Shown here: positions 1-64,000 of the stretch, piece after piece
Position numbering within the stretch: position 1 is the stretch's first letter
How the letters are laid out: each line of letters starts with the position of its first letter
Assembly: GCA_021203205.1 (NCBI GenBank)
Contig: JAJQBQ010000038.1
Location: 21,374 to 85,373, forward strand
DNA: 64,000 bases
Source: Lachnospiraceae bacterium
GTDB lineage: Bacteria > Bacillota > Clostridia > Lachnospirales > Lachnospiraceae
Direction of reading: 5' to 3'
The notes under the pieces: generated by a model
Database searches by the model: none
The model's input: only the letters and a program-made list of their open reading frames with translations
What the model was told of the DNA's origin: nothing
Program-made: the position numbers and the translations under genes

Positions 1-2
1 CC

Positions 3-311
3 GTGCTCTGGTGTGGGGTCAACGCCGGCAACTTCTTTCAGACCGATTACAGCGGGTACGGTGTGCTGGTCATCGCGGTGCTGTACTACCTGAATCGCTT
101 CCGGAACGAGCAGATCGCGGTCGGCACCTTTGCAATGATCTTTGGCGACTATGCTTTCAACGGCAGCGTGACGGAACTGCTGGCCCCCATCGGCCTGCTT
201 CTTACGAAATTTTACAATGGGGAGCGGGGAATGCGGATGAAATATTTCTTCTATGTATTTTACCCGGTGCACCTGCTGTTGCTGGTGGCGCTGCGTGAAG
301 TTTTGTTTTAA
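3..311 (+). CDS. TraX-like membrane protein, C-terminal part (partial)
   Basis: The reading frame is open from the left edge of the window, so only the last 100 or so residues are visible. They hold several hydrophobic segments and end with the pattern KYFFYVFYPVHLLLL, which is typical of the TraX family of polytopic membrane proteins. TraX was named for F-pilin acetylation, but chromosomal relatives in Clostridia are common and their substrates are unknown. The stop at 309-311 is followed by a hairpin element at about 326-386. The real start lies outside the window. The family call rests on the C-terminal signature; the role is open. Confidence 0.7.
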   Translation: MLWCGVNAGNFFQTDYSGYGVLVIAVLYYLNRFRNEQIAVGTFAMIFGDYAFNGSVTELLAPIGLLLTKFYNGERGMRMKYFFYVFYPVHLLLLVALREVLF

Positions 312-325
312 CCGGGGAAGATTGC

Positions 326-386
326 GCTCCTGGGAGCAATCGGATTTCATTCCTGGTGGTGCCCGCGAAGCGGGCATGGGAGTTTG
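326..386 (+). repeat. hairpin-bearing repeat, copy 1
   Basis: A 7-bp stem TGCCCGC/GCGGGCA with loop GAA (360-376) is followed directly by TGGGAGTTT. A second copy with the same orientation and the same trailing TGGGAGTTT lies at 2594-2668. In that copy the stem is TACCCG/CGGGTA, so a G-C pair is replaced by A-T and pairing is kept. The two copies flank the ATPase/RloB-like gene pair. There is no T-run, so this is not an ordinary terminator. Confidence 0.5.
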
Positions 387-456
387 GAAAGATTTTATCG
401 AAACTGATTCAGAATGGTGCAGGACAGAATGTTGTATACAGCCGGGGGTGATGGAT

Positions 457-1905
457 ATGTTGGTGGAACTGCGCGTTAAAAACTGCTATATTTTTTCGGA
501 AGAGATCGTTTTCTCCATGAAGGCGGACATGACAAACAAAAAGCTTGCCGCGAACGTACACCGGGGCGCGGGGTGCGACGTCTTAAAAACCGCCTGCATC
601 TACGGCCCGAACAATGTCGGCAAGACCTGCCTGATCAAATGTTTCAAGGGGCTGAAACAGATTTTAAACAACGAACCGACTTCCTTAAACTCCAACATTT
701 TTCTGGATGACGGCACCTGCTCGCTGGGCGTGACCTTTACGGACGGGGATCGGGTGTTTACCTATGATTTTTCCTATAATGAGGAGAAGAAGGAGTTCCC
801 GAAGGAGAAGTTCGCCGAGCTTATCAGCCGGAAGAGCGAAGACGGCCTGCAGAGTGAGAATGGTCGGAGGAACGAGGACGGTCGACAGAGTAAAGATATT
901 CGACGAAGCGAAGACATACGACAGAATGAAGACGGTTGGAAGAGCGGAGATGGACGACAAAGTGAAGATAGTCGGCGGAGTGAAGGCGGACGGCAGAGCG
1001 AGGACAGTCGACAGAACGAAGATAACGGATTTCATGAGAAAGTTTACTGGTATCGCGACACGGCAGCCGGCGTTTATGAGTATGAGGATGACATGCTGGT
1101 GCGCATGATGCCGATTTTGTCCCGCCGAAGCCTCCTGATTCACCAGGTCGACACGTCATCCTTCCCGCTGCTGGATGAGATGAAGCAGCGCATCTTAAAG
1201 ATGGCCTCGGAGATCGAGGTGATCAGCATGGTGAATATCCCGATGCAGAAGACGATTGACCTCCTGAAAAATAAAAATGAGATGCAGGACAAGGTGGTGC
1301 AGTTTATCAAAAACGCGGATCTGGATATGGACAGCATTTCCTACGTGGAGCCGGAGGATATCCCCTGGAAGGACACGTACGAAAACGGGGTACATTCGGA
1401 CGAGGAGGTACTGGATCAGCCGGACCGCGGGTTTGACAGTATGCGGCTGGTGTCCGTCTACAAGGGCGTGCCGGTGCCGAGCCTCCTGTTTGATTCCACC
1501 GGCACGAAGAAAATCGCGGCGCTGGCGAGTTACATCATAGAAGCGCTGGAGCGCGGGCAGACGCTCATCATCGACGAGCTTGACAGCGGCATTCATTTTA
1601 AGCTGACCCGCGCCATGGTTGCCATGTTCAACAATGAGCTGAACCAGACCGCGCAGATGATCTTTTCCGTGCACGACACGCAGCTTCTGGACTGCCGAAG
1701 GCTGCTCCGACCGGAGCAGATTTGGTTCATTCACAAGGACCGGGAGGGTGTGTATGTTTATTCCCTCGCGGATGTCGATGAGTCGAAAAACACCCGGCAG
1801 GAGGATGTGCAGGAGCGCTACCGCCGCGGGGATTTGGGAGCGCTGCCGAATCCGCAGCTGATCGACACGCTGCTGCAGATGTCGGACGCGGGGCGGACGG
1901 GATAA
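457..1905 (+). CDS. RloA-like AAA ATPase with a hexapeptide repeat insertion
   Basis: A 482-residue P-loop ATPase of the ABC/SMC-like class (COG1106, RloA/AAA_15 type). The Walker A motif GPNNVGKT is at residues 50-57. The C-terminal part carries the Walker B region TLIIDELDSGIH, followed by FSVHDTQLLD, the usual switch histidine of this class. Start 457 is preferred because GGGGG lies 8 nt upstream; upstream in-frame starts have no ribosome site. Residues 130-189 are ten hexapeptide repeats of the type RQSEDG, absent from normal relatives and encoded by an 18-bp array. The partner RloB-like gene starts 41 bp downstream. Such ATPase/TOPRIM pairs often act in phage defence, which is an inference here. 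Confidence 0.75.
   Translation: MLVELRVKNCYIFSEEIVFSMKADMTNKKLAANVHRGAGCDVLKTACIYGPNNVGKTCLIKCFKGLKQILNNEPTSLNSNIFLDDGTCSLGVTFTDGDRVFTYDFSYNEEKKEFPKEKFAELISRKSEDGLQSENGRRNEDGRQSKDIRRSEDIRQNEDGWKSGDGRQSEDSRRSEGGRQSEDSRQNEDNGFHEKVYWYRDTAAGVYEYEDDMLVRMMPILSRRSLLIHQVDTSSFPLLDEMKQRILKMASEIEVISMVNIPMQKTIDLLKNKNEMQDKVVQFIKNADLDMDSISYVEPEDIPWKDTYENGVHSDEEVLDQPDRGFDSMRLVSVYKGVPVPSLLFDSTGTKKIAALASYIIEALERGQTLIIDELDSGIHFKLTRAMVAMFNNELNQTAQMIFSVHDTQLLDCRRLLRPEQIWFIHKDREGVYVYSLADVDESKNTRQEDVQERYRRGDLGALPNPQLIDTLLQMSDAGRTG
844..1023 (+). repeat. coding minisatellite, 10 x 18 bp
   Basis: Exactly 180 bp divide into ten 18-bp units, each encoding a variant of R-(R/Q)-(S/N)-E-D-(G/S/I). Units differ by point changes but none by length, so the ATPase frame is kept throughout. 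It lies between the Walker A and Walker B halves of the protein. Confidence 0.9.
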
Positions 1906-1946
1906 CGTTTTAAGTCTGTTTTTTGGAAACTGAAGGGGGGGATTAT

Positions 1947-2585
1947 ATGGCCGCCAGAATTCCGCAGGCCGCCTCACAGAGATCTGTTTTAAAAATATGT
2001 GTGATCTGTGAGGGCTATGAAGAATATGAATACATGCAGCGGCTGGCCGAAATCGGCGCCTGGAATCCGATTTATGCCATCGACCTCGTAAACGCGAAGG
2101 GAAACGGAAATATCCCGGCCCGTTACCAGGACCGCTACCAGAACGGCGATTACGACGCGGTGTTCGCCTTCTGCGACACGGATCAGAAGCCGTTCGAGCC
2201 CTACGATGAGATCAAGCGCAAAATCAACGTGTTCCACGGTGTGGACGGTGCGGCCGATGAAGTGGTCGTGTTTGGGAATCCGTGCACCATGCAGATCATT
2301 ATCCTGCACTGGCGCAACATTATTCTGGAATCTCATAAGAAAAATTTTAACGCGCCGATTCTGGAGGAGGTTCTGCACATCCGCGGCTACCGCGCCCGGG
2401 CGGATCAGCGGGAGCGGCTGTTCCGCAACGTGACGAACCGAAATTTCTGGAAGATGTACGAGCGTGTGCGGGGGCTGCCCGGGAAGGACACGATCCTGGG
2501 GAGCAGCAATTTTGGAAAATTTATCGACCGCATGCGGGACAGCAGCGGAGAATGGACGCGGGCGTTTAATGAATTTTTAATATAA
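1947..2585 (+). CDS. RloB-like TOPRIM-type protein
   Basis: A 212-residue protein with the RloB pattern. There is an N-terminal CEGYEEYEYMQRL motif (family form cEG-tE--Y), a central FAFCDTDQKPFEPYDEI acidic motif (D-x-D) and VVFGNPCTMQIIILHW, which matches the RloB nPcfE-W-l-H block. The RloB fold is TOPRIM-like and probably a metal-dependent nuclease. GGGGGG 6 nt before ATG 1947 sets the start. Pairing with the upstream ATPase matches RloA/RloB couples first seen inside type I restriction loci, but no hsd genes are present here. One difference is that the usual E of PcfE reads as Q or M here, so catalysis should not be assumed. Confidence 0.7.
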   Translation: MAARIPQAASQRSVLKICVICEGYEEYEYMQRLAEIGAWNPIYAIDLVNAKGNGNIPARYQDRYQNGDYDAVFAFCDTDQKPFEPYDEIKRKINVFHGVDGAADEVVVFGNPCTMQIIILHWRNIILESHKKNFNAPILEEVLHIRGYRARADQRERLFRNVTNRNFWKMYERVRGLPGKDTILGSSNFGKFIDRMRDSSGEWTRAFNEFLI

Positions 2586-2593
2586 AAGTTTGC

Positions 2594-2668
2594 CATCCAG
2601 GGAGCACACAGCGCGGAACGATGGGCTTTTATCTCTGGGTACCCGAGTAGCGGGTATGGGAGTTTAGA
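2594..2668 (+). repeat. hairpin-bearing repeat, copy 2
   Basis: A stem TACCCG/CGGGTA around a short loop (2640-2656), followed by TGGGAGTTT, in the same orientation as the copy at 326-386. It begins within 10 bp of the RloB-like stop codon. Part of its left half (CGGAACGATGGGCT) recurs at 25560-25573, just before the DUF512 gene. Confidence 0.5.
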
Positions 2669-2685
2669 GTGAGAAAACCGCCGGT

Positions 2686-3216
2686 TCACGGATTTGAACT
2701 GATTTTCGTCAGTTTTCTGACAGTGAACTGCGCTGCCATCCCGGTGAATGCCCCCGTGACAAGCGCGGAAAGCATGAGAAACGGCACATAAATCAGCACG
2801 GCTGTGCTCCCCGTGAGCAGAAGTGCCACAAGGATCTGCCCAAGATTGTGAAAAACGGCGCCGAACATGCTGGTGAGCACAATATGCTTTTTGCGAAAAG
2901 CCCGGCACAGCAACGCCATCACCCCAAAGCAGAGAACGCCTCCCGCAAGGCTGTAGGCCAGAAAGATAATCTGCCCGGCGAAAACCGCGGAGAGCACAAT
3001 GCGGAGCATCAGCACCAGAAAGGCGTCACCCGCACCGTATAACATGAGCACGATCAGCGTGATCACGTTCGCCAGCCCGGGCTTCACGCCGGGAATGGGA
3101 ATGAGATTTACCAGAGACGCCTCCACGGTGTGGATAATCAGCGCCAGCGCGGTAAACAGCGCCAGGCTCACCAGGCGGGACGTGGACATGTGGGGGGATT
3201 TTTTTTGTGTAGTCAT
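2686..3216 (-). CDS. Gx transporter family protein (Hpre_diP_synt_I)
   Basis: A 176-residue protein with about five hydrophobic segments. It opens with ALFTALALIIHTVEASL and PGVKPGLANVITL, the signature of the Gx transporter family (also labelled heptaprenyl diphosphate synthase component I). AGGTGA 5 nt before the ATG supports the start. It is the last gene of a minus-strand trio behind a NusG-domain-II protein and ApbE. In Clostridia these three families recur together and are linked to extracytoplasmic flavinylation of electron-transfer proteins such as Rnf. No rnf genes are visible here. A role in importing a flavin-related or quinone-related small molecule is inference. Confidence 0.85.
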   Translation of the reverse strand: MTTQKKSPHMSTSRLVSLALFTALALIIHTVEASLVNLIPIPGVKPGLANVITLIVLMLYGAGDAFLVLMLRIVLSAVFAGQIIFLAYSLAGGVLCFGVMALLCRAFRKKHIVLTSMFGAVFHNLGQILVALLLTGSTAVLIYVPFLMLSALVTGAFTGMAAQFTVRKLTKISSNP

Positions 3217-3319
3217 AAGTCACCTGCATGCATTTGCTTAAAAAACGCGAAAAAGCCCTGATTAACTGAGTTACACGCGTTAAAAACTACTAAGAATGAG
3301 CAATATCCTCGTCCGAAAG

Positions 3320-3477
3320 TATTTTGAAAATTACGGATGAAGACATCTCGTCTTTTGAGAAAAGAATTCAGGGAATCCCGAACGAAGACAGTCAGTCCTT
3401 TCGGGAAGCGATTCAGGGAATTCTGGACGAAGACGTTCAGTCCTTTCGGGAAGCGATTCGGAAAATCCCGGACGGGA
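3320..3477 (+). repeat. 45-bp tandem repeat between NusG-II and Gx genes
   Basis: About 3.5 units of 45 bp begin at 3320, 3365, 3410 and 3455; the core of each resembles GAAGACGTTCAGTCCTTTCG. The array ends exactly where the stop codon of the minus-strand NusG-II gene begins (3478). It is noncoding for the annotated genes, although its period is a multiple of 3. Confidence 0.85.
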
Positions 3478-3891
3478 TCAGTAAGAAACAGCGTCCGGCT
3501 CGTCACCGGTTCCGTCATCTGTCTTCACCTGTATCACCAGCCCGTTCGGGAGACATACGATCGGAAGAGCCGCGCTCCCGGTTGCTCCCATGTGGACGCA
3601 CAGCAGGTCGGGGCAGCTGGCATCGGTCACGGCAATCGTGCCGCCCGATACCTCAATCGTGTTGAAGGAGCCGTCCTCCCCGTAAATTGTGAAGACTCCA
3701 TCTTCCGAGCCGTCCAGGGAAACCGTGCGTATCAGATCCCCGTTCCGGTAGATTTCCGCGTATGTTCCCGCCTCCCGGCCGAGATAAAGGTGCGCGATAC
3801 CGGCCACGCTCGCGATGGCGATGATGATCAGAGTTGCTGTTAATATTACGAACAGAGTTTGTTCGTCTTTTCTCTTATCTTTTAATTTCAT
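3478..3891 (-). CDS. NusG domain II-containing protein
   Basis: A 137-residue protein with one N-terminal membrane segment (residues 12-34) and an extracytoplasmic domain of the NusG_II family. The conserved core TDASCPDLLCVHMG holds the two cysteines typical of this family. These proteins are always found beside Gx transporter and ApbE genes in Clostridia, as here, but their precise function is unknown. The start ATG lies inside a 17-19 bp repeat array that supplies similar ATGs upstream, and no strong ribosome site is visible. Translation initiation may therefore be weak or the start approximate. Confidence 0.85.
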   Translation of the reverse strand: MKLKDKRKDEQTLFVILTATLIIIAIASVAGIAHLYLGREAGTYAEIYRNGDLIRTVSLDGSEDGVFTIYGEDGSFNTIEVSGGTIAVTDASCPDLLCVHMGATGSAALPIVCLPNGLVIQVKTDDGTGDEPDAVSY

Positions 3892-3986
3892 AGTTATCTT
3901 TCAATCATGGTTATTTTTTCAATCATGATTATCTTTCAATCATAGTTATTTTTCGGTTCTATAGTTATCTTTCAATTCCATAGTTC
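3886..3986 (+). repeat. 17-19 bp tandem repeat upstream of NusG-II gene
   Basis: About six imperfect units of the form TTTCAATCATAGTTATC. The first unit overlaps the minus-strand start codon of the NusG-II gene. On the minus strand each unit presents an ATG preceded by GATAAC or AATAAC. Confidence 0.8.
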
Positions 3987-4043
3987 GTTCTTTTTTTTGA
4001 TGCACATAACATCAAGATCAAAGTCAAAGTGTTTATTTCAATG

Positions 4044-4072
4044 ATCGGATGTTCGCATCCGAATTCATGTGT
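4044..4072 (+). repeat. dispersed palindrome P1, copy A
   Basis: CGGATGTTCGCATCCG followed by AATTCATGTG. Related palindromes lie at 45285-45321 (opposite orientation) and 62667-62725. It sits in the 292-bp gap between apbE and the NusG-II gene. Confidence 0.6.
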
Positions 4073-4150
4073 TTTAGGAATCTAAAAACATTCAGTGCTT
4101 ACGTTTTTAAAGCAAACAGGTCAAAAATGGTTGCATCTTCCTGTTTTACA

Positions 4151-4169
4151 GGTTCAGGATTTCCTGACC
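4151..4169 (+). repeat. small palindrome P2, copy near apbE
   Basis: GGTTCAGGATTTCCTGACC, an imperfect palindrome followed by CTGGTGCCATAATTT. A close relative is the perfect palindrome at 19784-19803, which is followed by AGGTGTCATTTGATTT. It lies just past the apbE stop on the minus strand, so it could also act as a weak terminator. Confidence 0.45.
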
Positions 4170-4183
4170 CTGGTGCCATAATT

Positions 4184-5485
4184 TCAGGACTCCGGAAGCG
4201 TATACTCATCCGCGCTCAGCGTAAAAATATCAGCCAGCCCGTCCGTCACATACACATTTTTATCTTCATCCACAAAAATCGCCTCAGCGCCGTAGAGTGA
4301 AAGAAGAGATAGACTATCCTCGTACCCCAGCACAAAACAGGCAGTGGAAAGCGCATCGCTTAACAGTCCGCTGTCGCAGACGACCGTGACCGAAATCAGT
4401 CCGCTGTCGGCCGGGTAACCGGTCTCCGGATCCAGAATGTGGCAGTAACGGGTGCCGTCTTCGATGAAATATTTTTCGTAGTCGCCGGAAGTAGAGATAT
4501 AGCAGGTTCCGGTTACCTTTAAAATGCCAAGATAGCCGTCCTCATCCCGCGGGTCGCGGATAGCGACAGACCAGTCTGTGCCATCCGGCTTTGTGCCCCA
4601 GGTGAGAATGCTTCCGCCGATGCTCACCACCGCGGCGGTCACCGTATCCTCCGCTTCCAGCAGCTCGCCGACCGCGTCACAGCCGATGCCCTTGCCGACC
4701 GCGCCGAGATCCAGCGCCATGCCTGCGGGGACGGACAGAAGATTGCCGCTCAGCGAAAGTCTTTCGTACCCGGTAAAAGGCAGGACAGCCGCGATCTCGT
4801 CCTCCGAGGGAATGCGCGGATTTGACCCGCCGATATCCCAGAGCTGTGAGAGCAGACCGACGGTCGGGTCAAGAGCGCCGCCGCTGTTTAAGGATACATC
4901 CAGAATTTCGGTCAGGTAAGAGGCGAGAGTGTCGGAGAGAGTGATTTCGTATACTTCCGGTTCGGTTTCATAGTATGTGTCACAGGTTGAATCTGAATCA
5001 GTTTCTGAACCTGAGTCATAGGCTAAATCTGAATCAGTTTCTGAACCTGAGTCATAGACTGAATCTGTGTCAGACTCCGAGCCTGCATCAGATTCTGAAT
5101 ACTGGCCGGATCCTGCCACGCAGGACACGGCCGCCTCGGCGTTGATTTGCCCGATTTCCGATGTCTCGACTCTCCAGGACAAGACATCATTTTCCAAATC
5201 CGTCAAAAGTGAGGTCACCTTTTCGCCAGTGTATTCGCCCGTATTGTCATCTGTCGATGAGATTGAGGCGTCAGTATAAAATGTTGCTGTCAGCGTGGTT
5301 CCCATGGCCAGGCTGGTCAGGGTCTGGACATCTGCATCACTGTCGGAAGAACCTGCGCCGGATAAGGATGGAAGTGCGCAGCCCGTAAGCAGGAAGACTA
5401 TCACACAAAGGACAGCACAGCCTGAGAAGGCGGGTACAGCGCCGTGTAGAAGATATCGCTGTGGAATTTTACGAAACAAAATCAT
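4184..5485 (-). CDS. apbE: FAD:protein FMN transferase, lipoprotein
   Basis: A 433-residue ApbE-family lipoprotein that transfers FMN from FAD onto threonine residues of membrane electron-transfer proteins. The signal peptide ends in the lipobox LLTGC. Family blocks seen are DLGAVGKGIGCDAV, VVSIGGSI, STSGDYEKY, HILDPETGYPAD and a DALSTA box with conserved D and T. Start 5485 is chosen because AAGGAAAG lies 9 nt upstream; the longer start at 5506 has none. An acidic S/D/E-rich insertion lies between the N-terminal domain and the YEITLSDTLA helix and contains a 36-bp repeat. Together with the NusG-II and Gx genes it forms a flavinylation module. Confidence 0.92.
   Translation of the reverse strand: MILFRKIPQRYLLHGAVPAFSGCAVLCVIVFLLTGCALPSLSGAGSSDSDADVQTLTSLAMGTTLTATFYTDASISSTDDNTGEYTGEKVTSLLTDLENDVLSWRVETSEIGQINAEAAVSCVAGSGQYSESDAGSESDTDSVYDSGSETDSDLAYDSGSETDSDSTCDTYYETEPEVYEITLSDTLASYLTEILDVSLNSGGALDPTVGLLSQLWDIGGSNPRIPSEDEIAAVLPFTGYERLSLSGNLLSVPAGMALDLGAVGKGIGCDAVGELLEAEDTVTAAVVSIGGSILTWGTKPDGTDWSVAIRDPRDEDGYLGILKVTGTCYISTSGDYEKYFIEDGTRYCHILDPETGYPADSGLISVTVVCDSGLLSDALSTACFVLGYEDSLSLLSLYGAEAIFVDEDKNVYVTDGLADIFTLSADEYTLPES
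4993..5100 (-). repeat. 36-bp coding repeat inside apbE
   Basis: Three units begin at 4993, 5029 and 5065. The first two are nearly identical. They encode 12-residue repeats of the type YDSGSETDSDLA in the ApbE insertion. Confidence 0.85.
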
Positions 5486-5890
5486 AAATATAAACTTTCC
5501 TTGCATTACTTTTTTTGTGCTTAGTAATCTTTAAGACTACACCTAAGGCACTAACCAGGGATAGAACCTGTCAGACAATCTGCCATTTGTTCATACAGGA
5601 ACGGCTCTTTCATGGCTGCCTGACAGGCTTTTCATAGTTGCATTTGCTTTTATTGTTATAACCTGCCGGACATCATAACACAAACAGATGTGAAGTTCAA
5701 TCAGAGAAAAAACGATTGCTGTTTTCAAAGAGAGAAAACGGCTGGCTGCGGAAAGAAAAATTTGGTCGGAGAAAGAAGAGCCTGCCGCATGAAAAAGAAG
5801 CGCCAGTCGCTTGAAAAAGAAGCTTGACTTTTTATTCGTAAAGCTATATAGTTTAGAAAAGTCTAACATGCCAAAAATGAGAGGATGGTG
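5486..5890. other. 405-bp intergenic region between divergent apbE and AAA-PD(D/E)XK gene
   Basis: No gene is supported here. An inverted repeat CCTGTCAG (5567-5574)/CTGACAGG (5620-5627) followed by CTTTTC could form a long-loop hairpin. A good promoter for the rightward gene lies at 5824-5852. The rightmost half is visibly AT-richer than the flanking operons. Confidence 0.5.
5824..5852 (+). promoter_or_regulatory. sigma-A type promoter for the 5.9 kb gene
   Basis: TTGACT, a 17-nt spacer, then TATAGT, ending about 38 bp before the start codon. Both hexamers deviate from consensus by one base. Confidence 0.6.
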
Positions 5891-7600
5891 ATGATTATGG
5901 AAAGACGGAAGATGATCCCGGTTGGTGTCGAGGATTTTGAAAAGCTTCGGACAGAGAATTACTATTATGTAGACAAAACAGCTATGATTCGCGACTTACT
6001 TTATAACCGGGGTGAAGTAAATCTGTTCACCAGACCCAGACGTTTCGGAAAAACACTGAACATGAGCATGTTGAAGTCCTTTTTTGAGATTGGGTCGGAT
6101 CCTGCACTGTTTGACGGCCTTGCAATCTCGAAAGAGGAAGAACTTTGCACAAGGTATCAGGGACAGTTTCCGGTCGTATCCGTCAGCCTGAAGGGCATAG
6201 AGGGCGCGGATTTCGCTGAAGCACGCGCCATGGCAGTGGGTATAATTAACAGAGAAGCCAGACGATTAAGTTTTCTTGAAGAAAGCGAGAAGCTGACCGA
6301 AACTGAAAAGAGCAAATTCTCACAGCTGCAAATGCAGGAAATTTCGAATGATATGTTAAGCAGCAGTCTCCAGCTTCTGACAGAATTGCTTGAAAAGCAA
6401 TATGGTAAAAAAGTGATTCTCCTGATTGACGAGTACGATGTACCACTGGCAAAAGCAAGCGAGTATGGATATTATGATGATATGATTAAACTGATTCGTG
6501 GCATGTTTAACCAGGCCCTGAAAACGAATCCGAGCCTTTACTTCGCCGTAATGACTGGCTGTCTGCGGGTTTCGAAGGAGAGTATCTTTACCGGGCTGAA
6601 CAATCCTCTGGTTCTCTCGATTTTGAATGCGGGCTTTGACAGCTATTTTGGCTTTACAGACCATGAAGTCCGTGAGATGTTGGCATATTACGGATTTATG
6701 GAAAAGTATGACACTGTGCGTGAATGGTATGATGGGTATATGTTTGGGAATGCCAGAGTGTATAACCCATGGGATATTATTCGCTATCTGTATGATTTGA
6801 GCTGGGATTCAAAGGCACCACCGCAGGATTACTGGTCAAACACGAGTGGTAACCAGGTGATTAGAAAACTGATTGAAGAATACGGGAATGAGGAGACAAA
6901 GGAAGAAATTGAGACTTTGCTTGCAGGAGAAACTGTAACAAAGGAAATCCGCGAAGATCTGACCTATAATACCATGTACGCATCCATAGATAACATTTGG
7001 AGCGTCCTTTTCACCACCGGCTATCTGACGCTGCGCGAAAGGCCGGTTGACAGACGATGCACGCTGGCCATCCCGAACCGCGAAGTGACGGATCTGTTTG
7101 CGGATCAGATCAAAGAATTGTTCAGGGAGCGTGTCGCAAAGGAAAGCAGCAAACGGGATCAACTCTGCGATGCCGTTGAGTCAGGAGATGCCGCCTCGCT
7201 GGAAGAGATGTTCACGGATTACCTTGATGACACGATCAGTCTGCAGGACACCTATGTTCTTAAAGACAGGAAAGAGAACTTTTATCACGGTATTCTTCTT
7301 GGAATCTTTGCGTACAGGGCGGACTGGCGGACGAAGTCAAACCAGCAGGCCGGAGACGGCTTTGCGGACATTCGTATTCGGGTGCGAAAAAAGAACATTG
7401 GCATCGTGATTGAGATGAAATACGCCGAAAACGCAAAGTTTGACGATGCGCTGCAGGAAGCTTTTGATCAGATCAGGCAGGAGGATTACGTGCATGAGCT
7501 GAAAAAGGAAGGTTATCCGGTAATTTATAAGTTCGGTGTTGCCTGCTATAAAAAACGGTGCAAAGTGCGGTGCGAGAAAGAAGAAGCCATGATTATGTAA
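5891..7600 (+). CDS. AAA-ATPase-like / PD-(D/E)XK nuclease family protein (DUF1703 type)
   Basis: A 569-residue member of a family abundant and multicopy in Clostridia and Bacteroidetes. The N-terminus has the signature PVGVEDFEKLR and YYVDKTAMIRDLL, then FTRPRRFGKTLNMSML, a P-loop-like motif. LLIDEYDVPLAKA is the Walker B equivalent. The C-terminal DGFADIRIR and GIVIEMKYA blocks are the D and E-x-K of a PD-(D/E)XK fold. Start 5891 follows GAGG by 6 nt; 5897 is also possible. The cellular role of the family is unknown and nuclease activity is only predicted. It has its own promoter, stands alone and is AT-richer than its neighbours, consistent with transfer. Confidence 0.85.
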   Translation: MIMERRKMIPVGVEDFEKLRTENYYYVDKTAMIRDLLYNRGEVNLFTRPRRFGKTLNMSMLKSFFEIGSDPALFDGLAISKEEELCTRYQGQFPVVSVSLKGIEGADFAEARAMAVGIINREARRLSFLEESEKLTETEKSKFSQLQMQEISNDMLSSSLQLLTELLEKQYGKKVILLIDEYDVPLAKASEYGYYDDMIKLIRGMFNQALKTNPSLYFAVMTGCLRVSKESIFTGLNNPLVLSILNAGFDSYFGFTDHEVREMLAYYGFMEKYDTVREWYDGYMFGNARVYNPWDIIRYLYDLSWDSKAPPQDYWSNTSGNQVIRKLIEEYGNEETKEEIETLLAGETVTKEIREDLTYNTMYASIDNIWSVLFTTGYLTLRERPVDRRCTLAIPNREVTDLFADQIKELFRERVAKESSKRDQLCDAVESGDAASLEEMFTDYLDDTISLQDTYVLKDRKENFYHGILLGIFAYRADWRTKSNQQAGDGFADIRIRVRKKNIGIVIEMKYAENAKFDDALQEAFDQIRQEDYVHELKKEGYPVIYKFGVACYKKRCKVRCEKEEAMIM

Positions 7601-7674
7601 TGCAGAAACTGTGAGCAGTAACACCGTGAACAGTAACTATGGAAAAAATTACAGAAAAATTTTTGCATAAAAAC

Positions 7675-7703
7675 TTGAAACCTGACGTACTCTAGTGTAT
7701 AAT
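7675..7703 (+). promoter_or_regulatory. promoter of 6S RNA
   Basis: TTGAAA, a 17-nt spacer and a perfect TATAAT, placing the transcript start near 7710, exactly at the base of the predicted 6S closing stem. Confidence 0.7.
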
Positions 7704-7708
7704 ACAGC

Positions 7709-7893
7709 CATCTTCCCTGGAATGTGCGACACTCCTCTTTATTTTGAGCCTACATTACCCAAAAGGGATTCCTATATTGCCATCATGATGACACGCCTTC
7801 CACGAGTTGGACTTCAGATATGATGACTGCGGTTGCCCACCTAGCATTTCGCTAGGATCAAATGAGAGGAAACGGCATCCCGGGGAAATTTTA
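7709..7893 (+). ncRNA. ssrS: 6S RNA
   Basis: About 185 nt that fold as one long interrupted hairpin. The 5' end TTCCCTGG pairs with CCGGGGAA at the 3' end. CCTCTTTATTTTGA (about 7734) pairs with TCAAATGAGAGG (about 7858). In between is an open centre with a small hairpin CCTAGC/GCTAGG on the 3' side, as in known 6S RNAs. The 5' stretch CCTGGAATGTGCGA and the 3' stretch CGGCATCCCGGGGA closely resemble the E. coli 6S ends. 6S RNA mimics an open promoter and binds the sigma-A holoenzyme. A strong promoter lies just upstream and spoIID follows within 10 bp. The exact 3' end is uncertain. Confidence 0.82.
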
Positions 7894-7902
7894 TGTTTAT
7901 GA

Positions 7903-9948
7903 ATGAAATTTTTACGTAACTTATTTCACAACTTCTTCCGTAAATTTTTCGGCGCGGTGAATGTCAAAAAACTTCTCCGCACAGTGGATGTCAGAAAACT
8001 TTTGCGTTTGGCGGATGTTATCCTGGTCATTTTTTTGACAATACAGATTTTTAAAGCGAATGAGCTGACGGGTGAAAATTGCCTGTCAGGGTTGACAGAC
8101 GGTCAGGCGGGGGAATATTTACAGTATTTAAAGAGTACGGTTTCCCGGGCAGGAGAAGAGTTCTTCGGGGATCTGTGGGACAATATTTTTGAAGATGGGG
8201 AAAAAGAGAATTCTGCGGGCGACAGCTCCGCAGACGGAAATGATTCTGCCGAACATGCCGCAGATGGGAGCAGTCAGGAAAATGCCGGAGAGGGTGCTGC
8301 CTGGGAACGGGCGAATGCGGATATCAGTTCCGCAGATGCTTCCGGTTCGGAAGCTTCGGACCCGGATGGAGTCGCAGCTGTGAATTTTGCCGCGGAGGAG
8401 GAACTGACGGCGGAGACAGCGGAGGCAATCGGGAATTTTCGGGAGATTACGGTTCTGATTACGAATAAGGGCGAAGGAGGGTACTGTCACAGTACTCTTT
8501 CTTTTTCTTTCACTGCGGACATCGTCCTCACAACGGGGGATGGCGTGGTGTACTTTGAGGCCGGGGATACGCTGGAGCTGGATGCGGCGGATTATGCGGA
8601 GGGGAATATCATTTCGCTGGAGAGGGCGGCCGATTTTTCCGCAGAGGATGCCGGAGAAGACGCTGTGATTCGGATTGATTTTTCTGCGGAAGAGGGAGAG
8701 AGCGATGTGCGAACTTATGCCGGCACCATGGATATTACCGTGACGGAGGACGGATTCCTGTTAAGAAACACGCTCCCTCTGGAGGAATACCTGCGCTTCG
8801 TCGTCCCGGCGGAAATGCCGGCATCTTACCCGGAAGAAGCTTTAAAGGCACAGGCGATCTGCGCGAGAACCTACGCCCTCCGAACCGCCGTCAGCGGAAC
8901 CTTTGCGGACTATGGCGCGGACATCTCGGATGACACTTCCTGCCAGGTATACAACACCCAGGGCACGGACGAAAGAACCGATGCCGCCGTACTCGCCACG
9001 GCGGGGGAGTACCTCGTGTTCGAAGGTGAGGCGGCAGAGTGTTATTACTTTTCGACTTCCTGCGGGGTGACGACGGACGCCTCCATCTGGGGAGAGGAGA
9101 TTCCATACCTGAAAACGGTGCTTGTGAGTGACGTGTCCGCGGATAGCGCCGGAGGGGACCAGGCAGCGGAAAGTGAAATTTCGGAGCCAGAGAATCCGGA
9201 TCAGGGAGGCGAAGATGATTCGGAGGCCGGAGGAGAAACGGAAGACAAAGGAGAAATGGAAGCCGAAGAAAATACAGTAGCCGGAGAAAAATCGGGAAAT
9301 GAAGAAGAGACAGAAACCGGAAAAGAAACCGGATCTGGAGAAAAATCGGGGAATGAAGAAGATGCGGAAACCGGAAAAAAGTTGGAATCAGAGGAAGAAA
9401 TAAAAGCCGGAGAAGAAACAGAACTTAGCGAATTGCTGAAAATCGAAGAGTATCTTCACCGCTTTCTGGATGAAGAAACCGCCTGCGCCGAATCCGAAGA
9501 AGCCTGGTACCGTTGGGAAGCATCTTTTTCGCCGGCCGATCTCGCAACCCGTCTGGACGGTGAAATCGGAACGGTTTTTGCGGTTGAAGTCACGCAGCGC
9601 GGAAGCGGCGGCGTGGCGGCAGAGCTCACCGTCTACGGCAGCAGCGGGCAGAAGGTGATCGAATCACAGTACGCGATCCGGGAATTCTTTCGCCTGGGGG
9701 ACGGCGCATCCTGCACCAGGCAGGACGGAACCGTGGTGTCGACATCCATGCTTTTGCCGTCAGCCTTCTTCTATATTCAGGCAGAGACGGACGGCACGGT
9801 GACACTTGTGGGCGGAGGCTTCGGCCACGGCTGCGGCATGAGCCAGAACGCGGCGAAAGCGTACGCGAACGGGGGCGCGGATGCGTATGAAATTGTGTCT
9901 TTCTTTTTCCCGGGGACGAAGATATACGCAGGAGACGGGAAGACGTAA
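7903..9948 (+). CDS. spoIID: SpoIID/LytB domain protein, expanded
   Basis: A 681-residue protein with an N-terminal membrane segment (about residues 35-48) and a split SpoIID domain. One block includes LPLEEYLRFVVPAEMPAS, ALKAQAICARTYAL and YYFSTSCG; the final block is GFGHGCGMSQNAAKAYA. SpoIID is the lytic transglycosylase that degrades peptidoglycan during forespore engulfment. Typical SpoIID proteins are 330-400 residues. Here two acidic E/A/G/S-rich stretches (about 80-160 and 410-520) enlarge it, the second containing a 54-bp repeat. The ATG directly follows the 6S RNA without a clear ribosome site, so a later GTG start is possible. It could instead be a vegetative SpoIID-like protein. 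Confidence 0.8.
   Translation: MKFLRNLFHNFFRKFFGAVNVKKLLRTVDVRKLLRLADVILVIFLTIQIFKANELTGENCLSGLTDGQAGEYLQYLKSTVSRAGEEFFGDLWDNIFEDGEKENSAGDSSADGNDSAEHAADGSSQENAGEGAAWERANADISSADASGSEASDPDGVAAVNFAAEEELTAETAEAIGNFREITVLITNKGEGGYCHSTLSFSFTADIVLTTGDGVVYFEAGDTLELDAADYAEGNIISLERAADFSAEDAGEDAVIRIDFSAEEGESDVRTYAGTMDITVTEDGFLLRNTLPLEEYLRFVVPAEMPASYPEEALKAQAICARTYALRTAVSGTFADYGADISDDTSCQVYNTQGTDERTDAAVLATAGEYLVFEGEAAECYYFSTSCGVTTDASIWGEEIPYLKTVLVSDVSADSAGGDQAAESEISEPENPDQGGEDDSEAGGETEDKGEMEAEENTVAGEKSGNEEETETGKETGSGEKSGNEEDAETGKKLESEEEIKAGEETELSELLKIEEYLHRFLDEETACAESEEAWYRWEASFSPADLATRLDGEIGTVFAVEVTQRGSGGVAAELTVYGSSGQKVIESQYAIREFFRLGDGASCTRQDGTVVSTSMLLPSAFFYIQAETDGTVTLVGGGFGHGCGMSQNAAKAYANGGADAYEIVSFFFPGTKIYAGDGKT
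9283..9390 (+). repeat. 54-bp coding repeat in spoIID
   Basis: Two units begin at 9283 and 9337 and encode GEKSGNEE(E/D)(T/A)ETGK-type 18-residue repeats inside the acidic insertion. Confidence 0.8.
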
Positions 9949-10220
9949 GGTGAAGGAAGCAGGAATCAGCGCATTCATGGAAAAACACGGAAAAAATCAG
10001 CGGTGCTTTGACGGAGCGGGTGGAGAAGATCAATGATATGTTAATGACTGGAATGACAGATATGGAAGAACACTGAAATTCAGATGACAAATTTTAGAAA
10101 AAACAGAAATTGGAATTACAGATTCGAATGAAAACCGAAACAGAAACTGTACTTGAATCGCCCTGTACGAAATAAAATGTAGATAAGCAGGCATATGTGA
10201 TTGCGAATACGGAGGTGCAT

Positions 10221-11063
10221 GTGAGCAGAAGAAAACAAATTATCCCGATCATCCTGGTCGTAGCGATCCTGGTCATCTTCAGCATTTTCCTTCTGAGAAA
10301 AGCCCCGAAGACAGTGGACAGCGAGGAGATCGGCCTGACGGTCGCATTTCTTAACGTGGGCAAGGCGGACTGTATTGTCCTGACGGTGGATGATTTTGTG
10401 ATGCTGGTGGACACGGGAACGGCAGACTCTTACTCCGTGGTTTCCGATTATCTCGCGGAGCGCGGGGTGACGGAGATCGATTATGTGCTGCTGACCCATC
10501 TGGATCAGGATCACATCGGCGGTGTGCCGTCGCTTTTGAATGATTACACAGTACAGAATATGATTCAGCCCGATTATGTGAAGGATAACGATACCTATGA
10601 GGCCTATGTGGAGGCTTTGGCTGCGCACGATATCACGCCGGTATATCTGAAACAGGAGGGCGATATCTCGCTGGGCGACGGGAATACGATCCATCTGTAT
10701 CCGCCGGAAGCGGAGGAGTATGAGCAAAGCAACGACTACTCCATCGTCAGCGCGGTGTATTACGGGGATTATTCCTTCCTGCTCATGGGCGACGCCGAAA
10801 AAGAGCGGATGCAGGAAATTCTGGATCAGAACCCAGGCGTGTTTACGGTGCTGAAAATCCCGCACCACGGAGATTACAAGTCCATCCTGGAGCAGCTGAT
10901 TTCGCTCACTGCTCCGCAGTACTGCGTGGTATCCACATCCGCCGACAATCTTGAGGAAAAGATGACCGAGTGCCTGGACTACTTCGCGGTCACAGCTTAC
11001 TACACATTCAACGGAACGGTCATCATGAAGACGGACGGGACGACATTCTCGGTAATTCAGTGA
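10221..11063 (+). CDS. ComEC/Rec2-like MBL-fold hydrolase
   Basis: A 280-residue protein with one N-terminal membrane anchor (IIPIILVVAILVIFSIF) and an extracytoplasmic metallo-beta-lactamase domain of the ComEC C-terminal type. It has FLNVGKADCIVL, the metal motif THLDQDHIGG, LLMGDAE and KIPHHGDY. In competence proteins this domain is a putative nuclease; stand-alone relatives like this are widespread in Clostridia with no assigned role. GTG 10221 is preferred since GGAGG lies 5 nt upstream; GTG 10197 has a poorer site. It converges with yihY, 6 bp from its stop. Confidence 0.85.
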   Translation: MSRRKQIIPIILVVAILVIFSIFLLRKAPKTVDSEEIGLTVAFLNVGKADCIVLTVDDFVMLVDTGTADSYSVVSDYLAERGVTEIDYVLLTHLDQDHIGGVPSLLNDYTVQNMIQPDYVKDNDTYEAYVEALAAHDITPVYLKQEGDISLGDGNTIHLYPPEAEEYEQSNDYSIVSAVYYGDYSFLLMGDAEKERMQEILDQNPGVFTVLKIPHHGDYKSILEQLISLTAPQYCVVSTSADNLEEKMTECLDYFAVTAYYTFNGTVIMKTDGTTFSVIQ

Positions 11064-11069
11064 AGCATG

Positions 11070-11978
11070 TCATGCATTTTTCAGTGTATTTTTCGTCTGT
11101 TCTGTATCCGGTTTCTCACTTTTCGGTTTTCCTTCAAGCTTCATAAACGAGGTATGAAAGTAAATATTAATCTCCGCCCCGATAAACAAAATATACATGC
11201 AGAAATATACCCACAACATCATAACAATAATGCTTGTCAGGCTTCCGTACATATAGGTAAGGGAGCCTGAATAATTAATATAGAGCGAAAATACCGTGGA
11301 AAACAGGATCCAGCCCAGTGCCGAAAATACGGAACCCGGCAGAAACGTCCAGAAGCCCATCCCCTTCATATGCACCAGCCGGTAAATCAGCAAAAACATA
11401 ACCAGCAGAAAGGCGAAGGAAATGATCTCGCGGGAGCGGAAGAAGACCGACAGCAGGTCGTAAAGCAGCGGCACATGGTTCCGGATAACATTTGTGATGG
11501 ACGTGCCGAAGACCAGCACAAGCAGGGAGAATATGATGCCGACAATCAGCGCAAGCGTATAGAGCGCCGAGATGCCCCGCAGCACCAGGTAATTCCGCTT
11601 CTCTTCCATATGATACACGGAGTTGAGCCCGCGGATGATGGAGAGTACTCCCTTGGAGGCGGACCACAGTGCGGCGATCGCTGTGATGGAGATGACGGCA
11701 CCGCCAGCGGTCTTTTCCGACATCTCATCTATGATGGTGTCGTACAGAGGGGTGATTTCCGACGGAAGGTAATTTCCGAAATCCCGCACCACATCCAGCG
11801 TAAGAAAACTCGTATTACTGATAATCATGAGCAGCAGCATCAGGATCGGGAACATCGACAAAATCAGAAAAAAGGAGGACTGCGCGGCGTAAACACCGAC
11901 ATTATCCTCGTTCATCCGCTCAACGAAATCCCGCACCACACGCACGCTGTCCGTGACGTGACTGAAAAAATTAATCAT
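11070..11978 (-). CDS. YihY/BrkB family integral membrane protein
   Basis: A 302-residue protein with six predicted membrane helices. The family pattern AAQSSFFLILSMFPILMLLL is near the N-terminus, followed by LWSASKGVLSIIRGLN and SLTYMYGSLTSIIVMMLWVYF. These blocks are diagnostic of YihY (once misnamed ribonuclease BN); its transport function is unknown. Start 11978 (MINFFSHV) is chosen because GAGGAT lies just upstream; longer in-frame starts up to 12104 lack a ribosome site. The tail is charged and probably cytoplasmic. Confidence 0.88.
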   Translation of the reverse strand: MINFFSHVTDSVRVVRDFVERMNEDNVGVYAAQSSFFLILSMFPILMLLLMIISNTSFLTLDVVRDFGNYLPSEITPLYDTIIDEMSEKTAGGAVISITAIAALWSASKGVLSIIRGLNSVYHMEEKRNYLVLRGISALYTLALIVGIIFSLLVLVFGTSITNVIRNHVPLLYDLLSVFFRSREIISFAFLLVMFLLIYRLVHMKGMGFWTFLPGSVFSALGWILFSTVFSLYINYSGSLTYMYGSLTSIIVMMLWVYFCMYILFIGAEINIYFHTSFMKLEGKPKSEKPDTEQTKNTLKNA

Positions 11979-12088
11979 GGAAATCCTCATTTTGAATAAT
12001 TGTTTATGAATCACAGACTGCCGGCCGAAATTTCGCGAGGCGGCACCTTGCACTTGAAAAGGCTTCGAATCGGCAACGCTGTACTGGC

Positions 12089-12117
12089 ATTTTACCATTG
12101 TCACAGAAAAGACACAA
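12089..12117 (-). promoter_or_regulatory. promoter for yihY
   Basis: On the minus strand TTGTGT, a 17-nt spacer and TAAAAT, about 110 bp before the yihY start. Confidence 0.45.
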
Positions 12118-12130
12118 GTTCTTTTTTTTC

Positions 12131-12159
12131 TTGATTTCCTTTCGCGAATGTGTTAGGAT
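12131..12159 (+). promoter_or_regulatory. promoter for hom
   Basis: TTGATT, a 17-nt spacer and TAGGAT. It is the best match upstream of the structured hom leader. Confidence 0.45.
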
Positions 12160-12204
12160 AGCAAAACATGCGTGTACAGGGCATAAAAAAAGAATAATTT
12201 GTGA

Positions 12205-12352
12205 ATATGACACCATTTATCGGCCCGGAGAGACTGTCTGTTGCAGGGGGAAAGCGTCTCATATTACGGAGAGATAAATCCGGCATTTGCTTTGCAAAAA
12301 TCACCGGTGTCATGTCATATTTTAAAAAGTTACAATTCAGGCAAATTGTAAC
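12205..12352 (+). promoter_or_regulatory. structured 5' leader of hom (candidate cis-regulatory RNA)
   Basis: ATATGACACC (12205-12214) can pair with GGTGTCATGTCATAT (12306-12320), closing a domain of about 110 nt. A perfect 9-bp hairpin GTTACAATT/AATTGTAAC (12329-12352) follows, 37 nt before the hom start. I recognise no S-box, lysine or T-box motif in it. No T-run follows the hairpin, so any control would act on translation. Confidence 0.4.
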
Positions 12353-12388
12353 ATCAGGAATACAGGAACAGGAAAGGAAACGTACAAG

Positions 12389-13603
12389 ATGAGTAAGGTT
12401 GCAATTTTGGGCTACGGCACGGTCGGTTCGGGAATCTATGACGTGCTGACCACAAACAGCGATGAGATCGCAAAGAACGCGGGGGAACCGGTGGAGGTGA
12501 AATACGTTCTGGATTTGCGGGAATTTCCGGGAGACCCGGTCGGCGAAGTGCTCGTGCATGATTTCGATGTGATCCTGCACGACCCGGAAGTGAGCGTGGT
12601 GGCGGAGGCCATGGGCGGTTTGAAACCGGCGTACTCCTTCGCAAAGGCCGCACTGGAGGCCGGAAAGAGCTACTGCACGTCGAACAAGGAGCTGGTGGAG
12701 GCCTACGGCGCGGATCTGATCGCCACGGCGGCGGCCCACAATTGTAATTTTCTGTTTGAGGCCAGCGTCGGCGGGGGTATCCCGATCATCCGCCCGATGC
12801 GCGAAAGCCTTACTTCGGACAGGATTCTGGCAATCACGGGCATCTTAAACGGCACTACCAACTACATCCTCACCAATATGGCAAGCGGGAAAAAGGAGTT
12901 CGGCGAGGCCCTGGCGGAGGCGCAGCAGCTGGGCTATGCGGAGCGCGACCCGTCCGCGGACATCGCCGGCGGCGATGCCTCCCGCAAGATCGCGATTCTC
13001 GCGTCCCTCGCCTTCGGGAAAGATGTTCATTTCACGGAAGTATATACGGAGGGCATTGAAAATATTCACCCGGAAGACTTCCTCTATGCAAAAAAGCTCG
13101 GCATGGCTATCAAGCTCTTAAGCGATACCCGCACGATCCGTCAGCATTATTACGCCTGCGTGGCGCCGATGCTGGTGGATATGAATCACCCGCTCTATGC
13201 GGTGAACAGCGTGTATAACGGCATCATGGTACAGGGAAACAAGGTCGGTCTGCTGATGTTCTTCGGCAGCGGCGCGGGCAAGCTTCCGACGGCCAGCGCG
13301 GTGGTCTCGGATATCGTGGAGGCAGTGAAGAATCCGGGCAGGCACCTGCCGGTACACTGGTCCGAAGAAAAACTGGAGCTGTCCGACTTTAAGACATCCG
13401 TGAAGCGGTTCCTGGTGCGCGTTTCAGGCTCCCTGGAAGAAAAGAAGGAGCTCTGCGAGCGGCTGTTTGCCCCCTGCAAGTATCTCGAGGTGGAGGAGCT
13501 CACCGGCGAGTTCGGCGTGCTGACACGCACCATGAGCGAGACGGAATTCGAGGAAGCTGCGGCACAGATGCCGGGACTGATTACACGGATTCGACTGGCG
13601 TAA
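12389..13603 (+). CDS. hom: homoserine dehydrogenase
   Basis: A 404-residue enzyme that reduces aspartate semialdehyde to homoserine, the branch point to threonine and methionine. Visible motifs are the Rossmann GYGTVGSG at the N-terminus, SNKELVE, GGGIPIIRP, NGTTNYILT and YAERDPSADI-GGDASRKIAILA, the family catalytic block. The last 80 residues (FLVRVSGSL...) look like an ACT domain, so threonine feedback is likely. It is followed after 54 bp by an apgM-type gene, a pairing that suggests this enzyme's product is phosphorylated by that neighbour. A long structured leader precedes it. Confidence 0.95.
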   Translation: MSKVAILGYGTVGSGIYDVLTTNSDEIAKNAGEPVEVKYVLDLREFPGDPVGEVLVHDFDVILHDPEVSVVAEAMGGLKPAYSFAKAALEAGKSYCTSNKELVEAYGADLIATAAAHNCNFLFEASVGGGIPIIRPMRESLTSDRILAITGILNGTTNYILTNMASGKKEFGEALAEAQQLGYAERDPSADIAGGDASRKIAILASLAFGKDVHFTEVYTEGIENIHPEDFLYAKKLGMAIKLLSDTRTIRQHYYACVAPMLVDMNHPLYAVNSVYNGIMVQGNKVGLLMFFGSGAGKLPTASAVVSDIVEAVKNPGRHLPVHWSEEKLELSDFKTSVKRFLVRVSGSLEEKKELCERLFAPCKYLEVEELTGEFGVLTRTMSETEFEEAAAQMPGLITRIRLA

Positions 13604-13657
13604 AAAAATTGTGCGGCTGGTGAAAGAAAAATCCGGGATGGGAGGAAGAAGGTTCTC

Positions 13658-14860
13658 ATGAAATATATCATAGTTTTAGGTGACGGCATGGCCGATTACC
13701 CGATCGAAGCGCTTGACGGAAAAACGCCCCTCGAGGTGGCGAAGACCCCGGAGATGGATCGGCTCTCAAAATTATCCGAGATCGGTCTTGTGCACACTGT
13801 GCCCGACGGCATGAAGCCGGGCAGCGACACGGCAAACCTTTCGGTGCTGGGTTACAATCCCAGAATCTACTACAGCGGGCGTTCGCCGTTAGAGGCCTTA
13901 AGCATCGGTGTGGACATGAAGGACACGGACGTGGCCCTTCGCTGCAACCTGGTCACGGTTTCCGATGACGACCTGCCTTATGAAAAGAAGACCATCATTG
14001 ACCACAGCTCCGGCGAGATCACGACGGAGGAGGCCGCCGAGCTGATGAAGGCCGTGCGCGACGCCTTTGAGGACGATAAATTCAAATTTTATCTCGGCGT
14101 ATCCTACCGCCATCTGCTGATCTGGGACAGGGGAGATGTGATTGATCTCGCACAGCCCCACGACCACCTGGGTGAGGTTATCGGCGCGTATCTGCCGGAA
14201 CAGCCCAGGCTCCGGAAGATGATGGAACAGAGTTACGATATTTTAAACAGTCATCCGATCAATCAGAAGCGCAGGGAGCGGGGGCTAAATCCCGCCAATT
14301 CCCTCTGGTTCTGGGGCGCGGGCAAAAAGCCGGCACTCACCTCCTTCTCCGAAAAGACGGGCAAGAAGGGCGCCATGATCTCCGCGGTGGATCTTCTGCG
14401 CGGCATCGCGGTGGGATCGGGCTTAAAGAAAGTGATCGTCCCGGGCGCGGACGGCACCCTCCACACCAATTACGAGGGCAAGGCCAACGCGGCTGCCGAC
14501 GTGCTGCTGAACGAGGACTATGATTTCGCGTACATCCACGTGGAAGCGCCGGACGAGATGGGCCACCAGGGAAGCATCGAGCGCAAGATTCAGGCCATCG
14601 AAAACCTGGATCAGCGTGTCATCTCCGTGGTGCTCAGGCGCATGGAGGAGGCCGCGGAAGATTACCGCATGCTGATCCTGCCCGACCACCCGACGCCGAT
14701 TGCCTTAAGGACACACACCTCCGACCCGGTGCCGTACCTGCTCTACGACAGCACGGATGAGTGCAGCGAGACATGGAATTACAATGAACGGGAAGCGAAG
14801 GCTTCCGGAAATTATGTGGATGAAGGGTATCAGATCATAGAAAAACTGTTTGAGAGGTAG
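13658..14860 (+). CDS. apgM-type phosphoglycerate mutase / probable alternative homoserine kinase
   Basis: A 400-residue alkaline-phosphatase-superfamily protein of the archaeal-type cofactor-independent phosphoglycerate mutase family. It has VLGDGMADYP with the metal aspartate, MKPGSDTANLSVLGY with the active serine region, HVEAPDEMGHQG and LPDHPTP-RTHTSDPVP with metal histidines. Members next to homoserine dehydrogenase have been proposed to replace ThrB as homoserine kinase. The 54-bp spacing to hom and the absence of thrB in the window favour that reading, but glycolytic mutase activity cannot be excluded. The start follows a good GGAGGAAG site. Confidence 0.85.
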   Translation: MKYIIVLGDGMADYPIEALDGKTPLEVAKTPEMDRLSKLSEIGLVHTVPDGMKPGSDTANLSVLGYNPRIYYSGRSPLEALSIGVDMKDTDVALRCNLVTVSDDDLPYEKKTIIDHSSGEITTEEAAELMKAVRDAFEDDKFKFYLGVSYRHLLIWDRGDVIDLAQPHDHLGEVIGAYLPEQPRLRKMMEQSYDILNSHPINQKRRERGLNPANSLWFWGAGKKPALTSFSEKTGKKGAMISAVDLLRGIAVGSGLKKVIVPGADGTLHTNYEGKANAAADVLLNEDYDFAYIHVEAPDEMGHQGSIERKIQAIENLDQRVISVVLRRMEEAAEDYRMLILPDHPTPIALRTHTSDPVPYLLYDSTDECSETWNYNEREAKASGNYVDEGYQIIEKLFER

Positions 14861-14988
14861 AAAACATTCACAGAGGAATGATACGGGTTGATGGATGAAC
14901 GTTTTCTCTGACAGGTAAGCATTTTTTGCTTTAAAAAGAAAGTTTACAAGTATACCAGGAAAATCAGAAGACAGGTGGTGACGTCAAA

Positions 14989-15915
14989 ATGGGAAAACTC
15001 TCTGATGTGATAAAGCACGCGGGAGAATTAAGCGAGGAAACAGACGACGAAGATCTCTGGGAGGACGAAGAACCGGAGTCGGAAACGGCAGAGACAGAGC
15101 CTGAAAATGAACAGGCGGAAGACGGCCGCCGGGATCCGAAGGCCGCCGGGGACGTTCCGGAAGAAGACTTTTCAGAGACAGACGCAGGCGCTGCCGATAC
15201 CCGGGGTTGGACAGATTCTGCTGCCGATGAGGCCGGGAAAACTGATTTCGCGGCTGAAAACATGGTTGTGCCGACAGAAGAAGAAAATGAAGCAACGGCT
15301 GAGGAAAATTCCGAACCTGCGGAAGACACGGAGCCGGAGTGTAATGAGGAAGGTGTCCCCTTAAAAGATATCCTCTACGCGGAAAATCTTCGCAGCCGCG
15401 GAAAGAGCGGGAAGGATCAGATTATTGTGCAGTCCGTATATGACCGGAAAACCATCCGGGACATGCTGTTTCGCCATGCCTATCTGTCAACCGGTGGCTA
15501 TTGCGGTCTGCTCATCAGTTTCTGTTCCATCGGAGCGGCCATCTACACCTACGGGAGAATTCAGGTGTGGATTTCTTTCGTATTGTTGCTCGCAGGGTGC
15601 ATTTTTACCGTAATTGAGCCGTTTCTGCTGCGCGACCGGGCAAAGCAGATGACGAGACAGGGCGGCATCTACTATATGCCGATCCTGTTTGTTCTCACGC
15701 CTTACGGAATTGAACTGACGAGAAACGGAAATCATGCCTCCCACGACTGGGGTGACATCACCAGGGTCACCACGACAAAGTATGCCGTGGTCATGTACAA
15801 GGGAAGGCACACGGCTTTGGTGCTGACAAAGCGGGGGATCGGAGATCAGAAGGATCGGCTTTACGCCATGATCCGGCAGTGTGCGCGAAACGCGAAGTAT
15901 ATGAAATTAAAGTAG
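14989..15915 (+). CDS. YcxB-like membrane protein with acidic N-terminus
   Basis: A 308-residue protein. The first 125 residues are almost entirely acidic (E/D/T/A-rich) and unlikely to fold. Then come two membrane helices (YCGLLISFCSIGAAIYTY and WISFVLLLAGCIFTVIEPFLL) and a C-terminal YcxB-like domain with FVLTPYGIELTR and a WGDITRV block. YcxB-like proteins are small membrane proteins of unknown function. Start 14989 follows AGGTGGTG. No operon partner is evident; a minisatellite separates it from tsaE. Confidence 0.65.
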   Translation: MGKLSDVIKHAGELSEETDDEDLWEDEEPESETAETEPENEQAEDGRRDPKAAGDVPEEDFSETDAGAADTRGWTDSAADEAGKTDFAAENMVVPTEEENEATAEENSEPAEDTEPECNEEGVPLKDILYAENLRSRGKSGKDQIIVQSVYDRKTIRDMLFRHAYLSTGGYCGLLISFCSIGAAIYTYGRIQVWISFVLLLAGCIFTVIEPFLLRDRAKQMTRQGGIYYMPILFVLTPYGIELTRNGNHASHDWGDITRVTTTKYAVVMYKGRHTALVLTKRGIGDQKDRLYAMIRQCARNAKYMKLK

Positions 15916-15955
15916 CCGCGATAAACAGGAAACCTTATACGAATGGGCTATCATA

Positions 15956-16080
15956 TGAAGCAAACCTGAGCACCTGCATGTTTTTTATAAAGTAAACCTG
16001 AGTGGCTGTATGTTTTTGTGAAGCAGACTTGAGTGGCTGCGTGTATTTTTCTAAGAAGCGAATCGAAATGGTCACGTGTG
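15956..16080 (+). repeat. 31-35 bp tandem repeat upstream of tsaE
   Basis: Four imperfect units with cores AAGCAAACCTGAG, AAGTAAACCTGAG, AAGCAGACTTGAG and AAGCGAATCGAAA begin near 15956, 15988, 16019 and 16054. Each ends in a TGTTTTT-like tract. It fills the gap before tsaE up to its ribosome site. Confidence 0.75.
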
Positions 16081-16104
16081 CTATATAGAAACAGGAATTA
16101 TTTC

Positions 16105-16608
16105 ATGAATACGTACTATGAATTAAAAGAAGTATTGAGACGGGCGGATTTAAATTTAAATCATCGGGACTCCAATCCAAAAACACCGGAGTTTGAGTCC
16201 GCCTCGCCGGAAGAAACCTTTGCATTTGCCCGGGCACTGGGAGAGATCGCGGTGCCCGGGCAGATCATCTGCCTGGAAGGAGATCTGGGCGCGGGGAAAA
16301 CCGTATTTGCCAAAGGCCTGGCTGTGGGGCTGGGCGTCACGGAATCCGTGGTCAGCCCGACCTTTACCATTCTTCAGGTCTATGAGAGCGGGCGGCTGCC
16401 GCTGTATCACTTTGATGCCTACCGCATCGGAAGCCCGGACGAGATGGACGAGATCGGCTGGGAGGAGTATGCCTATGGCGGCGGCGTGACCGTCGTGGAA
16501 TGGCCCTCCATGATTGAGGAACTGATCCCGGCGGAAGCCCTTACAGTCAGGATTGAACGTGACCCGGGAAAAGGGTATGACGCCAGGCGGATTTTGCTCG
16601 AAGCCTGA
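16105..16608 (+). CDS. tsaE: tRNA threonylcarbamoyladenosine synthesis ATPase TsaE
   Basis: A 167-residue P-loop ATPase that assists TsaB/TsaD in forming t6A37 on ANN-decoding tRNAs. The Walker A motif is GDLGAGKT, followed by SPTFTILQVYE, YHFDAYRI and VTVVEWP, all typical of TsaE. Start 16105 is supported by AGGA 8 nt upstream; the longer frame at 16033 runs through the repeat array. The N-terminus is about 30 residues longer than usual. It heads the tsaE-tsaB-rnz-tsaD cluster. Confidence 0.92.
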   Translation: MNTYYELKEVLRRADLNLNHRDSNPKTPEFESASPEETFAFARALGEIAVPGQIICLEGDLGAGKTVFAKGLAVGLGVTESVVSPTFTILQVYESGRLPLYHFDAYRIGSPDEMDEIGWEEYAYGGGVTVVEWPSMIEELIPAEALTVRIERDPGKGYDARRILLEA

Positions 16609-16850
16609 TGATATTTCCACAGAGATATTCATCATTTTTCACAGCGATCGGAAGCGCATATAAATGAATCGGAAAATAGATTTTTTCAATGAAACGATCT
16701 GCATTACCTGTTTTGTATTGAAATGACGCAGGTATTCAAAACAAATAGATTTATTTGATTGTGCCGACAACATGGTAAAAGAAGCAGATATCTCTGTGAT
16801 TTATAAAAAATTTCGCTGAGAAGCTTATATGCTCAGAAATAAGGAATATT

Positions 16851-17600
16851 ATGAGAATTTTAGCGATAGAGTCCTCCTCACTGGTCGCTTCGGCGGCGAT
16901 CGCAGATTTCGGGGAGGATGAAATTTTAAGAGCCGAATACACAACAAACTTAAAAAAAACGCATTCCCAGACGTTGCTCCCCATGATCGATGAGATCATG
17001 CGGACGCTGGATGCGGAGGGGGACGGCATCGACGCCATTGCGGTGGCGGCAGGACCGGGGTCCTTTACGGGACTGCGCATCGGCGCAGCCACGGTCAAGG
17101 GGCTGGGGCTGGTCTGGCAGAAGCCGGTCATCCCGGTGCCCACGGTGGATGCCATGGCGTACCAGTTTTACGGCACAGAGCACCTGATCTGCCCCATCAT
17201 GGACGCCAGACGCTCGCAGGTTTACACGGGAATTTATACCTTTAAAAACGGCACGGAGTTCGAAACACGGATGCCCCAGTGCGCGATGGCGCTTGCCGAC
17301 CTCTGTGAGGAGCTGAACCGGCTGGGTGAGCGCGTGGTGTTTGCCGGGGACGGCATCCCGGTGGCGCGGAATATTCTCCGGGATAAATTGACGGTTCCGT
17401 ACACTTTTGCGCCCGCGCACATGAACCGCCAGCGCGCCGCGTCGGTGGCCTCGCTGGGAGCCGTGCTTTTCCGGGAGGGAAAAACGGTGGATGCGGACGT
17501 GTTCGCGCCGGACTACCTGCGGGTATCGCAGGCGGAGCGGGAGCGGAAGGAAAGGGCAGAACATGGGGAGGAACACTGTCCTGCGGTAACGGTGGAATGA
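16851..17600 (+). CDS. tsaB: tRNA threonylcarbamoyladenosine synthesis protein TsaB
   Basis: A 249-residue ASKHA-fold protein that dimerises with TsaD and scaffolds t6A synthesis. Signature blocks are MRILAIESSS, KTHSQTLLPMID, AVAAGPGSFTGLRIG and CPIMDARRSQVY. It is separated from tsaE by 242 bp holding only an imperfect hairpin (TGTTTTGTATT/TATTCAAAACA). The commonly following rimI acetyltransferase gene is absent; rnz is in its place. Confidence 0.94.
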   Translation: MRILAIESSSLVASAAIADFGEDEILRAEYTTNLKKTHSQTLLPMIDEIMRTLDAEGDGIDAIAVAAGPGSFTGLRIGAATVKGLGLVWQKPVIPVPTVDAMAYQFYGTEHLICPIMDARRSQVYTGIYTFKNGTEFETRMPQCAMALADLCEELNRLGERVVFAGDGIPVARNILRDKLTVPYTFAPAHMNRQRAASVASLGAVLFREGKTVDADVFAPDYLRVSQAERERKERAEHGEEHCPAVTVE

Positions 17601-17674
17601 TCCGAAACCCCTGGTGAAAAAGCAGTGTAGTCGCTGCAGGGTTTTGGTACAGCGACTACAGGAGGAAATTAGAC

Positions 17675-18598
17675 ATGTTAGACGTATGTCTTCTGGGCAC
17701 CGGCGGCATGATGCCGCTGCCAAGAAGGTGGCTGACCTCGTGCATGATGCGGTACAACGGGAGCAATCTTCTGATCGACTGCGGCGAGGGTACGCAGATC
17801 GCGATCCGCGAAAAAGGCTGGACGGTGAAGCCGTTAGACATTATCTGTCTCACGCACTTTCACGCGGACCACGTGAGCGGGTTGCCGGGACTTCTGCTGT
17901 GCATGAGCAATGCGGAGCGCACGGAGCCGCTCACCATCATCGGCCCGAAGGGCGTGGAGCGGGTGGTAAATTCCCTGCGCGTGATCGCGCCGGAACTGCC
18001 GTTTCCGATCGAATTTATCGAAATCACGGAGCCGGAGCGAACCATTAGTTTAAAAGGATACCGCATCGAGGCCTTCCGTGTACACCACAACATCACCTGC
18101 TACGGCTACAGTGTCTGCATCGACCGGGCAGGGCGCTTTGACGCGGATCGGGCGAAGGCGCTGGGAATCCCCTTAAAGTTCTGGAATCCGCTGCAGAAGG
18201 GCCAGACCATGACAGACGGTGAAACGGTTTACACGCCGGACATGGTGATGGGGGAGGCAAGACGCGGCCTTAAAGTCACCTACACCACGGACACCAGACC
18301 GGTGCCGGTTATCGCCCGCATGGCCGAAGGAGCGGATTTATTTATCTGTGAGGGCATGTACGGGGAGCCGGAAAAGGCGGAAAAGGCGAAAGAGCACAAG
18401 CACATGACCTTCGAGGAGGCGGCGAAGCTCGCAAGGGCCGCGCAGCCGAAAGAAATGTGGCTCACGCACTACAGTCCGTCGCTTTTAAAGCCATCTCTCT
18501 TCCTGCCGGAGGCAAAAAAGATTTTTCCCAACACGGTGGAGGGAAAGGACGGCATGTCGGTGGAGCTGATGTTTGAGGATGAGGAAAGATGTATTTAA
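17675..18598 (+). CDS. rnz: ribonuclease Z
   Basis: A 307-residue tRNase Z that cleaves 3' trailers of tRNA precursors. The MBL-fold zinc motif [13 protein letters not shown] is at about residues 63-75. Further ligands are in [17 protein letters not shown] and the late THYSPS. Length and motif order match bacterial RNase Z. AGGAGG 8 nt upstream supports the start. It overlaps tsaD by 10 bp, so translation is probably coupled; an rnz between tsaB and tsaD joins two tRNA maturation functions. Confidence 0.94.
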
Positions 18599-19644
18599 AG
18601 ATGGAAAATCAATCGGCTCAAAAAGACACATATATCCTGGCGGTCGAGACATCCTGCGATGAGACTGCAGCTGCGGTGGTAAAAAACGGCCGCAAGGCGC
18701 TCTCCAATGTCATCTCATCGCAGATCGCGATCCACACGCTCTACGGCGGCGTGGTGCCGGAGATTGCCTCGCGCAAGCACATTGAGGCTGTCAACCCGGT
18801 CATTAAACAGGCCCTCGCGGATGCGGGGATGAGGCTGGAAGACATGGATGCCATCGCCGTCACCAGCGGTCCGGGTCTCGTGGGGGCGCTTCTGGTGGGC
18901 GTGGCGGAGGCCAAGGCCATCGCCTTCGCGGCGAAAAAGCCGCTGGTGGGCGTACACCACATCGAGGGGCACATTTGCGCGAACTACATCGAAAATCCGG
19001 ATCTTGAGCCTCCGTTTCTGTGCCTGGTAATTTCGGGCGGCCACACGCACCTGGTGAAGGTAACGGACTACGGCCGCTACGAAATTCTCGGGAAAACCAG
19101 GGACGACGCGGCCGGTGAGGCCTTCGACAAGGTAGCCAGAAGCATCGGCCTGGGCTACCCCGGCGGGCCGAAGGTAGACGCGCTGGCAAAAGAGGGCAAC
19201 CCGGAAGCCATCCATTTCCCCAGGGCCGTCATCGACGGTGCGCCGTATGATTTCAGCTTCAGCGGCTTAAAGTCCGCCGTATTAAACTACCTGAACTCCT
19301 GTGAAATGAAAGGCGAAGAGGTAAACCGCGCGGACGTCGCGGCCTCCTTCGAGCAGGCTGTGGTGGACAGCCTGGTTTCGCGCACCATGCACGCCGCAAA
19401 AGAAACCGGTTACCGCAAGGTCGCCATCGCCGGCGGCGTGGCGGCAAATTCCGCCATCCGTGCGGCGCTGAAAACTGCCTGTGAAGAGAACGGATACGCA
19501 TTTTATTATCCGTCGCCCGTCCTCTGCACGGACAATGCCGCCATGATCGGCTCGGCGGGCTATTACGAATACTTAAGCGGCGTGCGGCACGGCTGGGACT
19601 TAAACGCAGTTCCCAATCTGGAGTTGGGGAACGATATTGTATGA
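18589..19644 (+). CDS. tsaD: tRNA threonylcarbamoyltransferase TsaD
   Basis: A 351-residue catalytic subunit for t6A synthesis. Motifs are [15 protein letters not shown], the metal site [45 protein letters not shown] and CTDNAAMIG. The start at 18589 lies within the rnz coding end with GAGGAAAG just upstream; 18601 is an alternative. A strong terminator follows 3 bp after the stop. Confidence 0.96.
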
Positions 19645-19646
19645 CA

Positions 19647-19689
19647 AAAAGAGTCGGAAATCTTGAAAAAGTGGATTTCTGACTCTTTT
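19647..19689 (+). terminator. terminator after tsaD
   Basis: A 16-bp stem, AAAAGAGTC-GGAAATC with GATTTC-TGACTCTTTT, with a short loop. The T-rich end closes the tsa/rnz operon. Confidence 0.85.
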
Positions 19690-19783
19690 CGCAAACACGG
19701 ACAACCGTTTTCTGACTGACACTGAGGCAAAGGTCATGCGCCCGAAAAAGAACACAAAAATATTCTATGATCAGATGATATTG

Positions 19784-19803
19784 GGCTCAGGAATTCCTGA
19801 GCC
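19784..19803. repeat. perfect 20-bp palindrome (P2 family)
   Basis: GGCTCAGGAATTCCTGAGCC, a perfect self-complementary 20-mer centred on an EcoRI-like GAATTC. It lies between the tsaD terminator and the sirtuin gene. A related imperfect copy lies at 4151-4169. Confidence 0.6.
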
Positions 19804-19856
19804 AGGTGTCATTTGATTTATAGGCCGTTTGTGATAAAACCTTGACCACAGTGCCA

Positions 19857-20591
19857 TCAGATCACATCCTTCAAAATGGAAACCGAGGCCTGAATCGCCA
19901 GATCCGCGTCGCTGTCCCGGGGCGTCACGCTCTTATTAATCAGCACCAGGTGCTTTCCGTGAAAATAATCCAGCAGTCCGGCGGCCGGGTAAACCGTCAG
20001 GCTCGTGCCCGCTACGATCATCATGTCCGCCTGACGGATGTGCCGGATGGAAGAGGAGAGGATATCCGAATCCAGCGACTCCTCATACAGCACCACGTCC
20101 GGCTTAATTACCCCGCCGCAGTCACAGTGCGGCACCCCGGTGGAATTTGCGATCGCCTTCACCGGGTAAAACTTCCGGCACTTCGTGCAGTAATTGCGCA
20201 GTACCGAGCCGTGCAGTTCCAGCACATTCTTACTCCCCGCCGCCTGGTGCAGCCCGTCAATATTCTGCGTGATCACCGCGGTAAGCTTACCCATCTCCTC
20301 TAGCTTCGCCAGCGCGATATGCGCATCGTTCGGCTTCGCGTCCGGGTAAAGCATCTTCTCCCGGTAAAATTTAAAAAACGTCTCCGGGCGGTGCACAAAA
20401 AACGTGTGGCTGATAATCGTTTCCGGCGGATAATCATAAGACTGATTATACAGCCCGTCCACACTCCGGAAATCCGGGATATGACTCTCCGTCGACACAC
20501 CCGCGCCTCCGAAAAACACAATCCGTTCCGACTCCGCAATCCACTCCCGCAAAGTCTCTTTCGCCTGTTCCAAATCCTGTACCTGAGCCAT
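19857..20591 (-). CDS. cobB: NAD-dependent protein deacylase (sirtuin)
   Basis: A 244-residue Sir2-family enzyme that removes acyl groups from lysines using NAD+. The NAD site is [24 protein letters not shown] and LELHGS contain the catalytic histidine; CTKC and CDC are the zinc cysteines, the second pair unusually tight; [12 protein letters not shown] closes the NAD pocket. AGGAGG 8 nt upstream supports the start. It stands alone on the minus strand. Confidence 0.93.
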
Positions 20592-21059
20592 AAGCCAACC
20601 TCCTTTTTTTCTGATAAATCATCATTTTTCGATCAATTTAAAAGTTGATATTATTAACCTGATTACCTCTCTCCTTATTGTTTGATTCACTTTTACGCAT
20701 AACCGTTCCTGAAAAATATAACATTCTGCTTTTCCCCATGGCGGAACCCGCTCCCTGAAAAAGTTTTCTGTCTCTGGGCGTCCGTCATAATAGCAACAAA
20801 GTGAATCAATCCAATAAAACCCCTTGCCATTTTATGGTAAAGTGTGCTAAACTGTACTCTTAGTGCCGGAACATGCATCTTCGAACCTCACAGTTCGAAC
20901 ACCAGTATAAAAAAATCGTAAGAAAAAATCAAGAGTCCCGCAGATAATTCAGAAAAATATTCTGCGAACAGGAGGACAACCTGCAAAACCGGCTAGGCAA
21001 ACAGAAGGCAGCAGACTTACGCCTGCGAAAACAATTGTAACAGGAGGCAAAAGCGAATC
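20592..21059. other. 468-bp divergent region between sirtuin and Xaa-Pro aminopeptidase
   Basis: No gene is supported. It holds a possible rightward promoter TTGCCA-18-TAAACT (20824-20853), two TTCGAA sites (20880-20900), and a hairpin CGCAGA/TCTGCG (20938-20966) ahead of an unused-looking AGGAGG at about 20971. The true ribosome site for the downstream gene is AGGAGG at about 21042. Confidence 0.4.
20824..20853 (+). promoter_or_regulatory. possible promoter for Xaa-Pro aminopeptidase
   Basis: TTGCCA, an 18-nt spacer and TAAACT. The match is modest, but it is the best in the gap and would give a leader of about 200 nt. Confidence 0.3.
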
Positions 21060-22847
21060 ATGCGCACACAACTCATCGCAATCAGAGACTATATGCGCCG
21101 CAACGGTATCGATCTGTGCTACGTTCCGACGGCGGATTACCACGCGTCCGAATACGTCGGAGATTATTTTAAGACGCGGGAGTACCTGACCGGCTTTACC
21201 GGCTCGGCAGGCACGGCCGTCGTCACGGCGGACAGGGCATTGCTCTGGACCGACGGAAGATATTTCATTCAGGCGGAAAAAGAGCTCGCCGGTTCCGGTT
21301 TTGAACTCTGCCGCATGGGCGTAAAGGACGTGCCGACGGTGGAAAAATTCATCGAAAGCGAAGCAAAGGAGGGCTGGACCATCTCCCTGGACGGTCGTGT
21401 GACGGACGCGGCGACCGGTGAAAAGTTAAGCAAAATCGCCGAGAAAAATCATCTGACCCTGCGGACAGATCCGGATCCGTTTGCGGAAATCTGGCCGGAC
21501 CGCCCGTCCATCTCCAAGGTCTCTGCCTGGGAACTTGGCCTGGAATACTGCGGCGAATCCAGAGCGGACAAGATCAAATGGCTGGCGGAGGAAGTGGAGA
21601 AGAAAGAGTGCGGTGCCCATGTGATCGCCGCGCTGGACGATATCGGCTGGCTTTTAAACATCCGCGGCGGGGATGTGACCCATGTGCCGGTCATGCTGGC
21701 GTACCTGATCATGGAAAACGGCAAAGTCACCCTCTACGCCATGGATGAGGCCGTGGCGCCGGTGCGGGCGGCCCTGGAAGCGGACGGCGTGTCGATCCGC
21801 CCGTACGATGCGTTTTACGAAGACCTGGCGAAGCTTCCGGCAGACATGAAGGTTCTGGTAGATAAACGCAGGTCAAATTATCAGATTATTTCCCGGATTC
21901 CGGGGGAAATTAAGGATGAGAACAATCCCTGCGTTCTGCGCAAGTCCATCAAGAACGAGACGGAGCTAAAGAACACCGTAGCCGCCCACGTAAAAGACGG
22001 CGTAGCGCTGACAAAATTTATGTACTGGCTGAAGAAGGAGATCGGAAATCCGGACTGTGACCTGACCGAGGCCACGGCGGCGGACAGACTGGAAGAGTTC
22101 CGGCGTGAGCAGGGGGCCATGGATGTCAGCTTCGACACCATCTCCGCCTACAATGCGAACGCGGCCATGATGCACTACGAGGCGGAGCACGAAACGGCGG
22201 CAAAGCTGGAAGCACAGGGCATGCTGCTGGTGGATTCCGGCGGACATTATATGGAAGGAACTACGGATGTGACCCGCACAATCGTGCTGGGGCCGATCCC
22301 GGACGAGTGGAAATTCCACTACACCATGGTGTGCAAATCCATGATCAACCTGGCGAAGGCGAAGTTCCTCTATGGCTGTTCCGGCCTGTCGCTGGACATT
22401 CTGGCCCGCGGCCCGCTGTGGGATCTGGGGCTTGATTATCGCTGCGGCACGGGGCACGGAGTCGGCTATCTCTTAAACATCCACGAGGCGCCCAACGGCT
22501 TCCGCTACAAGTCCGTGCCGGAACGCCACGACGGCTGCATGTTCGAGGAAGGCATGATCACCACCGACGAGCCCGGTCTCTACATTGAGGGCAGCCACGG
22601 TATCCGCATCGAGAACGAGCTCATCTGCCGCAAGGGTCAGGAGAACGAGTACGGACAGTTCATGGAGTTTGAAATCATCACGTACGCGCCCATCGACCTG
22701 GAGGCGCTGGATTTTGACCTCTTTACGGATGCGGAACTGAAGTATCTGAATGATTACCACAAAATGGTTTATGACACGATTTCACCCTATTTGAACCAGG
22801 AGGAATGTGAATGGCTGAGAAACGAGACGAGACAGATCTCGCGTTAA
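21060..22847 (+). CDS. Xaa-Pro aminopeptidase, M24 family (long form)
   Basis: A 595-residue three-domain aminopeptidase P. It has two creatinase-like N-terminal domains (about 1-310) and a pita-bread M24 domain with metal ligands in DSGGHYMEGTTDVTRTI, GTGHGVGYLLNIHE and MITTDEPGLY-GIRIENEL. A C-terminal M24 extension ends in the frame overlapping the next gene. It removes N-terminal residues preceding proline and is probably cytoplasmic. Its last 37 bp overlap the sulfatase start, suggesting coupling. Confidence 0.94.
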   Translation: MRTQLIAIRDYMRRNGIDLCYVPTADYHASEYVGDYFKTREYLTGFTGSAGTAVVTADRALLWTDGRYFIQAEKELAGSGFELCRMGVKDVPTVEKFIESEAKEGWTISLDGRVTDAATGEKLSKIAEKNHLTLRTDPDPFAEIWPDRPSISKVSAWELGLEYCGESRADKIKWLAEEVEKKECGAHVIAALDDIGWLLNIRGGDVTHVPVMLAYLIMENGKVTLYAMDEAVAPVRAALEADGVSIRPYDAFYEDLAKLPADMKVLVDKRRSNYQIISRIPGEIKDENNPCVLRKSIKNETELKNTVAAHVKDGVALTKFMYWLKKEIGNPDCDLTEATAADRLEEFRREQGAMDVSFDTISAYNANAAMMHYEAEHETAAKLEAQGMLLVDSGGHYMEGTTDVTRTIVLGPIPDEWKFHYTMVCKSMINLAKAKFLYGCSGLSLDILARGPLWDLGLDYRCGTGHGVGYLLNIHEAPNGFRYKSVPERHDGCMFEEGMITTDEPGLYIEGSHGIRIENELICRKGQENEYGQFMEFEIITYAPIDLEALDFDLFTDAELKYLNDYHKMVYDTISPYLNQEECEWLRNETRQISR

Positions 22848-25555
22848 ACGGGGAAAATCGGGGGGATGAAAAGGCAGAGAAGGAGAGCACAGAAACCGCT
22901 GCGGAGATTTCGGAAGAAGGAAAGAAAGATGTAGAGACCAGCGCTGAAAATCCGAAAGAAGAAAAGATGCACACAGAAACCGATGCTGAATTTTCAAAGA
23001 AAAGAAGAGAAAACGGCGGCTTGGACGAAGAAAAGAAAACAGAAAAAACCGACGAAGCGGAACCGGAAATCGGTAAGCGCGGCAAAAACAAGGCTGCGCC
23101 CGCGAATAAAAAGAAGCCGAAAAAAGAATCCAGGCTGAAAAAGCTAACCGATTGGATCTCGGAAAGCGGGATCCGCATGTATGTCGCTCTGCTGGTGGTA
23201 TGGCCGATCCTTCTGGAACTGATCATTGAATCTCTGGCAAGGAAAACTGTGCTGGGCGGATTTACGTTTCTGTTTTCGCACCCCTACGCGTTCCTGACGA
23301 ATGTTCTCATCATGGACATGACGCTGGCGGTAAGCCTGCTGTTTCGGCGCAGGGTTTTTGTGGTCGGTCTGGTTTCGGTGGTATGGCTTGGCTTTGGCAT
23401 CGCGAACTACGTGCTGCTGTGCAACCGCGTCACGCCGTTCACGTATAACGATTTAAAGCTGATCGACTCCGCCATCGCGGTGCTGGAAAAGTATTTCAAT
23501 AATGTGCAGATTGTACTGCTGGTTTTCCTGATCATTGCGGTTGCGGTTCTTCTGGCATACGCTTTTGTGAAGGCACCAAAGTACCCGAAGAAGATCCAGT
23601 ACCTGCGAGCGCTGGGGGAGATCTTTGTGGTGGTGCTGGTGGCGCTTAGCTCCATCACCATCGGTCAGGCTGCAGGGTTAGTGGAGTCCCAGTTTTCGGA
23701 ACTGTCACAGTCCTATCTGCGCAACGGTTTTGTCTACTGCTTTACTGTCAGCTCGGTGAATACCGGCGTATCGAAGCCGTCGGATTACTCGCAGGATACC
23801 ATCGACCAGCTGACGGGACAGACCACATCGTCCGAAGAAGACGAGACCACGGCTGCTGCGAACAGCGAGGCGGCGGACGACGATGAGGGCGATACGACGA
23901 GCGGAGAAATTCTGGAGGCGAACGTTATCTTCCTCCAGCTGGAGTCGTTTTTCGATGTCAACGAAGTCTATGACCTGACATTTTCGGAGAACCCGATTCC
24001 GTTCTTCACGCAGATGTGCGAAGAGTGGGATTCCGGGTATTTCAGTGTGCCTGTGGTGGGCGCGGGCACCGTGAATACGGAGTTCGAGGTGCTGACCGGC
24101 ATGAATATTGACGATTTCGGCCCCGGCGAGTACCCGTTCAAGACGGTCTTAAAGACCACCTCCTGTGAGAGCATCGCCTGGAATCTGCTGCAGAACGGGT
24201 GGAGCACCTTCGGCGTGCACAACCACACGGGCAAATTTTACGGCAGAAACGACATTTACGCGAGACTCGGCATCGGCACCTTTCTATCCGTCGAGTACAT
24301 GCAGAACATCGAGCGGACGCCCATGGGCTGGGCGAAGGACGAGGTGTTGACCGAACAGATCTTCAAGTGTCTGAATTCCACCGCCGGTCAGGATTTTATC
24401 ATGACGATCTCCGTGCAGGGGCACGGCAGCTACCCGTCGGATGCGGAATATGACCATGTCATCACGGTGGATGAGATTTACAACGAGAGCCTGCGGGAGC
24501 AGATGGAATACTATGTCAACCAGCTGTACGAGATGGATCAATTTCTGGAGGAACTGGTGACCGCGCTTTCCGAGTTCGATGAGGACACGATTCTGGTGGT
24601 CTACGGCGACCATCTGCCGAGCCTCGGCTTCACGGCGGATCAGCTGGAGAGCGGCAGCGTCTACTGCACGAAATATTTCATCTGGAATAACATGGGGCTG
24701 GAGTTTGGCGATGAGGATATCGAGGCTTACCAGATCTCCTCGAAGATTCTGGAGGCCATGAACATCGACACCGGCGTCATCAACAAATATCATCAGAACA
24801 ATAAGGGGACGGAGGAATATTTAAACGGTCTCCAGACCCTGGAATACGACATCCTCTACGGCGATCAGCTCTGCTACAACGGCGAAAATCCCTATGAAAA
24901 GCTGGATATCCAGATGGGAATCGACCAGGTGAAGATCACATCCGTGAAGAAGGCGGAGGTGGTGCAGGCGAATGGCGAGGACGAGACTGCGGCAGATGAC
25001 GGATCCGGCGGAACGGATACAGGAAGCGAAGACGGCGGAGACACCGGAGGTGAAGGTGGCAGCGGCACGGACACCGGCGGCGACGGAAACGCGGGAAGCG
25101 AAGAGGAAACCGCGGCGGAAGGCTCCGGCGACGGAAATTCCGGAGACAGCAGCGAAGCGGAAACGGATGCCGACACGGCGGAAGGCAGTGCGGTGGGCGA
25201 TTCCGGTGACGCGGCGGAGGCGGAAGGCGGAGATTCCGGCGAAGACGAGACGGATGAAACCACGGAGCCAGAGGGTGTCGACGACGACCCGGATATCGAG
25301 GATGACTATGCCGAGGATCCGAACGAGACGGACCCGGACGGCGATGTGGTGACGGAAGAGGGCTATGTCATCATCAAAGGCGAAAACTTCACCACCTACT
25401 CCAGAGTTTACGTCAACGGGACAAAGTACTCGACAACCTATATCGACAGCCAGACACTGCGAATTTACTATCCGGATCTGGAGATGCTCGATTCCTTCGT
25501 GGTATGGCAGTCGACCTTAAGCTGCACAAGTGAGTGCCTGTATTATGGGGAATAA
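22811..25555 (+). CDS. LTA synthase-like sulfatase with long charged ends
   Basis: A 914-residue membrane-bound phosphoglycerol transferase-like protein. Residues 1-115 are Lys/Glu-rich and cytoplasmic, followed by about five membrane helices (120-330). The extracellular sulfatase domain (about 370-690) has LQLESFFD, GAGTVNTEFEVLTG with the likely nucleophile threonine, ISVQGHGSYP and VYGDHLPSLG. Residues 720-845 are an acidic Gly/Asp/Glu/Thr-rich linker, and a final TIG/IPT-like segment (VIIKGENFTTYSRVYVNG) ends the protein. The family transfers glycerol phosphate to teichoic acids or glycans. AGGAGG 7 nt upstream fixes the start inside the previous gene. Confidence 0.87.
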   Translation: MAEKRDETDLALNGENRGDEKAEKESTETAAEISEEGKKDVETSAENPKEEKMHTETDAEFSKKRRENGGLDEEKKTEKTDEAEPEIGKRGKNKAAPANKKKPKKESRLKKLTDWISESGIRMYVALLVVWPILLELIIESLARKTVLGGFTFLFSHPYAFLTNVLIMDMTLAVSLLFRRRVFVVGLVSVVWLGFGIANYVLLCNRVTPFTYNDLKLIDSAIAVLEKYFNNVQIVLLVFLIIAVAVLLAYAFVKAPKYPKKIQYLRALGEIFVVVLVALSSITIGQAAGLVESQFSELSQSYLRNGFVYCFTVSSVNTGVSKPSDYSQDTIDQLTGQTTSSEEDETTAAANSEAADDDEGDTTSGEILEANVIFLQLESFFDVNEVYDLTFSENPIPFFTQMCEEWDSGYFSVPVVGAGTVNTEFEVLTGMNIDDFGPGEYPFKTVLKTTSCESIAWNLLQNGWSTFGVHNHTGKFYGRNDIYARLGIGTFLSVEYMQNIERTPMGWAKDEVLTEQIFKCLNSTAGQDFIMTISVQGHGSYPSDAEYDHVITVDEIYNESLREQMEYYVNQLYEMDQFLEELVTALSEFDEDTILVVYGDHLPSLGFTADQLESGSVYCTKYFIWNNMGLEFGDEDIEAYQISSKILEAMNIDTGVINKYHQNNKGTEEYLNGLQTLEYDILYGDQLCYNGENPYEKLDIQMGIDQVKITSVKKAEVVQANGEDETAADDGSGGTDTGSEDGGDTGGEGGSGTDTGGDGNAGSEEETAAEGSGDGNSGDSSEAETDADTAEGSAVGDSGDAAEAEGGDSGEDETDETTEPEGVDDDPDIEDDYAEDPNETDPDGDVVTEEGYVIIKGENFTTYSRVYVNGTKYSTTYIDSQTLRIYYPDLEMLDSFVVWQSTLSCTSECLYYGE

Positions 25556-25597
25556 AGCGTCGGAACGATGGGCTGCTGTTATTCCCGGAGTTTTGTT

Positions 25598-27322
25598 ATG
25601 AAAAAAACAAGGGAACACGTGATCCGGGCGGTTGAGCCCGGGTCCATCGCCGAAGAACTGAATATTGAAGCGGGCGACGTGCTCCTGACGGTGAATGACA
25701 CAAATCCCCTGGATGTGCTGGACTATCACTTCCTGATTCACGATGAGGAGCTCGTCGTGTGCGTGCGCAAGCCGGACGGCGAGGAGTGGGAATTCGAGAT
25801 CGAGAAAGAGTTCGATGAAGACCTGGGTATCCAGTTCGAAAACACCTTCATGGACGAGTACCACTCCTGCCGGAACAAGTGTATCTTCTGTTTTATCGAC
25901 CAGATGCCGCCTGGCATGCGCGAGTCGCTGTATTTTAAGGACGACGACTCCAGACTGTCCTTTTTGCAGGGAAATTATGTGACGCTCACCAACATGAAGG
26001 AGGAGGAAATCCGGCGGATTATCCGCTGTCACCTGTCCCCCATCAACGTGTCCGTCCACACGACGGAGCCGGAGCTGCGCAAAAAGATGTTGCACAACCG
26101 TTTCGCCGGAGAGTCGCTGCGCTATCTTGATATGCTCTGCGATGCCGGTATCGAGATGAACGGGCAGATCGTTCTCTGCAAGGATGTGAATGACGGCGCT
26201 CATTTTACACGCACGGTGCAGGATCTGCGAAAATACATTCCCTTTCTGCAGAGCATATCCGTGGTGCCGGCCGGGGTTACGAAATACCGGAAAGGGCTGT
26301 ATCCGCTGAAAGCCTTCACGAAGGAGGACGCCTGTGCCCTGATCGACGAGACAGAGCGTTTCCAGCGGGAGATTTTCGCGGAACACGGGACGCACTTTAT
26401 CCATGCCAGCGATGAGTGGTATCTCATGGCAGAGCGGGACTTTCCGGAGGAAGAGCGCTACGACGGCTACCTGCAGCTGGAAAACGGGGTCGGCATGATG
26501 CGTCTGCTGATGAATGAGTTTGCGGAGGAACTGGTTCGGGTGAAGGAGCAGGTCGCGAAGTCGGAATATGGGCAGAGCGTGTCAGAGGATTCACATCTGA
26601 AAGACGAGAGGAATGCATTGGAGGATTCACATCTGAAAGATGAGCAGAATGCTACAGAGAATCCATATATGAAAGACGAGCGGAATGCGTCGGAGAATTG
26701 GCTGCCGGAAGACGGGCTGAATAAATGTCTTCCTTCCGAAAAATCCGAATCCCGGAACCGCACGGTATCTCTTGCCACCGGGACCCTCGCCGCGCCGGTG
26801 ATCCGGCAGCTGGCGGAGGACTTTATGCTGGCATTTCCCTCCGTGAAAATACTGGTTTACCCGATTCGAAACGATTTCTTTGGCGAAACCATCACCGTGT
26901 CCGGACTCCTGACCGGGCAGGACATCATCCGCCAGCTGACGGGGCGGGAGCTGGGCGTAGAACTGCTGCTTCCCGGCAACGTGCTTCGCAGCGGGGAGGA
27001 CGTGTTCCTGGATGACATTACGCTGTCTCAGATGGAAGAGCAGCTGCAGATTCCGGTGACGGTGACCGGCTCCTCGGGAGCGGATCTGCTGCACGCATTC
27101 CTCGGAGACGGGGAGGCGGGGGACATAGATAATGCCAACGCGGCAGATGCCGACTCGAATATGGAAGATGGAGACGCGGGCGTTGCAGATGTGAATTCGA
27201 AAATTGCAGCGCAGGAATCGAATGCCGAAAACGGAGTTTCCCAGATAAGAAAAAGAGATTATGGCAACACAGAGCCCGGATTTGTATATAGCAGGATCTA
27301 TGGGGACAGAAAAGAAAAGTAA
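25598..27322 (+). CDS. DUF512 radical SAM / PDZ protein with repeat insertion
   Basis: A 574-residue protein of the Clostridia-wide DUF512 family. It has an N-terminal PDZ-like domain (VEPGSIAEELNIEAGDVLL), CRNKCIFCFIDQMP with the CxxxCxxC of a radical SAM 4Fe-4S cluster, VSVHTTEP and SVVPAGVTKYR. A C-terminal DUF512 part carries LATGTLAAPVI, VSGLLTGQDII and EDVFLDDITLSQM. Function is unknown. Start 25598 is set by GGAG 7 nt upstream. Between the radical SAM and C-terminal parts is a hydrophilic insertion (about residues 325-385) with 12-residue repeats. A second variable acidic stretch ends the protein. Confidence 0.9.
   Translation: MKKTREHVIRAVEPGSIAEELNIEAGDVLLTVNDTNPLDVLDYHFLIHDEELVVCVRKPDGEEWEFEIEKEFDEDLGIQFENTFMDEYHSCRNKCIFCFIDQMPPGMRESLYFKDDDSRLSFLQGNYVTLTNMKEEEIRRIIRCHLSPINVSVHTTEPELRKKMLHNRFAGESLRYLDMLCDAGIEMNGQIVLCKDVNDGAHFTRTVQDLRKYIPFLQSISVVPAGVTKYRKGLYPLKAFTKEDACALIDETERFQREIFAEHGTHFIHASDEWYLMAERDFPEEERYDGYLQLENGVGMMRLLMNEFAEELVRVKEQVAKSEYGQSVSEDSHLKDERNALEDSHLKDEQNATENPYMKDERNASENWLPEDGLNKCLPSEKSESRNRTVSLATGTLAAPVIRQLAEDFMLAFPSVKILVYPIRNDFFGETITVSGLLTGQDIIRQLTGRELGVELLLPGNVLRSGEDVFLDDITLSQMEEQLQIPVTVTGSSGADLLHAFLGDGEAGDIDNANAADADSNMEDGDAGVADVNSKIAAQESNAENGVSQIRKRDYGNTEPGFVYSRIYGDRKEK
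26585..26692 (+). repeat. 36-bp coding repeat, 3 units, in DUF512 gene
   Basis: Units at 26585, 26621 and 26657 encode EDSHLKDERNAL-type 12-mers. The first two are almost identical at the DNA level; the third is diverged but the same length. Confidence 0.9.
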
Positions 27323-27482
27323 TGTCGAAAAAGTTTTCCACAGTATTTTTGAGGAAAAACAGAGGAAAACTTCTTATTGACAGAAACGAAATAATGAGTA
27401 AAATAGCCGACATGAAATCGAAAACATGTTCGGACTCTGGGACGAAGCAGAGCTTATAGAACAGAAAAAGTTGAGGTATGTT

Positions 27483-28808
27483 ATGAAGAAACCGATCGTT
27501 GCGATCGTCGGGCGACCGAACGTCGGAAAGTCCACATTATTTAACGCCCTGGCGGGGGAGATGATCTCCATCGTAAAGGACACGCCGGGCGTGACCAGGG
27601 ATCGCATTTACGCGGATGTGAACTGGCTGAATTATAATTTTACACTGATCGACACGGGCGGCATTGAGCCGGATTCGAAGGACGTCATCCTCTCCCAGAT
27701 GCGGGAGCAGGCGGAGGTAGCCATCCGCACGGCTGATGTGATCATTTTTCTGGTGGATGTGCGCCAGGGGCTGGTTGATTCGGACGACAAGGTCGCGAAT
27801 ATGCTGCGCCGCAGCGGCAAGCCGGTGGTGCTGGCGGTGAACAAGGTGGACAGCTTTGAAAAGTTTCAGGCGGATGTCTACGAGTTTTATAATCTGGGCA
27901 TCGGGGAGCCTTACCCGATTTCCTCCGCGAACCGTCAGGGTCTGGGCGATCTGCTGGATGCCGTGGTGAAGGATTTCCCGAAGGCGGATGAAACGGAGGA
28001 AGCGGAGGACGACCGGCCGCGCATCGCGGTCATCGGCAAGCCCAACGCCGGAAAGTCTTCCCTCATCAACCGTCTGACAGGGGAAAACCGGGTAATCGTC
28101 TCGGATGTGGCCGGGACGACCCGCGACGCCGTGGACACGGTGCTCCGACGCAACGGCCAGGAATATATCTTTATCGACACGGCGGGGCTGCGGCGGAAGA
28201 ATAAGATCAAAGAAGACCTGGAGCGCTACAGCATCATCCGGGCGGTCACGGCCGTGGAGCGGGCGGATGTGGTGGTGCTCATGATCGACGCCACGGAGGG
28301 CGTAACCGAGCAGGACGCGAAGATCGCCGGCATCGCCCACGACCGCGGCAAGGGCATCATCATCGCGGTCAATAAGTGGGACGCGGTGGAGAAAAACGAC
28401 AAGACGGCTTACGAGTTTACGGACAAGATCCGCCATGTACTCTCCTTTCTGTCCTACGCCGAGATCATTTTCCTGTCGGCGCTTACCGGGCAGCGGACGG
28501 GAAAGCTGTTTGATCTGATCGACATGGTTATCGCGAACCAGAACATGCGGGTACAGACCGGTGTGCTGAACGAGATCCTTGCGGAGGCCGTGGCGCTGAA
28601 TCAGCCGCCGTCGGATAAAGGGCGCAGGCTTAAGATCTACTACATGACGCAGGTGGCGGTCAAACCGCCGACGTTCGTGGTCTTTGTGAATGATAAGGAG
28701 CTGATGCATTTCTCCTACACCAGGTATCTGGAAAACCAGATCCGCACGGCCTTCGGTTTTAAGGGAACGGCGTTGAAGTTTCTGATTCGCGAGAAGAAGA
28801 AGGATTAG
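27483..28808 (+). CDS. der: ribosome assembly GTPase Der (EngA)
   Basis: A 441-residue double GTPase for 50S subunit maturation. G domain 1 has [24 protein letters not shown] and NKVD; G domain 2 has [28 protein letters not shown] and NKWD. A C-terminal KH-like domain ends in [16 protein letters not shown] 6 nt upstream supports start 27483. The stop codon TAG at 28806-28808 forms the first three bases of the heptamer array. Confidence 0.97.
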
Positions 28809-28980
28809 TGGCTAGTGGTCAGTGACTAGTGATTAGTGTATAGTGGTTAGTATTTACCAGCCACTATACACTATACACCAGTTACTATACACCAGTTACT
28901 ATACACCAGTTACTATCCACCAGTTACCAGCCACCAGTTACCAGCCACCAGTTACTAACCACAAACCACCAATCACTAAT
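28806..28980 (+). repeat. 25-unit heptanucleotide array with two opposed arms
   Basis: The 175 bp divide into 25 exact 7-nt units with no slippage. Seven units of form TAGTGNN (28806-28854) are followed by 18 units of form (C/T)AC-rich, mostly CACCAGT, TACTATA and TACCAGC (28855-28980). The second arm is the reverse-complement type of the first, so the array can fold back on itself. It begins in the der stop codon and ends 2 bp before the plsY ribosome site. Confidence 0.9.
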
Positions 28981-28998
28981 ACGGAGGAAAGTGTTATC

Positions 28999-29694
28999 AT
29001 GGAGCGTTTGATCTGCCTTGTCATCGGCTACATCTTCGGGCTGTTTCAGACAAGTTTTATTTACGGAAAACTTCATCATGTAGACATCCGCGACTACGGG
29101 AGCGGCAACGCGGGCACCACGAACGCCATGCGTGTCCTCGGGAGAAAGGCCGGTGTCATCACCTATCTGGGGGATGCGTTCAAGGCTCTGTTTGCCGGAC
29201 TGTTTGTTCGCCTGATTTTCCACGGGAATGAGGACATGTTCCTGCTTCTTCTGTATACGGGATTGGGGGTCATTCTGGGGCACAATTTCCCGTTTTACAT
29301 GAATTTTCGGGGAGGAAAAGGCATTGCTGCCACCTCAGGAGCCCTCGCCGCGCTGGGCGACTGGAAGATTACGCTGCTCGCTTTTCTCACATTTTCCGGG
29401 GTCACGCTGATCTCAAAATATGTGTCGCTGGCCTCGCTTTGCATGGTGACCGGACTGTTCCTCGAGATCGTGGTCTTCTCTCAGGTGGGGTGGCTGCCGG
29501 GGCTTGCCGAACAGGATCGGATTGAGGCGTACATCATTGCCCTGCTATGGATGATCATGGCGTACGGAAGGCATTATGAGAATATAAAAAGGCTGATCCA
29601 CGGAACCGAGCGGAAGGTCGGGCAGAAGAGGAAGGAAGATCAGGCACAGGAGGTAACAGAAGCGACAGCCGGGCAGACATCTTTCGGAAAGTAA
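28999..29694 (+). CDS. plsY: glycerol-3-phosphate acyltransferase PlsY
   Basis: A 231-residue membrane enzyme that acylates glycerol-3-phosphate at sn-1 using acyl-phosphate from PlsX (plsX is at 62.9 kb). Motifs are GSGNAGTTNAMRVLG, the glycine-rich GHNFPFYMNFRGGKGIA and GRHYENIKRL. There are about five membrane helices. GGAGGAAAG upstream fixes the start at 28999; the frame reads back through the heptamer array but that stretch is not coding. The C-terminal 30 residues are an extra charged tail. Confidence 0.94.
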   Translation: MERLICLVIGYIFGLFQTSFIYGKLHHVDIRDYGSGNAGTTNAMRVLGRKAGVITYLGDAFKALFAGLFVRLIFHGNEDMFLLLLYTGLGVILGHNFPFYMNFRGGKGIAATSGALAALGDWKITLLAFLTFSGVTLISKYVSLASLCMVTGLFLEIVVFSQVGWLPGLAEQDRIEAYIIALLWMIMAYGRHYENIKRLIHGTERKVGQKRKEDQAQEVTEATAGQTSFGK

Positions 29695-30002
29695 GGGAAA
29701 CTTTCCGGGCAGAAAGGTTTTTACAGAATTATTCGGAGATTTCCCCGGACATACCTTCGACACGAAGGCATTTTTAGAACACTTTTTTGAAACTTTACAG
29801 AAATTTTACCAGAACTATATTTTTGTGACCTTGTATATCCGGAGCAAATCATGTAACATTCGTTGGGGCCGGATATACGAATAACGGATGAAAAAGACGA
29901 TGACGGAATCCCGTGCGCGGGGCAGAGGGAAGAGTTTCCTTCCCGGAGTCTAAAAAAATCCGGAATCATCTATATATTAAGAGGGAAAGGAGCACTTCCG
30001 TC
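29695..30002. other. 308-bp gap between plsY and gpsA
   Basis: No gene is supported. It contains a hairpin over the plsY stop (CGGAAAGT/ACTTTCCG, about 29684-29709) and a perfect 10-bp inverted repeat GTATATCCGG (29833-29842)/CCGGATATAC (29869-29878). The GGGAAAGGAG ribosome site of gpsA is at its end. Confidence 0.45.
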
Positions 30003-30995
30003 ATGGCAAAAGTAGGAATCCTTGGAGGCGGCGGCTGGGCCATCGGCCTGGCAATTCTGCTGCACGATAACGGCTCAGAGGTGACCATGTGGTCGAAGAT
30101 TGAGAGCGAGGTCGAACTGTTGCGGACAGAGCGGAAAAACGAGCGCTGTCTGCCCGGCATCATGCTGCCGGAGGATGTGTCTGTGACAGGGGATCTGGCA
30201 GAGGTAACGGCTGATAAAGATATCCTTATCCTGGCGGTAGCTTCCAGGTTTATGCGGCAGACAGCCGCTTCCCTGCGCCCATATGTAAAACCGGGACAGA
30301 TTCTTGTGGATGTGGCGAAAGGTCTGGAGAGCGATACCCTGCTTACCATGACTCAGGTGATCGAATCCGAGCTGCCGGATTGCCGGGCGGCGATCCTGTC
30401 CGGGCCAAGCCACGCGGAGGAGGTGGCCAGGCGTCTTCCGACTACCTGTGTCGCCGGCGCCGCGGATCTGGAGACGGCAAAGTATATCGCGGGAGTTTTT
30501 TCCAGCAACGTCTTCCGGGTTTACACCAGCACGGACCGCATCGGTATTGAAATCGGCGGATCCGTGAAGAATGTCATTGCGCTGGCGGCAGGCATTGCGG
30601 ACGGCCTGGGTTACGGGGACAACACGAAAGCCGCGCTGATCACCCGCGGTGTCGCGGAAATGACGCGCCTGGGGCTTGCCATGGGCGGGCAGTCCGCCAC
30701 CTTTGCCGGGCTTTCGGGCATCGGCGATCTGATCGTAACCTGTGCGAGCATGCATTCCAGAAACCGCCGTGCCGGTATCCTCATCGGACAGGGAAAGACG
30801 GCGGATGAAGCCATGAAAGAAGTCAACATGGTTGTCGAGGGCGTCTATTCCGCCCAAGCAGCACTGGAGCTCGCAGAAAAATATCAGGTGGAGATGCCCA
30901 TTGTGGAGCAGGTGAACAGGGTTCTGTTTGAGAGTAAGAATCCGAAGGAAGCGGTTTACGAGCTCATGATGCGGGATACGAAGCAGGAAGCATAA
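30003..30995 (+). CDS. gpsA: NAD(P)-dependent glycerol-3-phosphate dehydrogenase
   Basis: A 330-residue cytosolic enzyme making sn-glycerol-3-phosphate, the substrate of PlsY encoded just upstream. It has GILGGGGWAIGLA (Rossmann), SGPSHAEEVARR, GGSVKNVIALAAG with the catalytic lysine, and GLSGIGDLIVTC. AAAGGAG upstream supports start 30003. Confidence 0.96.
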   Translation: MAKVGILGGGGWAIGLAILLHDNGSEVTMWSKIESEVELLRTERKNERCLPGIMLPEDVSVTGDLAEVTADKDILILAVASRFMRQTAASLRPYVKPGQILVDVAKGLESDTLLTMTQVIESELPDCRAAILSGPSHAEEVARRLPTTCVAGAADLETAKYIAGVFSSNVFRVYTSTDRIGIEIGGSVKNVIALAAGIADGLGYGDNTKAALITRGVAEMTRLGLAMGGQSATFAGLSGIGDLIVTCASMHSRNRRAGILIGQGKTADEAMKEVNMVVEGVYSAQAALELAEKYQVEMPIVEQVNRVLFESKNPKEAVYELMMRDTKQEA

Positions 30996-31081
30996 ATCAA
31001 AACTCCTGGGAATCCGTTTTCCAATTCTGAAAACATCCGAAGTTTGCAGATGAAAGAGAGCAGCGGTTCACAGGAATTCCA

Positions 31082-31139
31082 TGTGACCCAACATGTTCTT
31101 CTCTGAGAAGTTTCACCATGGATTTCTATTGGGTCACAG
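31082..31139. repeat. inverted repeat upstream of cls
   Basis: TGTGACCCAA (31082-31091) and TTGGGTCACA (31130-31139) form a perfect 10-bp stem around about 38 nt. It lies about 35 bp before the cls start, so it would be in the leader or act as a protein-binding site. Confidence 0.5.
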
Positions 31140-31174
31140 AGAACGACCGTAAACAGCAGCAGTCAGGAAAATAC

Positions 31175-32812
31175 ATGGGGGTGATTCTTATCAAGAAAGA
31201 TTATCGCAGTGGTTATGAGGAAGTGCCGGTCGGCGAAGGTGCGGCCAGAATCCGGCTGCGGAAGGGGATCAAGCAGGGTAAAAAAGGAGTTTTCCACCTG
31301 CTGTTCAGCCGCATCGGGGTACTGGCAATCCTTGTCCTGATACAGTTTGTCTTTTTGATGATCCCGTTTGTATGGATCCAGAATTACTCTACGCTGTTCC
31401 TCAGCATATATACGGTTATGGCGGTAGCCGTCCTGATTGTCATTTTAAACCGGGATATCAATCCCGGGTTTAAGCTCATGTGGGTTATTCCGATGGCTGC
31501 ATTTCCGGTGTTCGGTGCGTTTTTTTACATCTTTGTTCAGGCACAGCCCGGTGCAAGGCGGTTTAATCAAAAATATTTAAGCAATGTCCGGGAAACGGAA
31601 CCTTATCTGAAACAAAATGAGGCGGTCTTGAGTGAACTTGCCGCGGAAGATCCCCATGCTGCGAGGCTTGCCACTTACATTGAAGAAAAAGCAAAATTTC
31701 CGATTTATGAAAATTCCTCTGTAAAGTACTACCCGATCGGGGAGCTGATGTTCGAAGATCTCAAGATACAGCTGAAAAAAGCGAAGCGATATATCTTCCT
31801 GGAATACTTTATCATTGCCCACGGCGAAATGTGGGGCGAAGTGCTGGATATTTTGCTGGAAAAGATCGCGGAAGGTGTGGAAGTTTACCTGATGTACGAT
31901 GGCACTAACACCCTTTCCAATCTGCCGGTGGGTTATGAGAAAAAGATGGAGGCGCTCGGCATTCACTGCCATGTGGTGCAGCCGATCCGCGTCGCCCTGT
32001 CAACGGTGCAGAACAACCGGGACCACCGGAAAATCTGTGTGATCGACGGAAATACGGCCTTTACCGGAGGCGTAAACCTTGCGGACGAGTACATAAATGT
32101 GATCGATCGCTTTGGCCACTGGAAGGATACCGCGGTGAGAATACAGGGCGAGGCTGTCAAAAGCTTTCTGTTTGCCTGGATGCAGATGTGGAATGTCGGG
32201 GCGAAGGAAAAACTTTCCTACGAGAAGTATCTGAACCTGACGATTCCGCTGGAGGTTCAGGCTCCCGGCTATGTGATTCCGTTCAGCGACAGTCCTCTCG
32301 ATCAGGAAAATGTGGGCGAGTCCGTTTATGTCGATATGATCTACAGCGCGAACGAATATGTCCATTTTATGAGCCCTTATCTGGTTCCGGATAACGAGGT
32401 GCTGACGGCGTTAAAGTACGCGGCAAAGCGCGGTGTGGAAGTCGTTTTGATTTTGCCGCATATTCCGGATAAAAAATACGCATTTTATCTTGCAAAGACC
32501 TATTATCCTTCGCTGCTGGAGGCAGGGGTAAATATTTATGAATATACGCCCGGGTTCGTGCACGCGAAAGACTGCGTGTGCGACGGAAAGTCGGCAGTGG
32601 TCGGGACAATTAACCTGGATTACCGGAGTCTGTATCTGCATTTTGAGTGTGCGGTATGGATGTACGGGATGCCGGAGATTGCAAAGATCGAGGAGGACTT
32701 TCAGGTGACCATGGGCTTAAGCCAAAAGATTACCATGGAAGATTATCTGAAGCTGCCGTTCTATGTGAAGCTGTTTGGGGGTGTCCTGAAGCTGATGGCG
32801 CCGCTGATGTAG
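31175..32812 (+). CDS. cls: cardiolipin synthase
   Basis: A 545-residue phospholipase-D-superfamily membrane enzyme joining two phosphatidylglycerols. Two membrane helices lie near residues 45-105. HKD motif 1 is HRKICVID-TGGVNLADEY and motif 2 is HAKDCVCDG-VGTINLDYRS. Start 31175 has AGGA 6 nt upstream; the longer frame to 31118 has none. It follows plsY and gpsA, forming a phospholipid gene neighbourhood. Confidence 0.93.
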   Translation: MGVILIKKDYRSGYEEVPVGEGAARIRLRKGIKQGKKGVFHLLFSRIGVLAILVLIQFVFLMIPFVWIQNYSTLFLSIYTVMAVAVLIVILNRDINPGFKLMWVIPMAAFPVFGAFFYIFVQAQPGARRFNQKYLSNVRETEPYLKQNEAVLSELAAEDPHAARLATYIEEKAKFPIYENSSVKYYPIGELMFEDLKIQLKKAKRYIFLEYFIIAHGEMWGEVLDILLEKIAEGVEVYLMYDGTNTLSNLPVGYEKKMEALGIHCHVVQPIRVALSTVQNNRDHRKICVIDGNTAFTGGVNLADEYINVIDRFGHWKDTAVRIQGEAVKSFLFAWMQMWNVGAKEKLSYEKYLNLTIPLEVQAPGYVIPFSDSPLDQENVGESVYVDMIYSANEYVHFMSPYLVPDNEVLTALKYAAKRGVEVVLILPHIPDKKYAFYLAKTYYPSLLEAGVNIYEYTPGFVHAKDCVCDGKSAVVGTINLDYRSLYLHFECAVWMYGMPEIAKIEEDFQVTMGLSQKITMEDYLKLPFYVKLFGGVLKLMAPLM

Positions 32813-32942
32813 GAGGTTCTCTCTTTTTTGAGAGGGGATGGCATTATACTCGCGGGGCAGCGTCATCCATAAAAACAAAAGATATTTGGGGGCAGTTTTG
32901 GGTTAGGTTTTCGTGAAAGTTTTGTAAAATGGCAGAATCTGG

Positions 32943-32971
32943 TTGAATTTATGGGAGAGAATGGGTAAAAT
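32943..32971 (+). promoter_or_regulatory. possible promoter for V-ATPase operon
   Basis: TTGAAT, a 17-nt spacer and TAAAAT, about 130 bp before the first subunit gene. Each hexamer matches consensus at four or five of six positions. Confidence 0.35.
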
Positions 32972-33098
32972 GTCCACCGTGTGCGGGCGCAAAGGGATGC
33001 TTCAGGATCTTTGCGAACGTGGGGTGGCTGGTGGAGAATTCAGGTGTTACATGATGAATGAGATAAGATTATTAGCATAGAGGGAGGTGAGGCTTAGA

Positions 33099-33407
33099 GT
33101 GGAACCGATGATTGAGCGCGTGGAGCGCGCGGAGCGGGAAGCGGCGGATGTGGAAGCGCAGGCAAGGCGTGACGCAGATGCGATTCGAAAACAGGCGCGG
33201 GCACAGGCCGAGGAGAAGAAAAATGCTGCGACGGCGCTGGCGAAACAGGAGCGGGATGAGGCCCTGGCAAAAGCGGACGTGCAGTGCGAGGCGATGCTTC
33301 GTGAGACGGAGCAGACAACCGAAAAAGAGATAGAAGCTCTGAAAGAGTTCTCCCTGAGGAAGCGGGAGGAAGTGATCCGCGCGATTGCGGATGAGATTGC
33401 AGGTTAA
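33099..33407 (+). CDS. V-type ATPase subunit G/H (peripheral stalk)
   Basis: A 102-residue protein, almost entirely alpha-helical coiled coil rich in Ala, Glu, Arg and Gln (AEREAADVEAQARRDADA). It matches the small stalk subunit called H or G (NtpF/AhaH) that pairs with subunit E. It is the first gene of the operon, 15 bp before subunit I. GTG 33099 is chosen as start since GGGAGG lies 11 nt upstream; GTG 33087 overlaps the ribosome site itself and ATG 33108 is possible. Confidence 0.8.
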   Translation: MEPMIERVERAEREAADVEAQARRDADAIRKQARAQAEEKKNAATALAKQERDEALAKADVQCEAMLRETEQTTEKEIEALKEFSLRKREEVIRAIADEIAG

Positions 33408-33422
33408 AGGAGGTGGTGCCCT

Positions 33423-35911
<2,489 letters not shown>

Positions 35912-36133
35912 AAATCCGGGAGAAAAGCCTGTCTGGCAGGGAACACGGAAAGTGAAATGACTGTGTCTGTCTTCACAGATGCCGGGAAATTTACTGCCCG
36001 GAATATTCTGACAGCGGAAGACGAAAAGTCTTTGCATGGGAAACCATTACAATGGAAAGAAACAGGGAATAAAGCGGAAAAACTTTATGATTGAGAGTTT
36101 TTTGCTGATATTCCGGAATGGGGATTATGTATT

Positions 36134-36706
36134 ATGACCGGACTGGAAAAAATTTTAGAACAGATCAGACTCGACGCGGAGGAATCCGCCGCGGGAATCC
36201 GGAAACAGGCGGAACAGGAAGCGGCGGAGTTCCTGAACGGAGAAGAAGCGGGAATTGAGAAGCAGCTTCTCGCCGACCGGGAAAAGATAAAATCCGACGC
36301 TGCTTTAAAGCTGTCCAGAGGCCAGTCCGCTGCGGCGTTGTACCGCAGAAAGAAGCTGCTTTACGCAAGACAGGAGATTGTCGCCGACCGCATTGAGGAG
36401 GCAAAGCAGTATCTGAAGGATTTGCCGGATGAGGAATATTTTTTGTATCTGAAGAGGCTTCTCACAAAATATGCGCTGCAGGAGAAGGGTGAGATATGTT
36501 TTTCCCGGCGCGATCTGAAACGCCTGCCGCAGGACTTCCGGTCTTACGCGGAAAGCATGGGACTGGCGGTTTCAAATCAGCCGGTTCGCACGGACGGCGG
36601 ATTTCTGCTGTCCTATCGGGACGCGGTGGTGGACTGCTCGTTCGATGTGCTGTTTGCCTCGGAGCGCGACCGGCTGGCTGACAAAGTGAAAGAAATGCTG
36701 TTTTAA
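36134..36706 (+). CDS. ntpE: V-type ATP synthase subunit E
   Basis: A 190-residue peripheral stalk subunit. The N-terminal 100 residues are a charged coiled coil (EQIRLDAEESAAGIRKQAEQ), followed by a C-terminal globular part ending DVLFASERDRLADKVKEMLF, which resembles the family C-terminus. It is preceded by 222 bp without a gene, an unusually long gap in this operon. Confidence 0.88.
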   Translation: MTGLEKILEQIRLDAEESAAGIRKQAEQEAAEFLNGEEAGIEKQLLADREKIKSDAALKLSRGQSAAALYRRKKLLYARQEIVADRIEEAKQYLKDLPDEEYFLYLKRLLTKYALQEKGEICFSRRDLKRLPQDFRSYAESMGLAVSNQPVRTDGGFLLSYRDAVVDCSFDVLFASERDRLADKVKEMLF

Positions 36707-36723
36707 GGTTAGGGGGACGAAAC

Positions 36724-37692
36724 ATGACAGATAACGAGTACATTTACGCCGTCGCGCGCATACGTACCAAAGAAATGTCCCTGTTTGACCGCCAGACCCT
36801 CGAACAGCTTCTGACCTGTCGGACGTATGAAGATTGTCTTAAGCTTCTGGCTGAAAAAGGCTGGGGAGAGGGAAGTGATTCCTCTGATTCGGATATTCTC
36901 GCCGCCGAGCGGAAAAAAACGTGGGATCTGATGCGTGAGCTGGTGGATGACATGTCGGTGTTCGATGTGTTCCTGTATGAGAAAGATTATCATAATCTGA
37001 AAGCCGCCATCAAGCAGGCCCTCATACCGGAGATTGTGCCTGCCATCTTTACGGAAGAAGGTACCGTCCCGGTATCTGTGATCCGGGAGGCGGTGAACGA
37101 GAAGAAGTTTGACCTTCTGCCGGAGCGCATGCGCGCCTGTGCCGAAGAGGGATATGAGATTCAGATGCAGGGGCGTGACAGCCAGATGTGTGATGTGGTG
37201 ATCGACCGGGCTGCACTGGACGCCATTTACGGTGCAGGGAAAGCTTCGAAAACAGAACTTTTTTCCGATTACGCGGAATTAAAAGTGGCACAGGCCGACA
37301 TCCAGATCGCGGTGAGGGGCGCAAGGCTGAAGAAGAATAAGTCTTTTTACGAGAAGGCGCTGGCTGTTTGTGACACCTTAGACTGCGACCGGCTGGGTGA
37401 CGCGGCGCTGGCCGGCACAGAGGCGGTTTGCGAATATCTGGAATCCACCGCCTATTCGGATGCCGTCAGTGCCATCAAAACATCCGGCTCCGCATTTGAG
37501 TGCTGGTGCGACAACCGCATGATGGAGAAGATTCAGCGCGAAAAGTATCACTCTTTCACGGTGGCTCCGCTGGCGGCCTATGTTCTGGCGCGTGAAAATG
37601 AGATCAAATCGGTGCGGATTATTTTATCCGGGAAGCGCAATCAGCTGCCGGAGGAGGTAGTCCGGGAAAGGCTCAGGGAAATGTATGTATAA
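36724..37692 (+). CDS. ntpC: V-type ATP synthase subunit C
   Basis: A 322-residue d/C-type subunit linking the rotor ring to the central shaft. The N-terminus YIYAVARIRTKEMSLFDRQTLEQLL and the C-terminal YVLARENEIKSVRIILSGKRN are diagnostic. The internal DYHNLKAAIKQ is also conserved. AGGGGGACG precedes the ATG. It overlaps subunit F by 8 bp. Confidence 0.93.
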   Translation: MTDNEYIYAVARIRTKEMSLFDRQTLEQLLTCRTYEDCLKLLAEKGWGEGSDSSDSDILAAERKKTWDLMRELVDDMSVFDVFLYEKDYHNLKAAIKQALIPEIVPAIFTEEGTVPVSVIREAVNEKKFDLLPERMRACAEEGYEIQMQGRDSQMCDVVIDRAALDAIYGAGKASKTELFSDYAELKVAQADIQIAVRGARLKKNKSFYEKALAVCDTLDCDRLGDAALAGTEAVCEYLESTAYSDAVSAIKTSGSAFECWCDNRMMEKIQREKYHSFTVAPLAAYVLARENEIKSVRIILSGKRNQLPEEVVRERLREMYV

Positions 37693-38005
37693 GATCGCAG
37701 TGATGGGCGACAGGGACAGTATCTACGGATTTGCCGCGCTGGGGCTGGATACGTTTCCGGTGGAATCCCACGAGGAAGCCGCAAAGACATTTTCCAGACT
37801 GACGCACGGCGATACCTACGCGGTCATCTATCTCACGGAAGCGCTGGCGGAGGAACTCTCCGAGCAGGTGGAGAAGCAGAAGGAAGCGCTGCTCCCGGCG
37901 GTCATCCTGATTCCGGGTGTATCCGGGAACACGGGAGCCGGCATTGGCGGCGTGAAGAAGATGGTGGAGCAGGCGGTAGGGTCGGATATTATATTTAATG
38001 ATTGA
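37685..38005 (+). CDS. ntpG: V-type ATP synthase subunit F
   Basis: A 106-residue central-shaft regulatory subunit. It has MYKIAVMGDRDSIYGFAALGLDTFPV and ending VKKMVEQAVGSDII, the usual F-subunit pattern. The start is inside the end of subunit C, so translation is coupled. Confidence 0.92.
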   Translation: MYKIAVMGDRDSIYGFAALGLDTFPVESHEEAAKTFSRLTHGDTYAVIYLTEALAEELSEQVEKQKEALLPAVILIPGVSGNTGAGIGGVKKMVEQAVGSDIIFND

Positions 38006-38166
38006 TGGACTTAAAAAATCAGTTTTCGATTAAGACATGGGAAGATATCACTGTGGTTTATATAATCTTATTCACAGTTCATAATCTTTTGACCATATCC
38101 CGTGGATGAAGATCGAATGGAATCTGGATAAAAATCAGTGATTTTTCGGAAAGCCAGGTAGAATAA

Positions 38167-39936
38167 ATGAGTAAAGGAAAAATTCAGAAGGTCGCGGGGC
38201 CTCTCGTCATCGCGGAGGGCATGCGCGATGCAAACATGTTCGACGTGGTGCGTGTGTCGAATCAGCGCCTGATCGGCGAGATCATCGAGATGCATGAAGA
38301 CCGCGCATCCATTCAGGTATATGAGGAGACTTCCGGCCTTGGCCCCGGCGAGCCGGTGGAATCGACCGGGTCGCCTTTGAGCGTAGAGCTGGGGCCGGGG
38401 CTGATCGGCAGTATTTTCGACGGAATTCAACGCCCGCTGGTGGAAATTATGGAAGCCACCGGCAGCAACTTAAAGCGCGGTGTGGAGATTCCATCCTTAA
38501 AGAGAGACACCGTGTGGCATTTTGTCCCTACGGCGAAAGTCGGGGACGCGGTGACCGGCGGCGATATCATCGGAACCGTGCAGGAGACGCCGATCGTTGT
38601 ACAGAAAATTATGGTGCCGAACGGAAAGTCCGGCACGATCGTGTCTGTCAAAGAGGGCGACTTCCGGCTGGAGGATACGGTCTGCGTCATCCGCAGGGCG
38701 GACGGGGAGACGGAAGAGCTCACCCTGATGCAGAAATGGCCGGTGCGTGTGGGCCGTCCATATAAGAAAAAATTATCTCCGGATATGCCCATGATCACAG
38801 GGCAGCGTGTCATTGACGCCCTGTTCCCGATTGCCAAGGGCGGCGTGGCGGCGGTGCCGGGGCCCTTCGGAAGCGGCAAGACCGTCATCCAGCATCAGCT
38901 GGCCAAGTGGGCGGACGCGGATATTGTGGTTTATATCGGCTGCGGCGAGCGCGGAAATGAGATGACGGACGTGTTAAACGAGTTCCCGGAACTGAAGGAT
39001 CCAAAGACCGGCCATTCACTGATGGAGCGCACGGTGCTGATCGCCAACACCTCCGATATGCCGGTGGCAGCCCGCGAAGCTTCCATTTATGTAGGAATTA
39101 CGATCGCGGAATATTTCCGCGACATGGGATATTCGGTGGCCCTGATGGCCGACTCCACCTCCCGCTGGGCGGAGGCGCTGCGCGAGATGTCCGGCCGTCT
39201 TGAGGAGATGCCGGGCGAGGAAGGTTACCCGGCGTACCTGGCCAGCCGTCTGGCGCAGTTCTATGAGCGCGCCGGCCGCGTGATCTCCAACGGCACGGAG
39301 GGCAGAGAGGGTGCACTCTCCGTCATCGGCGCCGTGTCGCCGCCGGGCGGCGATATTTCCGAGCCGGTTTCCCAGGCGACGCTGCGTATCGTGAAAGTAT
39401 TCTGGGGGCTGGATTCGAGCCTGGCCTACAAGCGCCATTTCCCGGCCATCAACTGGCTGACCAGCTATTCGCTTTACGTGGATAACATGACAGACTGGTT
39501 CAACCGCGAGGCCGGGCCGGACTGGATGAAATGCCGGGGCCGCATCATGGCACTATTGAGCGACGAGTCCGAGTTGAATGAGATCGTGCAGCTGGTGGGC
39601 ATGGACGCGCTTTCCGCGCCGGACCGGCTGAAGCTTGAGGCAGCTCGCTCCGTGCGTGAGGACTTCCTGCACCAGGATTCCTTCCACGAGGTGGACACCT
39701 ATTCGCCGCTGCACAAGCAGTACCGCATGATGCAGCTGATGATGGATTATTACGATGTGGCCTCCGAAGGCCTGAAGGCGGGGGCGGATATCGAAAAGCT
39801 GGTAGCTCTGCCTGTTCGCGAACGCATCGGGCGTTACAAATATACGGCGGTGGAGAAGCTGGATGAGGAGTATCAGAAGATCTTCGTACAGCTGAATGAC
39901 GAAGTAAACGCGCTCACGAAGAAGGAGGATCTGTGA
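38167..39936 (+). CDS. ntpA: V-type ATP synthase catalytic subunit A
   Basis: A 589-residue catalytic subunit. It has the Walker A GPFGSGKT (about 237-244), [13 protein letters not shown], the family-specific insert after residue 110 and [25 protein letters not shown]. Length is standard. It is separated by 160 bp from subunit F and 1 bp from subunit B, so A, B and D form the second half of the operon. Confidence 0.97.
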
Positions 39937-39937
39937 C

Positions 39938-41302
39938 ATGGCAAAAGAATATAAATCAATCAAAGAAGTCGCCGGTCCTCTGATGCTGGTGCAGGGCGTG
40001 TCCGGCGTCAATTACGATGAGATGGGCGAGATCATCCTGGCGGACGGCAGCACCAGAAGGTGCAAGGTGCTGGAGATCGACGGCGGCAACGCACTGGTGC
40101 AGCTGTTTGAGAGTTCTACCGGTATCAACCTGTCCAACAGCCGTGTGCGCTTCCTCGGCCACAGCATGGAGCTGGGCGTTTCGGAGGATATGCTCTCCCG
40201 CGTCTTTGACGGCCTGGGCCACCCTATCGATGACGGCCCGGAAATTCTGCCGGACGAGCGCAAAGATATCAACGGTCTGCCGATGAACCCGGCGGCCAGA
40301 AACTATCCGCAAGAGTTTATCGAGACCGGTATCTCGGCCATCGACGGCCTGAACACGCTGGTTCGAGGCCAGAAGCTGCCGATCTTTTCGGCCAGCGGAC
40401 TACCCCACGCGGAGCTGGCGGCGCAGATCGCCCGGCAGGCCAAGGTGCGCGGCACGGACGAACCTTTCGCCGTGGTTTTCGCGGCGGTGGGAATCACCTT
40501 TGAGGAATCCAACTTCTTCATTGAGAGCTTTCGTGAGACCGGGGCCATCGACCGCTCGGTTATGTTCATTAATCTGGCAAATGACCCGGCGGTAGAACGT
40601 ATCGCCACACCGCGTATGGCGCTGACGGCAGCAGAGTACCTGGCCTTTGAAAAAGACATGCACGTGCTGGTCATCATCACGGACATCACAAACTACGCGG
40701 ACTCTCTCCGCGAGATTTCCGCGGCAAGGAAGGAAGTTCCGGGGCGCCGCGGTTATCCGGGTTATATGTACACGGACCTGGCATCCCTCTACGAGAGAGC
40801 CGGCCGGCAGAAGGGCAAGAAGGGCTCCATCACCATGATCCCGATCCTTACCATGCCGGAGGATGACAAGACCCATCCGATCCCGGACCTGACCGGTTAT
40901 ATCACGGAAGGCCAGATCATCTTAAGCCGTGAGTTGTACCGCCAGGGCATTCAGCCGCCCATCGATGTGCTGCCGTCCCTGTCCCGTCTAAAGGACAAGG
41001 GCATCGGCGTGGGCAAGACCCGCGAAGACCACGCCAACACCATGAACCAGCTCTTTGCGGCGTATTCCCGCGGCAAGGACGCAAAGGAACTGATGGTGGT
41101 GCTGGGCGAGGCCGCGCTGACGGATATGGATAAATTGTACGCAAAGTTTGCGGACGAATTCGAGAAAGAATATGTATCTCAGGGCTATAAGACCGACCGC
41201 AGCATCGAGGAGACGCTGGACATCGGCTGGAAGCTGCTGCGGATTCTGCCGAGGTCGGAGCTGAAGCGTATTAAGGATGAGTATCTGGATAAATATTATT
41301 GA
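39938..41302 (+). CDS. ntpB: V-type ATP synthase subunit B
   Basis: A 454-residue non-catalytic subunit, homologous to A without a working P-loop ([19 protein letters not shown] in its place). Other blocks are [35 protein letters not shown] and [20 protein letters not shown] lies 9-10 nt before the ATG, inside the end of subunit A. Confidence 0.97.
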
Positions 41303-41380
41303 TGATGGAAGTGAATGCATCGTATTTACTTCGGGAAAAATCCGTAGTATCATTATAAAGTATAGACAAGGAGGCGCGCC

Positions 41381-42055
41381 GTGGCAGGGACACAGGTAAA
41401 CCCGACCCGCATGGAGCTGACCAGGCTGAAGAAAAAGCTTGCGACGGCGACGCGCGGACACAAACTTTTAAAAGATAAAAGAGATGAGCTGATGCGCCAG
41501 TTTCTGGAACTGGTTCGGGAGGACCGGGAGCTGCGGGAGAAAGTAGAAAAGAGCCTGAACGCGGCCAATAAAAACTTTGTTCTCGCCAGAGCCGGTATGG
41601 ATGATGAGCAGGTGAATGTGGCTCTCATGGCACCCCGCCAGGAGGTCTACCTGGAGGCAAAGAAGAAAAACGTCATGAGTGTGGAAATCCCTGTGTTTGA
41701 GACCAGCACCCACACTGCGGATCCGAACGATATCTACTGCTACGGGCTGGCCTTTACCTCCAGTGATCTGGACGATGCGGTGAAGTCTCTGGCGGACATT
41801 CTGCCGGATATGCTGCGCCTCGCCGAGTGCGAGAAGTCCTGTCAGCTGATGGCTGCGGAGATCGAGAAGACGCGCCGCCGCGTAAACGCGCTGGAGCATG
41901 TCATGATCCCGCAGACCCAGGAAAAGATCAAGTATATTCTCATGAAGCTCGACGAAAACGAGCGCAGCACGCAGATCCGCCTGATGAAGGTGAAGGACAT
42001 GATGCTGGAGGATACGCATCATTATAAGGAAAAAATGGCGGAAGAGGCATCCTGA
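41381..42055 (+). CDS. ntpD: V-type ATP synthase subunit D (shaft)
   Basis: A 224-residue antiparallel coiled-coil shaft. It has NPTRMELTRLKKKLATATRGHKLLKDKRDEL at its start, cut here into its known helix, and NALEHVMIPQTQEKIKYI in the C-terminal helix. The start is GTG 41381 with AAGGAGG upstream. It is the last gene of the operon. Confidence 0.95.
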   Translation: MAGTQVNPTRMELTRLKKKLATATRGHKLLKDKRDELMRQFLELVREDRELREKVEKSLNAANKNFVLARAGMDDEQVNVALMAPRQEVYLEAKKKNVMSVEIPVFETSTHTADPNDIYCYGLAFTSSDLDDAVKSLADILPDMLRLAECEKSCQLMAAEIEKTRRRVNALEHVMIPQTQEKIKYILMKLDENERSTQIRLMKVKDMMLEDTHHYKEKMAEEAS

Positions 42056-42181
42056 GAAAGAAAACCGGAATCTTAAGCGATTTTGGAATGTGTAGATGAA
42101 ACGAAAGTTATGACACCACGAATTGCCGGAACACTCGGATTTTTTGAATGCGACATTCTGTGATTGTTGTGGAGAACCTGC

Positions 42182-42247
42182 AAATGAACTGTTATCTTTC
42201 CCATTTTCCTGCCGGATTTATAACAGTTCATTTTCTGTATCGCAGAA
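42182..42247 (+). terminator. inverted repeats after V-ATPase operon
   Basis: A perfect 14-bp inverted repeat (AAATGAACTGTTAT, 42182-42195; partner 42220-42233) ends in TTTT and is followed by a second small hairpin TTCTG/CAGAA (42233-42247). It may terminate the V-ATPase transcript or regulate the P-type ATPase just downstream. Confidence 0.45.
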
Positions 42248-42298
42248 AATGTGATGAAACAGACCAATTCAGGCACAGGTTGCTACAGGAGAACAAAC

Positions 42299-44860
42299 TT
42301 GAATAAACATAGCTATCCCAAAAAACATGATAATCTCACGGAGCGTTATCCGGTGGATGTGATTCGCACGGATTACCGCACGGGTCTGACCACCGAAGAG
42401 GCAAACGAACGCATGGAGGCCGGATGGGGAAACGTGAAGGTTGATTCTTCCCAGACTACGATCGCCGATATCATCCGGGAAAATCTTTTCACGTATTTCA
42501 ATCTGATTTTCCTGATTCTGGCAATTCTGGTGATTCTGGTGGGCTCCTTCAACAGCCTGACCTTTCTGCCGGTGCTGCTGGCAAATATCGTCATCGGCAT
42601 CGTGCAGCAGATTCGCGCACGCAATGTCTTAAATAAGATGAATATCCTTGCGGAGCCCAAGGCTGCGGCAGTCCGGGACGGGAAGATGAAGAATCTTCCG
42701 ACGGAGCAGCTTGTGCGCGACGATGTTGTGATTTTCAAATCCGGCGGCCAGGTCTGCGCGGACGCGGAAGTGATTGCCGGTTCGGTGCGGGTAAATGAGT
42801 CGCTTTTAACCGGCGAATCGGATGAAATCACCAAAAAAAAGGGCGACCGTCTGATCTCCGGCAGTTTTATCGTGTCCGGGCAATGCGCGGCGAGGCTCAC
42901 CGAGGTGGGCGAGGACTCCTATATATCGAAACTCACGCTTCAGGCCAAGGAGATGAAAAGCGGCGAGCAGTCCGAAATGATTCGCTCACTGAACGCGCTT
43001 CTCAAGATTGTGGGAATCGCGCTGATCCCCATCGGCATCGCCCTGTTTTTGCAGAGCTATGTCACAAACGGGGAGACGCTGCGGGACAGCATCACATCCA
43101 TGGTGGCTGCGCTGATCGGCATGATCCCGGAGGGACTGTATCTTCTGACTACGGTGGCCCTGGCGGTGAGCTCGACGAGACTCGCGTCGAAAGGCGTGCT
43201 CCTGCATGACATGAAAAGCATTGAGACGCTGGCGCGCGTGGATGTGCTTTGTGTCGATAAGACCGGAACCATCACGGAAAACCGGATGGAGGTGCATGAT
43301 TTCGTCTCCGTGGGCAGTGCTCCTGCGGAAAGTGCAGCGAGTGGAGAAAACCAGACGGCCGCAGTCAGGACAAACGAAACAGCGAGGACAGAAATCCGGA
43401 CGAGCGTTGGATCGGCAGTCAGTGCAGTGATGAGTGATGTCACGGCGGACGATGCCCCGACAGAAGACGGCGCACGGAAGGAGCTCGCACGGAAAATCAG
43501 TGATTTTGCGACTGCCATGAATGCGGACAATGCCACCATGCAGGCCATGAAGGCATATTTTACAAATTCATCGGGCCGAAAGCCGGTGCGTGTTGTTCCG
43601 TTTTCCTCCACGGTAAAATATTCCAGTGTTACGTTTGAAGAGGGAGCCTATGTTCTGGGAGCCCCCGAGTTTGTTTTGCGCGAAGATTTTCCGGCTTACA
43701 GAGAGGAAATCGAAGAATATACATCAAAGGGATATCGTCTGGTCGTGTTTGGCATCACACAGGAGGAAGTAAACGGAAATCCGCTGCAGGGCAAAGTGAC
43801 GCCCCTCGGTTACGTTCTTCTGTCGAACCCGGTCCGCAAAGAAGCACCGGACACCTTCCGCTATTTTGCGGAACAGGGCGTGGAAGTGAAGGTCATCTCC
43901 GGCGATACGCCGCTCACGGTTGTGGAAGCGGCGAAACAGGCGGGCATTCCGAACGCCGACAGCTATGTGGATGCCAGCACCTTAAAAACCGATGCCGACA
44001 TAGATATCGCAGTCGGAAAATATACGGTGTTCGGCCGTGTGACACCGGAGCAGAAGCGGAAGTTTGTGCGCGCTTTAAAAATCCAGGGGCGAACCGTGGC
44101 CATGACCGGCGACGGCGTGAACGACATTCTCGCCTTAAAAGACGCGGACTGCAGCGTGGCGATGGCTTCGGGCAGCGAAGCGGCGGCGCAGTCGGCGCAG
44201 GTGGTGCTGCTTGATTCGGACTTCTCCTGCATGCCGGATGTGGTGGCGGAGGGCCGGCGTGTGGTGAACAATATTCAGCGCACCGCCAGCCTGTTCCTGG
44301 TAAAGAACATCTTCTCGTTTCTTATGTCGCTGTTTTCCGTGGCCTTCGCCATCACCTATCCGCTGCAACCGTCACAGATTTCGCTGATCAGTTCGTTTGT
44401 CATCGGCATTCCGGCATTCTTCCTGTCGCTCATGCCGAACCATGAGCAGATTCACGGGCATTTTCTGTCGAATGTGATCCTAAAGGCGGCCCCGGCGGGC
44501 ATCACGGATGTAGTAGTGGTGGGCGCGCTGGTCGTCTTCGGACAGACCTTCGGCGTTGATTCGGACGACATCGCAACGGCGGCTACCATGTTGCTGGCGA
44601 TCGTCGGTTTTATGATTCTCTACAAGATCAGCAAGCCCATGAACCCCGCAAAATGGGCAATCTGGGGATTCAATGTGGCCGGTTTATTGATCAGCAGCCT
44701 GTTCTTCCCGTCCCTGTTTTCGCTCTCCGGCATGTCCGTGAAATGCATCATGCTCTTCGTGCTGTTTGCCATAGCCACGGAGCCGGTGCTGAGGTACCTG
44801 ACGCTGCTGTTTGAGCGTGGCGGGGAACTGGCGCAAAACATAAGATATCGGAAGAGATAG
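42299..44860 (+). CDS. P-type cation ATPase (YoaB/CtpE-like)
   Basis: An 853-residue P-type ATPase. Blocks are LLTGESDEITK (actuator), MIPEGLYLLTTVALAVS (helix M4), CVDKTGTITENRMEVHDF (phosphorylated Asp) and MTGDGVNDILALKDADCSVAMASGSEAAAQSAQVVLLDSDF (hinge), read in pieces. It lacks heavy-metal N-terminal domains, so Ca2+, K+ or Mg2+ are more likely substrates. Start TTG 42299 is chosen because AGGAGA lies 6 nt upstream; GTG 42251 has no site. A low-complexity Ala/Ser/Thr insertion of about 50 residues follows the phosphorylation motif. Confidence 0.88.
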   Translation: MNKHSYPKKHDNLTERYPVDVIRTDYRTGLTTEEANERMEAGWGNVKVDSSQTTIADIIRENLFTYFNLIFLILAILVILVGSFNSLTFLPVLLANIVIGIVQQIRARNVLNKMNILAEPKAAAVRDGKMKNLPTEQLVRDDVVIFKSGGQVCADAEVIAGSVRVNESLLTGESDEITKKKGDRLISGSFIVSGQCAARLTEVGEDSYISKLTLQAKEMKSGEQSEMIRSLNALLKIVGIALIPIGIALFLQSYVTNGETLRDSITSMVAALIGMIPEGLYLLTTVALAVSSTRLASKGVLLHDMKSIETLARVDVLCVDKTGTITENRMEVHDFVSVGSAPAESAASGENQTAAVRTNETARTEIRTSVGSAVSAVMSDVTADDAPTEDGARKELARKISDFATAMNADNATMQAMKAYFTNSSGRKPVRVVPFSSTVKYSSVTFEEGAYVLGAPEFVLREDFPAYREEIEEYTSKGYRLVVFGITQEEVNGNPLQGKVTPLGYVLLSNPVRKEAPDTFRYFAEQGVEVKVISGDTPLTVVEAAKQAGIPNADSYVDASTLKTDADIDIAVGKYTVFGRVTPEQKRKFVRALKIQGRTVAMTGDGVNDILALKDADCSVAMASGSEAAAQSAQVVLLDSDFSCMPDVVAEGRRVVNNIQRTASLFLVKNIFSFLMSLFSVAFAITYPLQPSQISLISSFVIGIPAFFLSLMPNHEQIHGHFLSNVILKAAPAGITDVVVVGALVVFGQTFGVDSDDIATAATMLLAIVGFMILYKISKPMNPAKWAIWGFNVAGLLISSLFFPSLFSLSGMSVKCIMLFVLFAIATEPVLRYLTLLFERGGELAQNIRYRKR

Positions 44861-44927
44861 AGGAAGAGGAAAAGAAAGAGACATCTACTTTTCGTCGGAA
44901 CATTTACTCACATTTCTGTGACAGAAA

Positions 44928-44971
44928 GCAGGGAAAGTTGAAATTTAATTCAATACTTTCCCTGCTTTTTT
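44928..44971 (+). terminator. terminator after P-type ATPase
   Basis: GCAGGGAAAG and CTTTCCCTGC form a perfect 10-bp stem, extended by TTGAA/TTCAA, followed by TTTTTT. Confidence 0.85.
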
Positions 44972-45059
44972 ATGCGCACGGGCCGCGTAAGGAAGAATTC
45001 GGCTTGCGCCGAACGCGTCCCGGTGCGGCGGTCAGGGAGAATCCCTGACCTATTCCTGA

Positions 45060-45236
45060 TATAACGGCACCGTTTACGCGAGCAGCTCGGACGACTTCCA
45101 GATCTTAAGCTGCCAGGTTCCGACAGACGTCGATATATCGGAAACGGCAGTTATGAATTTGTTTGAAAAGATATCGGATCTGATACAGAAAAATGATCTG
45201 ACGTTGAAGTATGATTATCTGAGACGGGTATATTAA
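45060..45236 (+). pseudogene. possible gene remnant (C-terminal fragment)
   Basis: A 58-codon open stretch immediately after an in-frame TGA reads YNGTVYASSSDDFQILSCQ, then a helical tail ending KYDYLRRVY and a TAA. It has amphipathic, protein-like composition but no start codon with a ribosome site (the first ATG is 45153, leaving 27 residues). I do not recognise the parent protein. Chance is not excluded. Confidence 0.3.
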
Positions 45237-45284
45237 AAACAGCAGAGGAAATTCGGTGAAAAAGGTGGTGCCTGCGGATCCCAA

Positions 45285-45321
45285 ACACATGAATACGGAT
45301 GCGAACATCCGATTCATGTGT
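45285..45321. repeat. dispersed palindrome P1, copy B
   Basis: ACACATGAAT and ATTCATGTGT flank CGGATG-CGAA-CATCCG. The reverse complement matches the copy at 4044-4072 almost exactly. It lies 27 bp past the AIM24-like stop. Confidence 0.65.
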
Positions 45322-45348
45322 CTGGAACCATGGTGTCATAATATATTT

Positions 45349-46029
45349 TTAGTTGTTTCCGGTCGGTATGAACGGCCGGATGGCGCCGGCCACCGCGCTG
45401 ATCGGCATGGACTGCAGCCACACGGTGCCGGGACCGGTGAGCACCGTGTTAAAGAAGCCCTCGCCGCCCAGAAATTTATTTTTCAGGCCGGGAACACTCT
45501 CGATATCCATGGAGACCGAGGCGGTCATAGCCGCCAGGTAACCGGTATCCACGATAATCCGCTGACCCGGGTTCAGATCGTAGCGCTTGCAGAAGCCGTC
45601 CACCTCGATGAAGACCATGCCGTGCCCGGAAAAGCGCTGCATGATAAAGCCTTCGCCGCCGAAAAAGCCGGCGCCGAAACGACGCTGGAAATGAACCGTA
45701 AATTCCACGCCAGATTCCGAAGCCAGAAACGCGGATTTCTGCGCGATAATGTCATTTCCGGGAGTCACATCGAACTTCATGATGGAACCCGGAAAGCTGG
45801 AAGCGAACGCGATCATGCCGCCTCCTCCCGTGGCAGTGTAGCGGTTCACAAACATGGATTCACCGGAAAACATGCGGCCGAAGGCCTTGCCCAGACCGCC
45901 GGAGGTGGTCTCCATCTTCATGTTTGGGGACATCCAGCACATGGAACCCCTCTCGGTGATGAGTGTCTCATTTTGCTCCGGGTAACACACGACGACCGGG
46001 AGCGGCTCGCCTAAAATTTCATATTTCAT
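45349..46029 (-). CDS. AIM24/TIGR00266 family protein
   Basis: A 226-residue all-beta protein of the TIGR00266/AIM24 family. It has ERGSMCWMSPNMKMETTSGG, FFGGEGFIMQRFSGHGMVFIE and NKFLGGEGFFNTVLTGPGTVWLQSMP, all typical, with the repeated GGEGFI/F motif. The function is unknown in bacteria; a mitochondrial relative affects inner-membrane architecture. GAGGAGG 6 nt upstream fixes start 46029, well inside the longer frame to 46092. Confidence 0.9.
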   Translation of the reverse strand: MKYEILGEPLPVVVCYPEQNETLITERGSMCWMSPNMKMETTSGGLGKAFGRMFSGESMFVNRYTATGGGGMIAFASSFPGSIMKFDVTPGNDIIAQKSAFLASESGVEFTVHFQRRFGAGFFGGEGFIMQRFSGHGMVFIEVDGFCKRYDLNPGQRIIVDTGYLAAMTASVSMDIESVPGLKNKFLGGEGFFNTVLTGPGTVWLQSMPISAVAGAIRPFIPTGNN

Positions 46030-46420
46030 GGTTTCCTCCTCTTGGATGATCCTGTATGTCAGGAATATAAATACGAACGATACAGCGTACAAACATTACA
46101 TTTAGATTATCACAGGAAGAGAGGAGATTCAAGCAAAATATTTGTAACATCGTTACTGATTCACGGGCGGCTATTCACAAATAAAACCCGCTTCTTGACA
46201 TGTCCGCCTTTGTGGTTTATACTGTGCCAATACTTAAATTTGTTGGAACTAACATGTTGGTTGGAGCTTTCTGTATGCATGGTCGGTTATCCGTCCAATA
46301 TTGAGTTATCGAAATTTCAGCCGGATATTTGGAGGAGCAGTGTGCAGAATCGCCTGAGCGGGATGAGCACGAGGTTGCGGGAATGAGCGATTTTTGCAAA
46401 TGCTCCGGAAAGAGGAAGAT
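46030..46420. other. 391-bp divergent region between AIM24-like gene and thiC
   Basis: It contains a strong rightward promoter at 46195-46223 and a leader of about 190 nt before thiC. The motif GTTACTGATTCACGG (46152-46166) recurs at 53233-53247 and, reversed, at 62294-62308. I see no TPP riboswitch signature (no GGGGTGC, CTGAGA and ACCTGATC set). Confidence 0.5.
46195..46223 (+). promoter_or_regulatory. strong promoter for thiC
   Basis: A perfect TTGACA, a 17-nt spacer and TATACT (one mismatch). Confidence 0.75.
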
Positions 46421-47728
46421 ATGAATTATACAACCCAGATGGACGCGGCGCGCAAAGGCATCGTGACGCCGCAGATGGAGACGGTGGCAAAAAAGGAAAA
46501 AATGCCAGTTGAAAAGCTGATGCAGTATGTGGCGGAGGGCAAGGTGGCCATCTGCGCCAACAAGGCGCACACCTGCCTGGATCCGGAGGGCGTCGGCAGT
46601 ATGCTGCGCACGAAGATCAATGTGAACCTGGGCGTGTCCCGGGACTGTAAGGACTACAATATTGAGATGCAGAAGGTGCAGAACGCCATCGACCTGGGCG
46701 CGGAGGCCATCATGGATCTGTCCAGCCACGGCAATACGCAGCCGTTCCGGCAGAAGCTCACCCACGAGTGCCCGGCCATGATCGGCACGGTGCCGGTATA
46801 CGATTCCGTCATCCACTATCAGCGCGACCTGTCGGAGCTGACCGCGAAGGACTTTATCGACGTGGTGCGCATGCACGCGGAGGATGGGGTGGATTTCGTG
46901 ACGCTCCACTGCGGCATCACCCGCAAGACCATCGAACAGATTCGCAAACACAAGAGGAAAATGAATATCGTCAGCCGCGGCGGCAGCCTGGTCTTTGCGT
47001 GGATGAGCATGACCGGGGAGGAAAACCCTTTCTACGAATATTTTGACGACATTCTGGACATCTGTGAGGAGCACGATGTGACTGTTTCCTTAGGAGATGC
47101 CTGCCGTCCGGGCTGTCTGGCGGACGCCACGGACGTGTGCCAGATCGAAGAGCTGGTCCGGTTGGGGGAACTGACGAAGCGCGCCTGGGCTCACAACGTG
47201 CAGGTCATGGTGGAGGGGCCGGGACATGTGCCGCTAGATCAGATCGCGGCCAACATGCAGGTGCAGAAGACCCTGTGCATGGGTGCTCCCTTCTATGTTC
47301 TGGGGCCGCTGGTGACGGATATCGCTCCCGGTTACGACCACATCACGTCGGCCATCGGCGGTGCGGTGGCTGCCATGAACGGCGCGGCCTTCCTCTGCTA
47401 CGTGACGCCGGCGGAGCATCTGGCGTTGCCGAATGTGGACGATGTAAAGCAGGGCATCATCGCCTCAAAAATCGCGGCCCATGCGGCGGACATCGCCAAA
47501 GGCATTCCCGGCGCGAGAGATATCGATGACAGGATGGCGGACGCCAGAAGAAACCTTGACTGGGACGCCCAGTTTGCCTGCGCGCTGGATCCGGAAACCG
47601 CGAAAGCCATCCGCGACGACCGCCTGCCGGAGGACGACCACTCGGACACCTGCAGCATGTGCGGCAAATTCTGCGCCGTGCGCAGCATGAATAAGGCACT
47701 GGCGGGGGAGTATATAGATATTCTTTAA
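46421..47728 (+). CDS. thiC: phosphomethylpyrimidine synthase ThiC
   Basis: A 435-residue radical SAM-type enzyme converting AIR to HMP phosphate in thiamine synthesis. Blocks are [38 protein letters not shown] and the C-terminal cluster motif [11 protein letters not shown] (CxxCxxxxC). GGAAAGAGGAAG precedes ATG 46421. No other thiamine genes are adjacent. No canonical TPP riboswitch was found in the leader, which is unusual for thiC. Confidence 0.96.
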
Positions 47729-47739
47729 TAAAAAAGTGG

Positions 47740-47767
47740 TTGACGCGATTTAAATTTGTGCTATAAT
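47740..47767 (+). promoter_or_regulatory. promoter for rpsU
   Basis: TTGACG, a 16-nt spacer and TATAAT, 75 bp before the rpsU start. Confidence 0.7.
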
Positions 47768-47841
47768 ATCTCCCAGTGCGAACATAAACCCAAACAGTTG
47801 TATAGCACAATCCACAACTGGAGGGAGGTCAGAAGAGGTCT

Positions 47842-48018
47842 ATGTCGAGCGTAATCGTAAAAGAAAACGAAAATCTGGACAGCGCTCTGCGCAGATTCAA
47901 AAGAAACTGTGCAAAAGCCGGCATCCAGCAGGAGATTCGTAAGAGAGAGCATTACGAAAAACCGAGCGTGAAGCGGAAGAAAAAGTCCGAAGCGGCAAGA
48001 AAGCGCAAATATAATTAA
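47842..48018 (+). CDS. rpsU: 30S ribosomal protein S21
   Basis: A 58-residue basic protein that is complete and recognisable: it starts [20 protein letters not shown], has [20 protein letters not shown] and ends in a lysine/arginine-rich tail. It is monocistronic, with its own promoter and a terminator directly after. AAGAGGTC upstream serves as the ribosome site. Confidence 0.95.
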
Positions 48019-48032
48019 TTCGCAAACAGAAT

Positions 48033-48064
48033 GGTTCCTTAAGGTAAGCTTAGGGAACCTTTTC
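48033..48064 (+). terminator. terminator after rpsU
   Basis: GGTTCC-TTAAG pairs with CTTAG-GGAACC (11 bp with one G-T pair), followed by TTTTC and, farther on, TTTTTT. Confidence 0.85.
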
Positions 48065-48147
48065 TATTTTTTCCGAATCTGTGACCGTATTCTTTCATAT
48101 AAATAAAAGGGCGGTGAAGTTCACAAAATCGGGGACGTAAACAGACT

Positions 48148-48429
48148 ATGAAAAATCAGACATTTAACTGGCTGCCGGAGGATCTTGACTTTGGGCAGCC
48201 TTATTTTTTCCTGAAAGGCAGCCGCTCGATCTATCTCCAGAATGTAAAGAAGATCTGCGCTTACGCAGAGGACTGTATTCGCCTGCGCGGAGGAAACGAA
48301 ACGGTCTGCATCGCGGGGAAAGGCCTGAAGATCGCGTTTTACCAGGGAGATGAGATGCTGATTGAGGGGAGCATCCGGAGCGTCACGCTGGGGAGTGCGG
48401 GAGTGGGAGAAGGGACATCCGGCAGGTAA
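48148..48429 (+). CDS. yqfC: YabP/YqfC family sporulation protein
   Basis: A 93-residue YabP-fold protein. FLKGSRSIYLQNVKKICAYAEDCIRLR and GLKIAFYQGDEMLIEGSIRSV are the family core. It is followed by yqfD and phoH in the usual Firmicute order. In Bacillus it is expressed in the mother cell during sporulation, but its mechanism is unknown. The last dozen residues are a Gly/Ser tail. Confidence 0.85.
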   Translation: MKNQTFNWLPEDLDFGQPYFFLKGSRSIYLQNVKKICAYAEDCIRLRGGNETVCIAGKGLKIAFYQGDEMLIEGSIRSVTLGSAGVGEGTSGR

Positions 48430-48572
48430 AGTATGTGTGACATTTTTAAAACAGATTTACCTGATTTGCTGCACCGTTGCGATTTGCGGTCGGCAATAAC
48501 GCTGCACCGTAATAGAGAGAAATGTCGGGGAGATGCCAGGAATCAGAGAATCATGTAATTCGGGGTGCTGGG

Positions 48573-49928
48573 ATGGAAGAATACCTGAAAGGAAAAGTGG
48601 AACTGGAATTCTACGGCTCGAAGCGGGCGGATATTCTGCGATTTCTGACGATCGCGGCGGGCCGGGGGATTCTGGTGCAGATGGCAGGGGAAAAAGAGGA
48701 TGGGAAGAAAGGAAAAAAGAAGAACAGACGAGAAAATAAGATGGCAAAGAAGGTCAGAGAAAAAAACGGTAAGGTGAAGGATGAAAAGAATTCTGAAAAT
48801 AAGGAATGTGCATCGTTTTTATGTACTGTCTCTCTCCCTGATTTTTATTCGCTGGAAGAAATTCGCCGCAAGACCGGCGTGCATTACCGTGTCGGCCGCC
48901 GGGGCGGGCTTCCATTTGTCTTACGTTACTTAAAAAAACGAATCGGAATTCCCATCGGCATCGCCGCATTCTTCCTGATTTTAATCTTCCTTTCCCAATA
49001 TCTCTGGAATATTTCCTTTGAGGGTAATTTAAGCCACACAGATTCGGAACTGCGGGCCTTTTTAAAGGAGCATCAGATCACCGAAGGCATCCGCACCCGG
49101 GAACTCTCCTGCGAGGAGCTGGAGCGGTTGCTGCGAAACGAATTTTTTGACATCACCTGGGTATCCTGTGAATTATCGGGCACAAAACTTACGGTTCATA
49201 TCAAAGAAAATTATGAGGAGGAGATCGCCGCTGTGGCGGATGCGCCCTACAGCCTGGTTGCGGAGAAAGACGCCGTCATCACTTCCATCGTCACGCGGAA
49301 CGGCACCCCGCTGGTGGCGGCCGGGGATGCGGTGACGGCGGGGGATGCGCTTGTCTCCGGCCTGGTGACGACGTACGATGAATACGGGGAGGAGCTGTTT
49401 TCGTACAGGGTAAACGCGGACGCGGATATTTTTGGGGAGACTACATATACCTATGAGGACACCATCGCTCTGAATTACCTGAAAAAAAACTATACCGGGG
49501 AGACGGCAAGGGCGGGGTTTGTCACCATTGCCGGCAGCCGCTATACCTTCTTCCGAAAAACGCTCTCCTGGGAGCTTTATGACAGGGAGGAAACGTCAGG
49601 GCAGCTGAAAATCGGCGAAAGCCTGTACCTTCCGCTTACGTTCGGCGTCAGTATTTACCGGGAGTACACGCTTGAGGAAGCCGTGTACACAAAAGAGGAG
49701 GCGAAAGAGATCGCCGAAGAGCGGTATCTCGAATTTTTACAGGAATTGGAGGAAAATGTGGTGGAAATAATTAAAAAAGATGGTACAATACGTTTCGGCA
49801 CTGCGCTCTGTGAGGTGAATGCTTCCGTAACAGTCATCGAGCGGCTGGGCAAGGTGGTACCTTTGGATGAAATTGGGGATGAGAATCATTTACAGGAGGA
49901 CTCGGAAAACTCTGAAGAAATGCGATGA
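48573..49928 (+). CDS. yqfD: sporulation protein YqfD
   Basis: A 451-residue membrane protein with one central helix (about 127-148, IGIPIGIAAFFLILIFLS), followed by NISFEGNLSHTDSELRAFL, LRNEFFDITWVSCELSGTKLTVHIKE and GTPLVAAGDAVTAGDALVSG, typical of YqfD/SpoIV-type proteins. Residues 35-80 are an unusual Lys/Glu/Asn-rich insertion in the N-terminal domain. The start is ATG 48573; the frame upstream to 48522 has no site. It lies between yqfC and phoH. Confidence 0.9.
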   Translation: MEEYLKGKVELEFYGSKRADILRFLTIAAGRGILVQMAGEKEDGKKGKKKNRRENKMAKKVREKNGKVKDEKNSENKECASFLCTVSLPDFYSLEEIRRKTGVHYRVGRRGGLPFVLRYLKKRIGIPIGIAAFFLILIFLSQYLWNISFEGNLSHTDSELRAFLKEHQITEGIRTRELSCEELERLLRNEFFDITWVSCELSGTKLTVHIKENYEEEIAAVADAPYSLVAEKDAVITSIVTRNGTPLVAAGDAVTAGDALVSGLVTTYDEYGEELFSYRVNADADIFGETTYTYEDTIALNYLKKNYTGETARAGFVTIAGSRYTFFRKTLSWELYDREETSGQLKIGESLYLPLTFGVSIYREYTLEEAVYTKEEAKEIAEERYLEFLQELEENVVEIIKKDGTIRFGTALCEVNASVTVIERLGKVVPLDEIGDENHLQEDSENSEEMR

Positions 49929-50002
49929 TGCCGTTGAAGGGGATTATTTGCGGGAGGATTCGAAAACCCTGATGAACTGCAGGAATACCGGGGAGGAAAC
50001 AG

Positions 50003-51046
50003 ATGAGTATGATTGAATGTATCGTGGATCTGCCCGCGGAACACGAAAAAAATGTCTTTGGTCAGTTTGACTGTCACATAAAGAAAATTGAAAAAACACT
50101 GCACGTATCCATCGTGCTTCGAAACGACGGCCTGCGTATTATCGGCGGAGAGGCGCAGACGCAGCGCGCGAAGTCCGTCATCACCCAGCTGGTGGAGCTT
50201 TCGAAGCGGGGAAATGAGATCACGGAGCAGAATGTGGACTACGCGCTGGCGCTCTCCTTCGAGGGAAAGGAATCCGCCATCGTGGAGATGGATTCCGACA
50301 TCCTCTGCCGCACGGTGAACGGCAAGCCGATCCGCCCGAAAACGCTGGGGCAGAAGGAGTATATCGACCAGATCCGTGAGAAGATGATTGTGTTCGGCAT
50401 CGGTCCGGCCGGTACCGGGAAGACTTATCTCGCCATGGCCATGGCCATCAACGCCTTTAAGAATAATGAAGTAAACCGCATCATTATGACCCGCCCGGCC
50501 ATCGAAGCCGGCGAAAACCTTGGTTTTCTGCCGGGGGATCTGCAGAGCAAGGTGGATCCTTATCTGCGGCCGCTCTACGACGCGCTTTATGAGATCATGG
50601 GGGCGGAGAGCTTTCAGAAAAACATGGAGCGTGGCTTTTTGGAGGTGGCGCCGCTGGCTTACATGCGCGGGCGCACGCTGGACAACGCCTACATCATCCT
50701 GGATGAGGCGCAGAACACCACTCCGGCGCAGATGAAAATGTTCCTCACGCGCATCGGTTTCGGCTCGAAGGTCATCGTCACCGGCGACCTGACGCAGAAA
50801 GACCTGCCGCGCAATGCCACAAGCGGGCTGGACGTGGCCTGCCGCGTGCTGGGAAAGGTGGAGGGCATCGCCTTCTGCCGCCTGACGGACAAGGATGTGG
50901 TGCGCCATCCGCTGGTGCAGAAAATTGTACAGGCCTACGAGGTGTACGAGGAAGCGGAGGAGCAGAAGAAGCGGCGGAAGAGCCAGGAATCCGGAGGAAA
51001 CAGTCACAGAAACACGGATTCGGACGGGAGAAATCACAGAAGCTGA
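50003..51046 (+). CDS. phoH: PhoH family protein (PhoL type)
   Basis: A 347-residue ATPase with an N-terminal KH-like part, Walker A GPAGTGKTYLAMAMA, TRPAIEAGENLGFLPGD, AYIILDEAQNTTPAQMKMFLTR (Walker B) and GDLTQKDLP. It is linked to ribosome and RNA quality control with YbeY. The C-terminal 25 residues (from about SQESGGNSHRN) are encoded by the first unit or two of the 37-bp repeat array, so the array has extended the protein. GGGAGGAAACAG precedes the ATG. Confidence 0.94.
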   Translation: MSMIECIVDLPAEHEKNVFGQFDCHIKKIEKTLHVSIVLRNDGLRIIGGEAQTQRAKSVITQLVELSKRGNEITEQNVDYALALSFEGKESAIVEMDSDILCRTVNGKPIRPKTLGQKEYIDQIREKMIVFGIGPAGTGKTYLAMAMAINAFKNNEVNRIIMTRPAIEAGENLGFLPGDLQSKVDPYLRPLYDALYEIMGAESFQKNMERGFLEVAPLAYMRGRTLDNAYIILDEAQNTTPAQMKMFLTRIGFGSKVIVTGDLTQKDLPRNATSGLDVACRVLGKVEGIAFCRLTDKDVVRHPLVQKIVQAYEVYEEAEEQKKRRKSQESGGNSHRNTDSDGRNHRS

Positions 51047-51275
51047 AAAACACAGGTTCAGATGGGAGAAACCACGAAAACTGAGAATACGTATCCGGAC
51101 AGGAAAAACCGCAGAAGCTGAAAAACACAGGTTCAGATGGGAGAAAACACGAAAACTGAGAATACGGATTCGGACGGGAAAAACCGCAGGAACCGAAAAA
51201 ACAAAGCCGGATGAGAAAAACACAGAAACTGAACCCCCCGGATCCGGACGGGGAAAATCACAGGAACTGATGCAA
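50986..51275 (+). repeat. about 37-bp tandem repeat across the phoH end and phoH-ybeY gap
   Basis: About eight degenerate units of the form GGATTCGGACGGGAGAAA followed by CACAGAAGCTGAAAAAC. The first lie in the 3' end of phoH. The rest fill the gap; alternate units resemble each other more closely, giving a higher-order period of about 75 bp. Confidence 0.85.
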
Positions 51276-51358
51276 GAACAGGATTTTTTAGAAAATCGGG
51301 TATTTCCGGAAGTTTTCACCGGAATGCATCAGATTAAAAAAATGAGGAATGATTTCAT

Positions 51359-51880
51359 ATGACTGTAAATATTGAAAATGAGAGCAACATCAAATTTGAT
51401 TTTTCTGCCGATGATCTGGTGAGGGAAGTCATTTCTTACGCGCTGGACGCGAAGGATTTCCCCTACGAGGCGGAGGTAAATGTGGTTCTGACCGGGGATG
51501 AGGAGATTCGCGCCGCGAACCGGGAATTCCGCGGCATCGACCGGGAGACGGACGTGCTGTCCTTCCCCGCGCTGGAGTACGAAGCGGCCGGCGATTTTGC
51601 ATTTCTCGACGATCTGTCGGAGGAAGAGGAAGCCATGTACTGCGATCCGGACACGGGGGAGCTGGTGCTGGGCGACATGATGGTTTCTCTGAACCGGGTA
51701 AAGGCACAGGCGGCCGAGTACGGTCATTCCGAAAAGCGGGAACTGGCCTTTCTGGTGGCGCACAGCATGCTTCATCTGTTCGGCTACGATCACATGGAGG
51801 AAGAGGAGCGGGCCGTCATGCAACAGGAGGAGCGCAGCCTGATGGAGGGGCTGGGAATTTTCAGAGATGACAGGAGATGA
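51359..51880 (+). CDS. ybeY: endoribonuclease YbeY
   Basis: A 173-residue metal-dependent RNase for 16S rRNA 3' end maturation. FRGIDRETDVLSFPAL and HSMLHLFGYDH (three histidine ligands) are diagnostic. An acidic stretch of about 15 residues sits before LGDMMVSL, where relatives are shorter. GAGGAATG upstream supports the start. In many Firmicutes pgpH lies between phoH and ybeY; here only repeats do, and no dgkA follows. Confidence 0.95.
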   Translation: MTVNIENESNIKFDFSADDLVREVISYALDAKDFPYEAEVNVVLTGDEEIRAANREFRGIDRETDVLSFPALEYEAAGDFAFLDDLSEEEEAMYCDPDTGELVLGDMMVSLNRVKAQAAEYGHSEKRELAFLVAHSMLHLFGYDHMEEEERAVMQQEERSLMEGLGIFRDDRR

Positions 51881-51967
51881 AGCAGCAATCTCTGCGATCG
51901 CAGGGAGAGTAAGAAAATCCGGAGATCGAAAAAAGGGAATGTGTAAGTCAAAAAGAAGGGGAAGAAA

Positions 51968-53161
51968 ATGTTACAACGAATGAAAAGTAAAAAAGTAGTA
52001 ATTGAGATTATCGCGATCGTGGTTCTGGTGGCGGCTCTTGCGGTTCTGTTTGTGGTATCTGCAAAGAAAAGCAATGAATCGGAGACCCCGACCGATGCGA
52101 CCGAAACGGAAACGGAGACGGAAACCGAGACCGAGACGGAAACCGAAAAGGAAACAGAGACGGAGACGGAAACGGAAACCGAAACGGAAACAGAAACAGA
52201 GTCCGAAACGGAGTCGGAGACCGCGGAAGATTTATCCGGAAAGACCTTAAGCCCCTACACGGGACTTTATATCGATAGTACGGTGGCGACGCAGCGGCCG
52301 ATCGCCATCATGTTAAGTAATATCAAGCAGGCGGTGCCGCAGTCGGGCATTTCCTACGCGGATATTATCTATGAGGCGCCGGTTGAGGGCGGCATCACCC
52401 GGCTGATGGGCATTTTCCAGGATTACATGAGTCTGACAAAGATCGGTTCCTGCCGCAGCTGCAGGCTCTATTACGCCGAGATTGCCGTGGAATATGACGC
52501 CATTTACGCCCACTATGGGCAGTCGGATTACGCCTTAAGTTTTCTGAACAGCTCGGCGATCGACAACTTAAGCGGCACCGCCGGTGTGGGCAGCACGGTT
52601 TACTATCGCACATCGGATCGGGTGGCGCCCCACAATGCCTACACCAGCGCCTCCGGGCTCATTGCGGGGGCAAACCAGATGGGATACTCGATAACTGTCG
52701 ACCCGTCTTCCGCCAGTGTGCCGTTCTCTTTTGTCTCCTACGGTCAGACGGCCACGGTTTCCGGCGGCGGTTCGGCGACAAAGGTGTCTATCAGTTACCC
52801 GCACAACTCGCCGTGGTTTTCCTACGATTCATCAACGGGAACCTATCTGCGCTATCAGTTCGGCTCTGCTCAGGTGGACGATGTGACCGGAACGCAGCTT
52901 TCCGTGACGAACATCGTCATCCAGTTTGTCAGCTCCGTGTACCAGAGTGACAATTACACGCTGGATCTGACCATGACCGGAACCGGCACAGGCTACTATA
53001 TCACCGGCGGTCAGTATGAGCCGATCACCTGGGCCAGAAGTTCTGTCAGTGCGGTGACGACGTATTACGCCGGCGACGGTTCGGAATTAAAGATGACGCC
53101 GGGCAAGACCTGGGTATGCATCGTACAGTCCAGCGCGAAGAGCGGGGTGACGTTTAATTAG
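51968..53161 (+). CDS. DUF3048 domain protein with Thr-Glu repeat stalk
   Basis: A 397-residue protein with an N-terminal membrane anchor (residues 9-33) and a Thr/Glu dipeptide tract (about 42-92, mostly TE repeated). The C-terminal DUF3048 region (YerB type) has PIAIMLSNIKQAVPQSGISYADIIYEA, GGITRLMGIFQDY and RSCRLYYAEIA. It is predicted extracytoplasmic and possibly bound to the wall region, the Thr/Glu tract serving as spacer. Unlike YerB it has no lipobox cysteine. Function is unknown. Confidence 0.85.
   Translation: MLQRMKSKKVVIEIIAIVVLVAALAVLFVVSAKKSNESETPTDATETETETETETETETEKETETETETETETETETESETESETAEDLSGKTLSPYTGLYIDSTVATQRPIAIMLSNIKQAVPQSGISYADIIYEAPVEGGITRLMGIFQDYMSLTKIGSCRSCRLYYAEIAVEYDAIYAHYGQSDYALSFLNSSAIDNLSGTAGVGSTVYYRTSDRVAPHNAYTSASGLIAGANQMGYSITVDPSSASVPFSFVSYGQTATVSGGGSATKVSISYPHNSPWFSYDSSTGTYLRYQFGSAQVDDVTGTQLSVTNIVIQFVSSVYQSDNYTLDLTMTGTGTGYYITGGQYEPITWARSSVSAVTTYYAGDGSELKMTPGKTWVCIVQSSAKSGVTFN
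52101..52225 (+). repeat. Thr-Glu coding repeat (6-bp unit)
   Basis: About 20 units of ACNGAR encode a TE dipeptide run with a few lysine and serine substitutions. Synonymous codon mixing (ACG/ACC/ACA, GAA/GAG) shows it is old or maintained at the protein level. Confidence 0.9.
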
Positions 53162-53381
53162 TATATTTTTTTGAATCAGCCGGTTAAATCAGAAAGGAAT
53201 GTACCGGCCATCCGTCGAAACCCGATTTCGGATTACTGATTCACGGTCGCATCCCGAAGTTTCGCGAAGCGACACTTCTACACTCACAAAAATCTCGAGT
53301 TTACTCATCAACTAAGAAAAAAACGGTCGATTGACTGTTTAAAGTTAAAATCACGGTTCAATAAGGTGAGAGTGATCATTT

Positions 53382-55127
53382 ATGCTAAGCAGAATTATCG
53401 TAGCGGGCGGCGGAGCTTCCGGGCTCATGGCCGCCCTCACCGCAAAACAGCAGGGGGCGGAGGGTGTCCTCATCCTGGAACGGGGCGGTGAGATCGGGAA
53501 AAAGATCCTCAGCACCGGGAGCGGCCGGTGCAATCTGACAAATGAAAATCAGTCCCCGGAATGCTATCACAGCAGTCTTAAAGACAGCTTCAGGCCCGTG
53601 CTTTCGCAGTTTTCAAAGGAGGATACGGTTCGCTTTTTTGAGGAAAACGGACTGTATCTGAAGGCCAAAAACGGCTATTACTATCCCAGAAACGCACAGG
53701 CACTGTCTGTGCGTGATTTTTTGCGCGACTGCTGCCGGAAAGCCGGGGTGCGGGTGGAGCTGAATAAGAAGATTACCGGGGTGACGGAATTAGCCGGAAA
53801 TCGGAGAAACCGGGATATCGGGGAGACGACAGATGTAGCCGGGAATCGGAGAAGTAAGGATATTGGAGTTACGGCTGAAATCGAAAATCGGGAAAAGGGG
53901 AATGGCGAATCCTCTGAAACAGTTCTGAGTGCCGGTTCAAAAACTGGGATTACCGGATTTCAGGTGAGCTGCGAGGACGGTTCCGTATATGAATGCGACC
54001 GCCTGATTCTCGCGGGAGGCGGAAAGGCGGCTCCCCAGACCGGATCGGACGGCAGCATGTTTGCCGTCGCGTGTAAACTGGGGCATACAGTGACCCTGCC
54101 GGTTCCGGCGCTGACGCCGCTCTGTGTGAAGAAGGAAGAGCTGAAGTTCTTTAAAACAGCGGCCGGTGCCAGGGCGGACGCAAGGATCACTCTGATTTTT
54201 GAAAACCATGAAAAAAACAGGGACAAAACTGCGGGAGAAGATTCCTTTTCGGAAGATGAGAGCGGTTCACATTCTATATTCCATGATGTAGAAGATAAAA
54301 ATCCGCTGGAGAAGATTTCGCAGATCAGATACTCTGATTGCGGCGAGATACAGTTTGTGGATTACGGTCTGTCCGGCATACCGGCCTTTAACGTGTCCGG
54401 CGCGGCGGCCCGCGCGCTGGCGGCCGGTCAGTCTGCCGGAAGAGGCGGTCGGATAACAGCCGGAAACAGTGAACAGATAAATTTTGCCGGAAAACATGTC
54501 CGACCGGAAGCCCCGGGAAAACAGACACTTACGGATTCTGCCGGAAAACGTGTCCGACCGGAAGCCCCGGGAAAACAGACACTTACGGATTCTGCCGGAA
54601 AGCGTGTCCGCTCAGAAATCCCGGGAAAACAGACACTTACGGATTCTGTGGGAAACCGTGTCTGGGCTGAGGTGGATTTCCTCCCGGAGATTTCACCGGA
54701 GCTACTGAAAAACCAGTTTGACAGCTATCGGGAGCGATTCCCAGAAGATACCTTCCGCATGTGGCTCCGGGGCTATCTGCCGGCGAAGCTTGCGGAAGCG
54801 GTACTTTCCCTTGTAAAGCTTCCCCCGGCACTTTACCTTCGAAAATGTTCCGGGGAGGAGGCCGAACGACTTCTGAAGGCCCTGAAAGGCAGCAGGTTCG
54901 AGCTGTCGGGAACCGGCTCCTTTGAAAAGGCGCAGACCACGTCCGGCGGGATCGACATGCGCCAGGTGAATCTTGCCACACTGGAATCAAAGCTCATGCC
55001 GGGGCTGTACTTTTCCGGGGAAATTTTGGATGTGGACGGCATCTGCGGCGGGTACAACCTGCAGTGGGCCTGGTCCAGCGGCTTCGTGGCCGGAAGGGCC
55101 GCAGCTGCGGATGCGGCAGGAAAGTGA
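53382..55127 (+). CDS. HI0933/BaiN-family flavoprotein with repeat insertions
   Basis: A 581-residue FAD/NAD(P)-binding oxidoreductase. It has VAGGGASGLMAALTA, KKILSTGSGRCNLTN, LILAGGGKAAPQTGSDG and GLYFSGEILDVDGICGGYNLQWAWSSGFVAGR, all family hallmarks. Normal members have about 410 residues. Here three extra stretches occur: about 135-185 (45-bp repeats), about 270-305 (charged) and about 360-425 (54-bp repeats). The family reduces C=C bonds or acts in unknown steps; the substrate is not known. Confidence 0.9.
   Translation: MLSRIIVAGGGASGLMAALTAKQQGAEGVLILERGGEIGKKILSTGSGRCNLTNENQSPECYHSSLKDSFRPVLSQFSKEDTVRFFEENGLYLKAKNGYYYPRNAQALSVRDFLRDCCRKAGVRVELNKKITGVTELAGNRRNRDIGETTDVAGNRRSKDIGVTAEIENREKGNGESSETVLSAGSKTGITGFQVSCEDGSVYECDRLILAGGGKAAPQTGSDGSMFAVACKLGHTVTLPVPALTPLCVKKEELKFFKTAAGARADARITLIFENHEKNRDKTAGEDSFSEDESGSHSIFHDVEDKNPLEKISQIRYSDCGEIQFVDYGLSGIPAFNVSGAAARALAAGQSAGRGGRITAGNSEQINFAGKHVRPEAPGKQTLTDSAGKRVRPEAPGKQTLTDSAGKRVRSEIPGKQTLTDSVGNRVWAEVDFLPEISPELLKNQFDSYRERFPEDTFRMWLRGYLPAKLAEAVLSLVKLPPALYLRKCSGEEAERLLKALKGSRFELSGTGSFEKAQTTSGGIDMRQVNLATLESKLMPGLYFSGEILDVDGICGGYNLQWAWSSGFVAGRAAAADAAGK
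53791..53880 (+). repeat. 45-bp coding repeat in flavoprotein gene
   Basis: Two units beginning TAGCCGGAAATCGGAGAA (53791) and TAGCCGGGAATCGGAGAA (53836). Confidence 0.75.
54486..54665 (+). repeat. 54-bp coding repeat, about 3.3 units
   Basis: Units at 54486, 54540 and 54594, with a partial fourth at 54648, encode AGKRVRPEAPGKQTLTDS. The first two differ by very few bases, implying recent duplication or gene-conversion-like homogenisation. Confidence 0.95.
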
Positions 55128-55271
55128 GGGGGAAAACAGCACTGAGATGGGATTTCGATCGCAGTTTTTGCGAGGGTCGAAGACCGCAAAGCGAACTGCA
55201 GGCGACCGTAAAACGGGCATGATCCGATATAACCGAAGGTAAACGAATGTACATATATGGGGGAACAGAGC

Positions 55272-57620
55272 GTGAAAGACGGATTTATAAAAACAGCGGC
55301 ACTCACACCGCGGATTACGGTTGCGGATACGGTTGCAAACGGAGAGCGGATTCGCGCACTCATGAAGGAAGCATCGCGGAATAACGTTAAAATCGCCGTA
55401 TTTCCGGAACTGTGCATCACCGGCTACACCTGCGGCGACCTTTTCTATCAGAAGCGTCTGCTGGTTAGTGCAAAAGAGGAACTGTGGCGCATTGCGGCAT
55501 ACAGCGGGCAGCTGGACGGCATTTTCTTTGTAGGGCTGCCGTTTGAGGCAGACGGGAAGCTTTACAACATGGCGGCGGCTGTCTCGGGCGGAAGAGTGCT
55601 GGGCATGGTTCCGAAAACCAGCCTGCCGAACTATCACGAGTTTTATGAGGCGAGACAGTTCACCTCTGGCGCGGGGCTTGACAGATACTGGTGCGAGGAA
55701 ATTCCGGAATCCGTTCTTTCGGAATTTTCGCAGTCGGATTCTGACAGATCGAGTCGGAAAAATTCTGAAAACAATACGAAAAAGGTTCATTGCGCGGACG
55801 AATCCCTCGCTGTTTTCCGTGAAAAAACGGACGGCGGGGGGACCTCCGGAACAACAGCCGCAGGGAAAAAAGCCGAAACAGAACAGTCTTTCCGGATTTC
55901 CGACCGGCTGCTCTTTACATCAGACGCCGTACCGGGTCTTACCATCGGTGTGGAAATCTGCGAGGATCTCTGGACGCCGAATCCGCCGAGCATCCGCCAT
56001 GCGCTGCACGGCGCAAACGTTATCGTGAACCTCTCCGCATCCGATGAGGTGACCGGCAAAAGCCGCTACCGCCGGGATCTGGTGGCGGGGCAGTCCGCGA
56101 GGCTTGTCTGCGGCTACATCTACGCTTCCGCGGGGGACGGGGAATCCACGCAGGATGTGGTCTATTCCGGGCATAACCTGATCGCGGAAAACGGACAGGT
56201 ACTGGCGGAGGCGGAGCCGTTTTCCCGGGCGGGAGCAATAGGGAATAACGGTTTTGATACGATTGGCAGAGCGTATAACATTGAAAACGGAAATAATATA
56301 GAGAGTACGGACAGAGAAGCAAGGATTGAAGATAAAAACAGAGCGGATAAGGACAGGACTGTCAGAGATGAATTTAAGGCTGGATATAGGTGCACGGACA
56401 GCCCAGATGCAGAAAATAATGCGGTAAAGGTTTCTGAGAGAAATCACACAATATTAAATTCGAATGGAAGCGGAATCTGCTCGGAGTTTGATATTGACCG
56501 CCTTGTGGCGGAGCGCCGCAGGATGACGACTTTTCCGGCTGTGAAAGAGACTGAATCGGATGGCTATGGTGTGATACGTTTTCATCTGAATCAGGAAGAG
56601 ACCGTACTGACCCGCTATATCGATCCGGCTCCCTTCGTGCCGGGAAAACAGGGCGACCGGGACTATCGCTGCAACGAGATCCTGACGATCCAGGCCATGG
56701 GCCTGAAAAAACGCATTGAACACACAAACTGCAAACATCCGGTGGTGGGCATCTCCGGCGGATTGGATTCCACGCTGGCGCTGCTGGTGATGGCCAGGGC
56801 TTTCGATCTCCTGGGACGTGACCGGAAAGATCTGGTGGCCGTTACCATGCCGGGCTTCGGCACCACGGACCGCACATACGAAAACGCCTGCCGCATGGTG
56901 CGAAGCCTCGGCGCGACCCTGATGGAAATCCCCATCGCGGACGCAGTAAACCGGCATTTTCAGGACATCGGGCAGGATCCGTCCGTTCACGATGTGACTT
57001 ATGAAAACTCCCAGGCCCGCGAGCGCACACAAATATTGATGGATGTGGCAAACCGTCTGGGCGGCATGGTCGTCGGCACGGGCGACCTGTCGGAACTGGC
57101 GCTGGGCTGGGCCACCTACAACGGCGACCACATGTCCATGTACGCGGTGAACTGCTCCGTTCCCAAGACGCTGGTGCGCCACCTGGTGCGCTACTATGCG
57201 GACACCTGCGGAGACGAAGCGCTGGCGGACGTGCTGTATGACGTGCTGGACACCCCTGTCTCGCCGGAGCTTCTCCCGCCGGAAGACGGGCAGATCAGCC
57301 AGAAAACGGAAGATCTGGTGGGCCCCTACGAGCTGCATGACTTCTTTCTGTACTATGTGCTCCGCTTCGGATTTTCCCCCGCAAAGGTCTACCGCCTTGC
57401 CGTACGGGCATTTGCGGATAACGGGACCTATGAGAAGGAAGTCATCCTGAAATGGCTGAAAACATTCTATCGGCGCTTCTTCGCGCAGCAGTTCAAGCGC
57501 TCCTGCCTGCCGGACGGACCGAAGGTGGGAAGCGTTGCGGTATCGCCCCGGGGGGATCTGCGGATGCCGTCGGACGCATCGGCGAGGATCTGGCTGGAGG
57601 AGCTGGAAGAAATAGAGTGA
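55272..57620 (+). CDS. nadE: glutamine-dependent NAD(+) synthetase, expanded
   Basis: A 782-residue enzyme that amidates deamido-NAD. The N-terminal nitrilase-type glutaminase has FPELCITGYTCGDLF (Glu), a KTSLPNYHEFYE lysine and GVEICEDLWTPNPPS (Cys). The C-terminal synthetase has GISGGLDSTLALLV, GTGDLSELALGWATYNGDHMSMY and KVGSVAVSPRGDLRMPSD. Relatives have about 630-680 residues; here two hydrophilic insertions occur (about residues 155-205 and 340-405). GTG 55272 (MKDGFIKTAA) with GGGGGA 7 nt upstream fits family N-termini better than ATG 55257. Confidence 0.94.
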   Translation: MKDGFIKTAALTPRITVADTVANGERIRALMKEASRNNVKIAVFPELCITGYTCGDLFYQKRLLVSAKEELWRIAAYSGQLDGIFFVGLPFEADGKLYNMAAAVSGGRVLGMVPKTSLPNYHEFYEARQFTSGAGLDRYWCEEIPESVLSEFSQSDSDRSSRKNSENNTKKVHCADESLAVFREKTDGGGTSGTTAAGKKAETEQSFRISDRLLFTSDAVPGLTIGVEICEDLWTPNPPSIRHALHGANVIVNLSASDEVTGKSRYRRDLVAGQSARLVCGYIYASAGDGESTQDVVYSGHNLIAENGQVLAEAEPFSRAGAIGNNGFDTIGRAYNIENGNNIESTDREARIEDKNRADKDRTVRDEFKAGYRCTDSPDAENNAVKVSERNHTILNSNGSGICSEFDIDRLVAERRRMTTFPAVKETESDGYGVIRFHLNQEETVLTRYIDPAPFVPGKQGDRDYRCNEILTIQAMGLKKRIEHTNCKHPVVGISGGLDSTLALLVMARAFDLLGRDRKDLVAVTMPGFGTTDRTYENACRMVRSLGATLMEIPIADAVNRHFQDIGQDPSVHDVTYENSQARERTQILMDVANRLGGMVVGTGDLSELALGWATYNGDHMSMYAVNCSVPKTLVRHLVRYYADTCGDEALADVLYDVLDTPVSPELLPPEDGQISQKTEDLVGPYELHDFFLYYVLRFGFSPAKVYRLAVRAFADNGTYEKEVILKWLKTFYRRFFAQQFKRSCLPDGPKVGSVAVSPRGDLRMPSDASARIWLEELEEIE

Positions 57621-57742
57621 GGCCGGAACACTGCAAGTTGTGCCTGAAGAGATAGAAAAATGAGTTGTCGGACGGTCTGGGGCAGGGGTGCGATAATTGC
57701 TTTCTGAAAGCAGGAGTGCCTTAAGATAGAAAAAGAAAAAAC

Positions 57743-57768
57743 GAGCGGGCAGTAGAACCTGTCCGCTC
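57743..57768 (-). terminator. terminator after rpmB
   Basis: On the minus strand GAGCGGACAGG and CCTGCCCGCTC-type arms pair around TTCTA, followed by GTTTTTTCTTTTTC. Confidence 0.8.
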
Positions 57769-57817
57769 ATCGCATTCCATGTAAAATTTTATGCCCGGCA
57801 TCGCGGAACACCCTCAC

Positions 57818-58003
57818 TTACGCGCGCTCCACACGGCCGGAACGTAAGCAGGAAGTGCAAACATAAACCGTCTTCGGCGTACCGTTGTCGTTGATCTTGA
57901 CACGCTTCACGTTGGACTTCCACATCTTGTTTGCTCTTCTATGAGAATGGCTCACCTGAATTCCAAAATGAGCACCCTTATTGCAAATACTGCACTTTGC
58001 CAT
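57818..58003 (-). CDS. rpmB: 50S ribosomal protein L28
   Basis: A 61-residue protein starting MAKCSICNKGAHFGIQVSHS with CxxC near the N-terminus and VCTSCLRSGRVER at the end (a second CxxC, hence a zinc-binding form). AGGTGCGGTG upstream supports the start. It is divergent from the asp23/fakA-like pair, the standard Firmicute arrangement. Confidence 0.96.
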   Translation of the reverse strand: MAKCSICNKGAHFGIQVSHSHRRANKMWKSNVKRVKINDNGTPKTVYVCTSCLRSGRVERA

Positions 58004-58121
58004 CTTCACCGCACCTCCTATCCTGCTGCCAGTCTGATTTAAGATCGGGACGGTGCCAAAGAGGACCGGCAGACCGAATCGATCCAATCTCACGAACCTT
58101 GGGGGTTCGCAAACAGAGTGT

Positions 58122-58150
58122 ATTCTAGCAGAAACCGTTGGTGAATGCAA
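58122..58150 (-). promoter_or_regulatory. promoter for rpmB
   Basis: On the minus strand TTGCAT, a 17-nt spacer and TAGAAT, about 120 bp before rpmB. Confidence 0.55.
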
Positions 58151-58220
58151 GCGATTTTTTCAAAAAATAAAAGGGAAAGAATTCATGAAAAAATTTCCTG
58201 ATCAAATAGCAAAAATTCCC

Positions 58221-58249
58221 TTTTCAATTTGCACTTAAACGGTTATAAT
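58221..58249 (+). promoter_or_regulatory. possible promoter for asp23-like/fakA-like genes
   Basis: TTTTCA, a 17-nt spacer and a perfect TATAAT. The -35 matches at four of six positions. Confidence 0.5.
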
Positions 58250-58458
58250 AAGAAAACCTGTGTACGAAGGATATTTTAGAACTGTCGTGAAACGACAGGT
58301 GCGATGGTTTCGCAGAATAAGGATTTCTTAAAAACAAATTTGCTCCGGAATCGAAGAACGGGAACAAAAGTGTTTCTCATGGGAGCGAATTTTCTGTGGA
58401 AATCCACATGGAAAGCAAGATATTTTTAAATCCGGCACGTCCGGGTCAGGAGGTAAAT

Positions 58459-58818
58459 ATGAAAGGAAAGATCAGTACAAATCTGGGAGACATTTCGGTC
58501 GGCACGAACGTGATCGCGAAGTATGCGGGCACGACGGCGGTCGAATGCTTTGGCATCGTCGGCATGGCCGTCATCAGCGTGCGCGACGGTCTGGCAAAGG
58601 TTTTAAAGCAGAACAGCCTGACGAAGGGCATCAACGTGGTGATTGATGCGGACAACGAAGTCATTTTGGATTTCCATGTGATTGTCGCATACGGGGTAAG
58701 CATCTCCACGGTTGCGGATAATCTGATTGACAGTGTAAAATACACGGTGGAGCATCACACGGGACTGAAGGTGAAGAAAATCAACATCTTTGTGGAAGGT
58801 GTACGGGTGATCGACTGA
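58459..58818 (+). CDS. Asp23/Gls24 family protein (YloU-like)
   Basis: A 119-residue Asp23-family protein. The IAKYAGTTAVECFGIVGMAV block, VVIDADNEVILDFHVIVAYG and the C-terminal VKKINIFVEGVRV are typical. Relatives (YloU, Asp23) are linked to the cell envelope and sit before the FakA/YloV-type gene, as here. CAGGAGGT 6 nt upstream sets start 58459. Confidence 0.92.
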   Translation: MKGKISTNLGDISVGTNVIAKYAGTTAVECFGIVGMAVISVRDGLAKVLKQNSLTKGINVVIDADNEVILDFHVIVAYGVSISTVADNLIDSVKYTVEHHTGLKVKKINIFVEGVRVID

Positions 58819-58928
58819 CGGGAGAGGCGGAACTTAAGGCAGGAGTTCGAGGACCGAAAAATTAAAAGGCGAATTTTATATAGGTCGGATAAATTTAAAG
58901 GAAAGCCATGGATTAGGAGGATACGGCA

Positions 58929-60638
58929 GTGGCAGTTACAACGATTGATGCGGGAATGTTAAAGAGAATGTTCCTTGCAGGCGCAAGAAATCTGGAAGCA
59001 CAGAAGGAATGGATTAACGAGCTGAATGTTTTCCCGGTACCGGACGGCGATACGGGCACCAATATGACGCTGACCATCATGTCGGCGGTGAAGGAAGTGA
59101 ACAACCTTCCGGAACTTAAGATGGATACGCTGGGAAAGGCGATCTCGTCCGGTTCTCTGCGCGGTGCGCGGGGCAACTCCGGCGTTATCCTTTCGCAGCT
59201 GTTCCGCGGGTTCACGAAGGTGATCCGTCAGGTGGAGGTCATTGACGCGCGCACACTCAGTGAGGCGTGCACCCGGGCGGTGGAGACCGCGTACAAGGCG
59301 GTCATGAAGCCGAAGGAGGGCACCATCCTGACGGTGGCCCGCGGCATCTCGGAAAAGATGGCGGAGATGGCGGAGCAGACGGAGGATATCGAGGCTATCG
59401 CTGCGGCGGTGTTAGAGCACGGCGACAAGGTTCTGGCCGAGACGCCGGAGCTGCTGCCGGTGTTAAAGCAGGCAGGCGTGGTGGACTCCGGCGGACAGGG
59501 CCTCATGCAGGTGCTGAAGGGTGCTTACGATGCTTTGCAGGGTAAGGAAATCGACTATGCGGCCGAGGCGGAGCTTAAAAAGGCAGCTGTGCGCTTCGGT
59601 TACAGCGTCAGCTTTATCATCGAGACGGAACAGCCGCTGACTGCGGAGCAGAAGAGGGAATTCTTAAATTATCTTTCTTCCATCGGCGATTCCGCCGCAA
59701 TCGTATCCGGCGACGGCGCCGTGAAGGTGGAAGTGAAAACGAACGATCCGGGCTTTGCCATTGACCGCGGGCTTACCTTCGGAAAGATTTTCGCCGTATG
59801 TATTGAAAATGTGCGTGATGAAGCAAAAGAACAGGAGTACCGCGACGGAAAGTTCGTTGAAGCTTCGGAAGATGAGAGTGATGAGAATGGCAGCGAAGAC
59901 GGCGCGGAGGACGGCAGCGCGGGCCGGACAGACGGTGCGGAAGGCAGCAGTGCAGGCGAGGAGCCGAATGCTCCCCGCAAGGAAGTCGGCTTTATCGCGG
60001 TTTCCGTCGGCAAGGGCATGAACGAGATATTCAAGGGTCTCGGCGTGGATTATATCATCTCCGGCGGGCAGACCATGAACCCCAGCACGGACGATATGCT
60101 GGGTGCCATCGCGAAGGTGAACGCGGATCACATCTTCATACTCCCGAACAACAGCAACATCGTGCTGGCGGCGGAGCAGGCGAAGAAGCTGACGAAGGAC
60201 AAGGACATCATCGTGATACCGTCGAAGACGGTGCCTCAGGGCATCACCGCCATCATCAACTATATGCCGGATCAGTCCGCGGAGGATAACGCGAAGAACA
60301 TGACGCAGGAGATGCGGCATGTGAAGTCCGGCGAGGTCACCTACGCGGTGCGCGACACCCAGTGGGAAGATAAAACCATCCACAAAGACGACATCATGGG
60401 CATCAATGACGACGGCATCCAGGCCGTGGGCAAGGACATCCACGATACGTCGCTGGAGCTGCTGCGCCTGATGATGGATGAGGAGTCCGAGCTGATCAGC
60501 ATTTACTACGGAAAGGATGTCACGAAGGAGGACGCGGAAGCCTTCGCGGCCAGAGTCGGCGAGGAATTCTCCGGCGTGGACATCGAGGTGAACGAGGGCG
60601 GACAGCCGATTTACTACTATCTGCTGTCGGTGGAGTAA
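58929..60638 (+). CDS. DAK2 domain protein, FakA/YloV-like
   Basis: A 569-residue protein. The N-terminal DhaL-type nucleotide domain has NVFPVPDGDTGTNM and SLRGARGNSGVILSQLFRGF; a middle domain follows; the C-terminal EDD/DegV-like part has VSVGKGMNEIFKGLGVDYIISGGQTMNPSTDD and ADHIFILPNNSNIVLAAEQA. In staphylococci FakA is the ATP-binding subunit of fatty acid kinase, producing acyl-phosphate for PlsX/PlsY. An acidic insertion of about 40 residues (EASEDESDENGSEDGAED) separates the middle and C-terminal parts. The start is GTG 58929 after GGAGG. Confidence 0.9.
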   Translation: MAVTTIDAGMLKRMFLAGARNLEAQKEWINELNVFPVPDGDTGTNMTLTIMSAVKEVNNLPELKMDTLGKAISSGSLRGARGNSGVILSQLFRGFTKVIRQVEVIDARTLSEACTRAVETAYKAVMKPKEGTILTVARGISEKMAEMAEQTEDIEAIAAAVLEHGDKVLAETPELLPVLKQAGVVDSGGQGLMQVLKGAYDALQGKEIDYAAEAELKKAAVRFGYSVSFIIETEQPLTAEQKREFLNYLSSIGDSAAIVSGDGAVKVEVKTNDPGFAIDRGLTFGKIFAVCIENVRDEAKEQEYRDGKFVEASEDESDENGSEDGAEDGSAGRTDGAEGSSAGEEPNAPRKEVGFIAVSVGKGMNEIFKGLGVDYIISGGQTMNPSTDDMLGAIAKVNADHIFILPNNSNIVLAAEQAKKLTKDKDIIVIPSKTVPQGITAIINYMPDQSAEDNAKNMTQEMRHVKSGEVTYAVRDTQWEDKTIHKDDIMGINDDGIQAVGKDIHDTSLELLRLMMDEESELISIYYGKDVTKEDAEAFAARVGEEFSGVDIEVNEGGQPIYYYLLSVE

Positions 60639-60660
60639 AATCACAAATAATAGGAAAAGA

Positions 60661-60706
60661 CCTGTGTTAAGCATCCTGTTTACAGGATTTCGAACACAGG
60701 CCTTTT
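60661..60706 (+). terminator. terminator after fakA-like gene, first
   Basis: CCTGTGTT/AACACAGG with an inner stem ATCCTGT/ACAGGAT, followed by CCTTTT. It lies 22 bp after the stop. Confidence 0.8.
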
Positions 60707-60738
60707 GAATTCTGTCGTCGGATGCATTGCATGCAAAA

Positions 60739-60785
60739 GCCTGCGGTTTGAATTTGGGAGAACTCAAATCGCAGGCCTTTTTTAT
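60739..60785 (+). terminator. second, bidirectional terminator (fakA-like / pepC)
   Basis: GCCTGCGGTTTGA pairs with TCAAATCGCAGGC (one G-T or A-C shift), followed by CTTTTTTAT on the plus strand and TTTTG on the minus strand. It can also stop the converging pepC transcript. Confidence 0.8.
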
Positions 60786-60834
60786 ATTTATAGCAGAAAT
60801 TTGGACATCAGATTTTTTAAAAATGCAGTTCTGT

Positions 60835-62169
60835 CTACGCCAGCGACCCCATCGGATCCCACGGCTCCAGAACGATCGGCTCGCTCTCGAACGCCTTAAG
60901 CGCATCTTCCGGCAGGTACTTTTTATTTACCACAACCTGATAGTTGTACTCGTCAAACCAGGCATCGGTCATGAGGTAGAAGCCCTTATCGCCGTGCTCG
61001 TCGCCCCAGCTGTTCTCCACTCTCCAGCGGATCGGGTCGCCGTCCTCATCCAGGTCTACACCCTGGAACACCATGGCGTGGGTCATGAGACTCTGGCCGT
61101 AGTCCAGACGTTCACCCTTGTCCATGGCAAACTTCGTGGAGAACAGATCCTCCACATTGAAGATATCAAGATCCATGATACCCTCGTCCCGGCCGGAATG
61201 CTTGCCGACGTCGCAGCCGAACCACACCGGCTCACCGTCTTTTAACTGCGCGATGGCGGCTTTCTTTAATTCCGCCGACGGCAGGTTCACATACTTTACC
61301 GGCTGCCCCTCAATGACATTTCCGAGGAAAGCCACCGTGTAGCTGCGGTAGAAGGGCTTCGTCTTCGTGGGCGCGTTGATCAGGCTTATGTAATCGGACA
61401 GGTTAATGTCCACGTACTTCTCGTAAAATGCCTTCGGTGTCAGGTCCGAATCCCGGTGGAAGTTCTTGTCCTTGTCCGTGTATTCGAAGTCGAAGGTCTT
61501 CGGTGGCTCACCTAAGGAAATGCAGAGCATCCGGTAGATGGTCGTCATCATCTCTTCCTTTTTGATGCGGAGCTCGTCTATGGTAGCACCGTTCTCATGG
61601 GCCGTGCGGATGAGGCACGCGAAGCCGCGCAGCTTTTCGGTCAGATAACCGCACATCTCGCGGGAAGAAGAGGAGGACTTTGTCTCCGGCATGGCAGACT
61701 TTGGAACCACGCCGTACTTGTTCACGATATTTGCAATCATATCCCACTGGCCGCCGTCCTGCACCGGTGCGGTTAAGAGGTGCGCGATCAGCCGGGAATC
61801 CGTCGGCATATCCAGAGTCTTTAAAATGCTTTCCAGAAAATAATTCGCCTTCTCCAGCTTGTCATAGAAAAAGGTGTAATTCTGGGACAGCTCAAAATCT
61901 TCGAGATTTAACTTTTTCATCACCTGAAAGCGCATGCAGTTTAAGGCAGCGAACATCCAGCAGCGTCCGCTCTGCTTCTGATTCGTCACCTTGCCCTGGG
62001 GAAGGCTGATTGAATAAGTGTGCGTATCCCTGCGGATGGCATCGTAATTCTTCGCGGTGGCATTGATGCCGTTCGAGATCACGGCGTTCATGGCAATGCG
62101 GTTAACCGGCGATGTGTGGAAATCGACATCGAAGGTTCGCAGATCTTCAGTTGAAACAAACGTATCCAT
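60835..62169 (-). CDS. pepC: aminopeptidase C (bleomycin hydrolase family)
   Basis: A 444-residue C1-family papain-like aminopeptidase. The catalytic Cys is in NQKQSGRCWMFAALN, His in LMTHAMVFQGVD and Asn in RWRVENSWGDEHGDKG. It forms a self-compartmentalised cytosolic hexamer in known members and trims peptides. Start 62169 is set by AAAGGAGAG upstream; the longer frame to 62541 has no site. It is monocistronic, converging with the fakA-like gene. Confidence 0.95.
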   Translation of the reverse strand: MDTFVSTEDLRTFDVDFHTSPVNRIAMNAVISNGINATAKNYDAIRRDTHTYSISLPQGKVTNQKQSGRCWMFAALNCMRFQVMKKLNLEDFELSQNYTFFYDKLEKANYFLESILKTLDMPTDSRLIAHLLTAPVQDGGQWDMIANIVNKYGVVPKSAMPETKSSSSSREMCGYLTEKLRGFACLIRTAHENGATIDELRIKKEEMMTTIYRMLCISLGEPPKTFDFEYTDKDKNFHRDSDLTPKAFYEKYVDINLSDYISLINAPTKTKPFYRSYTVAFLGNVIEGQPVKYVNLPSAELKKAAIAQLKDGEPVWFGCDVGKHSGRDEGIMDLDIFNVEDLFSTKFAMDKGERLDYGQSLMTHAMVFQGVDLDEDGDPIRWRVENSWGDEHGDKGFYLMTDAWFDEYNYQVVVNKKYLPEDALKAFESEPIVLEPWDPMGSLA

Positions 62170-62245
62170 TTTAGAAACTCTCCTTTTGGTAAAATTAATT
62201 GCAGTCGTCAGGTTTCTATGGAAGCCCGGTTCCGCAACGGAAGGT

Positions 62246-62273
62246 ATTATAGCACGGATTCTGCAAAATGGAA
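62246..62273 (-). promoter_or_regulatory. possible promoter for pepC
   Basis: On the minus strand a perfect TATAAT with a weak TTCCAT 16 nt upstream. Confidence 0.4.
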
Positions 62274-62349
62274 GAGGGATTTTTACGCAAAGACCGTGAA
62301 TCAGTAACGCGAAAGTCCGTAAGACACAGCAAAAAAGTTTAAAATTCGA

Positions 62350-62378
62350 TTGACAAAGACAGGTTCTGTTAGTATAAT
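62350..62378 (+). promoter_or_regulatory. strong promoter for rpmF
   Basis: A perfect TTGACA, a 17-nt spacer and a perfect TATAAT, 41 bp before rpmF. Confidence 0.85.
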
Positions 62379-62418
62379 CTACCGAGTGTGCAAAATTTGC
62401 GACGAGGAGGTGAAAGCT

Positions 62419-62598
62419 ATGTCTATTTGCCCAAAAAACAGAACATCGAAGGCGAGGAGAGACAAGAGAAGAGCAACATGGAAGATGACCGCTCCGAATC
62501 TTGTAAAGTGCAGCAAGTGTGGTGCATTGATGATGCCTCACAGAGTTTGCAAGGCCTGCGGTTCCTATAATAAAAGGGAAATTATCACGGTTGAGTAA
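62419..62598 (+). CDS. rpmF: 50S ribosomal protein L32
   Basis: A 59-residue protein starting MSICPKNRTSKARRDKRRATWK with a zinc ribbon CSKCG and CKACG. GAGGAGGTGAAAG precedes the ATG. The yceD-like (DUF177) gene that usually precedes rpmF is absent; instead it has its own consensus promoter and terminator and lies upstream of plsX, the usual partner. Confidence 0.96.
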   Translation: MSICPKNRTSKARRDKRRATWKMTAPNLVKCSKCGALMMPHRVCKACGSYNKREIITVE

Positions 62599-62612
62599 GA
62601 AAATCGGAAGGG

Positions 62613-62641
62613 GGACAAGTCAGTTGACTTGTCCTTTTTTA
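62613..62641 (+). terminator. terminator after rpmF
   Basis: GGACAAGTCA and TGACTTGTCC form a 10-bp stem with a 2-nt loop, followed by TTTTTT. It separates rpmF from plsX. Confidence 0.9.
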
Positions 62642-62666
62642 CAATGTGAGAACACCGGGGACAAAA

Positions 62667-62725
62667 CCTCATGAATCGGGTGCTCGCATCCGAATTCATG
62701 TGCTTTTGACCCACAAAACATGAGG
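62667..62725. repeat. dispersed palindrome P1, copy C with outer arms
   Basis: An inner CATGAATCGG...CCGAATTCATG palindrome like those at 4044 and 45285, here inside outer arms CCTCATG (62667-62673)/CATGAGG (62719-62725). It lies between the rpmF terminator and plsX. Confidence 0.6.
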
Positions 62726-62870
62726 ATGTAGCTGTTTTTCGAAGAAAAACGAGCGGGATCCGAATACTTTCAGAAATTTCGGGAGCGCATGAGTAAACGC
62801 TCCGCGTTGACTCGGCGCGGAGAAATCCATGTGTTATCACAATGCAAATAGAAAGAACGGGGTGCGATTT

Positions 62871-63893
62871 ATGGAAGGCGGAGCCGAAAAGGTAATTGTC
62901 GCGCTGGACGCGATGGGCGGCGACAACGCGCCGCAGGAGGTTGTAAAGGGCGGTGTCATGGCCCTGGAAGAATCGAAGGATATTTATCTGAAGGTGTGCG
63001 GCACAGAAGAGGCCGTGCGGCGGGAACTTGCACAGTATACATACGATGAGTCGCGCCTCGAGGTGGTTGGCTGCACCGAGGTGATCGCCACGGACGAGCA
63101 CCCGGTGAATGCCATCCGCAAAAAGAAGGATTCTTCGCTGGTGGTCTGCATGAATATGGTGCGCAAAGGCGAGGCGGATGCGCTGGTGACCGCCGGAAAT
63201 TCCGGCGCGGTGCTGGCCGGCGGGCAGATCGTGGTCGGCAGGCTGAAAGGTGTGGAGCGTACGCCGTTTTCGCCGCTCATTCCCACCACGAAGGGCATGT
63301 CCCTGCTGCTGGACGCGGGCGCAAATGTGGACGCGAAGCCGTCCTGGCTGGTGCAGTTCGCGAAGATGGGCTCCATTTATATGGAAAATATCGTCGGCGT
63401 GAAGAATCCCCGCGTCGGCCTCGTGAACATCGGCGCCGAAGAGGAGAAGGGAAACCAGCTTGTAAAGGAGACCATGCCGCTTTTGAAGGAATGTAAGAAC
63501 ATCAACTTTATCGGCAGCGTGGAGGCCAGAGATATCCCGTTCGGTGCGGCGGATGTGATCGTGTGCGATGCCTTTGTCGGCAATGTGATCTTAAAGATGT
63601 ACGAGGGTGTGGGCGGAGCGTTGTTTTCCGAGATCAAAACGGGGCTGATGTCCAGCCTTCGCAGCAAGATCGGCGGACTGCTGATCAAGCCGGCTTTAAA
63701 GCAGACCGTGAAAAAGTTCTCTACGGAAGAATTCGGCGGGGCACCGCTTCTGGGGTGCAAAGGCCTCGTGGTAAAGACGCACGGCAGCTCAAAGTCGAAA
63801 GAAATCAAAAACTCCATCTTACAGTGTGTACAGTTTAAGCAGCAGGGGATCAGCGAGAAGATTCAGGCAAATCTGAAGGAAGAGGAAGCGTAA
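62871..63893 (+). CDS. plsX: phosphate acyltransferase PlsX
   Basis: A 340-residue enzyme forming acyl-phosphate from acyl-ACP for PlsY (29.0 kb). It has VALDAMGGDNAPQEVVKG, VTAGNSGAVLAGG, GLVNIGAEEEKGNQLVKE and VVCDAFVGNVILKM-type blocks, and GAPLLGCKGLVVKTHGSS at the end. ACGGGGTG 6-7 nt upstream supports start 62871. acpP and rnc usually follow; the window ends first. Confidence 0.96.
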   Translation: MEGGAEKVIVALDAMGGDNAPQEVVKGGVMALEESKDIYLKVCGTEEAVRRELAQYTYDESRLEVVGCTEVIATDEHPVNAIRKKKDSSLVVCMNMVRKGEADALVTAGNSGAVLAGGQIVVGRLKGVERTPFSPLIPTTKGMSLLLDAGANVDAKPSWLVQFAKMGSIYMENIVGVKNPRVGLVNIGAEEEKGNQLVKETMPLLKECKNINFIGSVEARDIPFGAADVIVCDAFVGNVILKMYEGVGGALFSEIKTGLMSSLRSKIGGLLIKPALKQTVKKFSTEEFGGAPLLGCKGLVVKTHGSSKSKEIKNSILQCVQFKQQGISEKIQANLKEEEA

Positions 63894-63906
63894 GCTTTCG
63901 GCGTTA

Positions 63907-64000
63907 CTGCTGTATGGAAAGAGAGATGAACTTTCACTGGCCTGTTGTATGGAACGGGAGATGAACTTTCCCTTGTCCTGACGTATGGGAAGGAACGGGA
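63907..64000 (+). repeat. 35-36 bp tandem repeat after plsX
   Basis: Units begin at 63907, 63942 and 63978 with CTG-N2-GTATGG and share GAGATGAACTTTC. The array runs off the right edge. Confidence 0.8.

What the first reader, a model, noticed from the sequence alone, without database searches (positions are those of the whole stretch)
844..64000. Window-wide proliferation of tandem repeats, frame-preserving inside genes
At least 13 arrays occur in 64 kb. Clear arrays inside genes have periods of 18 (844), 36 (4993), 54 (9283), 36 (26585), 45 (53791) and 54 bp (54486), plus a 6-bp TE tract (52101). All are multiples of 3 and encode hydrophilic linkers in conserved enzymes. Intergenic arrays mostly have other periods: 7, 17-19, 31-35, 35-36, about 37; one is 45. 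Many other housekeeping proteins here (NadE, FakA-like, P-type ATPase, YqfD, LTA synthase) carry non-repetitive hydrophilic insertions that may be decayed arrays. I know of no named system that does this; it suggests a lineage-specific duplication process with selection against frameshifts.
Basis: partly seen in the sequence, partly recalled or inferred. Interest (0 to 1): 0.75.

Follow-up and report, generated by a model that had tools for sequence, protein, structure and literature searches.

The report
Bacterium inflated by tandem duplications
A bacterium, likely of the gut family Lachnospiraceae, carries about five times more short head-to-tail DNA duplications in the sampled fifth of its genome than a relative of the same genus, and a third of its compared conserved proteins hold stretches that the relative lacks, which likely grew from such duplications and were probably kept only where reading frame and enzyme core survived.

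Summary
Tandem Repeats Finder gives 15 merged arrays in the window and 21.5 per 100 kb over a 777-kb own-genome sample, against 4.4 in a same-genus genome and 7.0 in 40 other relatives. Periods in genes keep frame (73 of 75); intergenic periods do not (27/19/24 of 70). Frame-keeping itself is ordinary (22 of 27 in the same-genus genome); the excess is the finding. In 159 ortholog pairs the window's genome has 122 insertions of at least 8 aa in 51 genes, against 30 in 20 the other way. Spacers between 72 conserved neighbour pairs are longer in 58. Of 62 inserts tested, 26 are internally repetitive, against 5 of 63 controls; 4 of 85 match DNA elsewhere in the sample, so no mobile family was seen. 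Models of two window enzymes give the inserts low confidence. Best reading: a lineage-specific excess of short tandem duplication, filtered by selection on frame and fold, decaying into disordered loops. The cause is unknown: eight genome-maintenance genes searched are all present, though SbcD, UvrB and MutL carry inserts.

The parts
826..1032 (+). Two inserts (16 and 47 aa) relative to the same-genus ortholog, with 18-bp repeats, in an AAA_21 ATPase gene (ORF 253-1905)
   Evidence: TRF 883-933; inserts; Pfam AAA_21 spans residues 114-480; self-match p = 0.005 for the second
3366..3474 (.). Intergenic array, 45 bp x 2.4
3875..3985 (.). Array at a gene edge, 17-19 bp x 6
4958..5128 (-). 57-aa insert in an ApbE-family protein, holding the 36-bp array 4979-5067
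5772..5823 (.). Intergenic array, 22 bp x 2.4
8365..8442 (+). 26-aa insert in a SpoIID-domain protein; no significant internal repeat (p = 0.11)
9115..9411 (+). Three more inserts (38, 37, 14 aa) in the same SpoIID-domain protein; the 37-aa one has a decayed 54-bp self-match
15954..16050 (.). Intergenic array, 31-32 bp x 3
26585..26699 (+). 36-bp x 3.2 array in a radical SAM/DUF512 protein; lies just after the first DUF512 stretch (ends at residue 331), and the domain is matched in two stretches
   Evidence: no ortholog in the same-genus sample
28805..28971 (.). Array region of 14-bp (2 x 7) and 28-bp units at a gene edge and between genes
51010..51200 (.). 38/75-bp array that starts inside the 3' end of phoH and runs into the spacer before the gene at 51359
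52100..52223 (+). 6/24/30-bp Thr-Glu tract in a DUF3048 protein; not scored as an insertion (393 aa here, 385 aa in the same-genus genome)
53784..53954 (+). Two inserts (21 and 31 aa) with a 45-bp duplication in an HI0933-like flavoprotein
   Evidence: pLDDT < 50 at residues 142-187
54207..54317 (+). 37-aa insert in the same flavoprotein; no significant internal repeat
   Evidence: pLDDT < 50 at residues 286-313
54441..54665 (+). 75-aa insert in the same flavoprotein, a 54-bp x 3.4 array
   Evidence: pLDDT < 50 at residues 356-419 bar one
55707..55895 (+). 63-aa insert in glutamine-dependent NAD+ synthetase (NadE); no significant internal repeat
   Evidence: pLDDT < 50 at residues 150-209
56223..56438 (+). 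72-aa insert in NadE; borderline internal repeat (p = 0.05)
   Evidence: pLDDT < 50 at residues 324-396
59886..59954 (+). 23-aa insert in the gene at 58929-60638
   Evidence: p = 0.025
63907..63992 (.). Intergenic array, 35 bp x 2.4

Best explanation
This lineage carries, across the sampled fifth of its genome, an excess of short tandem duplications (units mostly 12-95 bp), likely made by slipped-strand replication blind to reading frame, and selection likely removes the copies that shift frame or break an enzyme core. The excess of arrays, the frame rule, the matching excess of insertions in conserved proteins and the longer gene spacers are shown. Slippage as the maker and selection as the filter are inferred. 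In genes the survivors probably sit in surface loops (two enzymes modelled), where repeats then diverge until many inserts no longer look repetitive. Between genes the same process leaves arrays of any period. Why gain is high here is not known.
For: Density: own 167 arrays in 777 kb (21.5 per 100 kb) against 33 in 753 kb of a same-genus genome (4.4) and 56 in 798 kb from 40 other genomes, 36 of the same family and 4 of the same order (7.0; Mann-Whitney p = 1.5e-6); for periods >= 30 bp 11.8, 0.5 and 1.8 per 100 kb. Window 23.4 and first own sample without the window 22.3. Frame: coding 73 of 75 in frame (60 of 61 in genes over 200 aa where the array is under 40% of the gene), intergenic 27/19/24; in-frame density 12.7 coding against 13.3 intergenic per 100 kb, 12.4 inside the 159 paired genes. 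Orthologs: 122 insertions >= 8 aa, 3515 aa, in 51 of 159 genes, against 30, 380 aa, in 20. Spacers: 58 of 72 conserved neighbour pairs longer, 10 shorter, median 164.5 against 36 bp, p = 1e-9. Decay: 26 of 62 inserts >= 20 aa self-similar at p <= 0.05 against 5 of 63 random same-genus segments; best self-match in codon phase for 43 of 52 inserts with one clear best phase, and 17 of 17 with score >= 16. No dispersed family: 4 of 85 inserts match elsewhere in the own sample, 10 of 13,861 array pairs match. Fold: flavoprotein with 379 of 581 residues at pLDDT >= 90 and inserts < 50, matching the 416-aa protein 2i0z at target TM 0.88; NadE inserts < 50. Derived state: median coding fraction of the same-genus genome does not differ from the 40 relatives (0.872 against 0.861, p = 0.26), own does (0.764, p = 8e-5). 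UvrB: in 110 family genomes, 99 others give one near-full-length piece and 5 a partial one; only own gives two pieces with an insert between.
Against: Only 13 of 122 insertions overlap a TRF array by >= 30% (random 3.9%), and 15 of 24 coding arrays in paired genes were not scored as own insertions, so the link from array to insertion rests partly on the decay test; 36 of 62 inserts show no significant repetition. The 63 controls were random segments, not loops, and the codon-phase count had no control for ordinary codon periodicity. The gene caller needs open frames and trims starts, which favours the mod-3 result. Polarity with outgroups could be tested in 6 genes only: 11 of 15 insertions are gains here, 3 look like losses in the same-genus genome, 1 is unclear. 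The two genomes are far apart (best-hit identity 29-91% in the 159 pairs). Low-copy arrays end in partial copies far more often than simulated single clean duplications, so one clean step is not enough. Some relatives have array-rich stretches (L238: 8, L164: 6, L231: 5, L249: 4 in 20 kb). No strain-level data show that arrays change length today. Solvent exposure of the insert sites was not computed.
Confidence: 0.66

Rival explanations
1. The duplication rate is ordinary but selection against small insertions is relaxed in this lineage, for example through small population size, so ordinary slippage products drift to fixation in loops and spacers.
For: Spacers and proteins are inflated alike. 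In-frame arrays are as dense in genes as between them. None of eight searched genome-maintenance genes is missing.
Against: Third codon positions outside the inserts are 69.6% GC while intergenic DNA is 43.2% GC, which suggests that weak selection on codons still works here. Frame and aligned enzyme cores are kept.
Confidence: 0.21
2. The inserts are copies of a mobile or palindromic element that jumps in frame into genes, as Rickettsia palindromic elements do.
For: Inserts occur in frame in many unrelated conserved genes.
Against: 4 of 85 inserts have a dispersed match in the own sample, and inserts are not more palindromic than codon-shuffled ones (mean longest arm 3.5 against 3.0, p = 0.2). 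10 of 13,861 array pairs match, several of them neighbours or simple repeats. Internal tandem periodicity is seen in 26 of 62.
Confidence: 0.03
3. The extra protein segments are adaptive: selection favours long charged or Ser/Gly-rich disordered loops, and tandem duplication is only the raw material.
For: Inserts are enriched in S, G, N, E and D and poor in L, I, M, F.
Against: Gene spacers swell too and intergenic arrays show no frame preference, so protein-level selection cannot be the whole cause. Tolerance in loops alone would leave the same composition.
Confidence: 0.07
4. Assembly or binning artefact.
For: One run of unknown residues (X) lies in a padded protein on L200, and uvrB has an apparent frame break.
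Against: Inserts keep long open frames in 51 genes, leave the flanking sequence alignable, occur on many contigs and come with in-phase repeats. The genome is scored 99.46% complete and 0.33% contaminated.
Confidence: 0.03

Closest known systems
Bacterial minisatellites / VNTR loci
   Same: Head-to-tail units of tens of bp, frame-keeping inside genes, commonly put down to slippage (general knowledge)
   Different: Density about five times that of the same-genus genome, with the surplus in conserved enzymes and spacers; strain-level length variation could not be tested
Rickettsia palindromic elements (RPE), as summarised in PMC10969869 (passages seen)
   Same: Extra in-frame segments in unrelated genes
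   Different: RPEs are ~150-bp dispersed families that integrate; here inserts share no seen family and are locally tandem
PARCELs, PMC2996958 (abstract and section list seen)
   Same: Intragenic tandem repeats in bacterial ORFs
   Different: PARCELs are one 25-residue motif spread by horizontal transfer in ORFs without assigned function; here units differ from array to array
Low-complexity inserts of conserved Plasmodium falciparum proteins (recalled; only a search listing seen)
   Same: Hydrophilic, probably disordered inserts in loops of housekeeping enzymes, with slippage as a proposed maker
   Different: A bacterium; minisatellite-like units; inserts 54.7% GC
Small variable segments within bacterial species, PMC2884548 (passages seen)
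   Same: Many intragenic small segments that keep the frame; 3 to 6% of genes affected
   Different: There minisatellites are 2-4% of loci and comparison is within species; here 51 of 159 compared genes carry insertions, between distant genomes

Membership tests
Bacterial minisatellite / VNTR arrays | Head-to-tail copies of a unit of about 10-100 bp | tested here: met
   167 arrays in 777 kb, 92 with period >= 30 bp
Bacterial minisatellite / VNTR arrays | In-gene periods are multiples of 3 | tested here: met
   73 of 75 coding arrays
Bacterial minisatellite / VNTR arrays | Copy number varies between strains | not testable with these tools
   No strain was found: for the flavoprotein the closest of the 119 other listed hits (of 1146) is 47% identical
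Rickettsia palindromic elements / MITE-like inserts | Inserts in different genes belong to shared sequence families | tested here: not met
   4 of 85 inserts with a dispersed match in the 777-kb sample; 10 of 13,861 array pairs
Rickettsia palindromic elements / MITE-like inserts | Palindromic sequence | tested here: not met
   Inverted arms not longer than in codon shuffles, p = 0.2
PARCEL | One common 25-residue palindromic amphipathic motif | tested here: not met
   10 of 13,861 array pairs match, so no common unit; inserts are poor in hydrophobic residues. The PARCEL model itself was not run
Plasmodium-type insert inflation | Disordered hydrophilic inserts in conserved enzymes that leave the fold intact | tested here: met
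   Predicted only, for two enzymes; 51 of 159 ortholog pairs have insertions
Plasmodium-type insert inflation | Inserts driven by extreme base composition | tested here: not met
   Inserts 54.7% GC
Mutator by loss of a repair gene | A genome-maintenance gene kept by relatives is absent | tested here: not met
   MutS, MutL, RecJ, SbcD, UvrB, PolA, XseA and RecG all matched; other repair genes were not searched, and uvrB may be frame-broken
Mutator by impaired repair | Reduced activity of a present repair protein | not testable with these tools
   Inserts in MutL, SbcD, XseA and UvrB; activity unknown

The most novel reading that the evidence does not exclude
A bacterial counterpart of Plasmodium-style proteome inflation: in this lineage in-frame duplications survive in genes as often as in spacers, so core enzymes, among them the genome-maintenance proteins SbcD, MutL and UvrB, are being padded with disordered loops. 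The padding of the repair proteins themselves (SbcD gains 101 and 46 aa inside its nuclease part) may weaken loop and hairpin repair and so keep the duplication rate high, a self-feeding loop.
Probability: 0.15. Interest if true: 0.85.

Novelty: new variant of a known kind. Interest (0 to 1): 0.62.

Why it matters
It offers a natural experiment in how protein length grows in bacteria: one genome shows fresh arrays, decayed arrays and non-repetitive loops side by side in enzymes of known fold, with an unpadded relative of the same genus for comparison. It makes testable how much insertion a core proteome tolerates, and whether short tandem duplication alone can raise protein length and lower coding density. 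It also warns annotators that large hydrophilic inserts in UvrB, MutL or NadE need not be new domains.

Tried and rejected
A search for strain variants in the protein database found none: the flavoprotein is 581 aa and the 119 other listed hits are 396-501 aa, the closest 47% identical (the best 120 of 1146 were listed). Loss of MutS, MutL, RecJ, SbcD, PolA, XseA, RecG or UvrB was rejected, because all are matched. Extra length is clear for SbcD (586-aa frame against at most 455 aa among the best matches of the other genomes) and UvrB; MutL (753) and RecG (770) are the longest listed but near others (730; 755); PolA (941) and XseA (460) lie within the range of relatives (968; 469). A mobile element was rejected. 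A single clean duplication per array was rejected by simulation. RpoB was a limit case: its core pieces are spaced as in relatives, though its frame is longer (1413 against 1288-1339 aa in six other genomes with a full frame). Plasmid records gave three short NAD-synthase matches. Nine literature searches (one listed 10 of 16 papers) listed no title or abstract start describing this in Lachnospiraceae or as a bacterial proteome-wide process; the library misses most subscription journals. Gene calls came from a simple codon-usage script that trims some starts; the same script served both genomes. Rows dropped: 8 of 167 reciprocal best hits under 100 bits; inserts holding N; arrays with period under 5.
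Full report
WHAT IS THERE. The window is G000:C53:21374-85373 of a 3.56-Mb genome in 61 contigs. Of the eight named records with at least 72% identity to its NAD+ synthetase, five are labelled Lachnospiraceae and the others Agathobacter, Murimonas and an unclassified Clostridia, so I take it as a member of Lachnospiraceae (inference). TRF gives 28 rows in the window, 15 arrays after merging, against a mean of 0.2 in five random sequences of the same trinucleotide make-up. The array at 9283 is found by neither; its insert shows a codon-phase self-match at offset 54, p = 0.005.

IT IS NOT CONFINED TO THE WINDOW, AND RELATIVES DIFFER. I sampled 777 kb of the own genome, window included, 753 kb of the one same-genus genome that the search returned (1.9 Mb) and one stretch of up to 20 kb from each of 40 other genomes. 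Arrays per 100 kb: own 21.5 (167), same genus 4.4 (33), others 7.0 (56 in 798 kb). Density does not differ between the same-genus genome and the other relatives (p = 0.42). For periods of 30 bp or more the figures are 11.8, 0.5 and 1.8. The window (23.4) is typical of the first own sample without it (22.3). Four relatives have stretches with 8, 6, 5 and 4 arrays in 20 kb, so local enrichment also occurs elsewhere.

FRAME. In the own sample 73 of 75 coding arrays have a period divisible by 3, and 60 of 61 in genes over 200 aa where the array is under 40% of the gene; intergenic arrays split 27/19/24. The process therefore does not appear to see the reading frame; selection most likely does the sorting. 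Two cautions: the same-genus genome shows the same rule (22 of 27), so frame-keeping is ordinary, and a gene caller that needs open frames tends to file frame-breaking arrays as intergenic. In-frame arrays are about as dense in coding DNA (12.7 per 100 kb) as in-frame-period arrays are between genes (13.3), and 12.4 inside the 159 paired genes (24 arrays in 194 kb). By hand the coding/intergenic ratio is 0.96, rough 95% range 0.6 to 1.5. Once frame is kept, much coding sequence seems to tolerate the copies; faster decay of intergenic arrays could also contribute.

CONSERVED PROTEINS. Reciprocal best hits gave 167 pairs with the same-genus genome; 159 had at least 100 bits. Own proteins hold 122 insertions of 8 aa or more (3515 aa, 51 genes); the other genome holds 30 (380 aa, 20 genes). 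Inserts lie in UvrB (123 aa), valine-tRNA ligase (62 aa), a MetH-like methionine synthase (82, 20 and 36 aa), DnaX, SpoIIIAA and a polyprenyl synthetase, in MutL and SbcD, and in NadE and the flavoprotein of the window. For UvrB, 105 of 110 genomes of a family sample gave a hit at E <= 1e-60: 99 others a single near-full-length piece, 5 others a partial piece, and the own genome alone two pieces with an insert between. For NadE, none of 25 aligned relatives shares the second own insert; in the first loop one (L095) has an acidic insert of its own and L079 a smaller one nearby, and others have inserts elsewhere. Outgroup polarity could be tested in 6 genes only: 11 of 15 insertions are gains here, 3 look ancestral, 1 is unclear.

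SPACERS. Among 72 conserved neighbouring gene pairs the own spacer is longer in 58 and shorter in 10 (median 164.5 against 36 bp, p = 1e-9). The median coding fraction per stretch is 0.764 own, 0.872 same genus and 0.861 in the 40 relatives. Inflation is therefore not confined to proteins, and the own genome is the one that departs from its relatives.

WHERE INSERTS COME FROM. Only 13 of 122 insertions overlap a TRF array by 30% or more (random placement 3.9%), and 9 of 24 coding arrays in paired genes fall in a scored insertion. A more sensitive codon-shuffle test finds internal repetition in 26 of the 62 inserts of at least 20 aa without N, against 5 of 63 random same-genus segments of like length; those controls were not chosen to be loops. 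The best self-match is in codon phase in 43 of 52 inserts with one clear best phase and in 17 of 17 strong ones; ordinary codon periodicity was not controlled for there. 4 of 85 inserts of at least 15 aa have a dispersed match in the own sample, and inserts are not more palindromic than shuffled ones. I conclude that many, not provably all, inserts grew by local tandem duplication and then diverged. Low-copy arrays end in partial copies far more often than simulated clean duplications (median 0.28 against 0.00 of a period, p = 5e-12; 58 arrays against 159 detected of 194 simulated), which points to repeated slippage or to pre-existing short homologies.

STRUCTURE. AlphaFold2 on the flavoprotein with 39 homologs gives 379 of 581 residues at pLDDT >= 90 and low confidence (<50) at 142-187, 286-313 and 356-419 bar one residue, all overlapping inserts. 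The model matches the 416-aa flavoprotein 2i0z at target TM 0.88. NadE (mean pLDDT 70.5) has low confidence at both inserts (150-209 and 324-396) but also at two conserved stretches (610-635, 745-770), so low confidence alone does not mark an insert there. Low confidence is read as predicted disorder; exposure was not computed. Inserts are enriched in Ser, Gly, Asn, Glu and Asp and poor in Leu, Ile, Met and Phe. Their third-position GC (0.529) is below that of the rest of the genes (0.696); intergenic GC is 0.432.

MECHANISM. Shown: the excess, the frame rule, the insertion and spacer asymmetry, the internal periodicity of part of the inserts, and no dispersed family in the sample. Inferred: slippage as the maker, selection as the filter, and a raised rate rather than relaxed selection. 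No cause was found. MutS, MutL, RecJ, SbcD, UvrB, PolA, XseA and RecG are all matched. Against the same-genus genome MutS and RecJ show no insert, while MutL (53, 50, 31 and 12 aa), SbcD (101, 46 and 8 aa; a 45-bp x 3.1 array lies in the first) and XseA (26 and 14 aa) do, and UvrB has 123 aa. PolA has 44, 15 and 10 aa more than that of a genome of another family. Against all listed relatives only SbcD and UvrB stand far out in length; MutL and RecG are longest by a small margin, and PolA and XseA lie within the range. SbcD seems to keep the residues I recall as its metal-binding motifs (recalled; read off). Whether the padding weakens these proteins is unknown; a self-feeding loop is the boldest reading I cannot exclude.

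KNOWN SYSTEMS. It works like a minisatellite process and resembles Plasmodium-type insert inflation (recalled). It is not a member of the Rickettsia palindromic elements (passages of PMC10969869) or PARCELs (abstract and section list of PMC2996958), because the inserts share no seen family. Small in-frame variable segments are known within bacterial species, in 3-6% of genes (passages of PMC2884548). A tree-of-life survey of short tandem repeats reports that bacteria typically have fewer of them than expected (passages of PMC12699852). My literature searches listed no description of a bacterium with this pattern, within an open-licence library that misses most subscription journals.

Noticed in passing
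L194:13800-14140 (G000:C7): uvrB appears to carry a reading-frame break near its start, besides the 123-aa insert: about the first 50 residues lie in another frame than the rest. It could be an assembly error or a damaged gene.
   Followed up: partly
L221:4093-5808: SbcD is 571 aa (360 aa called in the same-genus genome), with a 45-bp x 3.1 array making part of a 101-aa insert inside its nuclease part.
   Followed up: partly
window 51010-51200: A 38/75-bp array starts inside the last codons of phoH and continues past its stop into the spacer, so the duplications may have moved the end of the protein.
   Followed up: no
G000 and G001 samples: Two genomes placed in one genus differ strongly in size (3.56 and 1.9 Mb) and sampled GC (0.513 and 0.438); own third codon positions outside inserts are 70% GC while its intergenic DNA is 43% GC.
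   Followed up: partly
L199:8278-13001: Coding arrays with a 267-bp period in two blocks, possibly a large repetitive surface protein; unlike the short units elsewhere.
   Followed up: no
L238 (G064), L249 (G089), L164 (G016), L231 (G041), L095 (Tb.RUG.215): Single stretches of other relatives with 4-8 arrays per 10-20 kb; L249 has periods of 60-175 bp among them. These may be further lineages with the same trait.
   Followed up: no
G000:C11:45582-49241: RpoB has an open frame of 1413 aa (1288-1339 aa in six relatives with a full frame) although its core pieces are spaced as in relatives, so the extra length lies outside the matched core.
   Followed up: no
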